From: Sphingorhabdus sp. EL138
GTDB lineage: Bacteria; Pseudomonadota; Alphaproteobacteria; Sphingomonadales; Sphingomonadaceae
Direction of reading: 5' to 3'
Assembly: GCF_900258045.1 (NCBI RefSeq)
Contig: NZ_OGVD01000003.1
Coordinates: forward strand, 682,001 to 746,000
DNA length: 64,000 bases
Shown here: piece after piece, positions 1-64,000 of the stretch
Numbering within the stretch: the stretch's first letter is position 1
How the letters are laid out: every line of letters begins with the position of its first letter
Position numbers and translations under genes: made by a program
The notes under the pieces: model-generated
The model's database searches: none
The model's input: only the letters and a program-made list of their open reading frames with translations
What the model was told of the DNA's origin: nothing

Positions 1-738
1 GTCCGCTGCACAAAGTTCACCATCGACACTGTCATCCGCGATGACCAGCGTCTCGGTTGGACCGGCGAACAGATCAATGCCAACGCGCCCGAAAAGCTGG
101 CGCTTGGCCTCTGCAACAAACGCATTTCCGGGGCCGACAAGGATATCGACCGGATCGACTGTCTCTGTCCCTACCGCCATCATGGCCACGGCCTGAACAC
201 CGCCAACGGTATAGATTTCGTCAGCACCGCCCATATCCATGGCAACAACAATTGATGGATGCGGTTTGCCTTCAAATGGTGGTGCGGTGGCGATAACACG
301 CGGGACGCCAGCCACTTTTGCGGTGACGACGCTCATATGGGCTGAAGCGATCAAAGGATATTTCCCGCCCGGGACATAGCAACCCACCGCATTCACCGGA
401 ATATGCGTGTGCCCTAATGTCACGCCGGGAAGCGTCTCAACCTCAACATCTTTCATTGAGTCCCGTTGAATCTGTGCGAAATTACGAACCTGTTCCTGCG
501 CAAAGCGGATATCATCCTGTGCCGATTGCGGTACCTGTTCATAACAGGCGTCAATTTCCTCACGGCTCAGCCGATAGGAATCGGGTGTCCAGCTGTCGAA
601 TTTATCTGAATATTCGCGGACAGCAGCATCGCCGCGTTCTTCCATATCGGCAATAATGCCTTCGACAATTTCACGGACTTTGGCATCGGTTTGCATCTTG
701 GTATCGGCATCAATGCCTTCTTTGAGCCAGCGGGACAT
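1..738 (-). CDS. Histidinol dehydrogenase-family protein, N-terminal part (cut by window edge)
   Basis: The reverse strand is open from an ATG at 738 to the window edge (246 codons). The start has a good ribosome binding site (AAGGAG). The product begins [14 protein letters not shown] and carries HisD-family segments such as [24 protein letters not shown] and the [12 protein letters not shown] and [13 protein letters not shown] stretches, so the NAD-linked alcohol dehydrogenase fold is well supported. No histidine-biosynthesis genes are nearby. It lies next to a sodium symporter and an aldehyde dehydrogenase, which suggests a catabolic paralogue oxidising some alcohol to an acid, as known for HpsN-type relatives; the substrate is not readable from sequence. 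A perfect 16-bp palindrome sits 40 bp upstream. The C-terminal half, including most zinc ligands, is outside the window. Confidence 0.85.
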
Positions 739-777
739 AACATTCTCCTTGTCGATTTTGAGCGCACATAATCGGTT

Positions 778-793
778 TTGCATTCGAATGCAA
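778..793. promoter_or_regulatory. Palindromic operator candidate upstream of the HisD-like gene
   Basis: TTGCATTCGAATGCAA is a perfect 16-bp inverted repeat 40 bp upstream of the start at 738. Near-identical copies lie 46 bp upstream of two other minus-strand genes (starts at 5210 and 51854). The constant distance from the start codon suggests an operator near the promoter. The binding protein is unknown. Confidence 0.6.
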
Positions 794-825
794 TAATTGC
801 CGTCCACCAGGTGCTAATTTATGTC

Positions 826-2460
826 TTAAGCGAGCTTTCCGAATAGGTAGAGGAACAGCATGATCGCGACAAAAACGACAAGAAGTCCCCATAACGGACG
901 GTCAATCCGTCCCGGCACAAGATACCATCCATCCTGCTTTTCGGCTTTGCCACTTTCGCGGAAATGGCGGATCTGTCCCGGCACTGTTTGTTCATGCCAG
1001 TCTTTCTGAAAACCGTCGAGAAGCACACTCGCGATCCACGATACGATGATATTGATCCCACCACCGATAACTACATACCAGGGCCAAGCGATTTCGGGAT
1101 AAAGACCGTTAATGCCCATTAATCCGCCCAGACCGACAATTACGATCAGTCCAATGGCTCCTGCCGCAACGCCAACCAGCAAACCGCGTTCGGTCGTATG
1201 TTTGGAGAAGAAGCCCATGCCGAACATGGCGAGCTTGGCGCCGACAAAATAGGAACCGACTTTCGACAATGTTTCCAAAATCGACCCGCCGCTGGAGATG
1301 AAAGCATAAGCCATCGGGATGACCATCAGCGCCCAGATCAAAGTGAATATCCGCGACATGAGAAGATAATGCGCCTCGCTGCCATCCCCTTTGATAAACG
1401 GCTTGTAGATATCAGCAACGCTCACCGTGGATAGCGAATTGAAAGCCGAAGATAGGCTGGACATGGAAGCGGACAGGATGGCCGCTGCCAATATCCCCAT
1501 CAGCCCGGGAATGGCCAATGTATTGGCGAAGGTGAGGATGATCTCATTGGGTTGTTCAAATGGCTCCCCTTTGAAATGTACGAAGAGCAACGCACCGACG
1601 AAGAAAAAGACGAAGTAGAGAATGAAGGCAACATAGCCCATCAACAGATAGGATTTTTTCGCGTCCCCAATATTCTTCGCCGCTAGTGCCCTCTGCACCA
1701 TCATCTGGTTCGCGCCGTAGACGGTGATATGGAACAAAGTCATCGCAAACACACCCGCCCAGACCGTCGGCGCGACGGTGAAATCAAGATCGGTATTGAG
1801 CGGATCGAGTTTGCCATTCTCTGCCAGAAACGCAGTCGCGTCGGATAGGGGAGAAACTGTACCGAGGAGACAGTAGAGAATGATACCGGCACCGAGAAAC
1901 AGGATCGCGCCTTGCAATACATCGGTCCAGATCACTGCATTCATCCCGCCAAGCAAGGTATAAACCAGCACAATCGCCGTCATGATGATGATCGATATTT
2001 TGGGATCAATGCCGGTGATGAAAGTGACCACAACCGCGGTTGCGGTTAGTATCGAAGCCGTGGTGATGCTCTGGGTCATCAGGAAGATGATGCTCATAAC
2101 CGTACGAGAGGCCGGGCCAAACCGCTTCTCAAGATATTCATAGATTGAAGTGACGCCGCTGTTGAAGAAAAAGGGCAAGAACAGGACGATCACGGCAAAG
2201 ATGACCAGCGGATAATTCACATGGATTGCAAGCGCAGCCATGCCATCGCCATAAGCCCATGCCGGACCGCCAAGGAAAGAGAGCGCGCTGACATAGGTGG
2301 CGATGACCGAGATACCGATCGCCCACCATGGCGCAGAGCGGTCGCCAAAATTATAGTCCTGTGCGGTTTTTACCCGCCGGCTCATATACCAGCCGAGTAG
2401 CAGGTTAGCGATCAGATAGACCCCTACTATGCCCCAGTTCAGCAATCCAAATCCCTGCAT
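826..2460 (-). CDS. Sodium:solute symporter (SSS family)
   Basis: A 544-residue polytopic membrane protein starting MQGFGLLNWGI. The start at 2460 is chosen because AGGGGG lies just upstream; a longer in-frame reading would run into the hydrolase gene. About 13 hydrophobic segments are visible, and the conserved SSS regions are present (GGPAWAYGDGMAALAIHVNYP; YEYLEKRFGPASR; ASMSSLSSAFNSLSTV). SSS proteins couple sodium entry to uptake of sugars, amino acids or organic acids in the inner membrane. It follows the alpha/beta hydrolase gene by 13 bp and is the last gene of the run SnoaL - aldehyde dehydrogenase - hydrolase - symporter, so it probably imports that pathway's substrate. Specificity cannot be assigned. 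Confidence 0.9.
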   Translation of the reverse strand: MQGFGLLNWGIVGVYLIANLLLGWYMSRRVKTAQDYNFGDRSAPWWAIGISVIATYVSALSFLGGPAWAYGDGMAALAIHVNYPLVIFAVIVLFLPFFFNSGVTSIYEYLEKRFGPASRTVMSIIFLMTQSITTASILTATAVVVTFITGIDPKISIIIMTAIVLVYTLLGGMNAVIWTDVLQGAILFLGAGIILYCLLGTVSPLSDATAFLAENGKLDPLNTDLDFTVAPTVWAGVFAMTLFHITVYGANQMMVQRALAAKNIGDAKKSYLLMGYVAFILYFVFFFVGALLFVHFKGEPFEQPNEIILTFANTLAIPGLMGILAAAILSASMSSLSSAFNSLSTVSVADIYKPFIKGDGSEAHYLLMSRIFTLIWALMVIPMAYAFISSGGSILETLSKVGSYFVGAKLAMFGMGFFSKHTTERGLLVGVAAGAIGLIVIVGLGGLMGINGLYPEIAWPWYVVIGGGINIIVSWIASVLLDGFQKDWHEQTVPGQIRHFRESGKAEKQDGWYLVPGRIDRPLWGLLVVFVAIMLFLYLFGKLA

Positions 2461-2473
2461 AATGCCCCCTCTA

Positions 2474-3241
2474 TTAGCCTTTAACCAAGCGCAATCTGGT
2501 CGGTCCAGTGCTTGTCGATTGCGCCGTTGGAGCAATCTGTTTCAACAGAGCTAACAGAGCATTTGTTACGATTTGTGGCTGTTCCATCGTCGAAAGATGG
2601 CCGCAATTTGCAATGATCGACAGGGCCGCATCAGGAATGGCATTCGCGAGCTCGACATGAATCTCCGGTGTGCAGACTATATCATCGCGCCCGGTCATAA
2701 CGATCGTCGGACAAGAAATATTAGCCAATATGTCATGTGCCGAGCAACGGTTCATAAGCGCTATGGACTGCTGTGCGAAAACTTTTTCGCCAAGCTTCAA
2801 ACCCATGTCTGCCAATAGATTCAGTCGTTCTGACGTCCGGTTGCATTTCGCCAAATAATTTGGCTTGAGCTCTTCTTGCATGACCAGGCTAAGCTTGCCT
2901 TCTGCGACCTTGCATATCTGTGATTTCCGTTGCTCCTGAACCTTGTCTGCATAGGCGGTGGTGTTGAGCAGGGCAAGGTGCGTGACGCGATCTGGAGCCT
3001 GTCTAACAATTTCCAATGCAACAATCCCGCCCATTGAGAGTCCCACTAATGCAAATTTTTCTGGTGCATCCATGATTACATCATGGGCAATGCTCTCAAT
3101 ACTTGCCGAGCGGGTGATATCGCCATCAAGGCAAAGATAGCCGTTGCGGGACAAGCTTGCTTTTTGTGCCTGAAACAGGCGTCCATCGCACATGAAACCA
3201 GGCAGAAAGACTATCGGATGTTGCGGCACGTTGGCTGGCAC
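2474..3241 (-). CDS. Alpha/beta hydrolase
   Basis: A 255-residue alpha/beta-hydrolase-fold protein. The nucleophile elbow GLSMGG is at residues 67-72 (Ser69), an acidic residue is at 186-187 in TGRDDIV, and the catalytic His is His215 in NCGHLSTMEQP, giving a complete triad in the usual order. The GTG start follows directly after the TAG stop of the upstream aldehyde dehydrogenase gene, so translation is probably coupled; an in-frame GTG four codons later is also possible. The Ser-hydrolase class fits an esterase, lactonase or enol-lactonase-like activity; no substrate can be named. It is co-transcribed with the aldehyde dehydrogenase and symporter genes. Confidence 0.85.
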   Translation of the reverse strand: MPANVPQHPIVFLPGFMCDGRLFQAQKASLSRNGYLCLDGDITRSASIESIAHDVIMDAPEKFALVGLSMGGIVALEIVRQAPDRVTHLALLNTTAYADKVQEQRKSQICKVAEGKLSLVMQEELKPNYLAKCNRTSERLNLLADMGLKLGEKVFAQQSIALMNRCSAHDILANISCPTIVMTGRDDIVCTPEIHVELANAIPDAALSIIANCGHLSTMEQPQIVTNALLALLKQIAPTAQSTSTGPTRLRLVKG

Positions 3242-4762
3242 CTAAAAGAAGCCGAGCGGATCGATGCCGTGGCTTACCAGCACGTTCTTGGTCTGCTGAT
3301 AATGGTTCAGTGCCATTTTGTGGGTTTCACGACCGATCCCCGATTTTTTATATCCGCCAAAGGCTGCATGAGCCGGATAGGCGTGATAGCAATTGACCCA
3401 GACGCGCCCGGCCTGAATCGCACGCGACATTCGAAAGGCACGGTTGCTATCCCGCGTCCAGACGCCGGCACCAAGTCCGTAGATCGTATGATTGGCAATA
3501 CCAATAGCTTCCTCTTCGTCCTTGAAGGTCGTGATCGCCAGTGTTGGTCCGAAAATCTCCTCCTGAAAAACACGCATGTCATTGCGCCCTTTCAGAAGCG
3601 TCGGCTGAACATAATAGCCGCCCGCCAGATCGCCGCCGACATCGGCTTTTTCCCCGCCCATCAAAACCTCCGCGCCGTCCTGAGCCGCTATAGTCATATA
3701 GTTCATGATCTTTTCAAACTGCTCTTGAGACGCCTGCGCACCGACCATGGTATCGGTATCGAGCGGATTGCCCTGCTTGATATTTCTGGCACGTTCCATC
3801 ACTTTTTCCATGAAGGGCTCGTAAATGCTCTCCTGCACCAGCGCGCGGGAGGGGCAGGTGCAAACCTCACCTTGGTTGAAGAAGCCTAGCAACAAGCCTT
3901 CAGCACATTTGTCGATGTAATCTGCCTCGTGGCCCATAATGTCCTCAAAATAGACATTGGGGGATTTGCCACCGAGTTCGACCGTCGAAGGGATGAGTGA
4001 CTTTGCGGCATTTTCCAGAATCTTTTGACCGACAGCGGTTGATCCGGTGAAGGCAATTTTTGCAATCCGGTCACTAGAAGCCAGCGCTGCGCCGATCTCT
4101 GCGCCAAAGCCGTTTAATATGTTCACTACGCCAGAAGGCAGGATATCCGCAATCATTTCCATCAGGACAAGGATAGAGATCGGAGTCTGTTCGGCGGGTT
4201 TCAGGATAACGCAATTGCCCGCTGCCAATGCTGGCCCCAATTTCCAGGCAGCCATCAGCAGCGGGAAATTCCAGGGAATAATCTGACCCACGACACCAAG
4301 CGGTTCATGATAGTGATAGGCGACCGTTTCGGCATCAATATCCGCCGCCGAACCCTCTTGTGCTCGAATGCAACCGGCAAAATAGCGAAAATGATCAATC
4401 GCCAAGGGTATATCTGCATTCAGCGTTTCGCGGATGGCTTTGCCATTGTCCCAGCTGTCGACATAGGCGAGCTGCTCAAGATTATCTTCCATCCTTTGCG
4501 CGATCCTGAGCAGCATATTGGAGCGCTCTGCAACTGAGGTCTTGCCCCATTCTGGCGCTGCTGCATGCGCTACATCAAGTGCCTTTGTAAGATCGGCTTC
4601 GGAAGATCGGGCCACCTCGCAATAGACGTTGCCGTCCACCGGTGATTTATTTTCGAAATAGGTTCCATTGGCGGGTGCGACCCAATCCCCACCAATGAAA
4701 TTCTCGTACCGATTCTTGAATGTGAAAATCGCGTTTTCACTTCCGGGTTTCGCGTAAATCAT
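3242..4762 (-). CDS. NAD-dependent aldehyde dehydrogenase (ExaC/AcoD type)
   Basis: A 506-residue aldehyde dehydrogenase starting [13 protein letters not shown], with GGAGAGGATGAGG upstream of the ATG at 4762. The cofactor and active-site motifs are intact: [33 protein letters not shown] with the general-base Glu, and [11 protein letters not shown] with the nucleophilic Cys near residue 300. The N-terminal region and the CTCPSR variant resemble the ExaC/AcoD acetaldehyde or chloroacetaldehyde dehydrogenases. It oxidises an aldehyde to the acid in the cytoplasm. The gene lies 28 bp after a SnoaL-like gene and abuts the hydrolase gene, so it probably acts in the same uncharacterised pathway. 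The exact aldehyde is unknown. Confidence 0.9.
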
Positions 4763-4790
4763 ATCCTCATCCTCTCCAGCCGGTTTTGGT

Positions 4791-5210
4791 CTACATCCAG
4801 CCCAGTTCCGTGAGTGCCCAAGGTGCATTCCAGATTTTTACCGTGCCGCTGACCTTGTTTTCATCATTGATGGTGATCGCATAGACATAATGAGATGATG
4901 TCTCTTTGCCCGTTGCATCAATCGGCCCACCTTCGCCAACATGCTTGCCGGTAAAAATACCGAAGAACAGAGCCGTGCTGCTATCCTCGTCAAAACTGCT
5001 GGTTACAATTCTATAATTGCATCCTTTTAGCGGACCTTGACCGAGGCCCTGCATCCAGTCGCAATAGTCGAGCACCGTCACTATATCAGCAATCGGTTCG
5101 CTTTGTGCTTCGAAACGCGCGCCATCGGCCACATATTCCTGGCAACCGGATCGGCCTTCCAATCCTTCGCATGCATGAAAAAACTTAGTGGCGATGTCCA
5201 TTTTTGACAT
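4791..5210 (-). CDS. SnoaL/NTF2-like small protein
   Basis: A 139-residue protein starting [19 protein letters not shown]. The length, the early helix with a FHACEGL-type segment and the later beta-rich part ([21 protein letters not shown]) fit the NTF2-like/SnoaL cone fold, which includes cyclases, isomerases and dehydratases with small hydrophobic pockets. I cannot assign the reaction. It is the first gene of the minus-strand operon with aldehyde dehydrogenase, hydrolase and symporter genes. The ribosome binding site is weak; the Met four residues later is an alternative start. A near-palindrome related to that upstream of the HisD-like gene lies 46 bp before the start. Confidence 0.75.
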
Positions 5211-5255
5211 GATTTGTTCCCAAAATGACTTTTTCTTTTCCCCTTGTGAAGTTTT

Positions 5256-5271
5256 TTGCATTCGAAGTCAA
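5256..5271. promoter_or_regulatory. Operator candidate in the SnoaL-like divergent intergenic region
   Basis: TTGCATTCGAAGTCAA matches the perfect palindrome at 778-793 in 14 of 16 positions. It is 46 bp upstream of the minus-strand SnoaL-like gene and also lies upstream of the plus-strand tandem SnoaL-like gene, so it could control both. Confidence 0.5.
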
Positions 5272-5392
5272 TTTGAGTTATTGGCGCTTTTTGAGCAAGG
5301 AATGACGACAAACCAATATCAGGGTATTGGCATCTCATGGCAATTGGGTCTGGAAGCATGTCGACATTCAAAATCACCGGGAATCCATCATC

Positions 5393-6445
5393 ATGACACC
5401 AAAAGATCTGAAATCGTTTCTGGAAAATTTTCGCAAAGCCGCCGAGAATTTTGATCCTACGGTGATGCGCCCGATCATGAACAATCTGTTCGCAAGCGAT
5501 GCGACCCTGCATTTATGCCATCCGTTTGGTACAGTTCGGGGAGCTGACGCGTTGCTTGATGACTGCCTGATTCCGCTGCATCAGGCGATGCCCGATCTCG
5601 AACGACGCGATATGATCCTGCTGGCTGGAACGACACCGGAGGGGCAAGAGTGGGTAGGTGCCATGGGGCAATATATGGGGACTTTTCTGGCTCCCTTCCT
5701 CGACATTCCGCCCACTGGCGGCCTTGCCCATATGCGCTACCACGAATTTTTCCGCATCGAAGACGGTGAGATCGTCGAGATGCAAGCTATCTGGGACATT
5801 CCAGAATTGATGATGCAGGCAGGTGCCTGGCCAATGGCTCCGCAACTTGGTGCATATTTGTGCACCCCCGCCCCAATGAGTGGAGATGGCCTTCATCTAT
5901 CAGGCGATGGGCAAGCGACGATGGATCATGTCATCGCGATGCTCGAGGATTTGTGCCGCTATCCAGCAGATCCGGATCCCAAGGTCATGAACTTGGAAAA
6001 ATACTGGCATCCACGATTTAATTGGTACGGCCCCGCCGGTACCGGGACTGCGCGCGGTATTTCCGGATTTCGCAATTGGCACCAGATACCTTTTTTACGC
6101 GCCATGCCTGACCGAAAGCTCGACGCCATGGGCGATTTATTGTCGCACTGGGTAGCCGAGGGAAATTATGTCTGCGAAACCGGCTGGCCCAATATGCGCC
6201 TGACTTTGTCCGATGACGGCTGGATGGGAATCGCTCCAGCTGGCAAGGAGGTTCTTCTACGCAGTCTCGATTTCTGGAGAATGGAGGACGGCCTTATCCG
6301 CGAGAATTGGGTGCTGGTCGATCTACTCGACCTCTATTCACAGATCGGCGTCGATGTGCTGGCGCGTATGGGTGAATTTAACAAGGCCAGGAACTTGGGT
6401 GCGATTACCCTTCCAGACGGCCTTTCGAAACTTCTTAGGCGTTAG
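5393..6445 (+). CDS. Tandem SnoaL-like protein (two NTF2-like domains)
   Basis: A 350-residue protein when started at MTPKDLKSF; an ATG 22 codons earlier (5327) is also possible, and neither has a strong ribosome binding site. Two similar halves are visible. The first, roughly residues 5-150, ends in MRYHEFFRIEDGEIVEMQ; the second, roughly 175-330, contains KYWHPRFNWYGPAGTG, ISGFRNWH and LDFWRMEDGLIRENWV. Both patterns are typical of SnoaL-like polyketide-cyclase-family domains. The duplication makes an internal pseudo-dimer, where single-domain relatives usually form dimers. It is divergent from the small SnoaL-like gene and probably belongs to the same unknown catabolic system. Its last 108 bp overlap the 3' end of the opposite AraC-type gene. 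Confidence 0.8.
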   Translation: MTPKDLKSFLENFRKAAENFDPTVMRPIMNNLFASDATLHLCHPFGTVRGADALLDDCLIPLHQAMPDLERRDMILLAGTTPEGQEWVGAMGQYMGTFLAPFLDIPPTGGLAHMRYHEFFRIEDGEIVEMQAIWDIPELMMQAGAWPMAPQLGAYLCTPAPMSGDGLHLSGDGQATMDHVIAMLEDLCRYPADPDPKVMNLEKYWHPRFNWYGPAGTGTARGISGFRNWHQIPFLRAMPDRKLDAMGDLLSHWVAEGNYVCETGWPNMRLTLSDDGWMGIAPAGKEVLLRSLDFWRMEDGLIRENWVLVDLLDLYSQIGVDVLARMGEFNKARNLGAITLPDGLSKLLRR

Positions 6446-7120
6446 ATTTGTCGCCTGTCTGAACTGGCGCGTGAAAGAGCTTTGATCGCTATATCCAGCT
6501 TCGAGGGCAATTTCGGCGATTGGAAGGTCAGTTTCACGGAGCAGCCTTTGCGCTCGATCTACGCGCTGCTTGATGATCCATTGTCCCACATTCAGTCCGT
6601 AGATTTGCTGAAAACGCCGGTTCAATTTGAACTGCGACATGCCGGTTCTCTCTACCATCTGTATGACCGAAGGGGGGGTGGGAAAGTTGGTCAGCACCCA
6701 GTCAATTACACCTGCCACATCGTCATATTCACTGCGCGATACATTGGGAGATTGTAGATCTTTCGAAATACCGACGACGCCGATGATGTTGCGTTGATCG
6801 TCGAAAGTCGGTTGCTTTGTGGTCAAGCACCAGCCAACCATCCGGTTCGGATAGACGTGCATTTCCAGCCGTTGCTCGATGGGTTGGCCTGTTCGCACAA
6901 CCGATCGGTCCTGCTTCTCGTAGCTGCTGCCCAACTGCTTTCCGAGTATTTCAGACGGGAGGCGGCCGATCAGCTGCGCTTTGTCCGTGCAACCGGACCG
7001 TCCGACAAGCGTTGTGTTCACAGCTTTATACCGACCTTCGATATCCTTCTTGAAGAAAACGACGTCGGGCAAATGGTCGAACAGGTTAGCAACCATAGTT
7101 AGAGGGAGCGTTTCTCGCAT
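6338..7120 (-). CDS. PAS-AraC family transcriptional regulator (candidate hydroxyproline regulator)
   Basis: About 260 residues. Residues 10-130 form a PAS-like sensor domain (LFDHLPDVVFFKKDIEGRY at its start, GVVGISKDL at its end). Residues 150-235 form an AraC double helix-turn-helix with typical DRAQRLLRETDLPIAEIA and GYSDQSSFTRQFR segments. The ATG at 7120 is preferred; an upstream TTG at 7147 is possible, and neither has a clear ribosome binding site. It is divergent from the hydroxyproline genes with only about 150 bp between them. AraC-type regulators (LhpR) control such clusters in Pseudomonas, so the role is likely by context. The C-terminal tail of about 30 residues beyond the helix-turn-helix overlaps the end of the convergent SnoaL-like gene. 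Confidence 0.85.
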   Translation of the reverse strand: MRETLPLTMVANLFDHLPDVVFFKKDIEGRYKAVNTTLVGRSGCTDKAQLIGRLPSEILGKQLGSSYEKQDRSVVRTGQPIEQRLEMHVYPNRMVGWCLTTKQPTFDDQRNIIGVVGISKDLQSPNVSRSEYDDVAGVIDWVLTNFPTPPSVIQMVERTGMSQFKLNRRFQQIYGLNVGQWIIKQRVDRAQRLLRETDLPIAEIALEAGYSDQSSFTRQFRQATNLTPKKFRKAVWKGNRTQVPGLVKFTHTRQHIDADL

Positions 7121-7269
7121 GAGATATTCTATATCAAAATATACCAAAATTCAAGTTTGCAATCGATCAAATGACAAGACCCCTGCAACCGATGCGCTTA
7201 GAGAAGTTCCATCACCCCGTGCCATCGCTTGTCAGTTTTGGCGCATGATTTTGCAAGTTCAGAGAGAGC

Positions 7270-8214
7270 ATGATGCAAACAGACACCATTTTTTCCGGCT
7301 GTATGCCAGCCCTGATGACACCCTGCGACGCTAACGGAACGATCGATTTTGACGCACTGGTGCGCAAAGGCACTGAGCTCATCGAAGCAAGTATGGATGC
7401 CGTCATCTATTGCGGTTCAATGGGCGATTGGCCGCTACTAAGTGACGAACAGCGCATGGAAGGCGTTGCACGCCTATGCTCGGCTGGCGTCCCGGTGATT
7501 GTCGGAACCGGCGCACAAAATTCTTCCCGTGCGGTTGCTCTGGCGCGCCACGCACAAGAGGTCGGCGCGGCTGGATTGATGGTTATACCTCGGGTGCTTT
7601 CCCGCGGAATATCACCCGCCGCGCAGCGGACGCATTTTGCCGATATTCTGAACGCAGCACCCGATCTTCCCGCAGTGATCTATAACAGCCCCTATTATGG
7701 TTTTGAGACCAAGGCAGACTTGTTCTTTTCTCTGCGTAGCGAGTACAAGAATCTCGTTGGTTTCAAGGAATTCGGTGGCGCAGAATCGATGCGTTACGCC
7801 GCCGAGAATATTACTTCGGCAGATCCCGGCGTTGCGCTGATGGTTGGCGTCGATACGCAGGCTTTTCATGGCTTTGTAAATTGTGGGGCGGATGGCGCAA
7901 TTACCGGAATCGGTAATGCTTTGCCACGTGAGGTGCTGCGCCTGATAGAACTGTGCGAGCAGGCCGCAGCCGGTGACGCCGAAGCCCGTGTACTGGCGTG
8001 GGAATTGGACAAGGCCATGCATGTCCTCGCGACTTTTGATGAAAGCCCCGACCTCGTTCTCTATTACAAGCATTTGATGGTGTTGGAGGGGTCTCCCGAA
8101 TATGCGCATCATATTCACTCGTCGGACCGATTGAGTCCGGCGCAGCTGGCCTATCTGGAAGCGCAGTGGAAACTGTTTCGTACATGGTGGGATAACTGGC
8201 CCGGCGCTGTTTAG
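7270..8214 (+). CDS. lhpC: Dihydrodipicolinate synthase-family deaminase (probable 1-pyrroline-4-hydroxy-2-carboxylate deaminase)
   Basis: A 314-residue class I lyase of the DapA family. The Schiff-base lysine is Lys166 in VGFKEFGG and the proton-relay tyrosine is Tyr138 in VIYNSPYYG. The N-terminal PALMTPCDANGTIDF strand and the YCGSMGDWPLLS substrate loop are typical of the branch that deaminates pyrroline-4-hydroxy-2-carboxylate to 2-oxoglutarate semialdehyde. The flanking genes encode the epimerase, D-hydroxyproline oxidoreductase and semialdehyde dehydrogenase of the same pathway, which makes this specificity more likely than lysine biosynthesis. It is the first gene of the operon, with a purine-rich AGAGAGAG ribosome binding region before tandem ATGs. 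Confidence 0.85.
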   Translation: MMQTDTIFSGCMPALMTPCDANGTIDFDALVRKGTELIEASMDAVIYCGSMGDWPLLSDEQRMEGVARLCSAGVPVIVGTGAQNSSRAVALARHAQEVGAAGLMVIPRVLSRGISPAAQRTHFADILNAAPDLPAVIYNSPYYGFETKADLFFSLRSEYKNLVGFKEFGGAESMRYAAENITSADPGVALMVGVDTQAFHGFVNCGADGAITGIGNALPREVLRLIELCEQAAAGDAEARVLAWELDKAMHVLATFDESPDLVLYYKHLMVLEGSPEYAHHIHSSDRLSPAQLAYLEAQWKLFRTWWDNWPGAV

Positions 8215-8229
8215 CCGGAGGTTGCGTGG

Positions 8230-9159
8230 ATGCGTGTTATCGATTCACATACTGAGGGGCAGCCGACCCGAGTCATCGTAGATGGCGGACCTGATCTGGG
8301 GTCTGGCTCTTTGGCAGAGCGCCGCGAATTGCTTGCGCGAGACCATGATGATCTGCGTCAAAAGACTATCCTTGAACCCAAATGTTCGAACGCTATGGTT
8401 GGCGCTCTTTTATGCCAATCTCCCAATCCGTATTGTGCTGCTGGAGTGATCTTCTTCAACAATACCGGATATTTGGGAATGTGCGGTCATGGTACAATCG
8501 GGTTGGCGGTCACGTTAGCTTATTTGGGGAAGCTGAGCCTAGGATCGCACCTGATTGATACGCCAAGCGGAGTAGTTCGGGTGGATTTGAACGGGCCGAA
8601 CGATGCAACGGTCGAAAACGTCCCAAGTTACTGTTTTCGCAAAAGCGTGGAACTGACGGTTGACGGGCTTGGCAAGGTCAGCGGTTCAATTGCCTGGGGC
8701 GGGAACTGGTTCTTTCTGGCCGATAGCACACCTTGCATTCTGTCGCGTGAAAACATCCCGCAGCTCACCGATGCAGCGAGCAAGATTAAACGCGCGCTTG
8801 TCGAGCAGTCTATCTTTGGCGCGGACGGCGGAGAGATCGATCACGTTGAGTTTTTCGGTCCGGGACAAAGTTCGGACGTCAACAGTCGGAATTTCGTTTT
8901 GTGCCCGGGCCTTGCCTATGACCGTTCGCCTTGCGGCACCGGTACCAGCGCAAAAATTGCTTGCCTTGCCGAGAACGGCCAACTCGCGCCCGGTGAGGAT
9001 TGGATCCAAGAAAGCATCATGGGAAGCCGTTTTCGTGGCTCCTATCGGCCCGATGAGGAAGGGCGTGTGATTCCGTCGATTGCTGGAACGTCCTATGTGT
9101 TCGCAGATGCCAAGCTGGTCCATCAGTCTGACGATCCCTTCGCGAGAGGTTTTGGCTGA
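8230..9159 (+). CDS. lhpA: 4-hydroxyproline 2-epimerase
   Basis: A 309-residue proline-racemase-superfamily enzyme that interconverts trans-4-hydroxy-L-proline and cis-4-hydroxy-D-proline without cofactor. Both catalytic cysteines are present: Cys85 in GMCGHGTIG and Cys235 in DRSPCGTGTS. That supports epimerase activity and argues against the trans-3-hydroxyproline dehydratase branch, in which one Cys is Thr. The opening MRVIDSHTEGQPTRVI is typical of the family. The gene starts 16 bp after lhpC with a strong GGAGG, and ends 3 bp before the oxidoreductase gene, so the three are co-transcribed. Confidence 0.92.
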   Translation: MRVIDSHTEGQPTRVIVDGGPDLGSGSLAERRELLARDHDDLRQKTILEPKCSNAMVGALLCQSPNPYCAAGVIFFNNTGYLGMCGHGTIGLAVTLAYLGKLSLGSHLIDTPSGVVRVDLNGPNDATVENVPSYCFRKSVELTVDGLGKVSGSIAWGGNWFFLADSTPCILSRENIPQLTDAASKIKRALVEQSIFGADGGEIDHVEFFGPGQSSDVNSRNFVLCPGLAYDRSPCGTGTSAKIACLAENGQLAPGEDWIQESIMGSRFRGSYRPDEEGRVIPSIAGTSYVFADAKLVHQSDDPFARGFG

Positions 9160-9161
9160 AG

Positions 9162-10418
9162 ATGGATCGCAATTCAGAATCGGTTGTTATCATCGGCGGC
9201 GGCGTGATTGGGATTGCTTGTGCGCATTATCTCAACCAAGCGGGTTATTCCGTCACCGTTCTGGAAAGCGGTAGCCTCGCGGCGGCTTGTTCCTATGGTA
9301 ATTGCGGCTATATCTGCCCCAGCCATGTTCTGCCGCTCGCAACGCCGGATGCGCTTCGCGAGGGCCTGATGTCGCTGTTCGATCCGTCCGCGGCATTCCG
9401 GATTAAGCCGCGCCTTGAGGCGTCCTTCATTCATTGGCTCTGGCAATTCGCAAAGCGCTGCACGAAGCGCCAGATGTTGGAAACCGCCGAGCACCTGAAT
9501 GCCATTTCGGAGTCTTCGGCGGCGGAGTATCGCCGCCTGTTGGCAAATGAGATCATCGGAACTGAATACCGTCAGTCCGGTCTTTTCTATGTCTTCCAAA
9601 CAACCAAAGCTGCTGAGGCGTTCTCTGCGACCGCGCGGACGGCGGCGGCTCAGCTCGGCGTTCAATCGAGTTGGATTGATGGTTCTGACCTCGGGGACTT
9701 CGATAGCACACTCAAACCCGGCATGGCCGGAGGGGTGCTATTCCCTGACGATGCCAGCTTGCGTCCTGACCGGCTGACCGAGCAATGGGTCTCTATGCTT
9801 AAAGGCAGGGCTGTGGCATTTCGTGAAGGCGTACGCTTCTTGGGTGCGAAACGATCAGGGCGGCTGATTACCGCGATTGAAACCTCTGAAGGTCTGATGG
9901 AGGCCGATCACTTTGTCTTGGCTGCGGGCGCTATCAGTGGACGCATGGCCAGCCACTTTGGCGCGGCTTTACCCGTCGAACCGGGCAAGGGTTATTCGAT
10001 TACTTTGGATCGGCCAGCACAGTCGCCGCGTGTTCCCATGCTGTTTCCTGAACATCATGTGGGTATCACGCCATTCGACAGCGGTTTCCGCATTGGGTCG
10101 ATGATGGAGTTCACTGGCTTTGATAGGTCGATTTCACGCCGCCGCCTAGATCAGCTGCGCGCTTCGGCATCACATTATCTAGCTGATGATCTACCCAAAT
10201 CCAACGTAGAGCAATGGTACGGCTGGCGTCCGATGACATGGGACAGCTTGCCCATTATCGGCGCAATGCCGGGTACGGACAATGTCTGCCTCGCCACTGG
10301 GCACAACATGCTGGGTCTGACGCTTGCCCCAGCGACGGGGAAGCTGGTCGCTGAGTGTATCCAAGGCCAAACGCCACATATCGACCCCAGTCCATATTCC
10401 GCCGCACGTTTCGGTTGA
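9162..10418 (+). CDS. FAD-dependent D-amino-acid oxidoreductase (D-hydroxyproline dehydrogenase)
   Basis: A 418-residue DadA/DAO-family flavoprotein. The dinucleotide-binding motif IIGGGVIGIACAHYL is at residues 10-24, followed by LESGSLAAACSYGNCG and, near the C terminus, YGWRPMTWDSLPIIG and ATGHNMLGLTLAPATG, which close the FAD site. Next to a hydroxyproline epimerase the expected substrate is cis-4-hydroxy-D-proline, oxidised to 1-pyrroline-4-hydroxy-2-carboxylate with electrons passed to the respiratory chain or to oxygen. It is the single-subunit type; no LhpE/F-like partner subunits are seen. It starts 2 bp after the lhpA stop. Confidence 0.88.
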   Translation: MDRNSESVVIIGGGVIGIACAHYLNQAGYSVTVLESGSLAAACSYGNCGYICPSHVLPLATPDALREGLMSLFDPSAAFRIKPRLEASFIHWLWQFAKRCTKRQMLETAEHLNAISESSAAEYRRLLANEIIGTEYRQSGLFYVFQTTKAAEAFSATARTAAAQLGVQSSWIDGSDLGDFDSTLKPGMAGGVLFPDDASLRPDRLTEQWVSMLKGRAVAFREGVRFLGAKRSGRLITAIETSEGLMEADHFVLAAGAISGRMASHFGAALPVEPGKGYSITLDRPAQSPRVPMLFPEHHVGITPFDSGFRIGSMMEFTGFDRSISRRRLDQLRASASHYLADDLPKSNVEQWYGWRPMTWDSLPIIGAMPGTDNVCLATGHNMLGLTLAPATGKLVAECIQGQTPHIDPSPYSAARFG

Positions 10419-10456
10419 AGCGATCAACTAAAGTCAATCAAGAGAAGAGAGTTCAC

Positions 10457-11893
10457 ATGTCAGTTCACAAGAATTTCATTGCCGGTGAGTGGATCGGTTC
10501 CAGCTACCAAGTTGCCAATATTAATCCATCAGATACGAACGACATTGTCGGAGAATATGCCCAGGCAAGCCGCGGTCAGGTAAATCAAGCTGTCGACGCT
10601 GCCTATACCGCTTCCGCCGGTTGGGCGCGGAGCGGAATCCAGCAGCGCTGCGAGTGTCTCGACGCTATTGGCACCGAGATCCTCGCCCGCAAGCAGGAAT
10701 TGGGTACCTTGCTGTCGCGTGAAGAAGGCAAGACATTGGTTGAGGGGATAGGAGAGGCCACGCGTGCAGGACAGATATTCAAATTTTTCGCCGGTGAAGC
10801 GCTAAGGAATGTAGGTGAACTGCTCCCATCGGTGCGGCCGGGTCTGGGTGTGGAAATCTCCCGCGAGGCTGTTGGCCCGATAGCGATCATCACGCCGTGG
10901 AATTTTCCGATTGCCATTCCCGCATGGAAAATCGCGCCAGCACTGGCTTTTGGTAACACAGTGGTTTTCAAACCTGCAGAACTCACCCCAGGTAGCGCGT
11001 GGGCCTTGACCGACATAATTGCCCGTTCCGGTATACCAGAAGGCGTATTCAATTTGGTGATGGGCCCCGGTGCCGAAATCGGCGCGCCAATGCTCAACGA
11101 CCGCCGCATCCGCGCCGTCAGCTTCACCGGATCGACCAGGACTGGACGTATTGTGGCCGGAGCCTGTAGCGCACGCAATGCGCGCTATCAGCTTGAGATG
11201 GGCGGTAAGAACCCTCTCGTTGTTCTAAACGACTGCGGTCTCGACAATGCGGTCAATTGCGCGGTGAACGGGGCCTTCTTTTCAACCGGTCAGCGCTGCA
11301 CCGCGTCTTCAAGGCTGATTGTTGAGGAATCGATCCATGACGCATTCGTTGCGGCGCTCGTCCAGAAAATGGAAGGCTTGGTGATTGGCGACGCTTTGGC
11401 TGAAGGGACAGATATCGGCCCGGTCGCGGATCAAACTCAGTTGAACAAGAATCTCAAGTATGTACAGATTGGCAAGGAAGAAGGCGCAGAGCTACTGACC
11501 GGCGGCGAAGTGGTAGAGCGGGAGAAGCCTGGTTTCTATCAGAAGCCTGCGCTGTTCATCGATACAGACAATTCCATGCGTATCAATAAGGAAGAGATTT
11601 TTGGGCCGGTCGCCTCGGTGATCAAGGTCTCGGACCTTGATGAGGCGATGCATAACGCTAATGATACCCAGTTCGGACTGTCGGCCGGCATTTGCACATC
11701 GTCATTGCGCTCGGCCGCGCGTTTCAAACAAGAAAGCCAGGCGGGCATGGTCATGGTCAATGCGCCGACGGCCGGTGTTGATTACCACGTACCGTTCGGC
11801 GGAACAAAAGGGTCCAGCTTCGGGCCGCGCGAGCAAGGCGGTTACGCACGCGATTTCTACACGACCGTAAAAACAGCATACACCCAAACATGA
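10457..11893 (+). CDS. lhpG: 2,5-dioxopentanoate (2-oxoglutarate semialdehyde) dehydrogenase
   Basis: A 478-residue aldehyde dehydrogenase starting MSVHKNFIAGEWIGSS; a longer in-frame reading would overlap the upstream gene. ITPWNFPIAIPAWK carries Asn149, LEMGGKNPL carries the general-base Glu247, and FSTGQRCTASSR carries the nucleophile Cys281. By position as fourth gene of the hydroxyproline operon it should oxidise 2-oxoglutarate semialdehyde to 2-oxoglutarate with NAD(P), feeding the TCA cycle. A GAAGAGAG purine run lies before the ATG. A strong hairpin follows about 85 bp downstream. Confidence 0.88.
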   Translation: MSVHKNFIAGEWIGSSYQVANINPSDTNDIVGEYAQASRGQVNQAVDAAYTASAGWARSGIQQRCECLDAIGTEILARKQELGTLLSREEGKTLVEGIGEATRAGQIFKFFAGEALRNVGELLPSVRPGLGVEISREAVGPIAIITPWNFPIAIPAWKIAPALAFGNTVVFKPAELTPGSAWALTDIIARSGIPEGVFNLVMGPGAEIGAPMLNDRRIRAVSFTGSTRTGRIVAGACSARNARYQLEMGGKNPLVVLNDCGLDNAVNCAVNGAFFSTGQRCTASSRLIVEESIHDAFVAALVQKMEGLVIGDALAEGTDIGPVADQTQLNKNLKYVQIGKEEGAELLTGGEVVEREKPGFYQKPALFIDTDNSMRINKEEIFGPVASVIKVSDLDEAMHNANDTQFGLSAGICTSSLRSAARFKQESQAGMVMVNAPTAGVDYHVPFGGTKGSSFGPREQGGYARDFYTTVKTAYTQT

Positions 11894-11976
11894 AAATTGC
11901 TTTCAACGAGATGTGAGACGGTTTGCGATCGAAAATTGTAAGCTTGGGTAAGAGGTCTGTTTCCCATCCCAATAGC

Positions 11977-12005
11977 GGATGCCAGCCGAAAACGGGCCGG
12001 CATCC
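11977..12005. terminator. Hairpin downstream of the hydroxyproline operon
   Basis: GGATGCCAGCC (11977-11987) pairs with GGCCGGCATCC (11995-12005) around a 7-base loop, with one mismatch. It sits between the end of lhpG and the convergent integrase remnant. No U-tract follows on either strand, so factor-independent termination is not assured. Confidence 0.4.
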
Positions 12006-12013
12006 AGCATCGG

Positions 12014-12379
12014 TCAAATCTCGGTCTTCTCAGCTAGGGTAAGCGCGTCCTCCATATCGAGGCCCAGGTAGCGAACAGCATTCTCTAGTTTGGAGTGGCA
12101 AAGCAGGGCCCGAATCGCTCCAAGGTTTCCTGTAGCCTCGTAGATGATCAAGGCTTTCGTCTGACAAAGCGAATGCGCCCCGTATTCCTCAACCCACTGA
12201 TCAACGAGCCTCGCATATTGGCGTGTGCTTAAATGTCATGAGTGATGGGCACGGCTTGGAAAAACATAGTCTTCTAATGACCTGCCTTCGCGTTCCAACC
12301 AAGCGAACAGGCTACTACGTGCAGCCGATGCAACGAATTGAACGGGCCGCGCTGTCTTGCGCTGCATGATCGTGCTGGG
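12014..12379 (-). pseudogene. Tyrosine recombinase (phage-type integrase) remnant
   Basis: Reading the reverse strand in one frame from about 12379 to a stop at 12014 gives about 122 codons that match the C-terminal half of short sphingomonad-type integrases: MQRKTARPVQF, DYVFPSR, HLSTRQYARLVDQW, KALIIYEATGNLGAI, LENAVRYLGLDMEDAL, ending AEKTEI. It is dead on three counts. An in-frame TGA sits at 12236-12238; the second catalytic arginine of the HSLR box is Cys (HSLCQTK); and the N-terminal half with the first catalytic arginine is missing. A few residues expected between DQWV and EYGAHS also seem absent. The catalytic Tyr (AVRYLG) and the His of LLCHSK remain. It begins where the RND outer-membrane gene ends. 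Confidence 0.8.
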
Positions 12380-12386
12380 TCGCTTC

Positions 12387-13799
12387 TCATTCTGATTCCT
12401 GCACGTCAGTATCTGCAATTTTCCAGCCCCCGCCCAAGGCGAGATTGAGAGCGACCCATTGTTCAACACGCGCGCGTCTGATGGTGACCAGGCCGCGTTC
12501 GGCGTTGAACAGACGTTGCTGGATATTCAGTACATCGATCAGGTCTGTTTCGCCTTCCTTATACTGCAACTGAGACAACCGATAGGCTCGTGCCGAGGCC
12601 CTGGCCGCATTGTCCAGCGCTTTTTCGCGCCTTTTCAGAACAATTGCCTGATCGAGATTCGTTTCCGCTTCGTTGAGTGCGCTGAGCGCAGTATCCGCAT
12701 AGGCCGCTATAGCAGCGCGCTGATCCGCATCGGCCTGATCAACCTGAGCTCCCCGCAAACCGCCATCGAAAATGGGTTGCAGGACTCCTCCGATGATCGA
12801 CCAGATGAGATTGGGGCCGTCGAGAATATCTCCAAGGTCAGAGGAAGAGCCGCCAATACTGCCCGTCAGTGAAACCAGCGGCAGTCGCGCTGCCTTTGCC
12901 TGATCAAGATTTGCAAAAGCTGCTGCTACCCGCCGTTCCGCTGCGACAACATCCGGACGGCGCTCAAGCAGTCCGGACGGAATTCCTGCCGGAGGGCTCG
13001 CAGGCGTCACTGGCAAGTCGTTGGCATGTGTGAGCTGATCCGCCGGATAGCGGCCCAGAAGCAGTTCCAGCGCCCGATTGGTACTCCGTGCCGCGCCGCG
13101 GGCATTTTCCAGACTGTCAATCGCGGTCGCGAGATCCGATGCCGTGATCGCCGTGTCCTGTGCGGACGCAAATCCCTCGCGATAGCGGACCTGAACGATA
13201 CGATCTATTTCCGCCAGCGCGGTTACCGTCCGTTCTGCAACACCTATCTGCAATTGTGCTTCAATGGCGGTGAAATAGGCGCTGGCAACTGCGCTGGCCA
13301 AGGAATATTGAGCGAAGCGAAAATCCGCTTCCACGGCCTGCGCACTTGCATAAGCTGCATTCCGCCCCGCTCTCACACGCCCCCAAATATCAACTTCCCA
13401 TTGCGCCTGTGCATTCAGATCAAACTGGCTGACATCGGGAACGGGACCTTCAAACCGTCCGGTTCGGGTTGCATTGAAATTCCCGTTTATGGCTGGAAAC
13501 AAAGCCGCGCGCGCTTGCCTGACCAATGCCCAGGATGATTCAACATTGGCCGCCGCTGCCTGAATATTGCGGTTGTTGAGTTGCGCCTCCCGAACCAGAT
13601 CGGAAAGCACCGGATCACCAATCCGGTCAATCCAGCCGATCTGAACCTCTCCCGGTTCCGCGCCGTCAACCTGCCACTGATCCGGAAGCTCGGGAAGGCT
13701 TTGCTCCGTTGCTTGGCGCACATCCGTATCCGTGCTCAGCGACACACAGGCTGCGAGCAACGGAACAAGCGATAGCGGAATGACCAGATGCCAGTTCAT
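12387..13799 (-). CDS. RND efflux outer-membrane lipoprotein (NodT/OprM type)
   Basis: A 470-residue TolC-like channel. The N terminus is a lipoprotein signal with the lipobox near VPLLAACVS. Two OEP repeats follow, each with the long alpha-helical parts typical of the periplasmic tunnel (for example ALVRQARAALFPAINGN and LSQLQYKEGETDLIDVL). It should be acylated, inserted in the outer membrane and dock on the RND pump encoded directly upstream; its ATG overlaps the pump's TGA by 4 bp. It is the last gene of a three-gene adaptor-pump-channel operon. The integrase remnant starts immediately after it. Confidence 0.92.
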   Translation of the reverse strand: MNWHLVIPLSLVPLLAACVSLSTDTDVRQATEQSLPELPDQWQVDGAEPGEVQIGWIDRIGDPVLSDLVREAQLNNRNIQAAAANVESSWALVRQARAALFPAINGNFNATRTGRFEGPVPDVSQFDLNAQAQWEVDIWGRVRAGRNAAYASAQAVEADFRFAQYSLASAVASAYFTAIEAQLQIGVAERTVTALAEIDRIVQVRYREGFASAQDTAITASDLATAIDSLENARGAARSTNRALELLLGRYPADQLTHANDLPVTPASPPAGIPSGLLERRPDVVAAERRVAAAFANLDQAKAARLPLVSLTGSIGGSSSDLGDILDGPNLIWSIIGGVLQPIFDGGLRGAQVDQADADQRAAIAAYADTALSALNEAETNLDQAIVLKRREKALDNAARASARAYRLSQLQYKEGETDLIDVLNIQQRLFNAERGLVTIRRARVEQWVALNLALGGGWKIADTDVQESE

Positions 13800-16700
13800 G
13801 CCGTGACTCCTTCTGACGAGGGATCCGGATTTTCAGACTTCACGAACCCAGCCGATTCATCCTCGGTAACCTTGAACAAGGTTGCATATATAACGGGTAC
13901 CAAGATCAGGGTCAGCACAGTCGCAAAACTCAGGCCGAAAACAAGCACCACCGCCATCGACTGGAAAAACGCATCAAAAAACAGCGGGATTACGCCCAGC
14001 ACGGTGGTTCCCGATCCCAAGAGGACTGGCCGGACGCGGCTGGCCGCGCTGTCGATAATCGCATCAAAGCGCGGTTTGTTTTCAGCTATCTCCAGATCGA
14101 TCTGGTCCACAAGGACGATTGCGTTCTTGATGAGCAGACCAGCGAGCGAAAGGACGCCCAGTATTGCCATAAACTCAAAGGGAACGCCCATGACGATCAG
14201 TCCGAACACTACTCCTACTAGCGCCAGCGGTACCACCGACCATATCACCAGCGGCTGGCGCAAAGCATTGAACAGGATAATGACGACCAATATCATTGCG
14301 CCAAAGCCGAACGGTATGGCCCCCATCAACTGACTGTTGGCTTCCGCGCTATTCCCCGATTCCCCATCCCATTTCAGTGTATAGCCGGGCGGCAATTCGA
14401 TATCCTCCACTTGCGGCTGCACGCGTGCCTGGAGTTCACCGGCCAGAAGTCCTGGGACGGGGTCGGCCTGTGCCTTGATACTCCAGACCTTGTCCGTCCG
14501 GCGCAGGCGGCCATCCCGCCATACGGTGCGGACCCCGTCTGTCACCTGTTCGAGAGGCACGGAACGACCCGACGCTCCTACGAGTTGAATCCCTCCGATA
14601 CCCGAAACGTCAGCCCGCTCGTTTTCAGGGGCTCGCGACAATATCGGAATCAGGTCATCATTTTCCCGGTACACGCCGACCCGCTGCCCAGAATAGTTTC
14701 GGGCCAGTGCATTGCCAAGATCGGTCCTGCTGACGCCGGCCCGGCGCCCCTTCACTTCGGAGTAGACGGCATCCACCGCCGCGACCTGTTGCCGCCAGTT
14801 ATCCTTGATCGACAGGGCTCCGCCATCTTCTGCAAAAATCGTTTTGGCTTCCTCGGCAAGTTCCCGCAACCTTTCGGGTTCGGGACCCGAGAAGGTTGCC
14901 TCGATTTTTGAACCGCCTCCGGGACCAAGAACAAAGCGCCATACCTTGCCTTGCGCCTGCGTGAAGTTTGCATCGATATGGTTCTGAACCTTGGGGATCA
15001 GTTGGTCGAGCCGCTCATAGTCGTCCAGTTTCACCAGTATCTGGCCATAAGCACTGTTCTGCGATTCAAACTGGTAAACCAACATGTATCGCAGCGTTCC
15101 GCCCCCTACCAGTGTATGTACATCTTCGACACCTTCCTGCTTCGCGATAAACTTCTCTAGCTCGCGCATGTCAGCATCGGTCTTTGATATATCAGTGCCT
15201 TCCGGCAGCCAGTAATCGACAACCATTTGGGGTGTGGTCGATGCCGGAAAGAATCCGGGCGTAACAAAATTGAACCCGACGACGGAAATCAGAAACAGTC
15301 CCACGGCTCCCGCGATCGTTAGTGCCCTGAACCTGATCAGTCGGGCGATCAGTTCCTTGAACATCTGCATGTATCGGCTATCTGTCTGCTCTTCGGGCGG
15401 GTCTTCGGTAGTGCCTGCTTCCGTGAACAGCAAGCTGCAGAAAAATGGCGTCAGCGTGATCGCAAAGACCCAGCTGTAAAGCAGGGATATCAGGATAACC
15501 CAGAACAAGTCGCCGGTGAACTCGGCCGTATCCCCGGGAGCCAGACCAATTGGCGCAAAAGCAAGGATGCCGACAAGGGTTCCGCCTAATAAGGGCCATA
15601 TCGACTTGCGTACCGTCTCACCCGCAATTTCAATAATCTTGCGGCCTTTCTGTGTGCCAACCAATATGCCGTCAGTAACCACAATGGCATTGTCCACCAA
15701 CATACCCAGCGCTATGATCAGGGCGCCCAGGGAAATGCGGTGCATGGGGACGTTGATCATGTACATGGTACCCAGCGTCGCCGCGATGGTGAGCAAAAGC
15801 CCCAAGCCAATGACAAGACCTGAACGCGGCCCCATGAAGATGAACAGGGTACCGATCACGATCACCAGGGCAATGATCACATTGATCACAAAGTCCACGA
15901 CGGATCTTTCGACCACTTCGCCCTGATGATAAAATTTGTGTAGTTCCATGCCTAGCGGACGCTGGCCTTCTACTTCTGTCAATTTGGCCGATATATCTTC
16001 GCCAATGGCGACCACATTGGAACCTGACACCGCAGCCACGCCAAGTGCGAGTGCAGGCTTGCCATTATAATACATCTGAAACGATGCGGGATCCTTATAG
16101 CCGCGGGTTACCCGGGCAATATCTCCCAATTGTGTGATCCGGCCCTCTGACGACGACACCAGTAGGTTCTTGATTGCATCCACCGAGTCAATATCACCTG
16201 TTGGCGTGATGATCAGGCGTTGGTCATCTATTTTCACCGACCCACCGGAAACAACGGCATTCTGTGTCGAGAGCTGATCAAAGATCGTATTGACCGTGGC
16301 ACCCAGGGCCGCGGCATTTTGCCGTGCTATCTCGACATAGATAACTTCCTCTTGTTCCCCGCTTATATTGACCTTGCCGACACCTTTTACAGAAAGCAGG
16401 TCCTGTTGCAGTACTTTCGCATATTCGCGCAGTTCGGCCATTTCGAAGCCGTCACCGGTCAGAATATAGTAGATCCCGAATACATCACCAAATTCATCAA
16501 AAACGGTCGATGGTCCTGCGCCGGGCGGCAAATCACCGGCCGCATCCGCCACCTTGTTACGGAGCTTTGTCCAGATGATCTGCAAATCACCCTTTGTGGG
16601 CGAAGCCTCAAATTTCATTTCGACCGAGATTTCGGAAAAGCCGTCCGAAGACACCGAATTAATCTCTTTGACTTCCGCCATGTCCTGCAGCGCCGTTTCC

Positions 16701-16900
16701 AGCGGCGCGGTTACCTCTCTCGCCACTTCCTCGGGGCTGCCGCCGGGATAAGGTGTCAAAACCTGCGCCGTGCGGATCGTGAACTCCGGGTCTTCGAAGC
16801 GCGGCATGTTCTGATAGGCGTACCATCCGGTAAATAGTGACAACAGGATTACGATTCCCATCATCAACCGGTTCCTGATGCTATATTCGGCGATCTGCAT
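13796..16900 (-). CDS. RND multidrug efflux pump, inner-membrane subunit (HAE-1 family)
   Basis: A 1034-residue AcrB-fold transporter with 12 expected membrane segments and two large periplasmic loops. It starts MQIAEYSIRNRLMMGI. The PRFEDPEFTIRTAQVLTPYPGG opening is typical of the TriC-like branch. The transmembrane proton-relay region reads GMLVDNAIVV, with one Asp where AcrB has an Asp pair, while the lysine of LLIKNAIVLVDQ is kept. It should export hydrophobic compounds using the proton gradient, together with the adaptor encoded 11 bp upstream and the channel that overlaps its stop. No regulator gene is attached. Confidence 0.93.
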   Translation of the reverse strand: MQIAEYSIRNRLMMGIVILLSLFTGWYAYQNMPRFEDPEFTIRTAQVLTPYPGGSPEEVAREVTAPLETALQDMAEVKEINSVSSDGFSEISVEMKFEASPTKGDLQIIWTKLRNKVADAAGDLPPGAGPSTVFDEFGDVFGIYYILTGDGFEMAELREYAKVLQQDLLSVKGVGKVNISGEQEEVIYVEIARQNAAALGATVNTIFDQLSTQNAVVSGGSVKIDDQRLIITPTGDIDSVDAIKNLLVSSSEGRITQLGDIARVTRGYKDPASFQMYYNGKPALALGVAAVSGSNVVAIGEDISAKLTEVEGQRPLGMELHKFYHQGEVVERSVVDFVINVIIALVIVIGTLFIFMGPRSGLVIGLGLLLTIAATLGTMYMINVPMHRISLGALIIALGMLVDNAIVVTDGILVGTQKGRKIIEIAGETVRKSIWPLLGGTLVGILAFAPIGLAPGDTAEFTGDLFWVILISLLYSWVFAITLTPFFCSLLFTEAGTTEDPPEEQTDSRYMQMFKELIARLIRFRALTIAGAVGLFLISVVGFNFVTPGFFPASTTPQMVVDYWLPEGTDISKTDADMRELEKFIAKQEGVEDVHTLVGGGTLRYMLVYQFESQNSAYGQILVKLDDYERLDQLIPKVQNHIDANFTQAQGKVWRFVLGPGGGSKIEATFSGPEPERLRELAEEAKTIFAEDGGALSIKDNWRQQVAAVDAVYSEVKGRRAGVSRTDLGNALARNYSGQRVGVYRENDDLIPILSRAPENERADVSGIGGIQLVGASGRSVPLEQVTDGVRTVWRDGRLRRTDKVWSIKAQADPVPGLLAGELQARVQPQVEDIELPPGYTLKWDGESGNSAEANSQLMGAIPFGFGAMILVVIILFNALRQPLVIWSVVPLALVGVVFGLIVMGVPFEFMAILGVLSLAGLLIKNAIVLVDQIDLEIAENKPRFDAIIDSAASRVRPVLLGSGTTVLGVIPLFFDAFFQSMAVVLVFGLSFATVLTLILVPVIYATLFKVTEDESAGFVKSENPDPSSEGVTA

Positions 16901-16911
16901 ATTCCGTGGGC

Positions 16912-17976
16912 CTATCGCTTCCAGGGGCGAACACGGTCACCCTTTCGCAGATAAGCGCCGCCCGATGCGACAATCGTTTCCCCAACCTTCAATCCCTTGG
17001 TTGCAATGACATTCTGCCCAACCTGATCAGCAAGCTGAACTTCTCGCCGTGCGACTGATCGTTCCACCGGCTTCACCACCCAGACATATTTTTTGCTGCC
17101 TTCGGTCACAACAGACGCCAGCGGAATGGATATCCCCGCAATGCCATCGGCGCCTCGTCCATCTAGATCATAATCGAAAGATAATGTGGCAGTCATGCCG
17201 GTCAGCACAACCAGATCCGCAGGCGGCTGAAAAGAAAAGCGCCCTTCAAAAGTCTGTGTGGATTGATCCGCCTGGCCGGTCGCCTCTCTGAAAACGGCCG
17301 GGAAGCGACGTCCAGGTGCAGCGTCCAGCTCAACGAAGGTATTGTAATAGTTGATCTTGTTGGAATTGAGCACGAAACTGCCGGGAACGTTCACGATCGC
17401 TTCCACCGCACTGCTCTGCATCGTTACCACCGGAGCCTGTGGCTGAACGTTCTGGAACTGTTCGACATAGGTTTTGCCAATAAATCCGGAAAATGGTGCC
17501 CGCAGAACGGTATCGGCCAGACTTTTCCGTGCATCATCCAGCGTCGCCTGTGCCACCTGTCGCTGCGCCAGTCTGCTTTCGACCACACTTTGCGATATGG
17601 CGTCTTCCTTGATCAGTCGCAGTGCGCGCTGATATTCACTGTCTGCGTTGCGGTACTGAGCCTCAGCCTGTGTGACGGCATTACGAAAACTGCGGGGGTC
17701 GAGTCCGGCGATGACGGAGCCTTTTCGATAGAATTCCCCCCCCAATGCCTTCCAGGTGGTAATCTCACCACCAACCTGAAATGCCAGATCTGTGGATCGC
17801 ACTGACCGGATCACTGCCGGGAAGCTGTTGCTGGCCTGCTTTGACTCTTCATTCAACTTCAGCAGTTTGGCGGGGCGCGGTTCAGCAACCGTGTCTGTTT
17901 GTGCCGGTACATCACAAGCTTGCAGCAAAAAGGTGAAGCCGAGAACAAACCCGGCGGGCCACGAGAATCGTTTCAC
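16912..17976 (-). CDS. RND efflux periplasmic adaptor (membrane fusion lipoprotein)
   Basis: A 354-residue HlyD/AcrA-family adaptor. The GTG start at 17976 is backed by a strong GGAAGGAG. The signal peptide ends in a lipobox (TFLLQACDVP), so the protein is probably lipid-anchored. The lipoyl-like half-motifs (IAGLDPRSFRNAV and VLRAPFSGFIGKTYVEQ) flank a helical hairpin at about residues 95-150; beta-barrel and membrane-proximal domains follow. It links the pump and outer-membrane channel encoded downstream and is the first gene of that operon. Confidence 0.92.
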   Translation of the reverse strand: MKRFSWPAGFVLGFTFLLQACDVPAQTDTVAEPRPAKLLKLNEESKQASNSFPAVIRSVRSTDLAFQVGGEITTWKALGGEFYRKGSVIAGLDPRSFRNAVTQAEAQYRNADSEYQRALRLIKEDAISQSVVESRLAQRQVAQATLDDARKSLADTVLRAPFSGFIGKTYVEQFQNVQPQAPVVTMQSSAVEAIVNVPGSFVLNSNKINYYNTFVELDAAPGRRFPAVFREATGQADQSTQTFEGRFSFQPPADLVVLTGMTATLSFDYDLDGRGADGIAGISIPLASVVTEGSKKYVWVVKPVERSVARREVQLADQVGQNVIATKGLKVGETIVASGGAYLRKGDRVRPWKR

Positions 17977-18307
17977 ACGAGAACTCCTTCCAAAATCTCG
18001 ATGTTGCAGACGAGGCGGGGAAGGCAGATGCTAGTGCGCTCGAAAGCTCTCGACAACAGGTTTCTTCTATCCACGTTTAGATTTACTGAATTATCCGCTT
18101 TCGGGATAGAGCTGACACTCACAAATCGGGGTGAGATCAATTTTAAATGCCCAACTTTCAGTGTCATCGCCAGGTCATCGATGGTTACAACTATTGCATT
18201 ACGTTTACCGCGTTTCTTGAAATCTGATATTTTGTACCGATTTCCCAGCACGTGTCTGAAGCGGGTCTCGAAACAGATACTCGAAATTGCCAACCTGTCC
18301 CCGGTTC
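17977..18307. other. Intergenic region upstream of the first RND operon
   Basis: 331 bp between the phosphatase gene's stop and the adaptor start. A 106-codon open frame exists on the minus strand, but it has no recognisable motif or ribosome binding site and is not called. The region must hold the promoter of the minus-strand efflux operon. I see no clear operator. Confidence 0.5.
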
Positions 18308-18841
18308 CTAAAGCCTGCTGACTGAATTCAGTGCAGGGATATAGTCAGGCAAAGATCGCAATGGGGCATTGTTCTGGTTTGCCAATATGGCTGCAATCGG
18401 GCCACCATGAGTGATAACGGCGACAGTCTTTTCCGTCGGCAAGTCTCGCCATGCGAAGAGCACCCGCGCCACCAGCTCCGTCGTCGTTTCTCCACCACCT
18501 GGTCGAAATCCGTCCGGGTTGTCCAACATCCCGTCCATCGCATTGCCGGTTTCGCGATAGATGGCATCCCAGCTGCGGCCTTCCCAGCTACCAAAATCCC
18601 GTTCCCGCCAACGGCTGTCGGCACTCGCCTTGATCGACAGGCTGCTCGCCACTTGTTCTGCAATATATCGGGTCCGGCGCATGTCGGAATGCACGATAAC
18701 GTCCGGTGACAATCCAACCAGATCGGAAACAAGCTGCTTGGCGAGGCGAGCGCCTTCGCGGCTCAAACCCATGTCGCTGACGCCGTAGCAACGGTTCTGC
18801 CAGTGCAGGGCCACCTGCGGATGCCGAACCAGCCAGATCAC
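18308..18841 (-). CDS. Histidine phosphatase, probable alpha-ribazole-5'-phosphate phosphatase
   Basis: A 177-residue member of the phosphoglycerate-mutase-like histidine phosphatase branch. The phosphorylated His is in LVRHPQVAL near the N terminus (Pro replaces the usual Gly after RH), with the second catalytic block RERDFGSWEGRSW and the terminal THGGPIAA. As last gene of the cobalamin operon it most likely removes the phosphate of alpha-ribazole phosphate or of adenosylcobalamin phosphate, the job of Salmonella CobC. The GTG start overlaps the cobS stop by 4 bp, so the two are translationally coupled. Confidence 0.85.
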   Translation of the reverse strand: MIWLVRHPQVALHWQNRCYGVSDMGLSREGARLAKQLVSDLVGLSPDVIVHSDMRRTRYIAEQVASSLSIKASADSRWRERDFGSWEGRSWDAIYRETGNAMDGMLDNPDGFRPGGGETTTELVARVLFAWRDLPTEKTVAVITHGGPIAAILANQNNAPLRSLPDYIPALNSVSRL

Positions 18842-19635
18842 AGATCAGCAAACCCCAGTACGGCGAGTAGCAAGATCAATTGTCCGGCATAGGCCGCAAA
18901 ACCAAGACAGTCTCCCGTAGTTCCCTCTAGTCGTCGCAGTAACAGAGCGCGAAACCAAATCAGGAACAGGGCTGATCCCAATGTGGTCAACATGGCTGCG
19001 AAAACATGGAACCAGGCAAAAAAACCGATGAAAGGCGATGCCACGATGATAGCCAGAAACAGGTCGCGTATTCCGGTGCGTGCACCGACATCCTTGGCCA
19101 GTCCTTCTTCGCTGGCGGTATTAGCCGGAGCAACAAGCGCCATGACCATAACCGCGAGCAACCGGCCAAAGCAGGCGGAGGCTATGAGTGCAACAATGAC
19201 CATGTTCTGCGGCAGTGCAATCAAAAGCGCAGCACGTAGGCCAACCGCAAGCAGAAGCCCAAGAGCGCCATAGCTACCAATGCGGCTGTCTTTCATGATC
19301 CGCAGTGTTGATTCCCGATCATGACCGCCACCGAAAGCGTCGCAGAAATCCGCCACGGCATCTTCGTGAAAAGCACCTGTCAAGCGTGCTTCAAACAGCA
19401 GCGCGACGATCACAGCAATCGCGCGCGGCCAGATATGAGCAGTGCCCACCAGCACGGCGGCAGTCAGTGCACCGACCAGAGCGCCCACCAGTGGAAACCA
19501 GACCACCGACCGGGTCAGGCCGTATCGTGCCTGTTCCGCAGTCAGCCGGTTCAATCCCGGTACGGGAATCCGCGTCAGAAACTGCACGGCCAGCATTGGC
19601 GGCATCCACCAGCTGATGGACGGTTTGTCAGTCAT
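18838..19635 (-). CDS. cobS: Adenosylcobinamide-GDP ribazoletransferase
   Basis: A 265-residue polytopic membrane protein. The signature AVADFCDAFGGGHDRESTLRIMKDS is split across the membrane face near residues 90-115, with the acidic DAFGGG motif that binds metal and GDP-cobinamide. About seven hydrophobic segments follow. It joins adenosylcobinamide-GDP to alpha-ribazole (phosphate), completing cobalamin in the inner membrane. Four-base overlaps with cobT upstream and with the phosphatase gene downstream place it inside one long operon. Confidence 0.95.
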   Translation of the reverse strand: MTDKPSISWWMPPMLAVQFLTRIPVPGLNRLTAEQARYGLTRSVVWFPLVGALVGALTAAVLVGTAHIWPRAIAVIVALLFEARLTGAFHEDAVADFCDAFGGGHDRESTLRIMKDSRIGSYGALGLLLAVGLRAALLIALPQNMVIVALIASACFGRLLAVMVMALVAPANTASEEGLAKDVGARTGIRDLFLAIIVASPFIGFFAWFHVFAAMLTTLGSALFLIWFRALLLRRLEGTTGDCLGFAAYAGQLILLLAVLGFADL

Positions 19636-20645
19636 GGCATGATATCCGAAAGCTTAGCGACGTCATTTAACAAGGCCGCAGCACTGTCGAGCAAGGGCAG
19701 GGCAGTCAGCGCCCCTGTCCCTTCGCCAAGACGCATATCCCATTCGAGCAAAGGCTGCAGATCAAGATGATCAAGAGCCACTCTATGCCCCGGTTCTGCT
19801 GAAAGATGCGCCGCGATCATACGCCTGGAAGTCCCCGGTTGGAGACGTTCGGCGATGAGGGCCGCTGCAGTAGTGACATAACCGTCGAGCAATATTGTTG
19901 AACCTTGATCAGCTGCTTGTGCATAATATCCCGCGATTGCGGCTATCTCGAAGCCGGCAATACCGGCTATCGCGGCTACCGGATCAACGGCCAGCAACCC
20001 AACCGATCTTTCCGTGGCACCCGCGACAATATCCCGCTTTTTTGCCAACACTGCGTCACCTGCACCGGCACCGCGCCCCACAGCGTTACCGGCATCAGCG
20101 CTCGCCAGCAACATGGTCAGGCAGGCAGCCGGCGTCGTGTTTCCAATGCCCATTTCGCCAGCCATCAGCAGAACAGAACCTTCGTCCAATGCACGCCGCG
20201 CTTCTACTTTTCCGATATCCCAAGCTGCGTGAAATTGATCCTTCGTCATTGCCGGACCCTTTGATAGATCAGCTGTTCCGGCAGCGATACGTGCATCGCT
20301 AAACGTTGGTGACTCTTTGCCATTGGTCGCTGGGTTTATGCTGCCCGTATCAACCAATCGCAAGTCCACCGATTGTGTGGTCGCCAGCGCACTGCTGGTT
20401 GCCTTTTTCGCCAGAATGGTTTCAATCATCGCGGTCGTGACCACCGAAGGCCATGCTGATACCCCGCTTTCGACCACTCCGTGATCGCCGGCAAACAGGA
20501 CGAGGCGACGGGGTTTTGTTTGCGGTCGGAGGTTTTGTTGCGCGACCGCCAGTGCGACTGCCAATTCCTCCAGTCGCCCCATACTACCTTGCGGTTTGGC
20601 CAGTGCATCAAGATGATCGGTCACCTGTTTTGCCGTTATAGTCAT
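19632..20645 (-). CDS. cobT: Nicotinate-nucleotide--dimethylbenzimidazole phosphoribosyltransferase
   Basis: A 337-residue CobT. Diagnostic segments are FAGDHGVVESGVSAWPS near residue 50, LMAGEMGIGNTTPAA near 165, and the C-terminal LLEWDMRLGEGTGA, which contains the catalytic Glu. It transfers phosphoribose from nicotinate mononucleotide to 5,6-dimethylbenzimidazole to give alpha-ribazole phosphate. The DMB is supplied by BluB, whose gene overlaps it by 4 bp immediately upstream. Confidence 0.96.
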   Translation of the reverse strand: MTITAKQVTDHLDALAKPQGSMGRLEELAVALAVAQQNLRPQTKPRRLVLFAGDHGVVESGVSAWPSVVTTAMIETILAKKATSSALATTQSVDLRLVDTGSINPATNGKESPTFSDARIAAGTADLSKGPAMTKDQFHAAWDIGKVEARRALDEGSVLLMAGEMGIGNTTPAACLTMLLASADAGNAVGRGAGAGDAVLAKKRDIVAGATERSVGLLAVDPVAAIAGIAGFEIAAIAGYYAQAADQGSTILLDGYVTTAAALIAERLQPGTSRRMIAAHLSAEPGHRVALDHLDLQPLLEWDMRLGEGTGALTALPLLDSAAALLNDVAKLSDIMP

Positions 20646-21292
20646 CGTGCAAATCTCGTTTTCGACCGATCAATTCTGTCCTGCCAGCCTAATGTAGACA
20701 GCTCCGGCTCGTCGCTTTCCCGCTGCGGATAGCCCAAACACAGATAGGCAATCAGCCGCCAATCATCCGGTACATCAAGAATGCGGTGGATTTTTTCGGG
20801 TTGCAGAATCGAAACCCAGCCCAATCCAATATTCTGCGTGCGGGCAGACAGCCACAAATTATGGATTGCCATGACAACCGACCAAGTCAAAGTTTCGGAC
20901 ATGGTCTGACGCCCAAGACCGCGGCCGTCGTTTGTCCCTTCGTCGCAAAAGATAGCTAGATGCACAGGGGCTTCACGCAATCCGTGCAGCTTCAGTCTTT
21001 GATATTCCGATTGTATTTCATCGTCGTCATATCCATCCTTTGCTTTGCGGTTCTCGACATCAACATGATCGGCAACAGATGATCGAATGGCGGCTGTCCG
21101 CACAGATACAAACCGCCAGGGCTGAGCATTGCCGACGGAAGGGGCAAGACAGGCCCGGTCCAGCAAGTCGTCCACAATACCCGAATCTATAGGGCGATCA
21201 TCGAACCGGCGTACGTCGCGGCGCCAAGCCAGCAGCTTGTCGAATTGTGCACGAAACTGTTTGTCAAACACCGGATGTTGGGAATTGGTCAT
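20642..21292 (-). CDS. bluB: 5,6-dimethylbenzimidazole synthase
   Basis: A 216-residue nitroreductase-fold flavoenzyme. The family pattern WRRDVRRFDDRPID near the N terminus, the LAPSVGNAQPWRFVSV block, and GLGWVSIL with the C-terminal YLCLGYPQ are those of BluB. It fragments reduced FMN with oxygen to give DMB, the lower ligand of vitamin B12, so the strain makes its ligand aerobically. It overlaps cobT downstream and cobQ upstream by 4 bp each. Confidence 0.94.
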   Translation of the reverse strand: MTNSQHPVFDKQFRAQFDKLLAWRRDVRRFDDRPIDSGIVDDLLDRACLAPSVGNAQPWRFVSVRTAAIRSSVADHVDVENRKAKDGYDDDEIQSEYQRLKLHGLREAPVHLAIFCDEGTNDGRGLGRQTMSETLTWSVVMAIHNLWLSARTQNIGLGWVSILQPEKIHRILDVPDDWRLIAYLCLGYPQRESDEPELSTLGWQDRIDRSKTRFAR

Positions 21293-22749
21293 GCGGCACG
21301 TTCCGCAATGACGAGCAACTCGTCAATGTTGACATGTTTTTCCAACGCTTCTGAAAGTTCATCCAGCGCCTGATCAACAATATTTGTTTGATCCAGACCA
21401 TTGGAAATGGCTCCCAGCCGGGCCAGCCATGCCTGTCGCTGGGCCGCCGTGTCAAACAACCCATGGACATAACAGCCCGATATGCGGCCGTCTTTGCTCA
21501 CTGCGCCGTCCTGCCGTCCGTCAGCCAACCGTAACATCCTGTCCATGCCACCGGTTCGGGTTTCCCCCACGTGAATCTCATAGCCGGTGAAATCCTGATC
21601 ATCGACGAGCGACTTGCCGGTAACGCGACCCAGCGTTTTGGCTGCGGTTAATGTGGTTTGAACGGCAAGTAATCCGAGGCCTGCAACGGTTTCAGCCGTC
21701 CCCTCAATTCCCTCCGGATCAAAAATGCTTTCGCCCAGGATTTGATATCCGCCGCAAATACCCAGTACGGAGCCGCCGCGCCGAACATGGGCGGCAATAT
21801 CGATATCCCATCCTTGCGCACGAAGAAATTTCAGATCAGCGATAGTTGCCTTTGTGCCCGGGATAATAATCAACGATGCGCTGGCAGGGATCGGTTCGCC
21901 GGGCGGTATCATGCGCAGACGAACCTGCGGCTCAAGGCGCAGCGGGTCGAAATCGTCAAAATTGGCAATGCGTGAAAGCATTGGGACCGCAATCTCTATA
22001 ACACCATCTGCTGCGGGTTCCGGTTGTTGCAACACCACGGCGTCTTCCGCCGGCAGTTTGTGGATCATAGGCAGCCACGGAATTACGCCCAGCCCGGTCC
22101 AGCCAGTGCGCTCCGCTATGGCCGTATAGCCATCATCAAACAGCTTTACGTCACCGCGGAACTTGTTGATCAGAAACCCGTGGATCATGTCGGCATCTGC
22201 GGGATCAATTACGGCCTTGGTGCCGACCAACGCAGCAATCACGCCGCCGCGATCAATGTCTCCGATCAGAACGACCGGAACACCCGCCGCCCGGGCGAAG
22301 CCCATGTTGGCGATGTCACCCTTACGCAGGTTGATCTCCGCCGGACTACCTGCACCTTCAACCAATACGATATCGGCCTTTGATGACAATCGCTGATAAG
22401 AGGCCAGAACGGCATCCAGCAATTCCTGTTTCTGATCCCGGAAATAACCGGCATCCCCGGTATCATGAACCTTGCCATGGACAACCACCTGCGCCGTTTT
22501 ATCGGATTGCGGTTTGAGCAGTACCGGATTCATGTCGACATGCGATGACACCCGGCAGGCGATGGCCTGCAGCGCCTGAGCCCTTCCGATTTCGCCGCCT
22601 TCGGGCGTTACGGCGGCATTGTTCGACATGTTCTGCGCTTTGAACGGCCGGACCGTCATTCCTTTGTTCGTCAATAAGCGGCAAAGCCCGGCAACTAGCA
22701 CTGACTTGCCAACGTCACTGCCGGTTCCCTGCAGCATTACGGCGCCCAT
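21289..22749 (-). CDS. cobQ: Cobyric acid synthase (glutamine amidotransferase)
   Basis: About 486 residues from the Met of MGAVMLQGTGSDVGKS at 22749, which has a GGGGGG stretch upstream; a longer reading is less likely. The N-terminal dethiobiotin-synthase-like ATPase carries GTGSDVGKS. The C-terminal class-I glutaminase carries VLGICGGYQILG with the nucleophilic Cys, and CYVHGLFD with the catalytic His. It amidates adenosylcobyrinic acid a,c-diamide at four carboxylates. Its start overlaps the end of the cobD gene by 13 bp. Confidence 0.95.
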   Translation of the reverse strand: MGAVMLQGTGSDVGKSVLVAGLCRLLTNKGMTVRPFKAQNMSNNAAVTPEGGEIGRAQALQAIACRVSSHVDMNPVLLKPQSDKTAQVVVHGKVHDTGDAGYFRDQKQELLDAVLASYQRLSSKADIVLVEGAGSPAEINLRKGDIANMGFARAAGVPVVLIGDIDRGGVIAALVGTKAVIDPADADMIHGFLINKFRGDVKLFDDGYTAIAERTGWTGLGVIPWLPMIHKLPAEDAVVLQQPEPAADGVIEIAVPMLSRIANFDDFDPLRLEPQVRLRMIPPGEPIPASASLIIIPGTKATIADLKFLRAQGWDIDIAAHVRRGGSVLGICGGYQILGESIFDPEGIEGTAETVAGLGLLAVQTTLTAAKTLGRVTGKSLVDDQDFTGYEIHVGETRTGGMDRMLRLADGRQDGAVSKDGRISGCYVHGLFDTAAQRQAWLARLGAISNGLDQTNIVDQALDELSEALEKHVNIDELLVIAERAA

Positions 22750-23678
22750 ATGAGCCCCCCGACGAGCAACCACAAAGCAAGACAAGCGCGCACATAGATG
22801 GCCAGAGCGGCCTTCAGATCACCCGGCCCGGGTCGCTCACCATCACCCAATGTCTCCCGGGCTATCCATTCCCCATCATAGGTAGCACCGCCGCCCATTT
22901 GCACGTTCAGGGCGCCAGCCATTGCCGCCTCCGACCAGCCCGCATTGGGAGACAAGTGCCTGGCCGCATCGCGAACCATGATCCGCCATCCGCCCATGCC
23001 GGCGATACAGATCAACAGGCCCGCGATCCGCGCGGGAACGAAATTCATCACATCGTCGCAGCGCGCCGCTGCCCAGCCAAAATACCGATAACGCTCGTCC
23101 AGATGACCAATTTGACTGTCCGCCGTGCTTACGGTCTTAAACACGAACAAGCCGGGTAGACCGGCGACCAGAAACCAGAATGCCGGGGCCACAATGCCAT
23201 CGCAGAAACTCTCGGCCAGACTTTCTGTAGCCGCCGATGCGACGCAACGCTCGCCCAGATTTTCGGTGTCACGGCCAACAATCATCGATAGTGCTTGCCG
23301 CGCGGGCGCTATCTCGCCCTGTTCGAGTGGCATCAAAACATTTCGTACATGAAAATAAAGACTGCGCTGCGCCAGACCAGTGGTGGCGATAAGTATAAGC
23401 AGAATCCATCCGAACCAGCCGGTCAGCATCGTTTCCAGCATGATCCCAAGCCCCGCGGCTGATCCTGTCACGACCAGCAACGTGCAGATTCCGGCCAGAC
23501 GTCTTTTGGGTGCGCTACCTGTGTTCCATATATGCTCTAGACGGGAGATCAAACTTCCGGCCCACGCCACAGGGTGGGGGATGCGGCGGTGGAGCGCATC
23601 CGGATAACCGAGCAGAGCCTCCGTCACGAGGACGACGAGTAAAAGTTCCGGCCGATCCGCTATCCCCGCCGCCGTCAT
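22737..23678 (-). CDS. cobD: Adenosylcobinamide-phosphate synthase (CbiB type)
   Basis: A 313-residue inner-membrane protein. Family hallmarks are ALLGYPDALHRRIPHPVAW at the N terminus, RQALSMIVGRDTENL near the middle, SLAESFCDGIVAPAFWFL, and the YRYFGWAAARCDDVMNFVPARI block. It condenses adenosylcobyric acid with the aminopropanol phosphate made by the threonine-phosphate decarboxylase encoded earlier in the operon. The symbol follows Pseudomonas denitrificans naming; Salmonella calls it CbiB. Four-base overlap with the upstream ABC ATPase gene. Confidence 0.94.
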   Translation of the reverse strand: MTAAGIADRPELLLVVLVTEALLGYPDALHRRIPHPVAWAGSLISRLEHIWNTGSAPKRRLAGICTLLVVTGSAAGLGIMLETMLTGWFGWILLILIATTGLAQRSLYFHVRNVLMPLEQGEIAPARQALSMIVGRDTENLGERCVASAATESLAESFCDGIVAPAFWFLVAGLPGLFVFKTVSTADSQIGHLDERYRYFGWAAARCDDVMNFVPARIAGLLICIAGMGGWRIMVRDAARHLSPNAGWSEAAMAGALNVQMGGGATYDGEWIARETLGDGERPGPGDLKAALAIYVRACLALWLLVGGLIWAP

Positions 23679-24448
23679 CTCAAACGCCGTACAGGAACGA
23701 CCAGGGGCTCGCCGTTGTCGCTGGTGCTGATCTGGACTTCGACACCGTAGGCCTGAGCCATGATATCAGGAACAATCACGTCATTACGGGAACCTGCCGC
23801 CAATATTGCACCGTCTTTCATGATCATGATATCGTCAGCACAGCGGGCCGCCTGAGTCAGGTCGTGTAGAACAATCACGACACCATTTCCCGCTTCTGCA
23901 TAATTTTTCAGTTTATCCAGAACATCGAACTGGTGCGCGGGATCAAGGCTCGCCAGCGGTTCGTCGGCCAGCAACCATTGTGGTTCCCCGGCGAGAACCC
24001 GGCCCAACAACACTCGGCCCAGCTCGCCGCCAGACAGACGCAGCACCCTGCGCTCTGCCAGTCCGGTACAATCTGTTGCTTCCATGGCCCTTGCAACTGC
24101 CTCATGATCGGCCGCGTTCATGCCCCAGCGTCCGGAATGCGGCAGTCGACCAAGCCCGACAACCGTTTTGACATCAATATTCCAGTGGATATCGGGACGC
24201 TGCGGCAAAAGGCCGATCAAGCGTCCACGCTCTTTACCTTCCATCTCGTGAATCGATCGATCATCCACTGTTATGCGGCCCGTTTGCGGTTGCCGGAGAC
24301 CCGCCAGACAGGACAATAGGCTGCTTTTGCCAGCGCCATTGGCTCCCAGTATGACGGTAACGCGTCCAAGCTTGAACAGACCATTGACGTCATCCAGTAT
24401 CTTGCGATTACGCAATGTTAGAGAGATGTTTTCGAAAGCCAGCGACAT
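23675..24448 (-). CDS. btuD: Cobalamin/corrinoid ABC importer, ATPase subunit
   Basis: A 257-residue ABC ATPase starting MSLAFENISLTLRNRK. It has Walker A GANGAGKSS at 35-43, signature LSGGELGRV (a slight variant of LSGGQ), Walker B WLLADEPLASLD and the H-loop His in VLHDLTQAARC. A longer reading frame upstream overlaps the permease gene and is not used; the ATG shares one base with the permease TGA (TGATG). It is of the FecE/BtuD type and powers the permease encoded just upstream. Confidence 0.92.
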   Translation of the reverse strand: MSLAFENISLTLRNRKILDDVNGLFKLGRVTVILGANGAGKSSLLSCLAGLRQPQTGRITVDDRSIHEMEGKERGRLIGLLPQRPDIHWNIDVKTVVGLGRLPHSGRWGMNAADHEAVARAMEATDCTGLAERRVLRLSGGELGRVLLGRVLAGEPQWLLADEPLASLDPAHQFDVLDKLKNYAEAGNGVVIVLHDLTQAARCADDIMIMKDGAILAAGSRNDVIVPDIMAQAYGVEVQISTSDNGEPLVVPVRRLR

Positions 24449-25431
24449 CAGTTCAGTTCCCTGCGCATTTTGAACAGCAACGCCATGAAGAACGGTGCGC
24501 CGAGCAGAGACATTGCGATGCCAAGGCGCAATTCGCTTACGCTGGGCAGGATCCGGACCGCACTGTCCGCACCGACGAGCAGAAGTGCACCGGCAAGGGC
24601 AGAGGGGAGCAACACGGCTGATGGCCGATGCCCGGCAAAAGGCCTTACAAGATGCGGTACAATGAGGCCGACAAACCCGATAATCCCGGCGGCGGCGACG
24701 GATGCGCCGACGGTCAGGCCTACGCCAATCACGGCAAACCACTGTAAATGCAATATGTTGACGCCCATTGACCGGGCGGCATCTTCGCCCAGAGTGAGGG
24801 CATCCAGTGAGCGCCCGGTCGCGATCAGAAACAGCATGCCGATTGCGATGATCGGAACCGCGAGTTTCACATCATCCCAGCTGCGATCGGTTAACGCCCC
24901 CATGAGCCAGGTGACAATTTCCGTCGTTGCAAAGGGTGTGGGTGCCAGGCTGATCATCAACGATGTCAAAGAGCCTGCAAGGCTGGACAGAATAACACCG
25001 GCAAGTGTGAACAGGATCAAGCTGCCTGATCTTCCTGCAAGCAGGGTCAGCAAAGCCATGCCGATGCCAGCGCCAATCAGGGCAAAAACAGGAAGCAGCC
25101 AGGCCGTCATGGCAAAACCAAAATAGAGTGAGGTCACAGCGCCCAGGGCGGAGCTCGCGGACACGCCAAAAACGCCCGGATCCGCCAGGGGATTGCGCAG
25201 ATAGCCCTGCATCGTGGCGCCTGCCATGCCCAGTGCCGCGCCGATGGCCGCGCCCAATATTGTTCGCGGCACACGCAATTCCATAATGATCAACGCGCTG
25301 AGATCATCGCCCAGCCATGCCGATGGCGCGACCCAGACCTTGCCTACGGCAAGCGACAACAGCATCATGACGATAAGCCCAATCAGCAGCAGGCCGTTGA
25401 GCCACAAGGTTTTGCGATCAAGCCAGCTCAT
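24448..25431 (-). CDS. btuC: Cobalamin/corrinoid ABC importer, permease subunit
   Basis: A 327-residue FecCD/BtuC-family permease with about ten membrane helices. The family signature around RVPRTILGAAIGAALGMAGATMQGYLRNPLADPGVFGVS is present, as are GFVGLIVPHLVRPFAGH and the coupling-helix region. It transports corrinoids delivered by the binding protein encoded upstream, with which it overlaps by 4 bp. B12 rather than siderophore specificity is inferred from the operon. Confidence 0.93.
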   Translation of the reverse strand: MSWLDRKTLWLNGLLLIGLIVMMLLSLAVGKVWVAPSAWLGDDLSALIIMELRVPRTILGAAIGAALGMAGATMQGYLRNPLADPGVFGVSASSALGAVTSLYFGFAMTAWLLPVFALIGAGIGMALLTLLAGRSGSLILFTLAGVILSSLAGSLTSLMISLAPTPFATTEIVTWLMGALTDRSWDDVKLAVPIIAIGMLFLIATGRSLDALTLGEDAARSMGVNILHLQWFAVIGVGLTVGASVAAAGIIGFVGLIVPHLVRPFAGHRPSAVLLPSALAGALLLVGADSAVRILPSVSELRLGIAMSLLGAPFFMALLFKMRRELN

Positions 25432-26309
25432 GAAGGCTTCCTCAATTTTCGGCGCGCTTCGGACAGCGTTGTCACCGCTTCAATCAATGTCGGGCCTGCG
25501 CAGTGCAGCAACCGGGCAGGATAATCCGCAATAGTGATCCGGTTGGAGAGACGTTTGAAAACCGGATGGGAAAGCATGCGGTCGCGGTGCCCGCTGCTCT
25601 CCATCTGTCCGCCATTGGAGAATAGCAGCTGCGGTGGTCGCGCAACCAGATGTTCCAGTGGCAGAATGTCCCATTGCTTCAATCCGTAGCTCTTACTGAC
25701 ATTCTCAAATCCGGTGTGACGCAGCAATTCGTCCGGCAGCGTGCCATCGCCGGGTACGAGGCCGCCGCTGCGCCAGATTAATGCGGGTACCAGTTTGTCA
25801 TCCGCGGGTTTCGCCTTCGCAAAGGCCGCGGAGATGGCTTTGTTTAAATGCCTGCCCCTGTCCGGTGCGCCCACTATTTCAGAAAGTTGGGAAATCTGCT
25901 GCCGGCTTTCCGCGACGCTCTGCGGGATCGCTAATTTGACGAGGGGAATATTCAACCGTTCCAGTGCCATAGCTGTGGGGATGGCGACATGGGACCCGGC
26001 AACAACCAGATCTGGCCGCATTGCCAGTATTTCTTCGGCCGTCCCTGATGTGGCAGGATATCGCAAGGTCTGACGCAAGGGTGCCGATGTCGCCTGGGGG
26101 TCGTGCGAATAGTGACTGACAGAGGCGATCTGCCCCTTTTCGGCAAGCTGCAGCAACAGCGCATCAGCGCAGGGATTAATCGACACAATGCGTTTCGGGT
26201 GGGCAGGAATCTTGTTTTTCGCGCTGCGCATGACAACTTCGGCTTCGACCTGAGCTGTCGGCCAAAGCAGAGCCGCAATCGCAGCTATCAAGGCTGCTGC
26301 ATATCTCAA
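25428..26309 (-). CDS. btuF: Cobalamin-binding periplasmic protein (BtuF type)
   Basis: A 293-residue class III solute-binding protein. A cleavable signal peptide of about 23 residues is evident, followed by the BtuF-like opening RIVSINPCADALLLQLAEKG and the PDLVVAGS strand that joins the lobe to the long helix. It collects corrinoids in the periplasm for the BtuCD permease encoded downstream. The start is TTG at 26309, overlapping the cobO stop (TTGA); a GGG-containing stretch at the end of cobO serves as ribosome binding site. Confidence 0.88.
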   Translation of the reverse strand: MRYAAALIAAIAALLWPTAQVEAEVVMRSAKNKIPAHPKRIVSINPCADALLLQLAEKGQIASVSHYSHDPQATSAPLRQTLRYPATSGTAEEILAMRPDLVVAGSHVAIPTAMALERLNIPLVKLAIPQSVAESRQQISQLSEIVGAPDRGRHLNKAISAAFAKAKPADDKLVPALIWRSGGLVPGDGTLPDELLRHTGFENVSKSYGLKQWDILPLEHLVARPPQLLFSNGGQMESSGHRDRMLSHPVFKRLSNRITIADYPARLLHCAGPTLIEAVTTLSEARRKLRKPS

Positions 26310-26917
26310 TATTCAACGCCCTTTTGAGCTTTGAAACCGGCTTTGAAGGGATGCTTCGCCTCTTCGAATTCGGTGACCAAATCTGCCATTTCGACGAGCT
26401 CGGGTTTCGCATTCCGGCCGGTTATGCAAATATGTTTCTCCAACGGGCGTTGCTTCAGAAACTCGGTGATTTCCTTGATGTCGAGCGTGTCATCGCGCAG
26501 CACAATATTGAGCTCGTCGAGAATGACAAAATCATATTCGGGATCCGTGATCAGTTCCTTTGACCGCTCCCAGGCTGCTTTGGCTGCGGCGATATCCTGT
26601 TCCCGGTCCTGCGTATCCCAGGTAAAACCGTCTCCCATGACTTCAAAGGTCAGCAGATCAGGATTGGCCTGAAAGAAGTTTTTTTCCCCCGTTTCCCAGC
26701 TTCCCTTCACATATTGCACGATCCCCACCTTCATGCCCCAACCGAGCGAGCGGATCGCCATGCCGAAAGCGGATGAGGATTTGCCCTTGCCGTTGCCAGT
26801 GTGAATGATAAGCAAACCGCGTTCGATCGTCCGGCGGGCCTGCATTTTTTCGCGCGCCGCCTGCACCCGCTTCATCCGCGCGTTATGTTTCGCAAACTTG
26901 TCTTCTGATTCCGTCAT
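26306..26917 (-). CDS. cobO: Cob(I)yrinic acid a,c-diamide adenosyltransferase
   Basis: A 203-residue CobA/CobO/BtuR-family protein starting MTESEDKFAKHNARMKR, with GGAGG upstream. The P-loop HTGNGKGKSSSAFG is near residue 40; VGIVQYVKGSWETGE, FVILDELNIVL and the C-terminal CITGRNAKPELVEMAD are all diagnostic. It transfers the 5'-deoxyadenosyl group of ATP to cob(I)alamin or precursors. The ATG shares one base with the stop of the upstream decarboxylase gene (TAATG). Confidence 0.95.
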   Translation of the reverse strand: MTESEDKFAKHNARMKRVQAAREKMQARRTIERGLLIIHTGNGKGKSSSAFGMAIRSLGWGMKVGIVQYVKGSWETGEKNFFQANPDLLTFEVMGDGFTWDTQDREQDIAAAKAAWERSKELITDPEYDFVILDELNIVLRDDTLDIKEITEFLKQRPLEKHICITGRNAKPELVEMADLVTEFEEAKHPFKAGFKAQKGVEY

Positions 26918-27897
26918 TATTTCTGCCTCCAATCCTGCAAGGCCTTTGTCAGCCGGTCCCGGTCAGCGTCACTAGCGGGCAATCCAAAACGCAATTGCCG
27001 CTCATCTGTTGCGAACGGTCGTACCAATATGCCCGACTGTCCCAAATGTTCAAATATTTCCGATGCTTGGTCATGTGTTGCCAGCCGAAACAAAGACGTG
27101 CCTCCTGCGATCTCCAGTCCAGCCTGCTCCAGCATATGGTCCAGCGCATTGGCCGCACGACTTATTCGTTGGCGGTGATGATGTTGCCATGTCTGATCTC
27201 GGTAAGCACTGGTGCCAATGGCAATCGCCGAACCGGAAACCGGCCAGTCACCAAGCAATCGCCTCAGTTGATGTGCCACCGGCAGGTCGGCAATGACAAA
27301 GCCCAACCTTATTCCCGGTAGCCCAAAAAACTTACCGAAGGATCGCAAGACAATCGCACCAGCGCGATCCTGCAATAGGCTGATTTCTGGATCGGTATCG
27401 GCAAAGGCCTCATCAACAATCAACTGCCCCGGCAGCTCCCTGAGCCGCTGCGGTGCAATTTTCCGGCCATCAGGATTATTGGGATTGGCGAGAATGAGTA
27501 AATCATGGTGCGCCGCGTCGTCCATCGTTACTTCCGCAGCATCCGGCCACGTGGCTCGGTGTCCTGAGTAAATGGGAGTTAGCATCGCTGCAGCTCGGTC
27601 CGAAAAAATCGTTCCCAGCAGCCGGATCGCGATATCACTCCCTGGAACCGCTACAACCTCATCCGGATCAGGCACGCCGAAACTCTCCGCCGCCGCTGCC
27701 TCCAGTTGCTCCAGTTCTTCCGGCTCCGGCAGGCGGTGCCAGATTGCCGGATCATTATCAGGAACCGGATATGCCCACGGACAAATCCCGGTCGACAAGT
27801 CGACCCAAGGCTGGCGTGCGCGATCAAAATGCGCAGCCGCAGCCGCCAACCGTCCGCCATGAAAGCGGAACGGATCGGCGGCTGAGCGGGCATTCAT
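26917..27897 (-). CDS. cobC: Threonine-phosphate decarboxylase (CobC, PLP-dependent)
   Basis: A 326-residue fold-type I PLP enzyme of the histidinol-phosphate aminotransferase group. It has the CobC-like N terminus FHGGRLAAAAAHF and WVDLSTGICPWAYP, the cofactor pocket LILANPNNPDGR, VDEAFADTDPE, and the Schiff-base lysine in SFGKFFGLPGIRLG. It decarboxylates L-threonine-O-3-phosphate to (R)-1-amino-2-propanol phosphate for the nucleotide-loop linker. The symbol follows Pseudomonas usage (CobD in Salmonella). It begins 1 bp after the btuB stop. Confidence 0.92.
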   Translation of the reverse strand: MNARSAADPFRFHGGRLAAAAAHFDRARQPWVDLSTGICPWAYPVPDNDPAIWHRLPEPEELEQLEAAAAESFGVPDPDEVVAVPGSDIAIRLLGTIFSDRAAAMLTPIYSGHRATWPDAAEVTMDDAAHHDLLILANPNNPDGRKIAPQRLRELPGQLIVDEAFADTDPEISLLQDRAGAIVLRSFGKFFGLPGIRLGFVIADLPVAHQLRRLLGDWPVSGSAIAIGTSAYRDQTWQHHHRQRISRAANALDHMLEQAGLEIAGGTSLFRLATHDQASEIFEHLGQSGILVRPFATDERQLRFGLPASDADRDRLTKALQDWRQK

Positions 27898-27898
27898 A

Positions 27899-29797
27899 TC
27901 AGTAGCTCAACCTGACACCGGCAAAGGCAGACCGGCCCGGTGTGCCAAACCGGAAAATCGTTTCATATTCTTCATCAAACAGATTTTCGATCCGGCCGTA
28001 AAATTCGATATTATCGGTTATCGGCGTAGCGGCTCGTAGATCGACAAGCACATAGCCCGCTAACTCCCGGCTATTGGATGTGTTATCAAAACTTGCACCG
28101 ACATGACTGATCGTCGCACCGGTTTTGAGGCCAAAAGCCCAGTCATAGTCGATCGAGGCGTTGACGCTATTTCTTGGGCGCCGCGCCAATACCAGATCAT
28201 TGTCCCGGTTTTTCGCATCGACCAGTGTATAGTTCGCGGCAAATGTCAGACTATCGGCCGGACGCATGGTAATACCCAGTTCAACACCTTGTGCCCGGGC
28301 TCGTCCTACATTGTCATACGTGCCAGAAGGCCGGTTCGTGCAAATACCCGTCTGCACCGGACAGCCGATGAAATTGATCAGGTCTTTGCTGTTGCGCCGA
28401 AACAAAGTGGCCCGAAGCTCTAACCTGCTGTCAATTAGTTGCTGCGTGATACCTGCATCCCAGCTTATTGCTCGTTCGGGACGCAGCGTGTCATTGCCAA
28501 AATCACTGAATAGTTGAAACAGTGATGGTACTTTGAAGCCCTCACCATAGCTGGCTCTGAAAGTCGTCAAACCTTCGTTGGGGCTATACACAATATCTCC
28601 TGCAAAAGTTGTTTCACCGCCAAAGCTGCTATGATCATCATGGCGAACGCCCGCCGTCGCGGTTAGCCCGTCCAGAGGCATTATCCGCAACTGGCCGTAA
28701 AAACTGTCAATGCTTGCATTGGCGCGGCTGAACGGGGCTCCAAAGCTGGAACTGCGAAAGCGTGAGTCTTCCCTTTCCGCTCCGATCGTGGCTTGAAACA
28801 TGTCGGATATGTCGAACACGCCTTGATATTCAAAGCGTTCATTCCGGCCCAGTGCATCAAATGTCTGGACGGCGAGATTGAAATTGTCGCGCTTTGTGTT
28901 GGTGTAAGCAAAAGCAAAACGATTGCGAAAGCGGCCGTCCAGCAAAGCGATGTTCAGCCCGGCGTAGCCCACAAATTCTTCGGTTTCTGATGTTTCCGGC
29001 GTGTCGCCAAAGGTAAATGTCGGCGATGCAAAGCCGTCAATATCCGTCCGGCCATCTGAATAATAGCCGCGCAGATCAATGGATATGGTATCGCTTAGCG
29101 TGATTTCAAATTTGCCATTTGCACCGAAGTTGCGATAGCCATCGCGCTCGATCCCGCCGCGATCTTCGTTAAAGGTTGAAAAGCCATCGGTTCGAAAATA
29201 GCCGGCACCGATGCTCGCTGCCACGGGACCAAAGCGCCCGGAAATATTCCCCACAGCTTGGCCGGTATCGCGGTAGCCATATTCTGCGCGGGCATTGATA
29301 CGAATGTCATCGGTCGGCGCGCGCGTAATGGTGTTAATCACCCCGCCAATTGCTTGGCTGCCCCAGATAACTGATTGTGATCCGCGCAGGACTTCGATGC
29401 GGGCAATATTGCCAGTTAGTAAATTGCCAAAGTTAAAGCCGCTGCCCGGGGATGACGGATCGTTCAATTTGACCCCATCAATCAAGGCAACCGTCTGGCT
29501 GGAATCCGCGCCGCGAATATTGACCGACGTCGATGTACCGACGCCTCCATTGCGGTTGAAAGTAACGCCCGGCACAGTGCGGAGAATATCTGCTACCGTC
29601 ACGCTTTGGAGCCGTTCTATCTGCTCTTGGTCAATCACGGAGATGGACTGGCCGGTTTGGGACAAAGGTTGCTCGGATCGAGAGGCTGTTACGACGATGA
29701 TATCCTCACCATCTTCGGTAATTACTGCCGTCTCGGCGAGTACCGGCCAAGACACCGCCAATGCAGTGGTTGATAATATAAAACTATGAAAACGCAT
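27899..29797 (-). CDS. btuB: TonB-dependent vitamin B12 receptor
   Basis: A 632-residue outer-membrane receptor starting MRFHSFILSTTALAVSW (signal peptide to about residue 22), with the ribosome binding site AAGGA. A TonB-box-like EDIIVVTASR follows. The plug domain contains VTVADILRTVPGV, VNIRGADSSQTVALIDGVKLNDPSS and RIEVLRGSQSVIWGSQAIGG; the beta barrel ends with FAGVRLSY, where the final aromatic residue is typical for barrel insertion. It imports corrinoids across the outer membrane. As first gene after a cobalamin riboswitch it is assigned to B12 with confidence. Longer upstream reading overlaps the riboswitch and is rejected. Confidence 0.94.
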   Translation of the reverse strand: MRFHSFILSTTALAVSWPVLAETAVITEDGEDIIVVTASRSEQPLSQTGQSISVIDQEQIERLQSVTVADILRTVPGVTFNRNGGVGTSTSVNIRGADSSQTVALIDGVKLNDPSSPGSGFNFGNLLTGNIARIEVLRGSQSVIWGSQAIGGVINTITRAPTDDIRINARAEYGYRDTGQAVGNISGRFGPVAASIGAGYFRTDGFSTFNEDRGGIERDGYRNFGANGKFEITLSDTISIDLRGYYSDGRTDIDGFASPTFTFGDTPETSETEEFVGYAGLNIALLDGRFRNRFAFAYTNTKRDNFNLAVQTFDALGRNERFEYQGVFDISDMFQATIGAEREDSRFRSSSFGAPFSRANASIDSFYGQLRIMPLDGLTATAGVRHDDHSSFGGETTFAGDIVYSPNEGLTTFRASYGEGFKVPSLFQLFSDFGNDTLRPERAISWDAGITQQLIDSRLELRATLFRRNSKDLINFIGCPVQTGICTNRPSGTYDNVGRARAQGVELGITMRPADSLTFAANYTLVDAKNRDNDLVLARRPRNSVNASIDYDWAFGLKTGATISHVGASFDNTSNSRELAGYVLVDLRAATPITDNIEFYGRIENLFDEEYETIFRFGTPGRSAFAGVRLSY

Positions 29798-29804
29798 GAA
29801 TATT

Positions 29805-29829
29805 CCTTTTTGACAATCATTCAAAAAGG
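29805..29829 (-). promoter_or_regulatory. Hairpin sequestering the btuB ribosome binding site
   Basis: In the transcript, CCTTTTTGA pairs perfectly with TCAAAAAGG across a 7-base loop. The right arm contains the AAGGA ribosome binding site, 7 bases before the ATG at 29797. It fits a translational off-switch coupled to the riboswitch upstream. Confidence 0.6.
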
Positions 29830-29943
29830 CCACGCATATTTGACGCCTATGGAGTTCCCACATGCGCAGCCCGATGGTAATCGTCGCTACGCGAGGAAAT
29901 CCTCGATCATATGGCACACCCCGTCCGCATGATAGAACGACAG

Positions 29944-30118
29944 CTACGGGCAGGTCTCCTGGCTCTCGGGTCATTGCTTGGCCTGTCCCCTTCCCAGACA
30001 AAGTCCAGTGGGATTTGACAGGCCCGCTCACCAATCACAGTTGCGGGGGCAGCTTCGGATGGGGATATCTATCCTTTCCGAATTCCCTTTTGATCCCGTC
30101 TCCGGGAACCTGTAGCAG
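29944..30118 (-). ncRNA. Cobalamin (AdoCbl) riboswitch
   Basis: On the minus strand the conserved elements occur in order: GGTTCCCGG near 30110-30102, AAAAGGGAA, GCTGCCCCCGCAACTGT at 30053-30037, CCACTGG at 30011-30005, and the B12 box AGCCAGGAGACCTGCC at 29964-29949. Order and spacing match the cobalamin riboswitch family. It lies in the about 320-nt leader of btuB and should repress the corrinoid uptake and assembly operon when cobalamin is plentiful. Output is probably translational, through a hairpin over the ribosome binding site. Confidence 0.95.
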
Positions 30119-30157
30119 GAACGCTCTAGTCATCCTCAATTTACGGAGCAAGAAAAA

Positions 30158-30712
30158 ATGTCTTCTGACACCAACGGGAGCCACAAGTGCACCCTGATAT
30201 TGGGTGGAACTCGCTCCGGAAAAAGCAGTTTTGCGCAGCGGTTAGCAGAGAAAAATGCGGGGGATCTGATCTATCTCGCAACCGCGGAGGCGTTTGACGC
30301 TGAAATGGCAGATCGCATAAACCGTCATCGAGAGGATCGCGGCTCCAATTGGCAAACGGTTGAGGAAAATATCGACATCACCAATGTCATCCTCGAAAAA
30401 TCATCACCGGGAACAACCATCTTGGTCGATTGCCTGACAATATGGCTAAGTAACCTGATGCTGGCCGAGGTCGATATTGAGAGCGAATTGAATAAATTGA
30501 TGGGCATATTGAAAGATATTCAGGGACCGGTCATTTTCGTGTCCAATGAAGTTGGATCGGGTGTGGTTCCCCAAAGCCCGTTGGGAAGGCAATTTCGCGA
30601 TGAGGCCGGTTGGATGAATCAGCGCATCGCTGCAAGCGCAGCGGAAGTCGCATTTATCACCGCTGGACTGCCAATATGGCTCAAAGGCGGGGAGACAGGA
30701 ACAGCGCTGTGA
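30158..30712 (+). CDS. cobU: Adenosylcobinamide kinase / guanylyltransferase
   Basis: A 184-residue CobU/CobP. The P-loop GGTRSGKSSFAQRLA is near residues 16-30, INRHREDRGSNWQTVE contains the guanylylated His, VDCLTIWLSNLML forms the Walker-B region, and SNEVGSGVVPQSPLGRQFRDEAG is the family signature. It phosphorylates adenosylcobinamide and adds GMP, giving the substrate of CobS. It is divergent from the cobalamin operon, starting only about 40 bp from the 5' end of the riboswitch element, so its promoter must overlap riboswitch DNA. The ribosome binding site GGAG is present. Confidence 0.95.
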   Translation: MSSDTNGSHKCTLILGGTRSGKSSFAQRLAEKNAGDLIYLATAEAFDAEMADRINRHREDRGSNWQTVEENIDITNVILEKSSPGTTILVDCLTIWLSNLMLAEVDIESELNKLMGILKDIQGPVIFVSNEVGSGVVPQSPLGRQFRDEAGWMNQRIAASAAEVAFITAGLPIWLKGGETGTAL

Positions 30713-30818
30713 AGATTTTCGCGATTAATGGATTGTAGAGTTCTATTATTCCACACTTTCGATGGAAAGCAAATCCTGCACAGTCATGTATGACATCAGA
30801 CATAGTATGGTGCTAGAT

Positions 30819-32216
30819 TTAACTGCCGATCGGCAGCGGCTCGTCCCCTAGCGCGAGGTGCAGGTTGATGCGGTTTTCAATTTGGGCACGGCGTGTTTCG
30901 ATTGCCCGTGTTTCCGACGCAATGGCAGTTGTCTGAGCATCGATCAGTTCGAATATCGTGGACCGACCATTAATATAGCGACTGCGGGTCAATCCGACCG
31001 CAGCGCGAGCTTCCTCAGCTGCTTTGGCAGTCGAGGCGACTTGCCGCTCAAGAGTTGCTTCGGCATCCAGCCTGTCCTCCACTTCTTGAAACGCCGTCAA
31101 GGTTGACTGCGCATATTCAAACAATGCGGATTTTGCGAGTTCACCCTGGCGGTCTGCCTCGGCCAGCAAAGCGCCACCTCTGAACAGTGGTTGCAACAAG
31201 CCCGCAGAAATGGCGTTAATATAGGTGCCCGGATCAAACAGGTCGCCAAAATTGCCGCTGCGGGTGGTGGAATCAAAACGAAGCGTCAATTGCGGGAACA
31301 TCGCATGTCTCGCATCTGTTGCGCGAAGGCCTGCTGCGTCGACCCGGGCTTCGGCAGCAATCAAATCTGGGCGACCGGCCAGGACCGCTACTGGTGCGGT
31401 GACATCTGGTAGCGGTTGAGGCATCACGAGACTGGCAGCGCCGGTGGCATCACCAGATGGATAGCGCCCAATCAATACTTCCAGCGCACGGGCCGCATTT
31501 CTGGCTGTGCGCAAAGCGGTTTCCAAACGGTCCTCACTGTTCGAAACTGAGACCTGTGCCAATCGCAAATCAAGACGCGAGGCCAGGCCGGCGCGAAAGC
31601 GGGCATCAGTAATTCGCAATGTGTCCTTACGGCGTTCGAGATCGCTTGTTGCGAGATCCAAAGAAATACGGGCTGCGCTGCGATCATACCAGCTTTGGGC
31701 AACGGCGGCGGCGAGCGCCTGACGGGCGGCAGCAAAATCGGCTGCAGCGGCTCTGGCTTCGGCATTGCCAGCGCGGGCGAGAGACAGGTTGCGGCCCCAG
31801 ATATCGGCTTCCCAGCTTGCCTCTAAGGCACCATCGTAGACAGTGGCGGAATTTTCCGCATCAGTAGCAGTGCCCGATAAATCTATCCTCGGGAAAAGAT
31901 CCGCACGGGCCACTCGCATGGCGGCTCGGGAAGCACGAAGTTGGGCCAACACCGACTGCAAATTACGGTTATTGGCAAATGCCTCCTGGATGGCATTTTC
32001 CAGATCCTCGTCACCAAATCGTTTTACCCATCCATTGCCTGAGTCTGCGGGTTGTGGGTTATTGATATCCGTCAGCGGCAGTTCAGGGCGCGACGCCCAA
32101 CCATCAGGCGCAGCCGGCACAGCATCAAGGTCAAGAGCTGGTCCACCGCGAATGGAGCAAGCTGACAATGCTATCAGCAAAGCAATCGGCAATAGGCGCG
32201 TGGTCATGCTGGTCAT
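30819..32216 (-). CDS. RND efflux outer-membrane lipoprotein (NodT/OprM type), second system
   Basis: A 465-residue TolC-like protein with a lipoprotein signal (LLIALSACSIRG). The paired OEP repeats show the long coiled helices (for example ALAAAVAQSWYDRSAARISLD and the C-terminal AVGLTRSRYINGRSTIFELID). It should form the outer-membrane exit duct for the pump encoded by the two genes upstream. The ATG overlaps the adaptor's TGA by 4 bp. It differs clearly in sequence from the NodT-type protein of the first RND operon, so this is not a recent duplication. Confidence 0.92.
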   Translation of the reverse strand: MTSMTTRLLPIALLIALSACSIRGGPALDLDAVPAAPDGWASRPELPLTDINNPQPADSGNGWVKRFGDEDLENAIQEAFANNRNLQSVLAQLRASRAAMRVARADLFPRIDLSGTATDAENSATVYDGALEASWEADIWGRNLSLARAGNAEARAAAADFAAARQALAAAVAQSWYDRSAARISLDLATSDLERRKDTLRITDARFRAGLASRLDLRLAQVSVSNSEDRLETALRTARNAARALEVLIGRYPSGDATGAASLVMPQPLPDVTAPVAVLAGRPDLIAAEARVDAAGLRATDARHAMFPQLTLRFDSTTRSGNFGDLFDPGTYINAISAGLLQPLFRGGALLAEADRQGELAKSALFEYAQSTLTAFQEVEDRLDAEATLERQVASTAKAAEEARAAVGLTRSRYINGRSTIFELIDAQTTAIASETRAIETRRAQIENRINLHLALGDEPLPIGS

Positions 32217-33367
32217 CCTGCGGACTGCTTTGGTTCGGCATCAGATTTCTTGCCATCATCCCAAGTCACGGTCTGACCATCGCGCAGCCTTTCTCCGCCG
32301 CGGACCACGATCATGTCGCCGACAGTAATTTGTCCTGAAATCGCGACCCGGTCACCCGCTGGTTCACCTACTTGAATGTCGACACGCTTGGCGGTTTTGT
32401 CTTTGGGGTTCACCACATAGACGAAAATACCACTGTCGCGCAGGACCAGCGCGTCACGCGGTGCAGTCAAGACATCGCGCTCAACGCCAGTTGGCACGGT
32501 GATCGAAATGGCACTACCCATTTTCAGATTGTGGCTTCCCATCGGTGCGCGGACTTCGAGGGTCCGACTAACTTCGTCACCCGTCTCGATAACGGTCCGG
32601 ACGCGAGAGGCGCGTTGTTCACCATCTGCAAGGATCGTAACCTCTTGTCCGGGCGATAGCGATCCTGCGACCGCAATTGGGACGCGGACGCGAGCTTCTG
32701 AACCCTCCCTACCAACAATTCGACCAATTTCCCGGCCAGGCGTTGCATATTCCCCCACCTCAATGCGGCGCTCCACCATCTGACCGGCAAAGGGCGCGCG
32801 GATACGGGTGCGGGCCAGGTCGACCTGCGCCGTTTCCAAAGCAACCTTTGCCGCAGCGAGACGGGCGCGGGTCTGATCGCGCGCGGAAATGGCTTCATCC
32901 AAAGACGCCTCCGACTCTGCTTCTTCTTTCAGCAGTTGCTGCAACCTTCCGACTAACCGGTCTTGATAGGTCAAGTCTGATTGCAAACGAGCAACCTCTG
33001 CACGAGCCTGATCTCTGGCTAGTCGAGCCGAGCGGTCATCAATCACGGCAATTACTGTACCGCGACTGACCCGCGCACCGATGTTAAGTGTGGTCTGTAT
33101 GCGCCCGGCTACTTCTGCAGCAACAACAGAATCGCGGTTGGCAACGATATCACCGGGAGCCGTAAAATTGGGAGTAAGCGCCAGTTTTTCGATTTTTGCG
33201 AGCGTTACAATAGCGGGCGGCGGCCCGCCTTGACCGGGACCACCTTGTCCTTCGGCGGCATTGGACGCAAAAAACAGGAAATAGATGAGTGTGGTCAGCA
33301 ACAACGCACCACCAATCGATATCCAGCGAAGATTGTCACGGATCATATCAGGTAATGCAAAACTCAT
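32213..33367 (-). CDS. RND efflux periplasmic adaptor, second system
   Basis: A 384-residue HlyD/AcrA-family membrane-fusion protein. One N-terminal hydrophobic segment (GGALLLTTLIYFLFFASN) looks like an uncleaved anchor, since no lipobox is seen. The lipoyl-like half-motif DSVVAAEVAGRIQTTLNIGA is near residue 80; a coiled-coil hairpin spans roughly 115-175, and RTRIRAPFAGQMVER completes the lipoyl fold. It begins within the last bases of the pump gene (ATGA) and is followed by the outer-membrane gene. Confidence 0.92.
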   Translation of the reverse strand: MSFALPDMIRDNLRWISIGGALLLTTLIYFLFFASNAAEGQGGPGQGGPPPAIVTLAKIEKLALTPNFTAPGDIVANRDSVVAAEVAGRIQTTLNIGARVSRGTVIAVIDDRSARLARDQARAEVARLQSDLTYQDRLVGRLQQLLKEEAESEASLDEAISARDQTRARLAAAKVALETAQVDLARTRIRAPFAGQMVERRIEVGEYATPGREIGRIVGREGSEARVRVPIAVAGSLSPGQEVTILADGEQRASRVRTVIETGDEVSRTLEVRAPMGSHNLKMGSAISITVPTGVERDVLTAPRDALVLRDSGIFVYVVNPKDKTAKRVDIQVGEPAGDRVAISGQITVGDMIVVRGGERLRDGQTVTWDDGKKSDAEPKQSAG

Positions 33368-36300
33368 TCAGCAGGCTCCGGCATTAGTCCACCGCCGAAG
33401 TCTGGCTTTGGCTCAGTGGTTTTTATGGGTTTGTCGGGGGTATCCGGTTTACTTGGCGTATCTTTCTTCGCCGATCCCAACTGGATAAGCGCAGGAAGCA
33501 ACACGAGCGTAAATATGGTTGAGACCAGTACACCGCCGACGATGATAACCGCCAGGCCGCGATAAATCGCGCTGCCTGGTCCGGGCACCAAGGCCAGTGG
33601 CAGCATGCCCATGACGGATGTGCCTGTGGTCATCAAGATTGGCCTTAGCCGCAGGCGAAGTGCTGCTCGGGCAGCTTGTGATCGGTCCATACCTTCGGCT
33701 TCGCTTTCGCGCGCTTGTGCCATAAGCAGGATCGCGTTGTTCACCACGATACCCAGCAATATTACGAATCCGATCATACCGAGAAGATCGAGCGGCGTTG
33801 GTTTGAACAGATTGAGTATCTGGATCGCGATCACCCCGCCAACCGTAGCCAGGGGCAAAGCGATAATAACCAATGCCGCGTCGCGCGCAGATCGGAATAC
33901 TGAAGCCATGATGACAAACAATAGCGCTGCAGCCAAAATGAAGTTGGTACTGAGTGATTTTACGGCTTTAATCAGAGCATCGGCATCGCCGCCGTAACGC
34001 AATGTACCATCATTTTGTAGCGCATCGCGGATGGCGGGCTCGGCATTTGTCTGAATGGTTTCCAGAGCTTCGCCAAGCGCCATACCCGGGGGTGGACTGA
34101 TGTTGAGCGTTATTGTCTTCCGTCCGTCCACATGGCTGATCTGTGTCGGTCCAACCCCGCGGAGTAGCGTTGCCACTTCGCCCATCGGCACTGTACCGGC
34201 ATTTGGCGTTACCAACGGGGCGCTTTCAATCGCCTCAGGGTCGGAAGCTGCCGACCCGCGCATGATCACCCGCATCCGTTCTCCATCCGAGACATATTCG
34301 CCCAAATAAAGACCGTCGCCCAAAGCCCGGACGGCGCGGCCGACCTGATCACGGGTCATACCGAGTTCCGCGATGCGGCGATCATTGGGCGTGAGGCGGA
34401 GTTCCGGCACAACCACATTTGGATCTGGATTAGGCCTGACCATGCCGCCGGGCATGGCTGCCTGAATAGAATCTGTCGCCACCAAGGCGGCTTCCCGCAA
34501 ATTTTCATCATTTTCGGACTGCAGATAGAGTTCAATGGAGCCATTGCCGCCGAAATTGCCGAACAAGCTGCCTTGTTGGGCAAAGGCCTGAACGTCCGGA
34601 AAGCCTGCCAATATCTCACCGTTTACAATGCCGGTCATTTCATCAATGCGGGATTGGTCCTTAATCCGGATGCCTGTATTGAGACCCCAGGGATTGACGA
34701 AAAGATAGTAGTTGAGCAGTTCAGGCTGCTTCTCGCCTTTCAAATAGGGATCAAGACGCTCGACAACTTCTTCAGCAATTTCGGTTCGTGCTGACTCGAG
34801 CGTAGCGCCCGAGGGTAAACCAACCCAGGCATCGACTGCATCACGTTTCACGTCGGGCAGGTAATCCGTCTGCGGCCATAGGAAGTAAGAGATGACCAAC
34901 GGCGCAATAATCAGCGAAGGAATCCAGATTTTCCGTTTCCTGTTGCTATCGATCAAAGCAAATATGCGGTCGGCATATCCGTCCCAGCGGCGTTCATTAT
35001 CCTCCATATCGACCTGCCCGTAATGGCGGGCTGCGGCAGGTAACAATGTGACGGCAACGATCAAGCTGGCTACAACGGAAATGGCTATGGTAAGCGCGAG
35101 GTCTGCAAATAGTTGGCCTTCGACATCTTCGATAAACATGATCGGAATGAAGATTGCAACAGTGGTTGCGGTCGATGCAAATAGAGCCGGCCAGACTTGT
35201 GATACCGCTTCCAAAGCTGCCTGCCCGGGAGACCGACCGTGATTGCGCAAGCGGACGAAATTTTCCATCACGACGATGGCGGCATCAAGCACCATACCGG
35301 TTGCAAAAGCCAAGCCGGCGAGCGAGATCACATTGATTGTGCGTCCAGTCATTCCAATGACGGCGAGCGTCGCTAAGAGACAGACCGGTACAGTTGCGGC
35401 GATGATAAGGGTAGCGCGCCAGCGACGAACGAAGAGCCAGAGGAGCCCGATGGCGAGGAAAGTGCCAAGCAGCAAATTCCCGCTGAGAAAGGACAGCGCG
35501 CGTTTTATGAAGACCGATGGATCAAAACTTTTCTCGATCCTCGCGCCCATGCTCGCCAGTTCATTTTCGTTGAAAGTTTCTACCGTGGACAGAACACCGT
35601 TGATGGCATCGAGCGTATTGCTGCCGGGCTGCCGAACGACCCGCATCCCGATGGCCGGGTTACCATTTTGATAGGTCACGCCGAAAGCCTTGTCAGGACC
35701 GACATTGATATCCGCCACGTCACGCATGCGTATCACAGTGGATCCGCGCTGTGCCACGGTTAGATCGCCAATTTGCTCGGCTGAAAAATTACCTTCAAAG
35801 CGCAAAGCGTAGCCCCGCCGACCCACGTCGACAGTGCCGCCGCCAACATCCTGAAACCTTCCAACGGCGCTGGAAAGCTGTTCTATCGTCAGATTGAGCT
35901 GGGCAAGGCGCCACGGATCGAAGCGGATGCGCAATATTCTTTCACCGGTTGGCGCTTCCACTGAGACACCTTGAACCCCCTCAACGGATTCAAGTTCGGG
36001 GGTGATCGTATCGCGGGCAAATGTCGCAAGCGCTTCGGAATCCAGATTGCTGTCCGGTAAGGCTTGAAGAAACAGATATATGAGCGACTCACCCTGATCT
36101 CCATTGGCGCCGCCTACCGAGGGGCGATCGGCATCGAGTGGCCAGTTACGAACACGTTGGACGCGGCTTGAAACCTGGGCAAATGCCTTATCCATATTAG
36201 TACCGAGCGCAAATTCAAGATTGAGCCATACATTGCCATTGTTGGACCAGGACTGCACGCTGGTCAGGCCAGGAAGGCCCCTCAGTTCATCCTCAATTGG

Positions 36301-36495
36301 AATGGTAATTTCAGACTCTATTTCCTTCGGACTGGCCGCGCGCCAACCTGCCTGTACAGTCAGGGTAGGGCGTTCAATATTAGGGAAGAGCTGTATCGGC
36401 GTGCTGAAGGCCGATACAATTCCGATCAACGCTATCAAAGCCAATGCCGCGGCTATGGCTGCTGGATATCTCAGGGCGATGTTGGTGAGGCTCAT
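33364..36495 (-). CDS. RND efflux pump, inner-membrane subunit, second system
   Basis: A 1043-residue AcrB-fold permease starting MSLTNIALRYPAAIAAALALI. RND-typical blocks are present: PTLTVQAGWRAASPKEIES in the porter domain, GLAFATGMVLDAAIVVMENF in the fourth membrane segment and GIVVNNAILLMAQ in the tenth. The proton-relay positions are unlike AcrB: only one Asp in the first block (LDAA rather than DD), and Asn in place of the conserved Lys in the second (NNAI rather than KNAI). It is the first gene of a pump-adaptor-channel operon, an order opposite to the first system. Substrates are unknown. Confidence 0.92.
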   Translation of the reverse strand: MSLTNIALRYPAAIAAALALIALIGIVSAFSTPIQLFPNIERPTLTVQAGWRAASPKEIESEITIPIEDELRGLPGLTSVQSWSNNGNVWLNLEFALGTNMDKAFAQVSSRVQRVRNWPLDADRPSVGGANGDQGESLIYLFLQALPDSNLDSEALATFARDTITPELESVEGVQGVSVEAPTGERILRIRFDPWRLAQLNLTIEQLSSAVGRFQDVGGGTVDVGRRGYALRFEGNFSAEQIGDLTVAQRGSTVIRMRDVADINVGPDKAFGVTYQNGNPAIGMRVVRQPGSNTLDAINGVLSTVETFNENELASMGARIEKSFDPSVFIKRALSFLSGNLLLGTFLAIGLLWLFVRRWRATLIIAATVPVCLLATLAVIGMTGRTINVISLAGLAFATGMVLDAAIVVMENFVRLRNHGRSPGQAALEAVSQVWPALFASTATTVAIFIPIMFIEDVEGQLFADLALTIAISVVASLIVAVTLLPAAARHYGQVDMEDNERRWDGYADRIFALIDSNRKRKIWIPSLIIAPLVISYFLWPQTDYLPDVKRDAVDAWVGLPSGATLESARTEIAEEVVERLDPYLKGEKQPELLNYYLFVNPWGLNTGIRIKDQSRIDEMTGIVNGEILAGFPDVQAFAQQGSLFGNFGGNGSIELYLQSENDENLREAALVATDSIQAAMPGGMVRPNPDPNVVVPELRLTPNDRRIAELGMTRDQVGRAVRALGDGLYLGEYVSDGERMRVIMRGSAASDPEAIESAPLVTPNAGTVPMGEVATLLRGVGPTQISHVDGRKTITLNISPPPGMALGEALETIQTNAEPAIRDALQNDGTLRYGGDADALIKAVKSLSTNFILAAALLFVIMASVFRSARDAALVIIALPLATVGGVIAIQILNLFKPTPLDLLGMIGFVILLGIVVNNAILLMAQARESEAEGMDRSQAARAALRLRLRPILMTTGTSVMGMLPLALVPGPGSAIYRGLAVIIVGGVLVSTIFTLVLLPALIQLGSAKKDTPSKPDTPDKPIKTTEPKPDFGGGLMPEPAE

Positions 36496-36949
36496 TGCCG
36501 ATCACCTTGTGAAACACCTGATTTACTTTCTGACTTCCGCATGCAGACTCCCTCCCGCCTCCAATATGCTTCAGATAACTTGGAGAGACGGATTATCGTA
36601 ACAAACGAAACTTACTCAGGTGATTTCGACGAAGATTATCTTGATTTCGATTAACAGCATTGGTGTTGATTGATGTCATCGTTTGGCCAACCAAAGCCAA
36701 AATGCCCGTCTGCTTACGGTAGACCTTGATGCTGGGAACAAGCAAAATCGCTGATATGTGGCCGATTATGAGAATAATCGAGTGCCCCAATTACAGTGAT
36801 CATCATAATCATCGGGGCTGACCAATTTATGCTGTTGAAACATCTGGCCCAGCAACATATCTGCGCTGCGATTAAAAATCTTAATCAATTGAATTCCGAG
36901 TCTGGAATGCAAGAAATATCGACAGCTTTTTAGCGTAAAAGGTAAATAA
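36496..36949. other. Divergent intergenic region between RND operon 2 and ahpC
   Basis: 454 bp without a credible gene; short open frames have no motif support. It must hold the promoters of the minus-strand efflux operon and of ahpC. The only structured element I see is an inverted repeat at 36870-36886. Confidence 0.5.
36870..36886. promoter_or_regulatory. Inverted repeat upstream of ahpC
   Basis: GATTAA-AAATC-TTAATC is a perfect 6-bp inverted repeat with a 5-bp spacer, ending 64 bp before the ahpC start. It includes a T-N11-A arrangement of the LysR-type operator class, to which OxyR belongs. Regulator assignment is a guess. Confidence 0.3.
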
Positions 36950-37513
36950 ATGACAACTATCAACAAGAAGATTCTGCCATTCTCCACCGAAGCATTTTTC
37001 CGCGGTGAATTCGTCAACGTTACGGAAGAACATGCTCAAGGGAAATGGGCTGTATTTTTCTTTTACCCTGCCGACTTCACGTTCGTGTGCCCGACCGAGC
37101 TTGAAGACCTTGCAGACCAATATGAAGAGCTGCAGCGCATGGGTGTGGAAGTCTATGCGGTTTCAACCGATACTCATTTCAGCCACAAGGCATGGCATGC
37201 CAGTTCCGATGCTATTGGCAAGATCAATTTCTATATGCTCGGTGATCAGAACCACGAGATCAGCAACAATTTCGGTGTCCTTCGTGAAGGCCAGGGGCTG
37301 TCCGATCGTGCGACCTTTGTTGTGGATCCTGACGGTATCGTCCAGGTAATGGAAATCACCTGTGAAGGTGTTGGTCGAAATGCGTCAGAGCTGGTACGCA
37401 AGATCAAAGCTGCACAATATGTTCGTGCCAATCCCGGTGAGGTATGCCCAGCCAAGTGGGAAGAAGGCGAAAATACTCTCGCGCCTTCTATCGAACTCGT
37501 CGGCAAAATCTAA
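36950..37513 (+). CDS. ahpC: Alkyl hydroperoxide reductase, peroxiredoxin subunit
   Basis: A 187-residue typical 2-Cys peroxiredoxin. The peroxidatic Cys47 is in FTFVCPTE and the resolving Cys166 is in GEVCPAKW, so both are intact. The C-terminal part after the resolving Cys and the internal [13 protein letters not shown] are as in AhpC. It reduces hydrogen peroxide and organic hydroperoxides in the cytoplasm and is re-reduced by the AhpF encoded 115 bp downstream. The ribosome binding site AAGG is well placed. Confidence 0.97.
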
Positions 37514-37540
37514 AGACCTTAGATAACATGACTATAGAGT

Positions 37541-37565
37541 GGCGGCCTGCTGAACGCTGGCCGCC
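37541..37565 (+). terminator. Hairpin between ahpC and ahpF
   Basis: GGCGGCC at 37541-37547 pairs with GGCCGCC at 37559-37565. A stable GC stem lies between two genes that act together and has no U-tract. It may be an attenuator or an RNA-processing or stability element, giving more ahpC than ahpF mRNA. Confidence 0.4.
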
Positions 37566-37628
37566 TCAATTATCCAGCGATTATATAGATCGTCGGCAAG
37601 CCCTTTCCCTCGAGTACAAGAGTAACCC

Positions 37629-39191
37629 ATGGCCGTCCTTGATCAATCCACCACCGAGCAATTGAAATCCTATCTGACGAACTTGCGGCGCCCGATCAGC
37701 CTTGTTGCAACGCTAGATGAGAGCGAAAAATCATCTGAAATGCGCGAATTGCTGGAAACCATCGCTTCGCTGTCCGACAAAGTTGAAGCCGGATTTGATG
37801 GTACAAGCAGCAGGTGTCTTTCGTTCATGATAACTACCGATGACGGTAAATCAGAGGTCGAGTTTGCCGGACTGCCAGTTGGTCACGAATTCTCCTCACT
37901 GATATTGGCGTTGTTACATGTTGGCGGTCACCCGCCAAAGGAAGACGCGGAACTGTTGGACAGCGTCCGTGATTTGGAGGGCAGTTTCCACTTCGAGACT
38001 TTCTTCTCGCTATCCTGCCAGAATTGCCCCGATGTGGTTCAGGCGCTTAACATCATGGCGGCGCTTAACCCGAATATCAGCCATACTGCGATTGACGGCG
38101 CGCTTTTTCAGGATGAAGTCGAAAATCGTAAGGTTATGGCGGTTCCAACCACTTTGTTGAACGGACAGCCATTTGGGGCTGGGCGTATGGATCTGGCGCA
38201 AATCGTCGCAAAGCTCGACAGCGATGTGTCGGCCAAGGCCGCAGAAAAGCTCTCGGGCAAAGATCCGTTTGATGTTCTTGTCGTCGGTGGCGGTCCTGCT
38301 GGCTCTGCCGCGGCAATTTATACCGCACGTAAGGGCATTCGCACCGGTATCGTGTCCGAGCGATTTGGTGGCCAGCTTCTCGATACGCTTGGCATTGAAA
38401 ATTTCATTTCAGTGCAACGTACGGAAGGTCCAAAACTTGCAGCGGAACTGGAACAGCATGTACGGGGATATGACGTTGATATTATGGATACCCAAAGGGC
38501 GGTAAAGCTAGCGGCGCCGAATGGCGACGGGTTACATAAACTGCATCTGGAGAGTGGTGCTGAGCTCAAGGCAAAGACCATCATCCTGTCGACTGGCGCG
38601 CGCTGGCGCCAGATTGGCCTGCCTGGCGAAGACGAATATCGCAATCGCGGTGTCGCCTACTGCCCGCATTGTGACGGCCCGTTGTACAAGGGCAAAGACG
38701 TCGCGGTTATCGGCGGCGGCAATAGCGGTGTTGAGGCGGCAATTGATTTGGCGGGGATAGTCAGACATGTGACGCTGATCGAGTTTGATAGCGACCTGCG
38801 TGCTGATGCCGTGTTGCAATCAAAGCTTACCGGTCTGCCGAATGTTGATGTTTTGAAATCTGCCCAGACAACTGAGGTTCTGGGAGATGGCGATAAAGTA
38901 ACTGGTCTGCGTTATACTGATCGTGACACCGGAAAGAGCCATGACATTAATCTGAATGGCATCTTCGTGCAGGTTGGACTGGTTCCCAATAGCGAATGGC
39001 TGACTGATACGCTTGCGCTAACGCAGCACGGCGAGATTGATGTGAATGAAAACGGTGCGACGAATCTACCCGGTGTTTTTGCAGCGGGTGATGCAACCAT
39101 CGCGCCCTATAAGCAGATCGTTGTCGCGATGGGTGAGGGGTCCAAAGCAGGATTGTCGGCGTTCGATTATCTCATCCGATCAGGTAACTGA
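37629..39191 (+). CDS. ahpF: Alkyl hydroperoxide reductase, flavoprotein subunit
   Basis: A 520-residue AhpF. The N-terminal double-thioredoxin-fold domain has the CxxC pair Cys130-Cys133 (LSCQNCPD). A linker at about 195-212 leads to the thioredoxin-reductase-like part, with FAD site [19 protein letters not shown], active-site Cys345-Cys348 (YCPHCDGP), NAD site [16 protein letters not shown] and the closing GVFAAGDAT. It passes electrons from NADH through FAD and both CxxC pairs to AhpC. Length and domain order match the family. Confidence 0.97.
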
Positions 39192-39560
39192 CACCGCGAT
39201 TGTTTTGGCTTCGGGGCCCAAAAACTCTTTCCAATTCACCAGCTATAAACCGGTGAGATGGCTATGATTCATATCTGAACCAATCTCAACTCTCCGGCTG
39301 TCATCATGCCGCGACGGCTTCGCTTACTCTTGAACGCCTGCAATTCCGGAAATCTTTGTAACTACCCTTTTGGAATCGGCTTCTACTGCTGACGGATGAA
39401 TGGATTCCAAGCCTGCATAGCTACCAGGTTTTCGGATCGCACGAATGATTCCCTGGTGTCGCCGCACCTCCATCATTTTTAGTTTGACAGTTTTCAAAGA
39501 CGGGCCTTAAAGACGAATGAGAATCATTTGCATTAGCAATAAGAGTCGAGGGAGCTCTCT
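39192..39560. other. Intergenic region upstream of the iron locus
   Basis: 369 bp. Apart from the Fur box near its 3' end and a weak TTTTGG/CCAAAA hairpin just after ahpF, I see no gene or repeat in it. Confidence 0.5.
39513..39531. promoter_or_regulatory. Fur box upstream of the heme-type TonB receptor
   Basis: AATGAGAATCATT matches the core AATGATAATCATT of the Fur consensus at 12 of 13 positions. It lies about 30 bp before the receptor start, where bound Fur would block transcription under iron sufficiency. Confidence 0.75.
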
Positions 39561-41813
39561 ATGAAAATACGTTCGCACTGGCATCGGCCAGGCCTGACAT
39601 GCAGCATGCTTGCGCTATGCTTTTCACATGCTGCTCACGCCGCAGAGGATGCCGGAGATGCGTTCGATGATGAAAAGGGTATCACGGTTACAGCAACCCG
39701 TGCGCCTGTTGCCGTGGTGGATGCACCAGCCACGGTAACGGTTATTGATGCAGAGCGCCTCGCCGATGAACTGGCAACCGATGTCCGCGATATCGTCCGT
39801 TTTGAGCCCGGCATTTCGGTGCGCCGTGCTCCTGCTCGTTTTGGGGCGGCCCTGGGTTCAACCGGCCGAGCGGGGAATGAGGATTTCAACATTCGCGGCA
39901 TTGGCGGTAACCGGGTACTTATTCAAGTGGATGGTATCCGTTCGCCTCAGGGTTTCAGCTTCGGCGCACAAAGCGTCGGTCGCGGCAATGCGACGGATGT
40001 CGGCCTTATCAAGTCAGTGGAAATTCTGCGCGGTCCGGCCTCAGCGCTCTATGGCAGCGATGGATTGTCCGGTGTTGTGAGCTTCACAACATCTGACCCG
40101 ATTGACTTTATTGCTGATGGCAGGACCATCGGGGGCTTCGCACGCGCGCAATATAGTTCGGCGGACGAAGAGTTTTCCGAAACAGTCGCTATTGCCGGAC
40201 AGACGGGAGATTTTTCTGCGATGCTGGCCTATTCGCGCCGTGATTTTAAGGAGCTTGATAATCAGGGTACGAATGGTGTCGAGGGCTCTGCGAGGACAAC
40301 GCCAAATCCACAAGACGGTGAATCCAACGCGTTTCTGGGCAAGCTTGTATGGAATGACGGCAACCATCGTGTCCGATTGACCGGTGAGTATCTGGAGCGG
40401 GAGATTTCATCCAATGTCCTCTCCGGCTTGGGGCCAGTTTTCCTGTTTCCCGGACCGCCGAGCTGGATTGTGGATAGCCTGACTGCTGAAGATAGTACTG
40501 AGCGAGTGCGTGCATCGCTCGACTGGACCTATAATGCCGAGGATGAAGGCGCCGGATTTATCGACTATGCCCATGTTGCGGCTTATTGGCAGGACGGTGA
40601 GGACGAACAGTTTGCCGACGAAGACCGGACAGCGACCGGGGCAACGCCGCGCCCGGATCGGGAACGATTGAATACGTTCAACAATCGCGTTTATGGGGTC
40701 GCTGCAGACTTCCGATCCACCTTTACGACTGGTCCCATAAAGCACACGCTTACCTACGGCGGTGATTACAGCATTACCCGTCAAGATGGTTTGCGCAATG
40801 GCGTTGTTCCGCCTTTCGGTGAAGTTTTTCCATCGCGCGCATTTCCTGTAACTGACTTTTCATTGGGCGGTTTTTTTCTCGGTAACGCTATGGAATTTGG
40901 CGATGGTGCTTTCACGCTCTATCCCGCTCTGCGGTTTGATTTCTACGACCTCGATCCCAAAGATGACCCTCTATTGGCCGGTTTTGTACCGACTGGACAA
41001 GACGGGTCGAAAGTTTCGCCGAAAATTGGCGCTGTCTGGAAATTGGGTAATGACGTACGTCTGTTCGGCAACTATACTCGCGGTTTTCGCGCACCTACCC
41101 CCAGCCAGGTCAATAATTTCTTTGAAAATCTGGCCTTTGGTTACACATCGCTACCCAATCCTGACCTTGATCCAGAAACGAGCGAGAGTTTTGAAGCTGG
41201 GGTTCGCTACAATGCAGATGGCATTAACCTCGGGCTGACGGCCTTTTCTGCAAATTACGATGACTTTATCAGTCAAGAGGTGGTGTCGGGTTCGTTCAGG
41301 CCCACCGATCCAGCAGTATTTCAATTTGTGAACCTGAACAGCGTCGATGTTTATGGCATTGAAGCCCGTGCTTCTTATGAAGCAGATAACGGTTTTCGTG
41401 CTCGATTTGCCATTGCTTTTGCAGATGGCACCGTAGAAGCGCCTGATGCAGCCGACATATCTTTGTCAACGATAGACCCGCTTAACGCGATACTCGGCGT
41501 TGGATATCGTGATCCAGGTAACCGTTTTGGCGGCGAGATGATTATATCATACAATGCGCGCAAGGAAGCCGTCGAAACCGTTGGGGTGTGCAGCGAGTCC
41601 TGTTTCCGGCCAAGAGAATCTGCGGTTGTTGACGCGACCGCTTTTTATCGGATCACCGAAAACTTTACGATCCGGGCTGGTATATTCAACATTACAGACA
41701 AAAAATATGCCCTGTGGAGCGATGTCCGCGGACTGAACGCGTCATCGAATATTACCGACGCGTTCACTCAGCCTGGGCGGAACGCAAGCATTTCGATTAG
41801 TGCCAATTTTTGA
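39561..41813 (+). CDS. TonB-dependent receptor, heme/hemoglobin-transferrin type
   Basis: A 750-residue outer-membrane receptor. A signal peptide to about residue 27 (ending AAHAAED) precedes GITVTATRAPV (TonB-box region) and a plug with FNIRGIGGNRVLIQVDGIR and VEILRGPASALYGSDGLSGVVSF. The barrel ends SISISANF with the terminal Phe. The GSDGLSGVVSF plug and the RGFRAPTPSQVNNFFEN segment resemble the TonB hemoglobin/transferrin/lactoferrin subfamily, so heme or protein-bound iron is the likely ligand. A Fur box and GGGAG ribosome binding site lie upstream; an iron ABC importer lies downstream. Confidence 0.88.
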   Translation: MKIRSHWHRPGLTCSMLALCFSHAAHAAEDAGDAFDDEKGITVTATRAPVAVVDAPATVTVIDAERLADELATDVRDIVRFEPGISVRRAPARFGAALGSTGRAGNEDFNIRGIGGNRVLIQVDGIRSPQGFSFGAQSVGRGNATDVGLIKSVEILRGPASALYGSDGLSGVVSFTTSDPIDFIADGRTIGGFARAQYSSADEEFSETVAIAGQTGDFSAMLAYSRRDFKELDNQGTNGVEGSARTTPNPQDGESNAFLGKLVWNDGNHRVRLTGEYLEREISSNVLSGLGPVFLFPGPPSWIVDSLTAEDSTERVRASLDWTYNAEDEGAGFIDYAHVAAYWQDGEDEQFADEDRTATGATPRPDRERLNTFNNRVYGVAADFRSTFTTGPIKHTLTYGGDYSITRQDGLRNGVVPPFGEVFPSRAFPVTDFSLGGFFLGNAMEFGDGAFTLYPALRFDFYDLDPKDDPLLAGFVPTGQDGSKVSPKIGAVWKLGNDVRLFGNYTRGFRAPTPSQVNNFFENLAFGYTSLPNPDLDPETSESFEAGVRYNADGINLGLTAFSANYDDFISQEVVSGSFRPTDPAVFQFVNLNSVDVYGIEARASYEADNGFRARFAIAFADGTVEAPDAADISLSTIDPLNAILGVGYRDPGNRFGGEMIISYNARKEAVETVGVCSESCFRPRESAVVDATAFYRITENFTIRAGIFNITDKKYALWSDVRGLNASSNITDAFTQPGRNASISISANF

Positions 41814-41838
41814 GGCGTTTAAGACGAGGAGAACAATC

Positions 41839-42837
41839 ATGAAAATTAGATATTATGCAGGCTTATTTGCTCTAGCGCTTGCTCCATCTCAAGCATGGGC
41901 CAGCCAGCCGGCAACCAAGCAAATTGGAGAGATACAGAAGGCAGCATTCGAGCAAGATCGTGCCGATATCCTGGCCATGGCCGGAAACTACAAAGTGCGT
42001 TTTGATATGCAGGAATCAACTGCTTGGCGGGCGGACTATGAACCTCGGGAACGCAAAATTTCCGGCGGCAATGAGGTAGTGCGGGTGATAGAAGATACCG
42101 GTACCAAAATCATTCTGCAGCATCTTTTGGTTGTCGATATGGGTGATGGCAAGGATTTCATCGTGAAGCATTGGCGTCAGGACTGGGAATATGAGCCAGA
42201 GGATATTCTTGTATATTCTGATCGCCATAGCTGGTCACTACGGCCTGTTCCTGTAGAACAACGCAAGGGACAATGGTCGCAAACCGTCTATCAGGTTGAT
42301 GATAGTCCGCGCTATGCCGGGATCGGAACGTGGGAAACCGAGGCAGGCGTGCGGCGCTGGAGTTCCAACTGGACCTGGCGTCCGCTGGCGCGTCGTGATG
42401 CGGTCCGCGACCCCGTTTACGACCGTTATTATGCCATCAACCGACATTCTCCGATGCCCGGTGGCTGGATCCATTTTCAGGACAATACCAAAATGGGCAT
42501 GGTTGAAGGCAAGCTCGCGCCGATCGTGCAGGAATATGTACTGAATACGTACACCAAGTTTGACGACTATAATGTCAAGGCAGCAGATGACTATTGGTCA
42601 AAGACCAAGGACTATTGGGCTGAGGTTCGTGCCTCATGGGACAAGGCCTTTGCCTCTCATCGTGGTGTAACAGTGGAAGAAGAAGCGCAGACCGGTACAG
42701 TGATCAGCGGTGAATTGCTGTCTATGGGAACGAAAATCGCTGATGGCGAAATGGATGCGAAAGCGGCTACGCTGAAAGCCCGTACCCTGATTGCCGATGC
42801 AACAAAGCCGGGCGCCGTCCAAACTGCACAGAAGTAG
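41839..42837 (+). CDS. DUF6607-like exported protein associated with the iron receptor
   Basis: A 332-residue protein starting MKIRYYAGLFALALAP with a clear signal peptide (cleavage near AWASQP) and a strong GAGGAG. The mature part is rich in Trp and Tyr: RKISGGNEVVRV, VVDMGDGKDFIVKHWRQDWEYEP and SSNWTWRPLARRD. I relate it to DUF6607 from memory of such segments; no biochemical role is known to me. It follows the Fur-controlled TonB receptor gene by 25 bp and is surely co-transcribed, so an exported helper in heme or iron capture is the natural guess. No heme-binding motif is obvious. Confidence 0.75.
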   Translation: MKIRYYAGLFALALAPSQAWASQPATKQIGEIQKAAFEQDRADILAMAGNYKVRFDMQESTAWRADYEPRERKISGGNEVVRVIEDTGTKIILQHLLVVDMGDGKDFIVKHWRQDWEYEPEDILVYSDRHSWSLRPVPVEQRKGQWSQTVYQVDDSPRYAGIGTWETEAGVRRWSSNWTWRPLARRDAVRDPVYDRYYAINRHSPMPGGWIHFQDNTKMGMVEGKLAPIVQEYVLNTYTKFDDYNVKAADDYWSKTKDYWAEVRASWDKAFASHRGVTVEEEAQTGTVISGELLSMGTKIADGEMDAKAATLKARTLIADATKPGAVQTAQK

Positions 42838-43022
42838 AAGGATCCGATTACCAATTGTTGGAACTGCCGACCTTGGGTGAGAAAGATAATAATATGCAGT
42901 CTTACAATTTTTTTGCGTAGTAACTGGCTTATACTCTGTTAATGACATCTCGGATGGCGACTGAGCTTAGTCCACTACTGGACCAAACTTGGTTTCAAAT
43001 CTTATCTTACAAGGAACAACTC

Positions 43023-44060
43023 ATGCGTTTTGGTATCTTCGGCCTCGTCTTAGCAATTCTGGGATTGTCGGCATGTAGCGACGGCACGCCCGGCGGTGCT
43101 GGCGCTTCTGACGGAAAGATGCTGGTGGTCTTTTCCTCCCGCCACTATGATTCGGATTATGCGTTGTATGATGCCTTTGAAGAGGCAACCGGTGTGGAAG
43201 TGCGCACGATTGAGGCAGATGGCGACTTGCTCGTGGAACGCTTGAAAGCCGATGGTGAGCGCAGCCCGGCCGATGTCATTGTAACTGTTGATGCGGGCAG
43301 GCTCTGGCGGGCGGAACAGGAGCAGCTATTTGCTCCGCTTTCGTCTGAAAAGCTGGACGCTGCCGTGCCAGCTGGGATGCGACATCCTGATGGACTTTGG
43401 TATGGTCTGGCAAAACGCGCACGCGTGCTGGTCTATGCTCCGGACCGGGTCGATGAAACAAAACTGACCGGTTATGAATCGCTCGCGGACCCTGCTTTCA
43501 AAGGTAAAGTTTGTGCGCGTTCGTCGGGCAATATCTACAATATCTCGCTGCTGGCGGCGCTAATTGACCGCTGGGGTGAAGAAAAAGCGCAGGATTGGGC
43601 GAGCAACGTGGCTGGTAACTTTGCGCGCGATCCTCTGGGCGGCGATACCGATCAGATCAAGGCTGTCGCGGCAGGCGAATGCGATATTGCATTGGTCAAT
43701 CACTATTATTTTGCCCGGCTGATGAACGACGAAAAAGATAAGAATATTGTTGAAGATTTGGCGGTTTACTGGCCGAATGCTGACGCAGGTGTTCACGTCA
43801 ACCTGTCTGGTGCGGGTGTTGCAAAAAATGCGCCCAATCCAGAGCTGGCCCGTCAGTTCATCGAATTTGCGATGACCGAACAGCCACAACGTTTTTTCGC
43901 AGAATTGACCAACGAATATCCGGTGGTTCCATCTGTTGAATATAAGAATGCTGCGCTGGAAAAGCTCGGTGACTTTAAAGAGGATCCGATAGCATTATCC
44001 AAACTGGGTGAAAATCAGGCCGAGGCTCAAAAGCTCTTCGATCGGGCTGGCTGGCCTTGA
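43023..44060 (+). CDS. fbpA: Ferric iron ABC importer, substrate-binding lipoprotein (FbpA type)
   Basis: A 345-residue binding protein starting MRFGIFGLVLAILGLSACSD. The lipobox LSAC (15-18) indicates a lipid-anchored form. The mature domain begins LVVFSSRHYDSDYALYDAFEE as in ferric-binding proteins, and the iron-ligating tyrosine pair Tyr228-Tyr229 is present in LVNHYYFARL. A reading 27 codons longer is possible but would bury the signal peptide; AAGGA supports this start. It hands ferric iron to the permease encoded 18 bp downstream. Confidence 0.9.
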   Translation: MRFGIFGLVLAILGLSACSDGTPGGAGASDGKMLVVFSSRHYDSDYALYDAFEEATGVEVRTIEADGDLLVERLKADGERSPADVIVTVDAGRLWRAEQEQLFAPLSSEKLDAAVPAGMRHPDGLWYGLAKRARVLVYAPDRVDETKLTGYESLADPAFKGKVCARSSGNIYNISLLAALIDRWGEEKAQDWASNVAGNFARDPLGGDTDQIKAVAAGECDIALVNHYYFARLMNDEKDKNIVEDLAVYWPNADAGVHVNLSGAGVAKNAPNPELARQFIEFAMTEQPQRFFAELTNEYPVVPSVEYKNAALEKLGDFKEDPIALSKLGENQAEAQKLFDRAGWP

Positions 44061-44078
44061 TCTTAGCTCACGGATGAT

Positions 44079-45689
44079 ATGGGGCAATATATAGACAGAA
44101 TTTGGCGTGGGATCAGTCCTGCGCCAATAGGGGTACTCGCTGCCCTGATATGTACGCTTCCCGTCATCGCCCTTATCCCTTTGGGTTTGTCCGGCGGTGG
44201 CACGCATATGGCACATCTGTTTGATACACAGCTTTCTACATATGTCCGCCACTCGGCCGCTCTTCTCGTCATTACTGTTTCAGGCACCCTGCTGTTGGGA
44301 GTGCCGACAGCCTGGCTGACGTCGCGGTACAATTTCCCGGGCAGGCGATTATTTGTCGTTGCGTTGCCCCTTTCATTGGCAATGCCAAGTTATGTTTCCG
44401 GCTATGCCTGGATGTCGATGACCGCTGTTGGTGGGCCGGTTCATGGTGTGACGGCTGGCTTTATACCCACTATCAGCGGGGTTTTCGGGGCCGGTTTTGT
44501 GTTCTCAATATCTTTCTATCCCTATGTTTATCTGCTCGCACGGCAGGCTTTTGAGAATAGTGGTACCAGCAGTTTTGAGGCTGCGCGGACATTGGGGTCG
44601 AGCCCGTTGAAAGCCTTTTTCAAGGTCTCCCTGCCTCTCGCCCGCCCCGCGATCATGGCTGGAACCGCATTGGTCGCGATGGAAACCCTTGCTGATTATG
44701 GCACGGTCGATTTCCTGGGTACTCCAACCTTTACCGTCGGTATTTTGCGCTCGTGGATTTCTTTTGGCGATCCACAGGCTGCGGCCCGTCTGGCTCTGAT
44801 CTTGTTGCTGGTGACACTAGTGATTTTCGGCGGTGAACGATTGGCCCGGCGCGGTACCCGTGTGGCGGAGGCTGGCGGCCGCAACAAACCTCAGCACCGC
44901 GTCCAACTGTCGCCACGCGCTGCGGTGATTGCAGTCTTGTCTTGTGCAGTGCCGGTATTTTTTGGCCTGATAGCGCCCGGCCTGCATCTCTTGTCGCTAG
45001 CGCTGGAGACTCAACCCGTCCGTTCTCCTGCTGATGCCTTTTGGGGCACTATAATGGTGGCGTCTCTATCCGCAGGCATTGCTGCTATTCTTGGTCTAGG
45101 AGCGGCCTACGCGGCGCGTACAGGCGGTTGGTTTGCAAATGCTTCGGTTCGCGCGGCCCACACGGGCTATGCTGTTCCTGGCGCGGTTGCAGCGCTTGGT
45201 GTCATCGCACTGCTCGCTGCGTCACAGAATTTGCTCGATACGGTTTCGGGCTCGGCGGCACCGATGATCGCGGGCGGAGGGTTGGTTGCCTTGCTGTTCG
45301 CTTATCAGGCACGGTTTGCAGCGGCCGCTATCGGTCCGTGCGAAAGCGCATTGGTTCGTATCACACCGTCAATGGATCAAGCGGCCCGGTCACTGGGAGC
45401 GAGCCCATGGACGGTGATCGGCCGCATTCATTTTCCGCTGGCCTTCAGCGGTATTGCCACAGCGGCTTTGTTGGTGTTTGTGGAAGTAATGAAAGAGCTT
45501 CCTGCCACAATGATTTTGCGTCCGCTGGATTTTGAAACGCTGGCTGTCAGCGCACATCACTATGCTTCGGACGAGCGATTGTCCCAGGCGGCTCTGCCAT
45601 CGCTGATGCTTGTTGCTATCGGTCTGCCGATCATGATGACCGTCAGCTGGCTGGTATCGCGCCGCCAAACCGAAAGTGCCGGGACATGA
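44079..45689 (+). CDS. fbpB: Ferric iron ABC importer, fused permease (FbpB type)
   Basis: A 536-residue inner-membrane protein with about 12 helices and two internally homologous BPD-transporter halves, each with an EAA-type loop: EAARTLGSSPLKAFFKVSLPLARPA near residue 165 and the second near 435 (DQAARSLGASPWTVIGRIHFPL). This two-in-one layout is typical of FbpB/SfuB. It forms the channel for iron from FbpA, driven by the ATPase whose ATG overlaps its TGA by 4 bp. Confidence 0.92.
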   Translation: MGQYIDRIWRGISPAPIGVLAALICTLPVIALIPLGLSGGGTHMAHLFDTQLSTYVRHSAALLVITVSGTLLLGVPTAWLTSRYNFPGRRLFVVALPLSLAMPSYVSGYAWMSMTAVGGPVHGVTAGFIPTISGVFGAGFVFSISFYPYVYLLARQAFENSGTSSFEAARTLGSSPLKAFFKVSLPLARPAIMAGTALVAMETLADYGTVDFLGTPTFTVGILRSWISFGDPQAAARLALILLLVTLVIFGGERLARRGTRVAEAGGRNKPQHRVQLSPRAAVIAVLSCAVPVFFGLIAPGLHLLSLALETQPVRSPADAFWGTIMVASLSAGIAAILGLGAAYAARTGGWFANASVRAAHTGYAVPGAVAALGVIALLAASQNLLDTVSGSAAPMIAGGGLVALLFAYQARFAAAAIGPCESALVRITPSMDQAARSLGASPWTVIGRIHFPLAFSGIATAALLVFVEVMKELPATMILRPLDFETLAVSAHHYASDERLSQAALPSLMLVAIGLPIMMTVSWLVSRRQTESAGT

Positions 45690-46720
45690 CGGATATTGTG
45701 ATGGCCGGTCAGGGACTGGTGAAATCCCATAGAGGACGACGCGTACTCGACAAAGTCGATATAGAATTGAAGCAGGGATGTATTACCGCAATTCTTGGCC
45801 CGTCAGGAGCCGGGAAATCGACTTTGCTGCGAGTGATGGCGGGTCTTGAGGATGTTGATTCAGGACAAGTTGCAGGATCGGGAAGACGTCTGACTGACGG
45901 CCACGTGATTGTTCCGCCGGAAAAACGCAGCGTTGGCCTAGTATTCCAGGACTTTTCGCTTTTTCCACATCTTACGGCCCTGGATAACGTCATGTTCGGT
46001 TTGCGGTCGGGCTCCGCTTCTTTGCGCCGGGGAACTGCTATGGCCCAGCTTGCGGCGGTGCAAATGGATGACAAGGCAGGGGCCTATCCGCACACGTTGT
46101 CTGGCGGAGAACAACAACGTGTTGCTCTTGCCCGCGCTTTGGCACCGGAGCCGGAAATTGTCCTGCTGGATGAAGCCTTTTCCGGGCTTGATGCGCGTTT
46201 GCGGTCGGAACTGCGGGATATGGCGGTGCACGAACTGAAGAAATCCGGCGCCGCTGTCCTTGTCGTGACGCATGATGCGGAAGAAGCGCTCTTCATGGCC
46301 GATGAACTGGTTCTGATGGTTGACGGTGTGATTGTTCAGTCCGGGGCACCTTCGGAAGTATATCTGCGGCCTGTGTCATTATCTGCGGCTCGTTTGCTCG
46401 GAGATGTGAATATCTGGACTGGCCCTGTGTCCGATGGCGTTTTGCACAGTCCTTTTGGGACGGTGAACGCCGATCACTTCGGCAATGCTCCTGAAGCGAC
46501 TTTGTTGGTGCGGCCAGAGGGTGTGATCCTGGATAGCAAGGTTCCTGACGGCCGATTTGCCGTGACGGAAACCCATTCCCTCGGCGCAACGACTGCCATT
46601 GGGGTTCAGGCCCCTTCTGGAGAGACCTGGCAGGCAAGAGTGCCCACTGCATCAGGAATAAAGGCGGGAGATATGGTAAGTATCGAATTGGATCCATCTC
46701 TTACCAGCATAGTGCCATGA
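45686..46720 (+). CDS. fbpC: Ferric iron ABC importer, ATPase (FbpC type)
   Basis: A 344-residue ABC ATPase. Walker A GPSGAGKST is at 38-46, the Q-loop is in VGLVFQDFSLFPHLTALDNVMFG, the signature LSGGEQQRVALARAL is near residue 140, Walker B is EIVLLDEAFSGLD and the H-loop VVTHDAEEALF. The C-terminal 110 residues form a TOBE/OB-like regulatory domain (LLVRPEGVILDS). It energises iron import through FbpB and is the last gene of the iron locus. Confidence 0.93.
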   Translation: MTDIVMAGQGLVKSHRGRRVLDKVDIELKQGCITAILGPSGAGKSTLLRVMAGLEDVDSGQVAGSGRRLTDGHVIVPPEKRSVGLVFQDFSLFPHLTALDNVMFGLRSGSASLRRGTAMAQLAAVQMDDKAGAYPHTLSGGEQQRVALARALAPEPEIVLLDEAFSGLDARLRSELRDMAVHELKKSGAAVLVVTHDAEEALFMADELVLMVDGVIVQSGAPSEVYLRPVSLSAARLLGDVNIWTGPVSDGVLHSPFGTVNADHFGNAPEATLLVRPEGVILDSKVPDGRFAVTETHSLGATTAIGVQAPSGETWQARVPTASGIKAGDMVSIELDPSLTSIVP

Positions 46721-46753
46721 CGATGGTGTGGAACTGATATCAGCGGCAAATGG

Positions 46754-48250
46754 TCACTTCTGTGATTTCATTGCGCCGGTCATCTCAAGAAACAGATCGC
46801 CGACTGCCGGATTTTGTTTCCGTCCCATCAGACTGACAATCACCGAGGCAAGCATTCCCAGAATGAACCCGGGGACAATTTCGTAAATCCAGTCGGACAG
46901 GGAGCCACCAGCAATGGTCAAAGGCGCGTATAGCCAGAACAATACGGTGCCCGCGCCGATCACCATTCCGGCAAGTGCGCCATCGCGCGTTAGCCCAATC
47001 CAGTATAAACTCAATAATATGATCGGGCCAAACGCTGCTCCAAATCCGGCCCAGGCATTACTGACCAGAGAAAGCACGTTGCTGTCACGGTCAAAGGCCA
47101 ACCCGATCGCCACAAGAGAAACAGCCAGAACCGAAAGCCGACCGATAAGTACCAATTCTTTTTGGGATGCGGACTTACGGATGAATATCTTGTAGAAATC
47201 CTCGGTCAACGAGCTGGAGGAGACCAGCAATTGTGAAGAGATGGTGCTCATGATTGCCGCCAGGATAGCAGCCAAAAGAAAGCCGGAGATAAGCGGGTGG
47301 AAAAGAACCTGGGAGAGCAGAATGAAAATTGTTTCCGGATCATCAAGAGTCAGACCTTCAGACGTGACGTAGGCCAACCCGAAAAGGCCGACAAGGACCG
47401 CGCCGATGACGGTAACAACCATCCAGGTCATGCCTATCCATCTGGCCACGGCAATGTCTTTGAGGGATCGGATCGCCATGAAGCGAACAATGATGTGAGG
47501 CTGCCCGAAATATCCTAAGCCCCAAGCCAGACTTGATATGATACCCAATATTGTAGCACCCTCGAACCAGGTCAAAGCGTCTGTGTTGACGGAATTTATC
47601 GCTACCTCAGTCGGACCCCAGCCCCCCAATACCTGCAGGGTGACAACCGGTACTATGACCAGTGCCAAAAACATGATGCAACCTTGCACAAAATCGGTCA
47701 GGCTGACGGCAAGAAACCCGCCGAAAAGCGTGTAGGCGATGACCACGCCAGCGGTAATGAAAAGCCCCAGCTCGTAATCAAGTTCAAATGAGGCCTCGAA
47801 CAGCTTGCCGCCAGCGACAATCCCGGCCGATGTATAGAGCGTGAAAAATATGATTATGACCAAGGAGGAAATGATACGCAGCGCACGGGACTTGTCCTGA
47901 AATCGTTTCTCAAAATAGTCCGGTATGGTGATCGCGTCATCAGCCATTTCGGTAAATACCCGCAACCGTGGTGCGACCAGCAGGTAGTTTAGATATGCCC
48001 CGATGATCAGGCCGACGGCGATCCATGCGGCACTGAGCCCGGACAGATAGATAGCCCCGGGCAGGCCCATCAACATCCAGCCGCTCATATCCGATGCACC
48101 CGCCGAAAGTGCACCGACGGCTGGATGCAAATTGCGCCCTCCAAGCATATATTCAGAAACGTTGCTGGTCGACTTGCGCCAGGCATAAAGCCCGATAGCC
48201 ATCATCAGGACGAAATAGGCTGCGAGCGAAATCATCTCTCCGAAATTCAT
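46754..48250 (-). CDS. putP: Sodium/proline symporter
   Basis: A 498-residue SSS-family transporter starting MNFGEMISLAAYFVLMM; this start has GGGG at proper spacing, while a Met two codons earlier does not. PutP hallmarks are visible: MLGGRNLHPAVGALSAGASDMSGWMLMGLPGAIYLSG, with the substrate- and sodium-binding region, and STISSQLLVSSSSLTEDFYK. It imports proline with sodium for the PutA encoded 124 bp upstream on the same strand. It is only distantly like the SSS protein at 826-2460. Confidence 0.95.
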   Translation of the reverse strand: MNFGEMISLAAYFVLMMAIGLYAWRKSTSNVSEYMLGGRNLHPAVGALSAGASDMSGWMLMGLPGAIYLSGLSAAWIAVGLIIGAYLNYLLVAPRLRVFTEMADDAITIPDYFEKRFQDKSRALRIISSLVIIIFFTLYTSAGIVAGGKLFEASFELDYELGLFITAGVVIAYTLFGGFLAVSLTDFVQGCIMFLALVIVPVVTLQVLGGWGPTEVAINSVNTDALTWFEGATILGIISSLAWGLGYFGQPHIIVRFMAIRSLKDIAVARWIGMTWMVVTVIGAVLVGLFGLAYVTSEGLTLDDPETIFILLSQVLFHPLISGFLLAAILAAIMSTISSQLLVSSSSLTEDFYKIFIRKSASQKELVLIGRLSVLAVSLVAIGLAFDRDSNVLSLVSNAWAGFGAAFGPIILLSLYWIGLTRDGALAGMVIGAGTVLFWLYAPLTIAGGSLSDWIYEIVPGFILGMLASVIVSLMGRKQNPAVGDLFLEMTGAMKSQK

Positions 48251-48374
48251 CTGCATCCCCGCCTGTTCTGTGACCCCAGAAATCCACTACGCGTTTGCCC
48301 GTCTCTATGCACGAAATATCTGCCAGATATCTGAAGGGGTTCCAGCGCAATAACTATCGATCGAAGAAGACTGG

Positions 48375-51300
48375 CTACGCAAGCAGCGACACATTCCCGC
48401 CTGCGGCCGTTGTATCAATACAGACGTGCCGCTCAACGAGACAACGACTGGCAAAATCTTGTTCGGTGATGAGCGGAATCAAGGGACCGTCACGATGGGC
48501 CAGTGCCTTGCGGATATCCCGAATATCTTCTGCTTCACTCCAGCATACGACTGCATCTACTCCGGATAGCTGGGTAAGATGTTCGCGGCTCAAAAATCCG
48601 TCCAGCGCATTTTCTCCTGTCGCTTCGGGGGCAACAATCAACGCTTCACACCCTTGTTCGCGCGCCGTTTTTGCCTGCGCTTGCGCATCCGCTGATGACG
48701 GACCCATGCACAATATCGTTCCGCGGGCATAGGTGAACAATTCGTTGGATTCCCCGGTGGGTCCGGGCATCACTCCATGGTCACGCGGTCGGGGATCGAC
48801 AGATGGCAGATTGTTGATGGCCGCCTGAACAGTTTCCAGCGCCAGAGCTTTTCCTGTAACGATCGAGTTTCTCGCGCTGTTGCTTCTGAAAAAGCGCGGC
48901 AAATAATGTGGTCCTCCGGCCTTTGGCCCTGTGCCTGACAGGCCTTCTCCACCAAATGGCTGGGAACCGACGACAGCGCCCACCTGATTGCGGTTAACAT
49001 AGATATTGCCAACTTTCATCGCTGAACTCAGTTTGTCGATTCGCCGTTCGATCCGGGTCTGAAGGCCGAAGGTCAATCCGTAACCGCGATTATTGATATC
49101 GCTGACAACGTTTTCCAGGTCCTCGTTTTCAAATGTCGCGACATGCAAAACCGGGCCAAATATCTCTTCGTCAAGATCATCGACGCCATTTATCCTGATC
49201 ACTGCCGGACCCACAAAATAGCCATCTTCAGGACAGCCCAATTGCTTCACCAGTCTGCCTTCCTCTTTTGCGCGCTTTACATGAGCTGTGATTTTCTTGC
49301 GAGCCGCCTCGTCAATTACGGGCCCGATATCCGTGGACAGCCACCACGGATTTTCCAGTTCCAGTGCATCCATTGCACCGTTCAGCATTTTCAGAAACGG
49401 CGTGGCGATATCCTTGTGCAGATATAAAACCCGCAAGGCCGAGCACCGTTGCCCGGCTGACTGAAATGCTGATGTGATGATGTCGCGTACCGATTGTTCC
49501 GGTAACGCCGTGGAATCCACAATCATGCAATTGAGGCCGCCGGTCTCTGCGATCAAAAGGGCATCAGCTTCCCCATTTTTAGAGAGATTCCGGTTGATGG
49601 TCTGCGCCGTTGCGGTTGAGCCGGTAAAGCATACGCCCTGAATGCGTTTGTCACCGCTAATGGCCGCACCCACTGTCGCCCCCGCACCCGGTAGCAATTG
49701 CAGGGACGCAAGAGGCACCCCTGCTTCGTGCAGCAGATTGGTAGCCAGAGCAGCAATCAAAGGCGTTTGATCTGCCGGTTTTGCTAGTACAGCGTTGCCA
49801 GCCGCCAGCGCCGCAGCAATCTGTCCCGTGAAAATGGCCAGCGGGAAGTTCCAGGGAGAAATGCAACTGATAATTCCGCGCGGTTCTTTTTCCGGCACCT
49901 GTTCGGCCTCCTTGGCATAGTAGCGCAGAAAATCGACCGCTTCGCGCAACTCGGCAATCGTATCAAACTGGGTTTTGCCAGCCTCTCTTGCCAGCAATGC
50001 GAAAATCTCTCCATGATGCTGTTCAAAAAGATCAGCTGCCCTTCGCAAGACGGCAGCGCGTTCACTGACCGGTGCATCCCAGATATGCGCATCTTCTATA
50101 GCGTTGGTGGCTTGCGACACATCCGCTTCAATTACTTCTCCCACCTCGTTTTCGCGCAAGGCGGGATTGAATATCTTGCGTGTTGTATCGCCGGTGACAG
50201 GTCGGACGGTGATCGGCGCGGCTCGCCAGAGTTTTTCGGCAAATGGAGCGCGCTCAGACACATATTCGTTCATGTCCATACGATTGGCCAGATCCCAACC
50301 GCGGGAATTGACACGACCTGGTTGATATAAGTCCGAAGGTTTGACGATCTTTGACAGATTTTGTTGCTGATCAGTTGCCAGAGTCTCGAAAGGATCGGTG
50401 GCAATCATTTCAGCGGGAACGGCGTGATTGGCCAGTTGATTGACAAAGGACGAGTTTGCACCGTTTTCCAGCAAGCGCCGAACCAGATAAGCTAGCAATT
50501 CGCGGTGCTTTCCTACCGGAGCATAAATCCGTGACCGGACCTTTTCGTTACGCAGCAATGCAGCATGTAATGTTTCACCCATGCCATGCAGCCTTTGAAA
50601 TTCGTAGTCTTTGCTATTGCCGGCCATCTCAAGAATGGCCGCGACGCTGTGTGCGTTATGCGTGGCAAACTGCGGGTAAATACGATCGGTCATTTTTAAA
50701 AGCTGCGCCGCGCAGCAGATATAGCTGATATCCGTTGCTGACTTGGTGGTGAATACAGGAAAATCGGGCACGCCGTCCATTTGTGCGCGCTTAATCTCGC
50801 TGTCCCAATAGGCGCCTTTAACCAACCGGACCATGATCTTCCTGTCGAGCTGCGTCGCAAGTGTGTAAAGCCAATCAAGGACAAAGCTGGCCCGCTTGCC
50901 AAACGCCTGCACCACAACGCCAAAGCCATCCCACCCGGCGAGACGTGGATCGCTTAGCACCATTTCAATCATATCTATGGACAGGCCAAGCCGGTAAGCC
51001 TCTTCGGCATCAATATTTAAACCAACATTGGCGTCGCGTGCTGTGCGCGCGAGCTCGCCTACCCGCTCCGCAAGAGCGGGAACTGCTTTTGCCTGCTGAC
51101 TCATCTCGTAGCGAGGGTAAAGGGCGGATAACTTGATCGAAAGGCCGGGGTTTTGACGCAGATCGTCGGAATGCGAGACGCGAGCTATTTCTTCTATCGC
51201 GTCAGAATAGGCCTTGAAATAACGATCCGCATCATCTTGTGTGATCGCAGCCTCACCGAGCATATCGTAGGAATAGGTTGCTCCCTTGGCCTTCCATTTT

Positions 51301-51854
51301 TCAGCCCGCTTCAATGCCAGTGTCATGTCTTCGCCGAGTACAAATTGATTGCCGAGCTCTTTCATGGCCTGGCGGACGGCAACCCGGATCACGGGCTCGC
51401 CCAACCGCTTAATTGCGCCTCTTAGAGCCTCGAGCGGTCCTCGGCTTTCCGGTTCCTGTATTACACTACGTGTCATCGTGAGTGCGTAAGTTGATGCATT
51501 GACCAGCGCGCTGTCTGACTGACCGATATGGTCTCGCCAGTTGGAGGGACCGATCTTGTCCTCAATCAGGTCATCAATCGTCTCGTTATCTGGAACACGC
51601 AACAGGGCTTCCGCTAATGTCATAAGCGCGAGACCTTCATCTGAGGAAAGGCCATATTCGCCCAGAAAGCTCTCAGTCAGTGTCGGTCCTGATGCGCGTC
51701 TGACCTCCTGAACGACTTGTATAGCCCGTTCCCGAATTCGGATGCGCGTGTTTTCATCAGGACCGAATGTTGATGTGAGATATTCCAGAATTTCCGCTTC
51801 GTCAGCGCGATGATGGGCACGAATTTTTTCACGGTGATCAAGCAGAATATTCAT
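48375..51854 (-). CDS. putA: Bifunctional proline dehydrogenase / L-glutamate gamma-semialdehyde dehydrogenase
   Basis: A 1159-residue PutA. After an N-terminal helical arm (1-200) comes the FAD-dependent proline dehydrogenase barrel (about 215-480), with SIKLSALYPRYE, NVGLNIDAEEAYRL, MVRLVKGAYWDSEIK and the terminal RRLLENGANSSFVNQ. The aldehyde dehydrogenase half (about 560-1010) has SPWNFPLAIFTGQ, CFTGSTATAQ, LIAETGGLN and Cys804 in SAGQRCSALR. The last 130 residues are a degenerate C-terminal domain. No ribbon-helix-helix DNA-binding domain is present, so it is not an autorepressor. It oxidises proline to glutamate. An operator-like palindrome lies 46 bp upstream. Confidence 0.97.
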   Translation of the reverse strand: MNILLDHREKIRAHHRADEAEILEYLTSTFGPDENTRIRIRERAIQVVQEVRRASGPTLTESFLGEYGLSSDEGLALMTLAEALLRVPDNETIDDLIEDKIGPSNWRDHIGQSDSALVNASTYALTMTRSVIQEPESRGPLEALRGAIKRLGEPVIRVAVRQAMKELGNQFVLGEDMTLALKRAEKWKAKGATYSYDMLGEAAITQDDADRYFKAYSDAIEEIARVSHSDDLRQNPGLSIKLSALYPRYEMSQQAKAVPALAERVGELARTARDANVGLNIDAEEAYRLGLSIDMIEMVLSDPRLAGWDGFGVVVQAFGKRASFVLDWLYTLATQLDRKIMVRLVKGAYWDSEIKRAQMDGVPDFPVFTTKSATDISYICCAAQLLKMTDRIYPQFATHNAHSVAAILEMAGNSKDYEFQRLHGMGETLHAALLRNEKVRSRIYAPVGKHRELLAYLVRRLLENGANSSFVNQLANHAVPAEMIATDPFETLATDQQQNLSKIVKPSDLYQPGRVNSRGWDLANRMDMNEYVSERAPFAEKLWRAAPITVRPVTGDTTRKIFNPALRENEVGEVIEADVSQATNAIEDAHIWDAPVSERAAVLRRAADLFEQHHGEIFALLAREAGKTQFDTIAELREAVDFLRYYAKEAEQVPEKEPRGIISCISPWNFPLAIFTGQIAAALAAGNAVLAKPADQTPLIAALATNLLHEAGVPLASLQLLPGAGATVGAAISGDKRIQGVCFTGSTATAQTINRNLSKNGEADALLIAETGGLNCMIVDSTALPEQSVRDIITSAFQSAGQRCSALRVLYLHKDIATPFLKMLNGAMDALELENPWWLSTDIGPVIDEAARKKITAHVKRAKEEGRLVKQLGCPEDGYFVGPAVIRINGVDDLDEEIFGPVLHVATFENEDLENVVSDINNRGYGLTFGLQTRIERRIDKLSSAMKVGNIYVNRNQVGAVVGSQPFGGEGLSGTGPKAGGPHYLPRFFRSNSARNSIVTGKALALETVQAAINNLPSVDPRPRDHGVMPGPTGESNELFTYARGTILCMGPSSADAQAQAKTAREQGCEALIVAPEATGENALDGFLSREHLTQLSGVDAVVCWSEAEDIRDIRKALAHRDGPLIPLITEQDFASRCLVERHVCIDTTAAGGNVSLLA

Positions 51855-52183
51855 GGTTTATCAGTGTCCTCGGAAACTAATGGATGAACTCTCGGGGCTG
51901 TGCATTCGAATGTAGAAATGGTGAAGGTTTTTGCCTGATATTCTGATTCGATAATATCGCTTTGCCTTCAATTTTCCGGGGTATCGCAATTTGGGCTTTG
52001 AACACAAGCTTTGTGAAATTGTGCTGTCGATTTGGAGTGAGGCGAGCGTTGCATAAACCGTAAACCGTCCCTTGTGTGATACCCTAGCGGCGCTAATACT
52101 CTACCATTGCGACCGCCCAGCGATTTTGGTTCCGGAAAGCAGATATTTGCGAAATCTCACTATTATGTTCCCCAAGTCATTTA
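51855..52183. other. Divergent region between putA and the tandem HxlR-type gene
   Basis: 329 bp, AT-richer than the flanking genes. It carries the putA operator candidate and must hold both promoters. I see no gene, and otherwise only a short tandem TAAACCG repeat near 52060. Confidence 0.5.
51900..51915. promoter_or_regulatory. Palindromic operator candidate upstream of putA
   Basis: GTGCATTCGAATGTAG contains the same CATTCGAATG core as the element at 778-793, 46 bp upstream of the putA start, the same distance as before the SnoaL-like gene at 5210. It may be bound by a proline-responsive or general amino-acid regulator. Confidence 0.55.
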
Positions 52184-53173
52184 ATGTCAGCCCTATTATT
52201 CAGTAAAATCAGTGCCTATATTCCCGGACTCATGAACCTCTCCGTCAAGCAAATTGAATCTCCAATGATCAAGACATGCTCCATCTGGCGGTCTTTGGAA
52301 ATTCTTGGTGATACGCCTATATTGCTCATTCTGGAATCAATGTGGTTGGGTTCAACCCGGTTCACGGAGCTTAAGGATCGCACGGGTTTGCAAAAAGCTC
52401 TGCTTTCAAATCGTTTGCATCGACTCATCAAAAACGGCCTGCTCCGTAAAGGACAGGCCGTCGGCGGTTCCAGGCATCTGGAATATCGATTGACCGAGAA
52501 AGGAGTCGACCTGTTTCCGACCGTGTTGACGCTGTACGTATGGGAACGAAAATGGGGATCGGCTGATAGCCGGCGTAATTTGGAGCTGCAGCATGAAGCC
52601 TGCGGATCGCGGTTGAACCCGGTTCCGGTTTGCAGGTCGTGCGGCAAAGCTTTCGGTTTGCATGAGGTTTCTTTCGTGGAAGGCCCGGGCGTCGGATTGA
52701 TGCCCGCATCCTATAGCCGAAGGCGCAATCAGGTGACCTTTCAGTCGGATCATCCTTCCTTGTTGCGGGGTTCGGTGGAAATTTTGGGAGATCGTTGGTC
52801 TGCCCTGATCATGCGAGCAATCTTCACCGCATTACGGCGTTTTGACGAGATCGAAGCTGATACCGGTGCTTCGCCAGCCATTGTTGCCGATCGTCTGAAA
52901 AACCTTGTCGCAATCGATGTCCTGAAAGCGAGGCCCTATAATCATCATCCTTTAAGGAATGAGTATTTCCTGACGACCAAGGGGTTGGAATATTATTCCG
53001 TGATCATGATGTTGATGCTGTGGGGAGACAAATATTACGGTGCCGCAGATGGACCGCCGGCTATCCTGACTCACACCAGTTGTGGGGCCCATTTGATTCC
53101 GGAAATTTCATGCGGCAGTTGTGACAAGACGGTCGCGCCGCAAGATGTCGCCATTGTCGGCCTGAACGACTGA
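52184..53173 (+). CDS. Tandem HxlR-type winged-helix regulator with duplicated Cys/His motif
   Basis: A 329-residue protein made of two fused HxlR-type winged-helix domains: residues about 32-130 (CSIWRSLEILGDTPILLIL, LSNRLHRLIKNGLL, YRLTEKGVDLFP) and 193-290 (SVEILGDRWSALIMRAIF, VADRLKNLVAIDVL, YFLTTKGLEYYSV). Each is followed by the same metal-ligand pattern, H-x2-C-x9-C-x2-C: His137, Cys140, Cys150, Cys153 and His297, Cys300, Cys310, Cys313. HxlR proteins normally dimerise, so this may be a built-in dimer with two zinc sites. Its targets may be the carotenoid-oxygenase operon just downstream or putA opposite. The start is uncertain; Met17 is an alternative. Confidence 0.88.
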   Translation: MSALLFSKISAYIPGLMNLSVKQIESPMIKTCSIWRSLEILGDTPILLILESMWLGSTRFTELKDRTGLQKALLSNRLHRLIKNGLLRKGQAVGGSRHLEYRLTEKGVDLFPTVLTLYVWERKWGSADSRRNLELQHEACGSRLNPVPVCRSCGKAFGLHEVSFVEGPGVGLMPASYSRRRNQVTFQSDHPSLLRGSVEILGDRWSALIMRAIFTALRRFDEIEADTGASPAIVADRLKNLVAIDVLKARPYNHHPLRNEYFLTTKGLEYYSVIMMLMLWGDKYYGAADGPPAILTHTSCGAHLIPEISCGSCDKTVAPQDVAIVGLND

Positions 53174-53261
53174 CACCGCTCTTCTGAAAACGAATGGATA
53201 TTGCTTGACGATCGCAGCGCGATGCTCTTTAGATCAGTGACTTTAATAACCATACCAAAAT

Positions 53262-54734
53262 GTGGAGTCCCCTCTATTGTCCCAGTCAGCTACCGCAGTG
53301 AAAACTACATTGTCGCCAAACGATCACCCCTATCTAAACGGCGCATGGACACCCAATTTCGAAGAGCATGACAGTGATGATCTTGAAATTATTGGTGAAA
53401 TCCCAGCGGATATTGACGGTATATATGTACGCAACACGGAAAATCCGGTGCATGATGCCATAGGCCGGTACCATCCCTTTGACGGTGACGGGATGCTGCA
53501 CATGATGCAGCTTTCAGGTGGAAAGGCGGAATATAAAAACCGTTTCATCCGCACCCGTGGTTTCGAGGCGGAGCAGGAAGCCGGGCGCTCCTTGTGGATT
53601 GGCTGTATGGGTAACCCCAAAAAATCGGAACGATCCGGTTGGGGCGCGCACGGGCATATCAAGGACAGCTCTTCAACCGATGTGGTTGTGCATGCTGGCA
53701 GCATACTATCAACATTCTGGCAGTGCGGAGAAGGCTATCGTTTGGACCCGGCGACATTGGAAACACTGGGTATCGAAGGTTGGGCTCCGATTGATGGTAT
53801 CTCCGCCCATCCCAAACTGGATCCCAAAACCGGGGAGCTACTGTTTTTCAACTATTCCACCCATGCCCCTTACATGCATTACGGGGTTGTCGGAGCAGAC
53901 AATAAGTTGAAGCATTATATTCCTGTTGAGTTGCCAGCGCCGCGTTTGCCGCATGATATGTGCTTTTCGAGAAACTATTCCATCCTGAATGACTTCCCGA
54001 TGTTCTGGCCGCAGGCTGCAATCGATAATGGTTTCTACATCCCTGTCTTTGACAAGAATATGAAGTCACGATTTGCTGTGATTCCGCGCCATGGGAACCC
54101 GGAAGACATAAAATGGTTTGAAGCGGATTCAACCTACGTCCTGCACTTCATGAATGCCTATGAGGAGGGGCATGAACTGGTCATGGATGGCTATTTTCAG
54201 GAAGATCCGCGGCCGGATCCGCTGCAATCCATGCCCGACGAATATAAAGCCATGGGATCCAATCTCGATCTTCATTCCCTGAAAACCCATCTGCATCGCT
54301 GGCGGTTCAATCTGGAAACTGGTGAGACGGCTGAGGAGCGTTTGTATGATGACGAGATTGTCGAATTTGGTACAATCAACCCGGCTGTTGCAGGCGAGAA
54401 GCATCGCTATGTCTACAGCGTAACTGGTGAAGATGGCTATTTCCTGTTCACTGGTATGATCAAACATGATCTGGAAACCGGTGAAACCCAACATTATGAA
54501 TTCGGTCCAGGCCGTTATGGTTCCGAAGCCCCATTCATTGCGCGCAAAGATGGGAAATCGGAAGATGATGGCTATTTGATCAGTTTTATTACAGACATGA
54601 ATCTCGATCGTTCGGAATGCGTGATAATGGACGCGAAAAATTTGGAAGCGGGACCAATATGTCAGATCATATTGCCGCACAGGATCTGCAGTGGCACACA
54701 TGCCGTATGGGCAAATGCGGATGAACTGCGCTAA
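53262..54734 (+). CDS. Carotenoid oxygenase-family protein (non-heme iron cleavage dioxygenase)
   Basis: A 490-residue seven-bladed propeller enzyme of the RPE65/CCD family. The four iron-binding histidines can be placed as His183 (SAHPKLD), His231 (LPHDMCF), His295 (LHFMNAY) and His480 (GTHAVWAN); the N-terminal GIYVRNTENP and HPFDGDGMLH are also conserved. Such enzymes split a double bond with oxygen to give two carbonyl products, from carotenoids, apocarotenoids or stilbenes. It may start at GTG 53262 or at TTG 53277, the latter having GGAG at good spacing. It leads a run with a thiolase and a DUF1295 protein, and follows the tandem HxlR gene. Confidence 0.9.
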   Translation: MESPLLSQSATAVKTTLSPNDHPYLNGAWTPNFEEHDSDDLEIIGEIPADIDGIYVRNTENPVHDAIGRYHPFDGDGMLHMMQLSGGKAEYKNRFIRTRGFEAEQEAGRSLWIGCMGNPKKSERSGWGAHGHIKDSSSTDVVVHAGSILSTFWQCGEGYRLDPATLETLGIEGWAPIDGISAHPKLDPKTGELLFFNYSTHAPYMHYGVVGADNKLKHYIPVELPAPRLPHDMCFSRNYSILNDFPMFWPQAAIDNGFYIPVFDKNMKSRFAVIPRHGNPEDIKWFEADSTYVLHFMNAYEEGHELVMDGYFQEDPRPDPLQSMPDEYKAMGSNLDLHSLKTHLHRWRFNLETGETAEERLYDDEIVEFGTINPAVAGEKHRYVYSVTGEDGYFLFTGMIKHDLETGETQHYEFGPGRYGSEAPFIARKDGKSEDDGYLISFITDMNLDRSECVIMDAKNLEAGPICQIILPHRICSGTHAVWANADELR

Positions 54735-54745
54735 GGGGTTTTACT

Positions 54746-55975
54746 ATGTCTCGGAAAATCTATGTTCTAGGCGGTCATCAAACCGATTTTGCCCAAAACT
54801 GGACGCGGGAAGACATGTCCCTGTTCGATCTGTTCTCGACATCCGTTCTTAAGGCATTGGAAAAAACAAAACTTGAACCGAAAGATATAGAAGTCGGCCA
54901 TGTCGGCAATTTCGTAGCAGAATTGTTCACCGGTCAGGGTATGTTGGGCGGTTTTTTCGGCCATGTGCATAGAGATTTTGCTGGTATGCCAGCGTCCCGT
55001 CATGAAGGCGCCTGTGCGTCCGGATCGCTGGCGATTTTAGGCGCAATGACCGATATCGAAAGCGGCCGTTATGACCTGGCCTGTGTGGCCGGCGTGGAAC
55101 TGATGCGCAACGTGTCAGGTGCGCAGGCAGCGGACAATCTGGGAGCGGCGATCTATGTCGGTGAAGAGGGGCAGGATGCCAAGTATATCTGGCCTGCGAT
55201 GTTTTCCGATCTCGCCGAGGAATATGACAAGAGATATGGTCTGCGCCATGAACATCTGATGGAAATTTCCAAGACTAATTTCGATAATGCGCGGCGCAAC
55301 CCTAATGCGCAGAGCCGAGACTGGACGTTTGGCGATAAAAGTTTCACGCAGGATGATGAGGATAATCCGGTCATAGAAGGCTGGATGCGTAGGCAGGATT
55401 GCGGGCAGGTGTCCGATGGTGCTGCCGTAGTCATTCTGGCTTCCGAAGAGCGCGCAAAACAATATGCAGACGCGCGCGGTATAGGGTTTGAAAGCCTGCC
55501 GCAGATTAAAGGATGGGGCCATAGCACCGCGCCGATGTTGATGCGCACCAAATTGGCGGATAGCGCGAATGACGACTATGTTCTGCCGTGGACACGCAAA
55601 GCCATCACTGACGCGTATCGGCGTGCAGGTATTGCCGGGCCGGCACAACTGGATGCCATCGAAACTCATGACTGCTTTTCAGTGACCGAATATATGGCCA
55701 TTGAACATTTCGGGATCACCGCACCCGGTGAAGCCTGGAAAGCGATTGAAGAGGGTGTGATTGCTTTCGACGGTAGCTTGCCAGTCAATCCATCGGGCGG
55801 ACTGATCGGAATGGGACATCCGGTTGGTGCAACAGGTGTCCGTATGATGCTTGATGCGGCAAAGCAGGTAACAGGGAAAGCCGGAGACTATCAGGTTGAA
55901 GGCGCAAAAAACGTCGGCACGTTTAATGTCGGGGGGTCAGGAACGACAAATTGTTCTTTTGTCGTCGGAGTTTAA
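54746..55975 (+). CDS. Thiolase-family acetyl-CoA acetyltransferase (SCP-x-like)
   Basis: A 409-residue thiolase-superfamily protein. The nucleophilic Cys90 is in EGACASGS, with the GMGHPVGATG His loop near residue 355 and a second Cys in GTTNCSFV at the C terminus, so the catalytic set is intact. The sequence is closer to the SCP-x/DitF-like branch, which acts on sterol, branched or cyclic acyl-CoAs, than to FadA. It starts 11 bp after the carotenoid-oxygenase gene with AAGGGG, so the two are co-transcribed and presumably share a pathway. Confidence 0.88.
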   Translation: MSRKIYVLGGHQTDFAQNWTREDMSLFDLFSTSVLKALEKTKLEPKDIEVGHVGNFVAELFTGQGMLGGFFGHVHRDFAGMPASRHEGACASGSLAILGAMTDIESGRYDLACVAGVELMRNVSGAQAADNLGAAIYVGEEGQDAKYIWPAMFSDLAEEYDKRYGLRHEHLMEISKTNFDNARRNPNAQSRDWTFGDKSFTQDDEDNPVIEGWMRRQDCGQVSDGAAVVILASEERAKQYADARGIGFESLPQIKGWGHSTAPMLMRTKLADSANDDYVLPWTRKAITDAYRRAGIAGPAQLDAIETHDCFSVTEYMAIEHFGITAPGEAWKAIEEGVIAFDGSLPVNPSGGLIGMGHPVGATGVRMMLDAAKQVTGKAGDYQVEGAKNVGTFNVGGSGTTNCSFVVGV

Positions 55976-55988
55976 GGGGGAGGTAGCG

Positions 55989-56858
55989 GTGAATTCAAAA
56001 ATACTGATCGGTCTTATCATATCAGTCGGGCTGGGTGTAGCTGTTGCGTTTGCGGGTAGTCAGGGTGGAATGATATTTGGCGCTATGCCGGTGTTTTTGC
56101 TGTGCGGTATCCTGGCCTATGCCATCAACTGGCTGGCTTTCATCCCTGCCAACATGGCCCAGACAGAAAAATTCTATGATCTGACTGGCTCCATTACCTA
56201 TCTTACAATAATGATCGTCGCATGCGCGTTGTCTGCGTCGGTTGATCTTCGTGCTGTCATTGTGGCCTCAATGGTAGCGGTCTGGGCGCTTCGACTGGGA
56301 TCGTTTCTGTTCTTGCGGATAAAGGCGGATGGTCATGATCAGCGGTTTGACCAGATAAAGATTTCACCACCGCGTTTCTTTCTGACTTGGACTTTGCAAG
56401 GGCTATGGGTTCTGCTGACGGCAGCCAGTGCCTTGGTCATCATTACCAATGCAACGCGGCTTCCACTGGATATTTTTGCCTATATCGGCGTCGGCTTGTG
56501 GATTGCCGGTTTCGTGATCGAAGCGGTCGCTGATCGGCAAAAAAGGACGTTTCGTAACAACCCGAAAAACAAGGGGCGCTTTATCTCTTCGGGCCTGTGG
56601 GCATGGTCGAGACATCCCAATTATTTTGGGGAAATCCTGCTCTGGACAGGCATAACTGTCATGTCATTGCCGCTTCTGTCCGGTTGGCAATGGGTAACGA
56701 TTATCTCTCCGATTTTTGTCACGACCTTGCTGATGCGGGTCAGCGGTGTGCCCAAACTGGAGGCTGCGGGACAGAAAAGGTGGGGGGATGATCCGGATTA
56801 TATTGAATATTGCAAATCGGTTCCCGTCCTGATCCCCAGGCCGCCCAAGAGCAGCTAA
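55989..56858 (+). CDS. DUF1295 / steroid 5-alpha-reductase-like membrane protein
   Basis: A 289-residue protein with six to seven membrane segments. The GTG start at 55989 has a strong GGGGGAGG and lies 13 bp after the thiolase stop; a longer reading overlaps that gene. The C-terminal family signature is WAWSRHPNYFGEILLWTG, followed by the PKLEAAGQKRWGDDPDYIEYC tail, as in DUF1295 proteins related to steroid 5-alpha-reductases and isoprenylcysteine methyltransferases. A role in reducing a C=C bond of a lipid or isoprenoid is plausible from the fold and operon but unproven. Confidence 0.85.
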   Translation: MNSKILIGLIISVGLGVAVAFAGSQGGMIFGAMPVFLLCGILAYAINWLAFIPANMAQTEKFYDLTGSITYLTIMIVACALSASVDLRAVIVASMVAVWALRLGSFLFLRIKADGHDQRFDQIKISPPRFFLTWTLQGLWVLLTAASALVIITNATRLPLDIFAYIGVGLWIAGFVIEAVADRQKRTFRNNPKNKGRFISSGLWAWSRHPNYFGEILLWTGITVMSLPLLSGWQWVTIISPIFVTTLLMRVSGVPKLEAAGQKRWGDDPDYIEYCKSVPVLIPRPPKSS

Positions 56859-56961
56859 GCAGGTCTGTGGTGGCCGCGATGCCGCTCTGCCATATTCCCT
56901 GACCATGGCTTGACAAGGCCCCAAATCGATTTAGGTCGTCACCAACAACTGGAGATTTATC

Positions 56962-58134
56962 ATGCGTGAAGCTGTCGTCGTATCCTATGCCCGTACCGGA
57001 CTTGCTAAAGCCGGACGAGGTGGGTTTAACATCACGCCACCAATGACGATGGCGGCGCACGCCATCAAACATGCCGTTGCCAAGTCGGGTGTAGAGAGTG
57101 ACTTTGTCGACGACAGCCTGATGGGCAATGTCGCCCATGCCGCGCCAAATATCGGTCGCAATGCCGCGCTTCTTGCAGGGCTTCCCAAAACCACAGCGGG
57201 TGCCACGATCAACCGTTTCTGTTCGTCTGGCATGCAAGCCATCGCCATGGCGGCAAACCATATTCGCGGCGATGGCGCGGATTGTGTCGTCGCTGGCGGG
57301 GTCGAGAGTATTTCAATGCAAGGGCAGCGTGCACCGGAAGGCAGCATTGATAACGCAATTCTGAAAATTGCACCTGATATCTTCATGCCCATGATCGATA
57401 CCGCCGATATTGTGGCAGAGCGTTACAATGTCAGCCGCGAATATCAGGACGAATATTCGCTGCAATCACAGCAGCGTATGGCCAAGGCGCAGGAAGCAGG
57501 ACTTTTTGCCGATGAAATCGTGCCGATGCAGACTAAGATGAAAGTCGTTGACAAGGAAACCAAGGAGGAAAGTATTGTCGACTACACGGTCGATCGAGAC
57601 GAGTGCAATCGTCCGACCACGACCCTGGAAGGCCTCGCCAAATTGCAACCGGTCATGGGTGAAGGCAAATATATAACCGCCGGCAATGCCAGCCAATTAT
57701 CCGACGGTGCCGCTGCGGTATTGTTGATGGAAGCCAAAGAAGCCGAACGGCGGGGGCTCGAACCTCTAGGCCGTTTCGTATCCTGGGCCGTCGCCGGTTG
57801 TGAGCCGGATGAAATGGGTATTGGTCCGGTTTTTGCCGTTCCCAAACTACTCGAACGGCAAGGCCTGACGGTCGATGATATCGATATCTGGGAACTCAAT
57901 GAAGCCTTTGCGAGCCAGTGTCTCTACAGCCGCGATCGTCTGGGCATTGATCCGGAAAAATATAACGTCAATGGCGGCTCCATTTCCATCGGCCACCCGT
58001 TTGGCATGACCGGCGCGCGCTGTGCCGGTCATTTGTTGCAGGAAGGTCGCCGTCGCGGTGCAAAATGGGGAGTTGTGACCATGTGTATTGGTGGCGGTCA
58101 GGGCGGAGCAGGTCTGTTTGAGATCTACCCCTGA
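56962..58134 (+). CDS. Acetyl-CoA C-acyltransferase (beta-ketothiolase, FadA-like)
   Basis: A 390-residue classical thiolase. The nucleophile is Cys87 in NRFCSSGMQ, the His loop is ISIGHPFGMTGAR, and the second catalytic Cys375 is in VTMCIGGGQGG. It cleaves 3-ketoacyl-CoA in the last step of beta-oxidation. GGAG lies before the ATG. It is separated from the DUF1295 gene by about 100 bp and followed by a thioesterase gene; the fused hydratase/dehydrogenase partner is encoded on the opposite strand at 60.9-62.9 kb. Confidence 0.93.
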   Translation: MREAVVVSYARTGLAKAGRGGFNITPPMTMAAHAIKHAVAKSGVESDFVDDSLMGNVAHAAPNIGRNAALLAGLPKTTAGATINRFCSSGMQAIAMAANHIRGDGADCVVAGGVESISMQGQRAPEGSIDNAILKIAPDIFMPMIDTADIVAERYNVSREYQDEYSLQSQQRMAKAQEAGLFADEIVPMQTKMKVVDKETKEESIVDYTVDRDECNRPTTTLEGLAKLQPVMGEGKYITAGNASQLSDGAAAVLLMEAKEAERRGLEPLGRFVSWAVAGCEPDEMGIGPVFAVPKLLERQGLTVDDIDIWELNEAFASQCLYSRDRLGIDPEKYNVNGGSISIGHPFGMTGARCAGHLLQEGRRRGAKWGVVTMCIGGGQGGAGLFEIYP

Positions 58135-58184
58135 ACGTTCAAGATAGCGAACACCTCCCAGCATTTTAAGGAATAGAAGCAGTT

Positions 58185-59114
58185 TTGGATCAACTAACGG
58201 ACGAACAAGTCGAACGCCGGCTTTCGGAAGCTTTGGCCAATCGCTCCTCCGTGCCCGCGGAGAAGCTGATAGCCGGATTGCTCCGCACCTTTAAACTCAC
58301 AGCAGATGCTGATGACGAGTTTCTCTATCCTGCACTATCGTCGACGGCACGCGAGCGTATTTTTGGCGGGCAAGTGATTGCGCAGGCCATTGTCACGGCG
58401 GATCATACCGTTGATGAAGAGAAGACCATTCATTCGCTGCATTCCTATTTTCTGCGCGCGGGAGACGAGACCAAGCCGCTGCATTTTCGGGTGCACCGCG
58501 ACTTTGACGGACGCAGCATTTCCAACCGCAGAGTTGTTGTGCGTCAGGATGACAAGGTCATATTCAACCTGACGGCCTCTTTTCAAAAACCGGCTGACGG
58601 GCTCCATCACCAGGTCCCGATGCCCGATGTTCTGCCGCCCGACCAATGCATGAGTATGATGGAACAAATTGCCCGCAACCCGCAGGTGTCGGACAAGCAT
58701 ATTGAGCGGATGAGCATGCCGCGACCTTTTGATGTGCGAAGCTTTCGTCCGGAAGGCAAAAGCCAACCCGCGCGCCAATATCAATGGTTCAAGACGGTTG
58801 CGCCGCTGCCCGATGATCCGCTTACACACAGGGCCACGCTGGCCTTCGCGTCTGATATGGGATTGCTTTCTACGTCAATGATTCCGCACGGATTGCATTG
58901 GACCACGCCCGGATTATTCTCGACCAGCCTTGATCATGCGATGTGGTTCCATGACGATTTCAGGATGGATCAGTGGATTTGCTATGTCATGGACAGCGAC
59001 TGGACCGGCGGCACCCGCGGCCTCAATCGCGGTTCGCTATACACGCAGGATGGCAAGCTGGTTGCATCCGCCGTGCAGGAAGGCCTTATCCGGGTTACGC
59101 CGAAAAGCGGCTGA
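58185..59114 (+). CDS. tesB: Acyl-CoA thioesterase II
   Basis: A 309-residue double-hotdog thioesterase. The N-terminal hotdog has ERIFGGQVIAQA, HSLHSYFLRAGD and RVHRDFDGRSISNRRV; the C-terminal hotdog has RATLAFASDMGLLSTSM and DHAMWFHDDFRMDQWICY, which includes the catalytic acidic residue region. It hydrolyses acyl-CoAs to free acid and CoA. The start is TTG at 58185 (family-typical N terminus) with AAGGA about 10 bases before. It is convergent with the acyl-CoA ligase gene, with only 3 bp between stops. Confidence 0.92.
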   Translation: MDQLTDEQVERRLSEALANRSSVPAEKLIAGLLRTFKLTADADDEFLYPALSSTARERIFGGQVIAQAIVTADHTVDEEKTIHSLHSYFLRAGDETKPLHFRVHRDFDGRSISNRRVVVRQDDKVIFNLTASFQKPADGLHHQVPMPDVLPPDQCMSMMEQIARNPQVSDKHIERMSMPRPFDVRSFRPEGKSQPARQYQWFKTVAPLPDDPLTHRATLAFASDMGLLSTSMIPHGLHWTTPGLFSTSLDHAMWFHDDFRMDQWICYVMDSDWTGGTRGLNRGSLYTQDGKLVASAVQEGLIRVTPKSG

Positions 59115-59117
59115 AGG

Positions 59118-60860
59118 TCAGAATAGCGACTTCAGATCGCGTTTTAGTATTTTGCCATTGGCGTTGCGCGGCAAGCTTTCGGCGCTGAACAGGACTTTTA
59201 CCGGCACCTTGAAATTTGCGAGCCGGGCGCGTACCCATTCCTGCAATTCGGCTTCAGTGGTGCTTTGGCCCTGCACCAGATTCACGACCGCCGCCGGTTC
59301 TTCGCCCAGAGTCTTGTGCTCAATGCCAATCAAGGCCGCATCCATCACCGCCGGATGATCATAAAGGACATTCTCGACCTCCGATGAATAGATATTCTCC
59401 CCGCCGCGGATGATCATGTCTTTCGCGCGGTCGACAATATGGCAGAAGCCTTCATCGTCTAGACGAGCCAGATCGCCTGTCCGAACCCAGCCATCGACGA
59501 AGGTTTCGGCCGTTGCGTCCGGCCTGTTCCAATAGGCTTTCACCACCATCGGCCCGCGCGCCCAAAGCTCACCCACTTCGCCAATCGGCATTTCGTGGGC
59601 ACCATCTTCACTCATGACCCTCAAATCTGCTGCAGCAACCGGAGGGCCGCAGCTGGTCGGGCGATTGAGATAATCCTCGGCGCTATGCGATGTCACTGTC
59701 GCCATCGTCTCGGTCATGCCCCAGCCATTGCCGGGCAGGGCGCCAAAAACTTCGTAGATTTTTCGCGCCAGCTCGGGGGCAGATGGCGCGCCGCCATAGC
59801 TGATCGCGTCAATCGAACTCAGATCATATTTGTCGCGATCCGGATGCTCGATCAGTTGCCAAGCGATAAATGGCACGCCGCCGGTGGCATTGACCTTTTC
59901 CCGTTCAATAATCTCCATCGCTCGCACCGTGTCCCATTTGTGTAGGAAGACCATCTTATGGCCGCCATGCACGGTTGGCATCATGATGGCGGAACAGGCG
60001 GTGCAATGGAACATCGGCACCACTGTCAGGCCGACCCGAACCGTCGGCTCGGGCAGCTCATTGCCTCGCCGTAAAGCCGCTGCGGCACCGGAATAGCCCA
60101 CCGAAATCGCATTGGTGGTCAGGTTGCGATGTGTGCCGAGTGCGCCTTTGGGCTGGCCGGTTGTGCCGCTGGTGTAGAATATCGTTGCTGGATCATCAGG
60201 GGCCATGTCTACGGCTGGCAGATCCTGATCCGGAAGGTCGCCATAATCATTGGGCCGCCCGATAATCTCTTCCAGCGCCCGCGCGGGATTGGCCAATGCG
60301 TTCTGGTTCCGCGCCACAATGACATGTTTCAGATCTGGGAGATCGCTCAGATGCGAAGATATCCGGTCCCATCGCTCGGCATCGCAGAGCAACACGCTGG
60401 TTTCCGAATTTGCGAGGCCAAAGACCAGTTCCTGATCCGTCCACCAGGCGTTGAGCGGTACAACAATAGCCCCGATAGAAGCAGCCGCGAAGAAGATCAC
60501 CGGCCATTCCGGCAAATTGCGCATGGCGAGTGAAACGCGGTCACCTTTTGACACACCAATGTTCTGAAGCTCTACCGCCAGCGCCGCGACGGCCCGATAC
60601 CAATCGGCATAAGTCACGCGCTCATCTTCAAATATCAGAAATTCGCTATCGCCATGGCCGCGCGCATGTTCCGCCATCGCTGCGAGCGTGGGATGCGCGT
60701 TTTTCCACACGCGGGTTTCCACGCCATCAATATCGACCACCTCCATTTCAAACGGCTGGCCCGGCGCGCATAGCAAGGCGTCTACCTCTTTGCGTGATCG
60801 TACGGGCCATCCAGCGGGCGGTGTCCACTTTTCCAGTGGATCTATAGCTTCAGCTGACAA
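59118..60860 (-). CDS. Acyl-CoA synthetase (class I adenylate-forming ligase)
   Basis: A 580-residue AMP-binding enzyme. The P-loop-like motif FYTSGTTGQPKGA is near residue 215, GWGMTETMAT is the A5 region, WVRTGDLARLD is A7, DRAKDMIIRGGENIYSSE is A8, and the catalytic lysine is in RNANGKILKRDL at the C terminus. It activates a carboxylic acid to its CoA thioester with ATP. The start is TTG at 60860 with AGGAG 8 bases upstream. It lies 29 bp after the fused beta-oxidation gene and is probably co-transcribed with it. Chain length or ring specificity is not readable. Confidence 0.92.
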   Translation of the reverse strand: MSAEAIDPLEKWTPPAGWPVRSRKEVDALLCAPGQPFEMEVVDIDGVETRVWKNAHPTLAAMAEHARGHGDSEFLIFEDERVTYADWYRAVAALAVELQNIGVSKGDRVSLAMRNLPEWPVIFFAAASIGAIVVPLNAWWTDQELVFGLANSETSVLLCDAERWDRISSHLSDLPDLKHVIVARNQNALANPARALEEIIGRPNDYGDLPDQDLPAVDMAPDDPATIFYTSGTTGQPKGALGTHRNLTTNAISVGYSGAAAALRRGNELPEPTVRVGLTVVPMFHCTACSAIMMPTVHGGHKMVFLHKWDTVRAMEIIEREKVNATGGVPFIAWQLIEHPDRDKYDLSSIDAISYGGAPSAPELARKIYEVFGALPGNGWGMTETMATVTSHSAEDYLNRPTSCGPPVAAADLRVMSEDGAHEMPIGEVGELWARGPMVVKAYWNRPDATAETFVDGWVRTGDLARLDDEGFCHIVDRAKDMIIRGGENIYSSEVENVLYDHPAVMDAALIGIEHKTLGEEPAAVVNLVQGQSTTEAELQEWVRARLANFKVPVKVLFSAESLPRNANGKILKRDLKSLF

Positions 60861-60889
60861 ACATATTCTCCTAATCGATAGACGTGACC

Positions 60890-62926
60890 TTATCCGTTAA
60901 ACTTGCCGCCTGCAGCAGCTTTTTCTTCCAGCAGCTTGGCCACTGGCAGGCTGTGTTTTTTCAGACCCGCAAGCACGTTATCAAGCCCGACCGTGTCGGC
61001 CCAGAACATCGGGCCGCCGGTATAAAGCGGCCAGCCATAGCCATTGATCCAGACGACATCGATATCACTCGCCCGCTGGGCCATTCCCTCTTCTAGGATT
61101 TTCGCACCCTCGTTGACCATCGGATATAGCAGGCGCTCGCGTATTTCGTCCTTTGAAATTTCACGTTGCTCTTTGCCCGCCTTGGCAGCAAATTCAGTGA
61201 TAATCTGTTTGACCTCATCGGCCGGGGTGCGTTGCCGCGCTTCATTATAGTCATAAAAGCCTTTGCCGACTTTCTGTCCCCAGCGACCGGCGGCACATAA
61301 GGCATCCCGTAATGTTTCAATCCGCTCTGGGTCGCGGTGCCAGCCAATATCAACCCCGGCGAGGTCGGACATCTGGAACGGCCCCATCGGAAAACCGAAG
61401 TCCAGCAGCACATCGTCCACGTCCCAATAATTGGCGCCTTCCATGATCATGATATTCGCCTGTTCCTGACGCGGGCTGAGCATCCGGTTGCCAATAAAGC
61501 CAGGGCACACGCCAGAGACTGCCGCCACCTTGCCAATCTTCTTCGACAGCTTCATCGCCGTCATCAGCACGTCATCCGCTGTCTTTTCACCGCGCACGAT
61601 TTCGAGTAATTTCATGATATTGGCGGGCGAGAAAAAGTGCAGTCCCAGCACATATTCAGGCCGCTTCGTCACCGCCGCGATCTCGTCAATATTCAGATAG
61701 CTGGTGTTGCTGGCTAGGATGGCGCCCTGTTTCACGATGCCGTCGAGCTTGGCAAAGACTTCCTTTTTGACGTCCATATTTTCAAACACCGCTTCGATCA
61801 CCAGATCGCAATCGGCGAGATCGTCATAGGACAGACTGGGCGTCAAAATGCTCATGGCGCCCTCGACCTGTTCTTCGGTCATCCGTCCGCGTTTCGCTGT
61901 ATTCTCATAATTTTTGCGGATCACACCAACGCCGCGTTCCAGCGCCTCCTCTTTCAGCTCGACAATGGTCACGGGAATACCGGCAGACAGAAAGTTCATG
62001 CCGATGCCCCCGCCCATGGTTCCCGCGCCCAAAATGCCGACTTTCTTGATTGGGATGAGATCGATTTTGGGATCAATGCCGTCAATTTTGTTGGCCGCAC
62101 GTTCGGCGAAGAAATAGTGGCGCATGGCCGCAGACTGGGTACCAGTCATCAGTTTCATGAACAGCTCGCCCTCTTTCTTGACACCATCGGCATAAGACAG
62201 CTCGCCCGCGGCTTTTACCGCCTGAATGCCTGCTTCCGGCGCATCGAACCCGCGGATTTTGCGGCCATTTTTCTGACGGAATTCATCGAATATCACCGGG
62301 TTCTTGATACCGTCTTCATTGGCCGTACCTTCCGAAGAACGCGGCGGCGCCTTGCCAATCTGTTCGCGTGCAAAGGCGATCGCATCCTCGGCCAGACTGT
62401 CTTCGCCGACAATCTGGTCAACCAGTCCGATAGCGTGTGCCTTCTTCGCTGAAATCGGATTGCCGATGACCACCATTGGCAAAGCCTCCTCTGCGCCAAC
62501 CACCCGCGGCAAGCGCTGCGTTCCAGCGGCACCGGGGATCAGGCCCAGTTTCACCTCGGGCAGGCCCATTTTTGCTGATGCCACCGCGACCCGGTAATGA
62601 CAGGCCAAGGCAACTTCACAGCCTCCGCCCAATGCGGTTCCGTGGATCGCGGCGACAACCGGCTTGTCGCTGGCTTCCAACCGGTCAATGGCCTCCCCCA
62701 GATTCGGCCCCTGCATCGGTTTGCCAAATTCCGTAATGTCCGCACCGGCAAAAAATGTCCGTCCATCGCAGCGAACCACCACGGCCTCAATCTCGTCGTC
62801 GGACATGGCCTCTTCAATGCCATCGACAAGTCCCTGTCGAACTGCCGCGCCAAGCGCATTGACCGGTGGATTGTTCGAGATGATGACCAATATATTCTGA
62901 TGCTTTTCAGTGGTGATGACAGACAT
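60890..62926 (-). CDS. Fused enoyl-CoA hydratase / 3-hydroxyacyl-CoA dehydrogenase (FadB/FadJ type)
   Basis: A 678-residue multifunctional beta-oxidation enzyme starting [14 protein letters not shown] with GGAG upstream. The crotonase domain (1-190) has the oxyanion loops [10 protein letters not shown] and [17 protein letters not shown] and the glutamate-bearing [21 protein letters not shown]. The dehydrogenase begins near residue 295 with [14 protein letters not shown] (NAD site) and has the catalytic His in [12 protein letters not shown], then [11 protein letters not shown]; two C-terminal 3HCDH domains follow (to about 665). It hydrates enoyl-CoA and oxidises the 3-hydroxyacyl-CoA. The thiolase partner is encoded nearby on the opposite strand. 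Confidence 0.94.
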
Positions 62927-63264
62927 TTTTTTCTCCTGCAAAAATCCCGTTTGGTTAACGAAGAGAGGCGGTGTGGCGCGAAGGTGAAGCTCGAAAACCA
63001 AGAGGCCAACCGAGTATCACAAAGAAAGAGGATTTCAAATCAGGCTTTTGTTTTATTGGGTTAAATGTAGGAAAATTCGATGATTGTTGATCTCGGAATC
63101 CGGATGTTTTGGGCAACTAACGCCGTCAGAGAACCGTCTGTCGCAAGCATCAGATGTTAAGCCCTGTTAACCATAGAAATTTAGACGCACTTAACATCCT
63201 CAGAGCATTTTTATGCACGGGCATAGGAACAGGGCAACGCCGAAAGGCAGAAATGAGGTTCCAT
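62927..63264. other. Divergent intergenic region upstream of sciP
   Basis: 338 bp with no credible gene. It contains several TTAAC-type half-sites, including TTAACCAT at 63167-63174, and a GAATC methylation site at 63096-63100, both expected for a CtrA/CcrM-controlled cell-cycle promoter. The minus-strand promoter of the fused beta-oxidation gene is also here. Confidence 0.5.
63157..63174. promoter_or_regulatory. CtrA-like binding site upstream of sciP
   Basis: TTAAGCCCTGTTAACCAT has a full TTAACCAT half-site preceded by a second TTAA; the spacing between the two TTAA is 6 rather than the usual 7 bp. A further TTAAC is at 63191. It lies about 90 bp before the sciP start. Confidence 0.5.
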
Positions 63265-63561
63265 ATGAAACATGTTACGATACCAAAAGCCACCAGAGTC
63301 ATCGGCCCGCTTGGGGAAGCGCTCGCCGAACATGACTTGCCACCCGCGGATACAACCCGCTGGGTGATAAGGCGTAAAGCCGAGGTTGTCGCTGCCGTGA
63401 ATGGCGGGCTGTTGACCACGGATGAAGCCTGTGAACGTTATGATCTGTCGCTGGAGGAGTTGATTTCCTGGCAGCAGGCGATCCATCGTTCTGGTATGTC
63501 TGGTTTACGCATCACCCACTTACAGGAATATCGCGACCAAAGCTTCAATCAGGATATGTGA
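63265..63561 (+). CDS. sciP: CtrA inhibitor SciP (DUF1153)
   Basis: A 98-residue small helix-turn-helix protein starting MKHVTIPKATRVIGPLGEAL, with GAGG 6 bases before the ATG; longer readings lack support. The conserved DUF1153 core is RWVIRRKAEVVAAVNGG followed by ACERYDLSLEELISWQQAI. SciP binds CtrA-activated promoters in Caulobacter and blocks CtrA-driven recruitment of RNA polymerase, restricting transcription to the proper cell-cycle phase. The CtrA-like site upstream fits mutual control with CtrA. Confidence 0.93.
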   Translation: MKHVTIPKATRVIGPLGEALAEHDLPPADTTRWVIRRKAEVVAAVNGGLLTTDEACERYDLSLEELISWQQAIHRSGMSGLRITHLQEYRDQSFNQDM

Positions 63562-63583
63562 ACGGCTTTTAAATCAGGTCTGA

Positions 63584-63601
63584 GGCTTGGTACGACAAGC
63601 C
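63584..63601 (+). terminator. Weak hairpin after sciP
   Basis: GGCTTG and CAAGCC pair around GTACGA, about 25 bases after the sciP stop. The stem is short and has no U-tract, so this is a tentative call. Confidence 0.25.
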
Positions 63602-63704
63602 CAAAAGCCTGAACGCTTTTCCTTACATTTTAAATTTTCACTCTTTCGCTCGGTCCAATTTCCAGGACCGTCAGAACGAAACCCAATCTAATAAGGTGCC
63701 CCCT

Positions 63705-64000
63705 ATGTCCTCCACAACATCCTCCGCAATGCCTCCAACGATGTCGACAGCCAAAGTCATCATTGTTGAAGAAGAAAATGCGCTTTCCAGGTCATTGCAA
63801 GATGATCTGGAAGCGAATGATATTTCCGTCGCTTGTGTATTTTCCAAACTGGATGAGGAAGCCAGTCTGGTCTTCGGACCGGATGCTCTGGTCATTGATC
63901 CCAAAACCATGAGAGAAAATGGCAGCGAGTTGCTTGACCGGTTTTCCGGACTGCGATCTTCCATGCCGGTCATATTGACGCCGAACCCAAAGGATAGCAG
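63705..64000 (+). CDS. Receiver-domain-like protein, N-terminal part (cut by window edge)
   Basis: The frame is open from an ATG at 63705 (AAGGTG upstream) to the window end, 98 codons. After a Ser/Thr/Met-rich leader of about 15 residues, AKVIIVEEENALSRSLQDDLEAN resembles the first strand and helix of a response-regulator receiver domain, DALVIDPKTM the phospho-acceptor strand with an Asp, and PVILTPNPKD the later strand. The usual acidic pair at the end of strand 1 is Glu-Glu (VEEE) rather than Asp-Asp, so phosphorylation may be altered. Position after sciP is suggestive of a regulatory role. What follows the domain is outside the window. Confidence 0.6.
   Translation, partial: MSSTTSSAMPPTMSTAKVIIVEEENALSRSLQDDLEANDISVACVFSKLDEEASLVFGPDALVIDPKTMRENGSELLDRFSGLRSSMPVILTPNPKDS

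Follow-up and report, generated by a model that had tools for sequence, protein, structure and literature searches.

Two palindromes at the left end of the window, the stretch of 64,000 nucleotides analysed here, are very probably operators of a LacI-family repressor encoded at G000:C2:670653-671708, predicted to control the genes of a catabolic island. A third palindrome, before putA, is placed outside this regulon. The LacI protein has the N-terminal LacI helix-turn-helix (HTH) domain (PF00356, 49.9 bits) and the C-terminal periplasmic-binding-type domain (PF13377, 90.8 bits). The island (17.8 kb) consists of the surroundings of lacI and the first 6.4 kb of the window. The features concerned are as follows.

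G000:C2:670653-671708: LacI-family gene, 10.3 kb left of the window
1..738, minus strand: HisD-like dehydrogenase (PF00815), cut by the left end of the window; the complete gene spans G000:C2:681455-682738
778..793, no strand: predicted operator, perfect 16-bp palindrome TTGCATTCGAATGCAA, 39-40 bp before the hisD-like start
826..2463, minus strand: sodium:solute symporter (PF00474)
2474..3241, minus strand: alpha/beta hydrolase (PF00561)
3242..4765, minus strand: aldehyde dehydrogenase, ExaC-like (NF050026, 915.3 bits, cut-off 900)
4358..4373, no strand: look-alike within the aldehyde dehydrogenase gene; it scores 7.6 and is attributed to chance
4791..5210, minus strand: SnoaL_C (name used here), 139 aa
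5256..5271, no strand: predicted operator TTGCATTCGAAGTCAA, 45-46 bp before the SnoaL_C start
5393..6445, plus strand: SnoaL-domain protein SnoaL_D (PF07366), divergent from the operon behind the 5256 site
51900..51915, no strand: look-alike GTGCATTCGAATGTAG before putA, judged to be no operator of the LacI regulon

The 778 site sits between the stop of the symporter gene (826) and the start of the hisD-like gene (738). The symporter is the last gene of the run SnoaL_C-aldehyde dehydrogenase-hydrolase-symporter, which is preceded by the 5256 site; this site may act on the divergent SnoaL_D gene too. A sequence-only reading of the window had proposed that all three palindromes share a rare core at a fixed distance from minus-strand genes. 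The sequences and coordinates of the sites were correct on re-reading, and the offsets to the starts at 738, 5210 and 51854 were confirmed as 40, 46 and 46 bp. The 10-mer CATTCGAATG occurs in two exact copies, one at 778 and one at 51900, where 0.17 would be expected, and two or more copies were found in 2 of 100 shuffles of the window. The core is not common to all three sites, since the 5256 site lacks the exact 10-mer and reads CATTCGAAGT instead. With up to three mismatches, the 16-mer has four matches in the window against 0.65 expected, a number reached by one of 100 shuffles; the fourth match is the one at 4358 inside the aldehyde dehydrogenase gene. The fixed distance had to be abandoned: the site lies 39 bp before the hisD-like gene here but 11 to 96 bp before it in the relatives that have a site there. 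The 46-bp offset common to the 5256 and 51900 sites is a coincidence. Scans for promoters around 778 and 5256 returned no hit at either site. The three palindromes are not one set, and the 778 and 5256 sites stand apart from the one at 51900.

Seven sites with scores of 17.2-27.9 were found in the island, including those at 778 and 5256. All are upstream of genes, namely lacI, a TonB receptor gene, SnoaL_A, a cupin operon, a metE-like gene, the hisD-like gene and SnoaL_C. These seven sites with scores of at least 17 compare with a mean of 0.03 and a largest count of 1 in 300 Markov samples of the 17.8-kb island. With the sequence to the left of the window included, chance no longer accounts for the sites at 778 and 5256. 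Single sites are weaker evidence than the cluster, as 60 Markov samples of 82 kb contained scores of up to 21.8. The scoring matrix was built only from 35 foreign sites, which had been picked by their likeness to the 16-mer of the sequence-only reading; therefore, the consensus is partly circular, while the placement and the controls are not. The central CG is present in 35/35 of these sites, themselves selected in this way. The site before lacI (score 17.2) lies 86 bp upstream of the lacI start, and its counterpart in the 99% sister genome scores 13.0. In several relatives, lacI immediately follows the hisD-like gene, so that the hisD-like operator would also control lacI. Three further matches in the genome itself were rejected: C2:442181 and C4:267952 lie within longer open frames, and C2:775923, which scores 19.7, has no central CG and is located at the 3' end of the adjacent genes.

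The sequence-only reading had also joined putA, and thus proline catabolism, to the left-end block under one regulator. The common operator of that block survives, probably with one regulator, whereas the link to proline catabolism is now very unlikely. It draws on the exact 10-mer core, on the equal 46-bp offset at 5256 and 51900, and on the intergenic position of the 51900 site, which is identical in four close genomes. However, this site has lost the outer bases of the 16-mer, with three mismatches, and its score of 13.2 is lower than the best score in Markov samples of the same size (14.3 on average), where 1.05 sites of at least 13 are expected per 82 kb. Moreover, start spacing is not conserved even for the true sites. 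Of 18 putA loci from the same genus for which upstream DNA was available, 4 have the site, all with nearly identical PutA. Two of these four genomes (G320 and G321) retain it while having no LacI gene and none of the sites of the island; each has one two-mismatch match, TTGCAGGCGAAGTCAA, elsewhere in the genome. In 13/13 distant LacI-bearing genomes with a putA match, the site does not occur upstream of that match; the identities are 43-47% for 11 of the matches, which may represent another PutA type, 72% for G281 and 52% for G325. In some of these distant loci, the match begins at residue 3-52, and the 300 bp examined therefore start at the match and not at the start codon. In 3 of 17 LacI-bearing genomes, no putA match was found at E 1e-20. 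Three rows were dropped before the counts: L168 had no upstream DNA, L169 was a second putA match (45%, no site) in G306, and L170 was the putA of the sister, already counted as L150. In sum, conservation upstream of orthologues, which had been proposed as a check, was observed for the hisD-like gene and the SnoaL/aldehyde dehydrogenase operon but not for putA. We consequently rejected putA as a regulon member on its chance-level score, its retention in two LacI-free genomes and the 0/13 distant LacI-bearing genomes, and the palindrome before it appears to be a chance look-alike.

The motif was compared with the distribution of the LacI protein, and it is found again next to orthologous LacI genes of other proteobacteria. 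Where LacI is 59-69% identical, 26 sites with up to two mismatches were found in 6/6 loci (114 kb), and where it is 48-56% identical, 22 such sites were found in 9/11 genomes (298 kb); the remaining two (G038 and G072) have only three-mismatch sites. A control set of 69 loci with different LacI proteins (1,177 kb), mostly from other phyla, gave no site with up to two mismatches. The 99% sister locus (L074) was excluded from the foreign counts, and the foreign loci are partly non-independent, as L078/L079 and L075/L076 are near relatives. Of the 48 foreign sites, 44 precede the start of an island gene by no more than 250 bp and none lies inside a matched gene, a count that rests on matched genes making up 58% and 33% of the DNA of the two site sets. 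Exact TTGCATTCGAATGCAA also precedes the hisD-like gene in four relatives (L072, L073, L075 and L076), and exact TTGCATTCGAAGTCAA precedes the SnoaL_C-aldehyde dehydrogenase pair in a Parvularcula MAG (L224:2685). The degenerate 16-mer TTGMMTKCGMAKKCAA has 21 exact fits in 11 LacI-bearing genomes, 19 in island stretches and two more at island genes; for one exact site (L077:7748), which lies inside a 690-aa open frame lacking a Pfam match, no target was assigned. One-mismatch matches off the island were found in most of these 11 genomes, and the 99% sister has GTGCATTCGCAGTCAA (18.1) elsewhere, within an open frame. G315, which has no LacI gene, has 10 matches with up to two mismatches, of which 7 are copies of one repeat.

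The 44/48 foreign sites upstream of island genes would also be compatible with a cis-element, such as a promoter or the site of another regulator, inherited with the genes and unlinked to LacI. However, G278, of the same genus, has island genes (hisD-like 70%, metE-like 69%) but carries neither this LacI nor, over 35 kb, any site scoring above 5.6. The motif thus follows the repressor, although in one genome, and we consider such a cis-element highly improbable. Equally improbable is an AraC/PAS regulator (window 6338-7147) as the reader of the palindrome: its gene is the regulator gene nearest to 5256 inside the window, but it is divergent from a hydroxyproline-type gene set, the palindrome with a central CG suits LacI, and it was rejected because none of the 25 regions around LacI orthologues, the majority of which have the motif, encodes a relative of it (E up to 1e-15).

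The regulator of the left-end block is most likely the LacI-family protein encoded just outside the window. Sites, positions and co-occurrence with the LacI gene were computed; binding, repression rather than activation, and an inducer are what we infer. A LacI dimer would read TTGCATTC/GAATGCAA, with one half often TTGACTTC, around the central CpG, at predicted operators 37-77 bp ahead of the starts of island genes or operons. It probably represses these genes until an inducer arrives, which would most likely be a substrate resembling a sugar, or a product of its breakdown. Such a local LacI regulon perhaps serves a sugar-like substrate.

SnoaL_C has no match in Pfam or NCBIfam. It is kept in the islands of L073, L075 and L224, and its confident predicted model (mean pLDDT 91.5) has mixed helices and strands, in an order that appears NTF2-like. 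The best matches to solved structures are weak for SnoaL_B (E 5.3e-05) and SnoaL_D (E 4.6e-05), and the SnoaL_C profile gave only E 0.015; therefore, the substrate cannot be deduced from these proteins. The island, for which we found no assigned substrate, is also present in distant Alphaproteobacteria and in a Steroidobacteraceae MAG. In the literature searched, the 16-mers and the 14-mer do not occur, the 10-mer occurs only in papers unrelated by title, no related paper by title combines SnoaL and histidinol dehydrogenase with a LacI or gene-cluster context, and neither the operator sequence nor the island gene content was found. Our confidence is evenly divided on a broader reading, that the LacI gene and operator mark a widespread, undescribed catabolic pathway. 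Its alcohol dehydrogenases would form a third branch among the four-electron enzymes of HisD type, acting on neither histidinol nor a sulfonate. They would work together with several SnoaL/NTF2-like proteins, a dicupin, a lactonase-like amidohydrolase, an aldolase (HpcH/HpaI-like or RraA-like) and a MetE-like protein, and the compound, perhaps sulfated or sugar-acid-like, would be taken up by the TonB receptor and the sodium symporter. A little-studied gene island now has a candidate regulator, operator and target list, and a false link to proline catabolism is removed. Further genomes can be searched for the gene set by means of the operator, and the repressor provides a handle on the substrate through inducer screening.

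Published rules for the LacI family describe operators as even palindromes with a central CG, placed at -140 to -30 (PMC4052901). Our system resembles the local regulons described there in the HTH and periplasmic-binding-type domains, the even 16-bp palindrome with a central CG, the sites mostly 30-140 bp before starts, and a regulator adjoining its targets. It differs in its targets, SnoaL, cupin, HisD-like and MetE-like genes with no recognised sugar pathway. The string 'Sphingomon' has no occurrence in the main text of PMC4052901, and the regulator may be among the unassigned sugar groups there.

The closest solved relative of the HisD-like protein is HpsN (DHPS 3-dehydrogenase, PDB 8v35), scoring 406 bits where the best HisD reaches 278, and the catalytic Glu-His and Asp are retained. 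In HpsN, according to PMC11382572, the His of the motif G-R-Y-A/S-H binds the sulfonate. In the HisD-like protein this His is replaced, the position reading GKYPL, and 13/13 full foreign island copies of at least 69% identity have K/R-Y-P-L/M without the His. DHPS catabolism, suggested by this kinship, was therefore rejected. The protein shares the family and the catalytic residues with HisD, the histidinol dehydrogenase of histidine synthesis, and is above the TIGR00069 cut-off. However, a second hisD at G000:C1:232538 scores better (521.9 against 467.1 bits), and the HisD-like copy belongs to the catabolic island and has the LacI motif before it.

The sequence-only reading had pointed out three palindromes (window 778–793, 5256–5271 and 51900–51915). 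Their positions and sequences were confirmed, with offsets of 40, 46 and 46 bp to the starts of the hisD-like gene (738), the SnoaL_C gene (5210) and putA (51854). The proposed common 10-mer core, CATTCGAATG, was present in two copies in the window against 0.17 expected (two or more were reached in 2 of 100 shuffles), but the middle site at 5256 lacks it. Genome searches revealed extra copies of the 16-mer or its variants directly left of the window, in the stretch L016. Together with the left end of the window, this DNA forms a 17.8-kb island in the 3.66-Mb genome, in which the window spans C2:682001–746000. Seven sites are distributed over the island and score 17.2–27.9 with a matrix built from 35 foreign sites, which had been selected by likeness to the 16-mer.

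L016 6653–7708, minus: LacI-family gene
L016, divergent from lacI: TonB receptor gene; two sites between it and lacI
L016: SnoaL_A gene
L016: gene run cupin-SDR-SnoaL_B-amidohydrolase-RraA; two sites between SnoaL_A and the cupin gene
L016: MetE-like gene, then hisD-like gene; one site upstream of each
Window, minus, island continued: run of SnoaL_C, aldehyde dehydrogenase, alpha/beta hydrolase and sodium symporter genes; one site upstream of SnoaL_C
Window, divergent from the SnoaL_C run: SnoaL_D gene

Six of the seven sites lie 37 to 77 bp from a gene start, and the site before lacI lies at 86 bp. Sites scoring this high are expected at a mean of 0.03 per island (maximum 1; 300 Markov samples). 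Across the other 57.6 kb of the window, the putA site alone scored at least 12. The 99% sister (L074, G318) retains six sites, and its lacI-upstream site has decayed to 13.0.

LacI matches were detected in 10 of 298 sampled family genomes (E ≤1e-60) and in 2 of 32 genus genomes (E ≤1e-40), with the own genome counted in both. Besides the sister, a genome-contig scan named relatives in Kordiimonadaceae and Sphingomonadales MAGs (69%), in Marinicaulis, Parvularcula and an unplaced proteobacterium (61%), in Steroidobacteraceae (59%) and in two Phenylobacterium (52–53%). The motif was found near all six LacI orthologues of 59–69% identity (114 kb; 26 sites with at most two mismatches, of which 11 are exact) and in 9 of 11 genomes with orthologues of 48–56% (298 kb; 22 sites); G038 and G072, which belong to the latter identity range, have 3-mismatch sites only. 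The control set of 69 loci (1,177 kb) around other LacI proteins contained no site with two or fewer mismatches and 13 with three. Among 48 foreign sites, 44 are located no more than 250 bp upstream of an island-gene start, and none falls in a matched island gene. For the two left-end sites, the predicted conservation before orthologous genes was borne out: the 5256 operator is copied exactly before the SnoaL_C-aldehyde dehydrogenase genes of a Parvularcula MAG (L224:2685), and sites precede hisD-like genes of at least 69% identity in eight loci (L072, L073, L075, L076, L056, L058, L063 and L066). There the gap ranges from 11 to 96 bp; therefore, the distance is not fixed, contrary to what had been supposed. 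A second LacI-like stretch, 40–41% identical to P0001, occurs in the islands of two relatives (L061:5747–6730 in G253; L071:405–1199 in G072), and G038 encodes three further LacI paralogues (38–40%) elsewhere.

The degenerate 16-mer TTGMMTKCGMAKKCAA matched without mismatch at 21 sites, in 7 of the 11 LacI-bearing genomes searched whole. Nineteen are within the island stretches examined; the other two are also at island genes, before SnoaL_C-aldehyde dehydrogenase (G328) and between the symporter and SnoaL_D (G324). One of the 21, L077:7748, is inside a 690-residue open frame with no Pfam match, and no target gene was assigned to it. Counted per strand, there were 71 sites with up to one mismatch in the 11 genomes, against 10 for the reversed control pattern, and many of the 1-mismatch sites are off the island. 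The three off-island sites examined, G331:C1:28836 and G281:C10:43344 (one mismatch) and G318:C2:256906 of the sister, are all inside open frames. The 16-mer TGGCATTCGAAGCCAA occurs seven times on seven contigs of the LacI-free genus member G315, four times less than 30 bases from a contig start, and reads as some other repeat.

G278, of the same genus, has a cluster of hisD-like (70%), metE-like (69%), SnoaL_B, cupin, SDR, symporter and TonB genes. No such LacI gene was found in this genome, and no site in the 35 kb read there scored above 5.6, versus at least 17 for the own island sites. The motif thus appears to follow the LacI regulator and is predicted to be its operator.

A link between proline catabolism and the left-end block had also been proposed; it is a coincidence. 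Of the 32 genus genomes, 19 gave a PutA match, 18 of them with upstream DNA. CTACATTCGAATGCAC precedes putA in 4 of the 18 loci, whose PutA N-termini are ~100% identical: the own genome and the sister, which have the LacI gene, and G320 and G321, which do not. The latter two lack the island's sites, and each has TTGCAGGCGAAGTCAA only, elsewhere. Among 17 LacI-bearing genomes searched, three gave no putA match; in the 13 with a match, sister aside, no site with three or fewer mismatches was present in the 300 bp examined for each. Putative regulon membership of putA was therefore rejected. At 43–47% identity, eleven of these 13 matches may represent a different type of PutA; the remaining two reach 72% and 52%. 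In 14 of the 18 genus loci the best match has at least four mismatches, and several of these retain the shorter sequence ATTCGAA at a similar position, so the look-alike site may derive from an element of the putA promoter. A separate block around TTTCACAAAGCTTGTGTTCAAAGCCCAAATTGCGATA (minus-strand reading) lies at window ~51982–52019, in the gap separating putA from the divergent gene that starts at 52184. By eye, a version of it is kept upstream of putA in ~15 of 18 aligned genus loci, and it may be the genuine control element of putA. The divergent gene (52184–53173, plus) is a regulator gene that encodes two HxlR stretches, and its product is a candidate putA regulator.

Beside the island, window 7270–11893 (plus) encodes DHDPS-like lyase, 4-hydroxyproline epimerase (445.8 bits, cut-off 450), D-amino-acid dehydrogenase-like and KGSA-dehydrogenase-like proteins, which looks like a trans-4-hydroxyproline breakdown set. 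An AraC/PAS regulator gene (6338–7147, minus) is divergent from it.

The island's biochemistry was not found in the literature searched. Its amidohydrolase distantly resembles L-fuconolactonase (111.8 bits, cut-off 400), the L073 island has an added HpcH/HpaI-type aldolase, and the LacI islands of two relatives contain sulfatase genes (L073:17511–19745, L077:12729–16145). SnoaL_C has no family match; its predicted model, of high confidence (mean pLDDT 91.5), looks NTF2-like in helix and strand order. A fair guess is that the substrate would be sugar-acid-like or sulfated, oxidised at a primary alcohol and split by an aldolase. The neighbours of the LacI-free G278 island (L235, L236), which we take to be genes for aromatic-ring catabolism and O-demethylation, count against such a substrate; a GntR-type regulator gene also adjoins that island. 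A better hisD is located at C1:232538, making the island's hisD-like protein a paralogue. The closest solved relative of this hisD-like protein is HpsN, whose sulfonate-binding His is described in PMC11382572 within the motif G-R-Y-A/S-H. Neither the own protein nor any of the 13 full island copies of at least 69% identity has this His, while the catalytic Glu-His and Asp are retained.

The helix-turn-helix stretch GVSQSAVSRCF/Y is common to the LacI orthologues with few changes and is not in five control LacI proteins. However, paralogues of 38–41% also keep much of it; therefore, the stretch alone leaves the specificity unfixed. According to PMC4052901, carbohydrates are the effectors for most LacI regulators with an effector assigned, and the operators are even palindromes of 16–22 bp that mostly have a central CG and are mostly located between 140 and 30 bp upstream of the start, with autoregulation in 72%. 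The island sites agree with this description in placement and form, and a mechanism of the ordinary kind is well supported by comparative evidence for the predicted operators of the LacI regulator.
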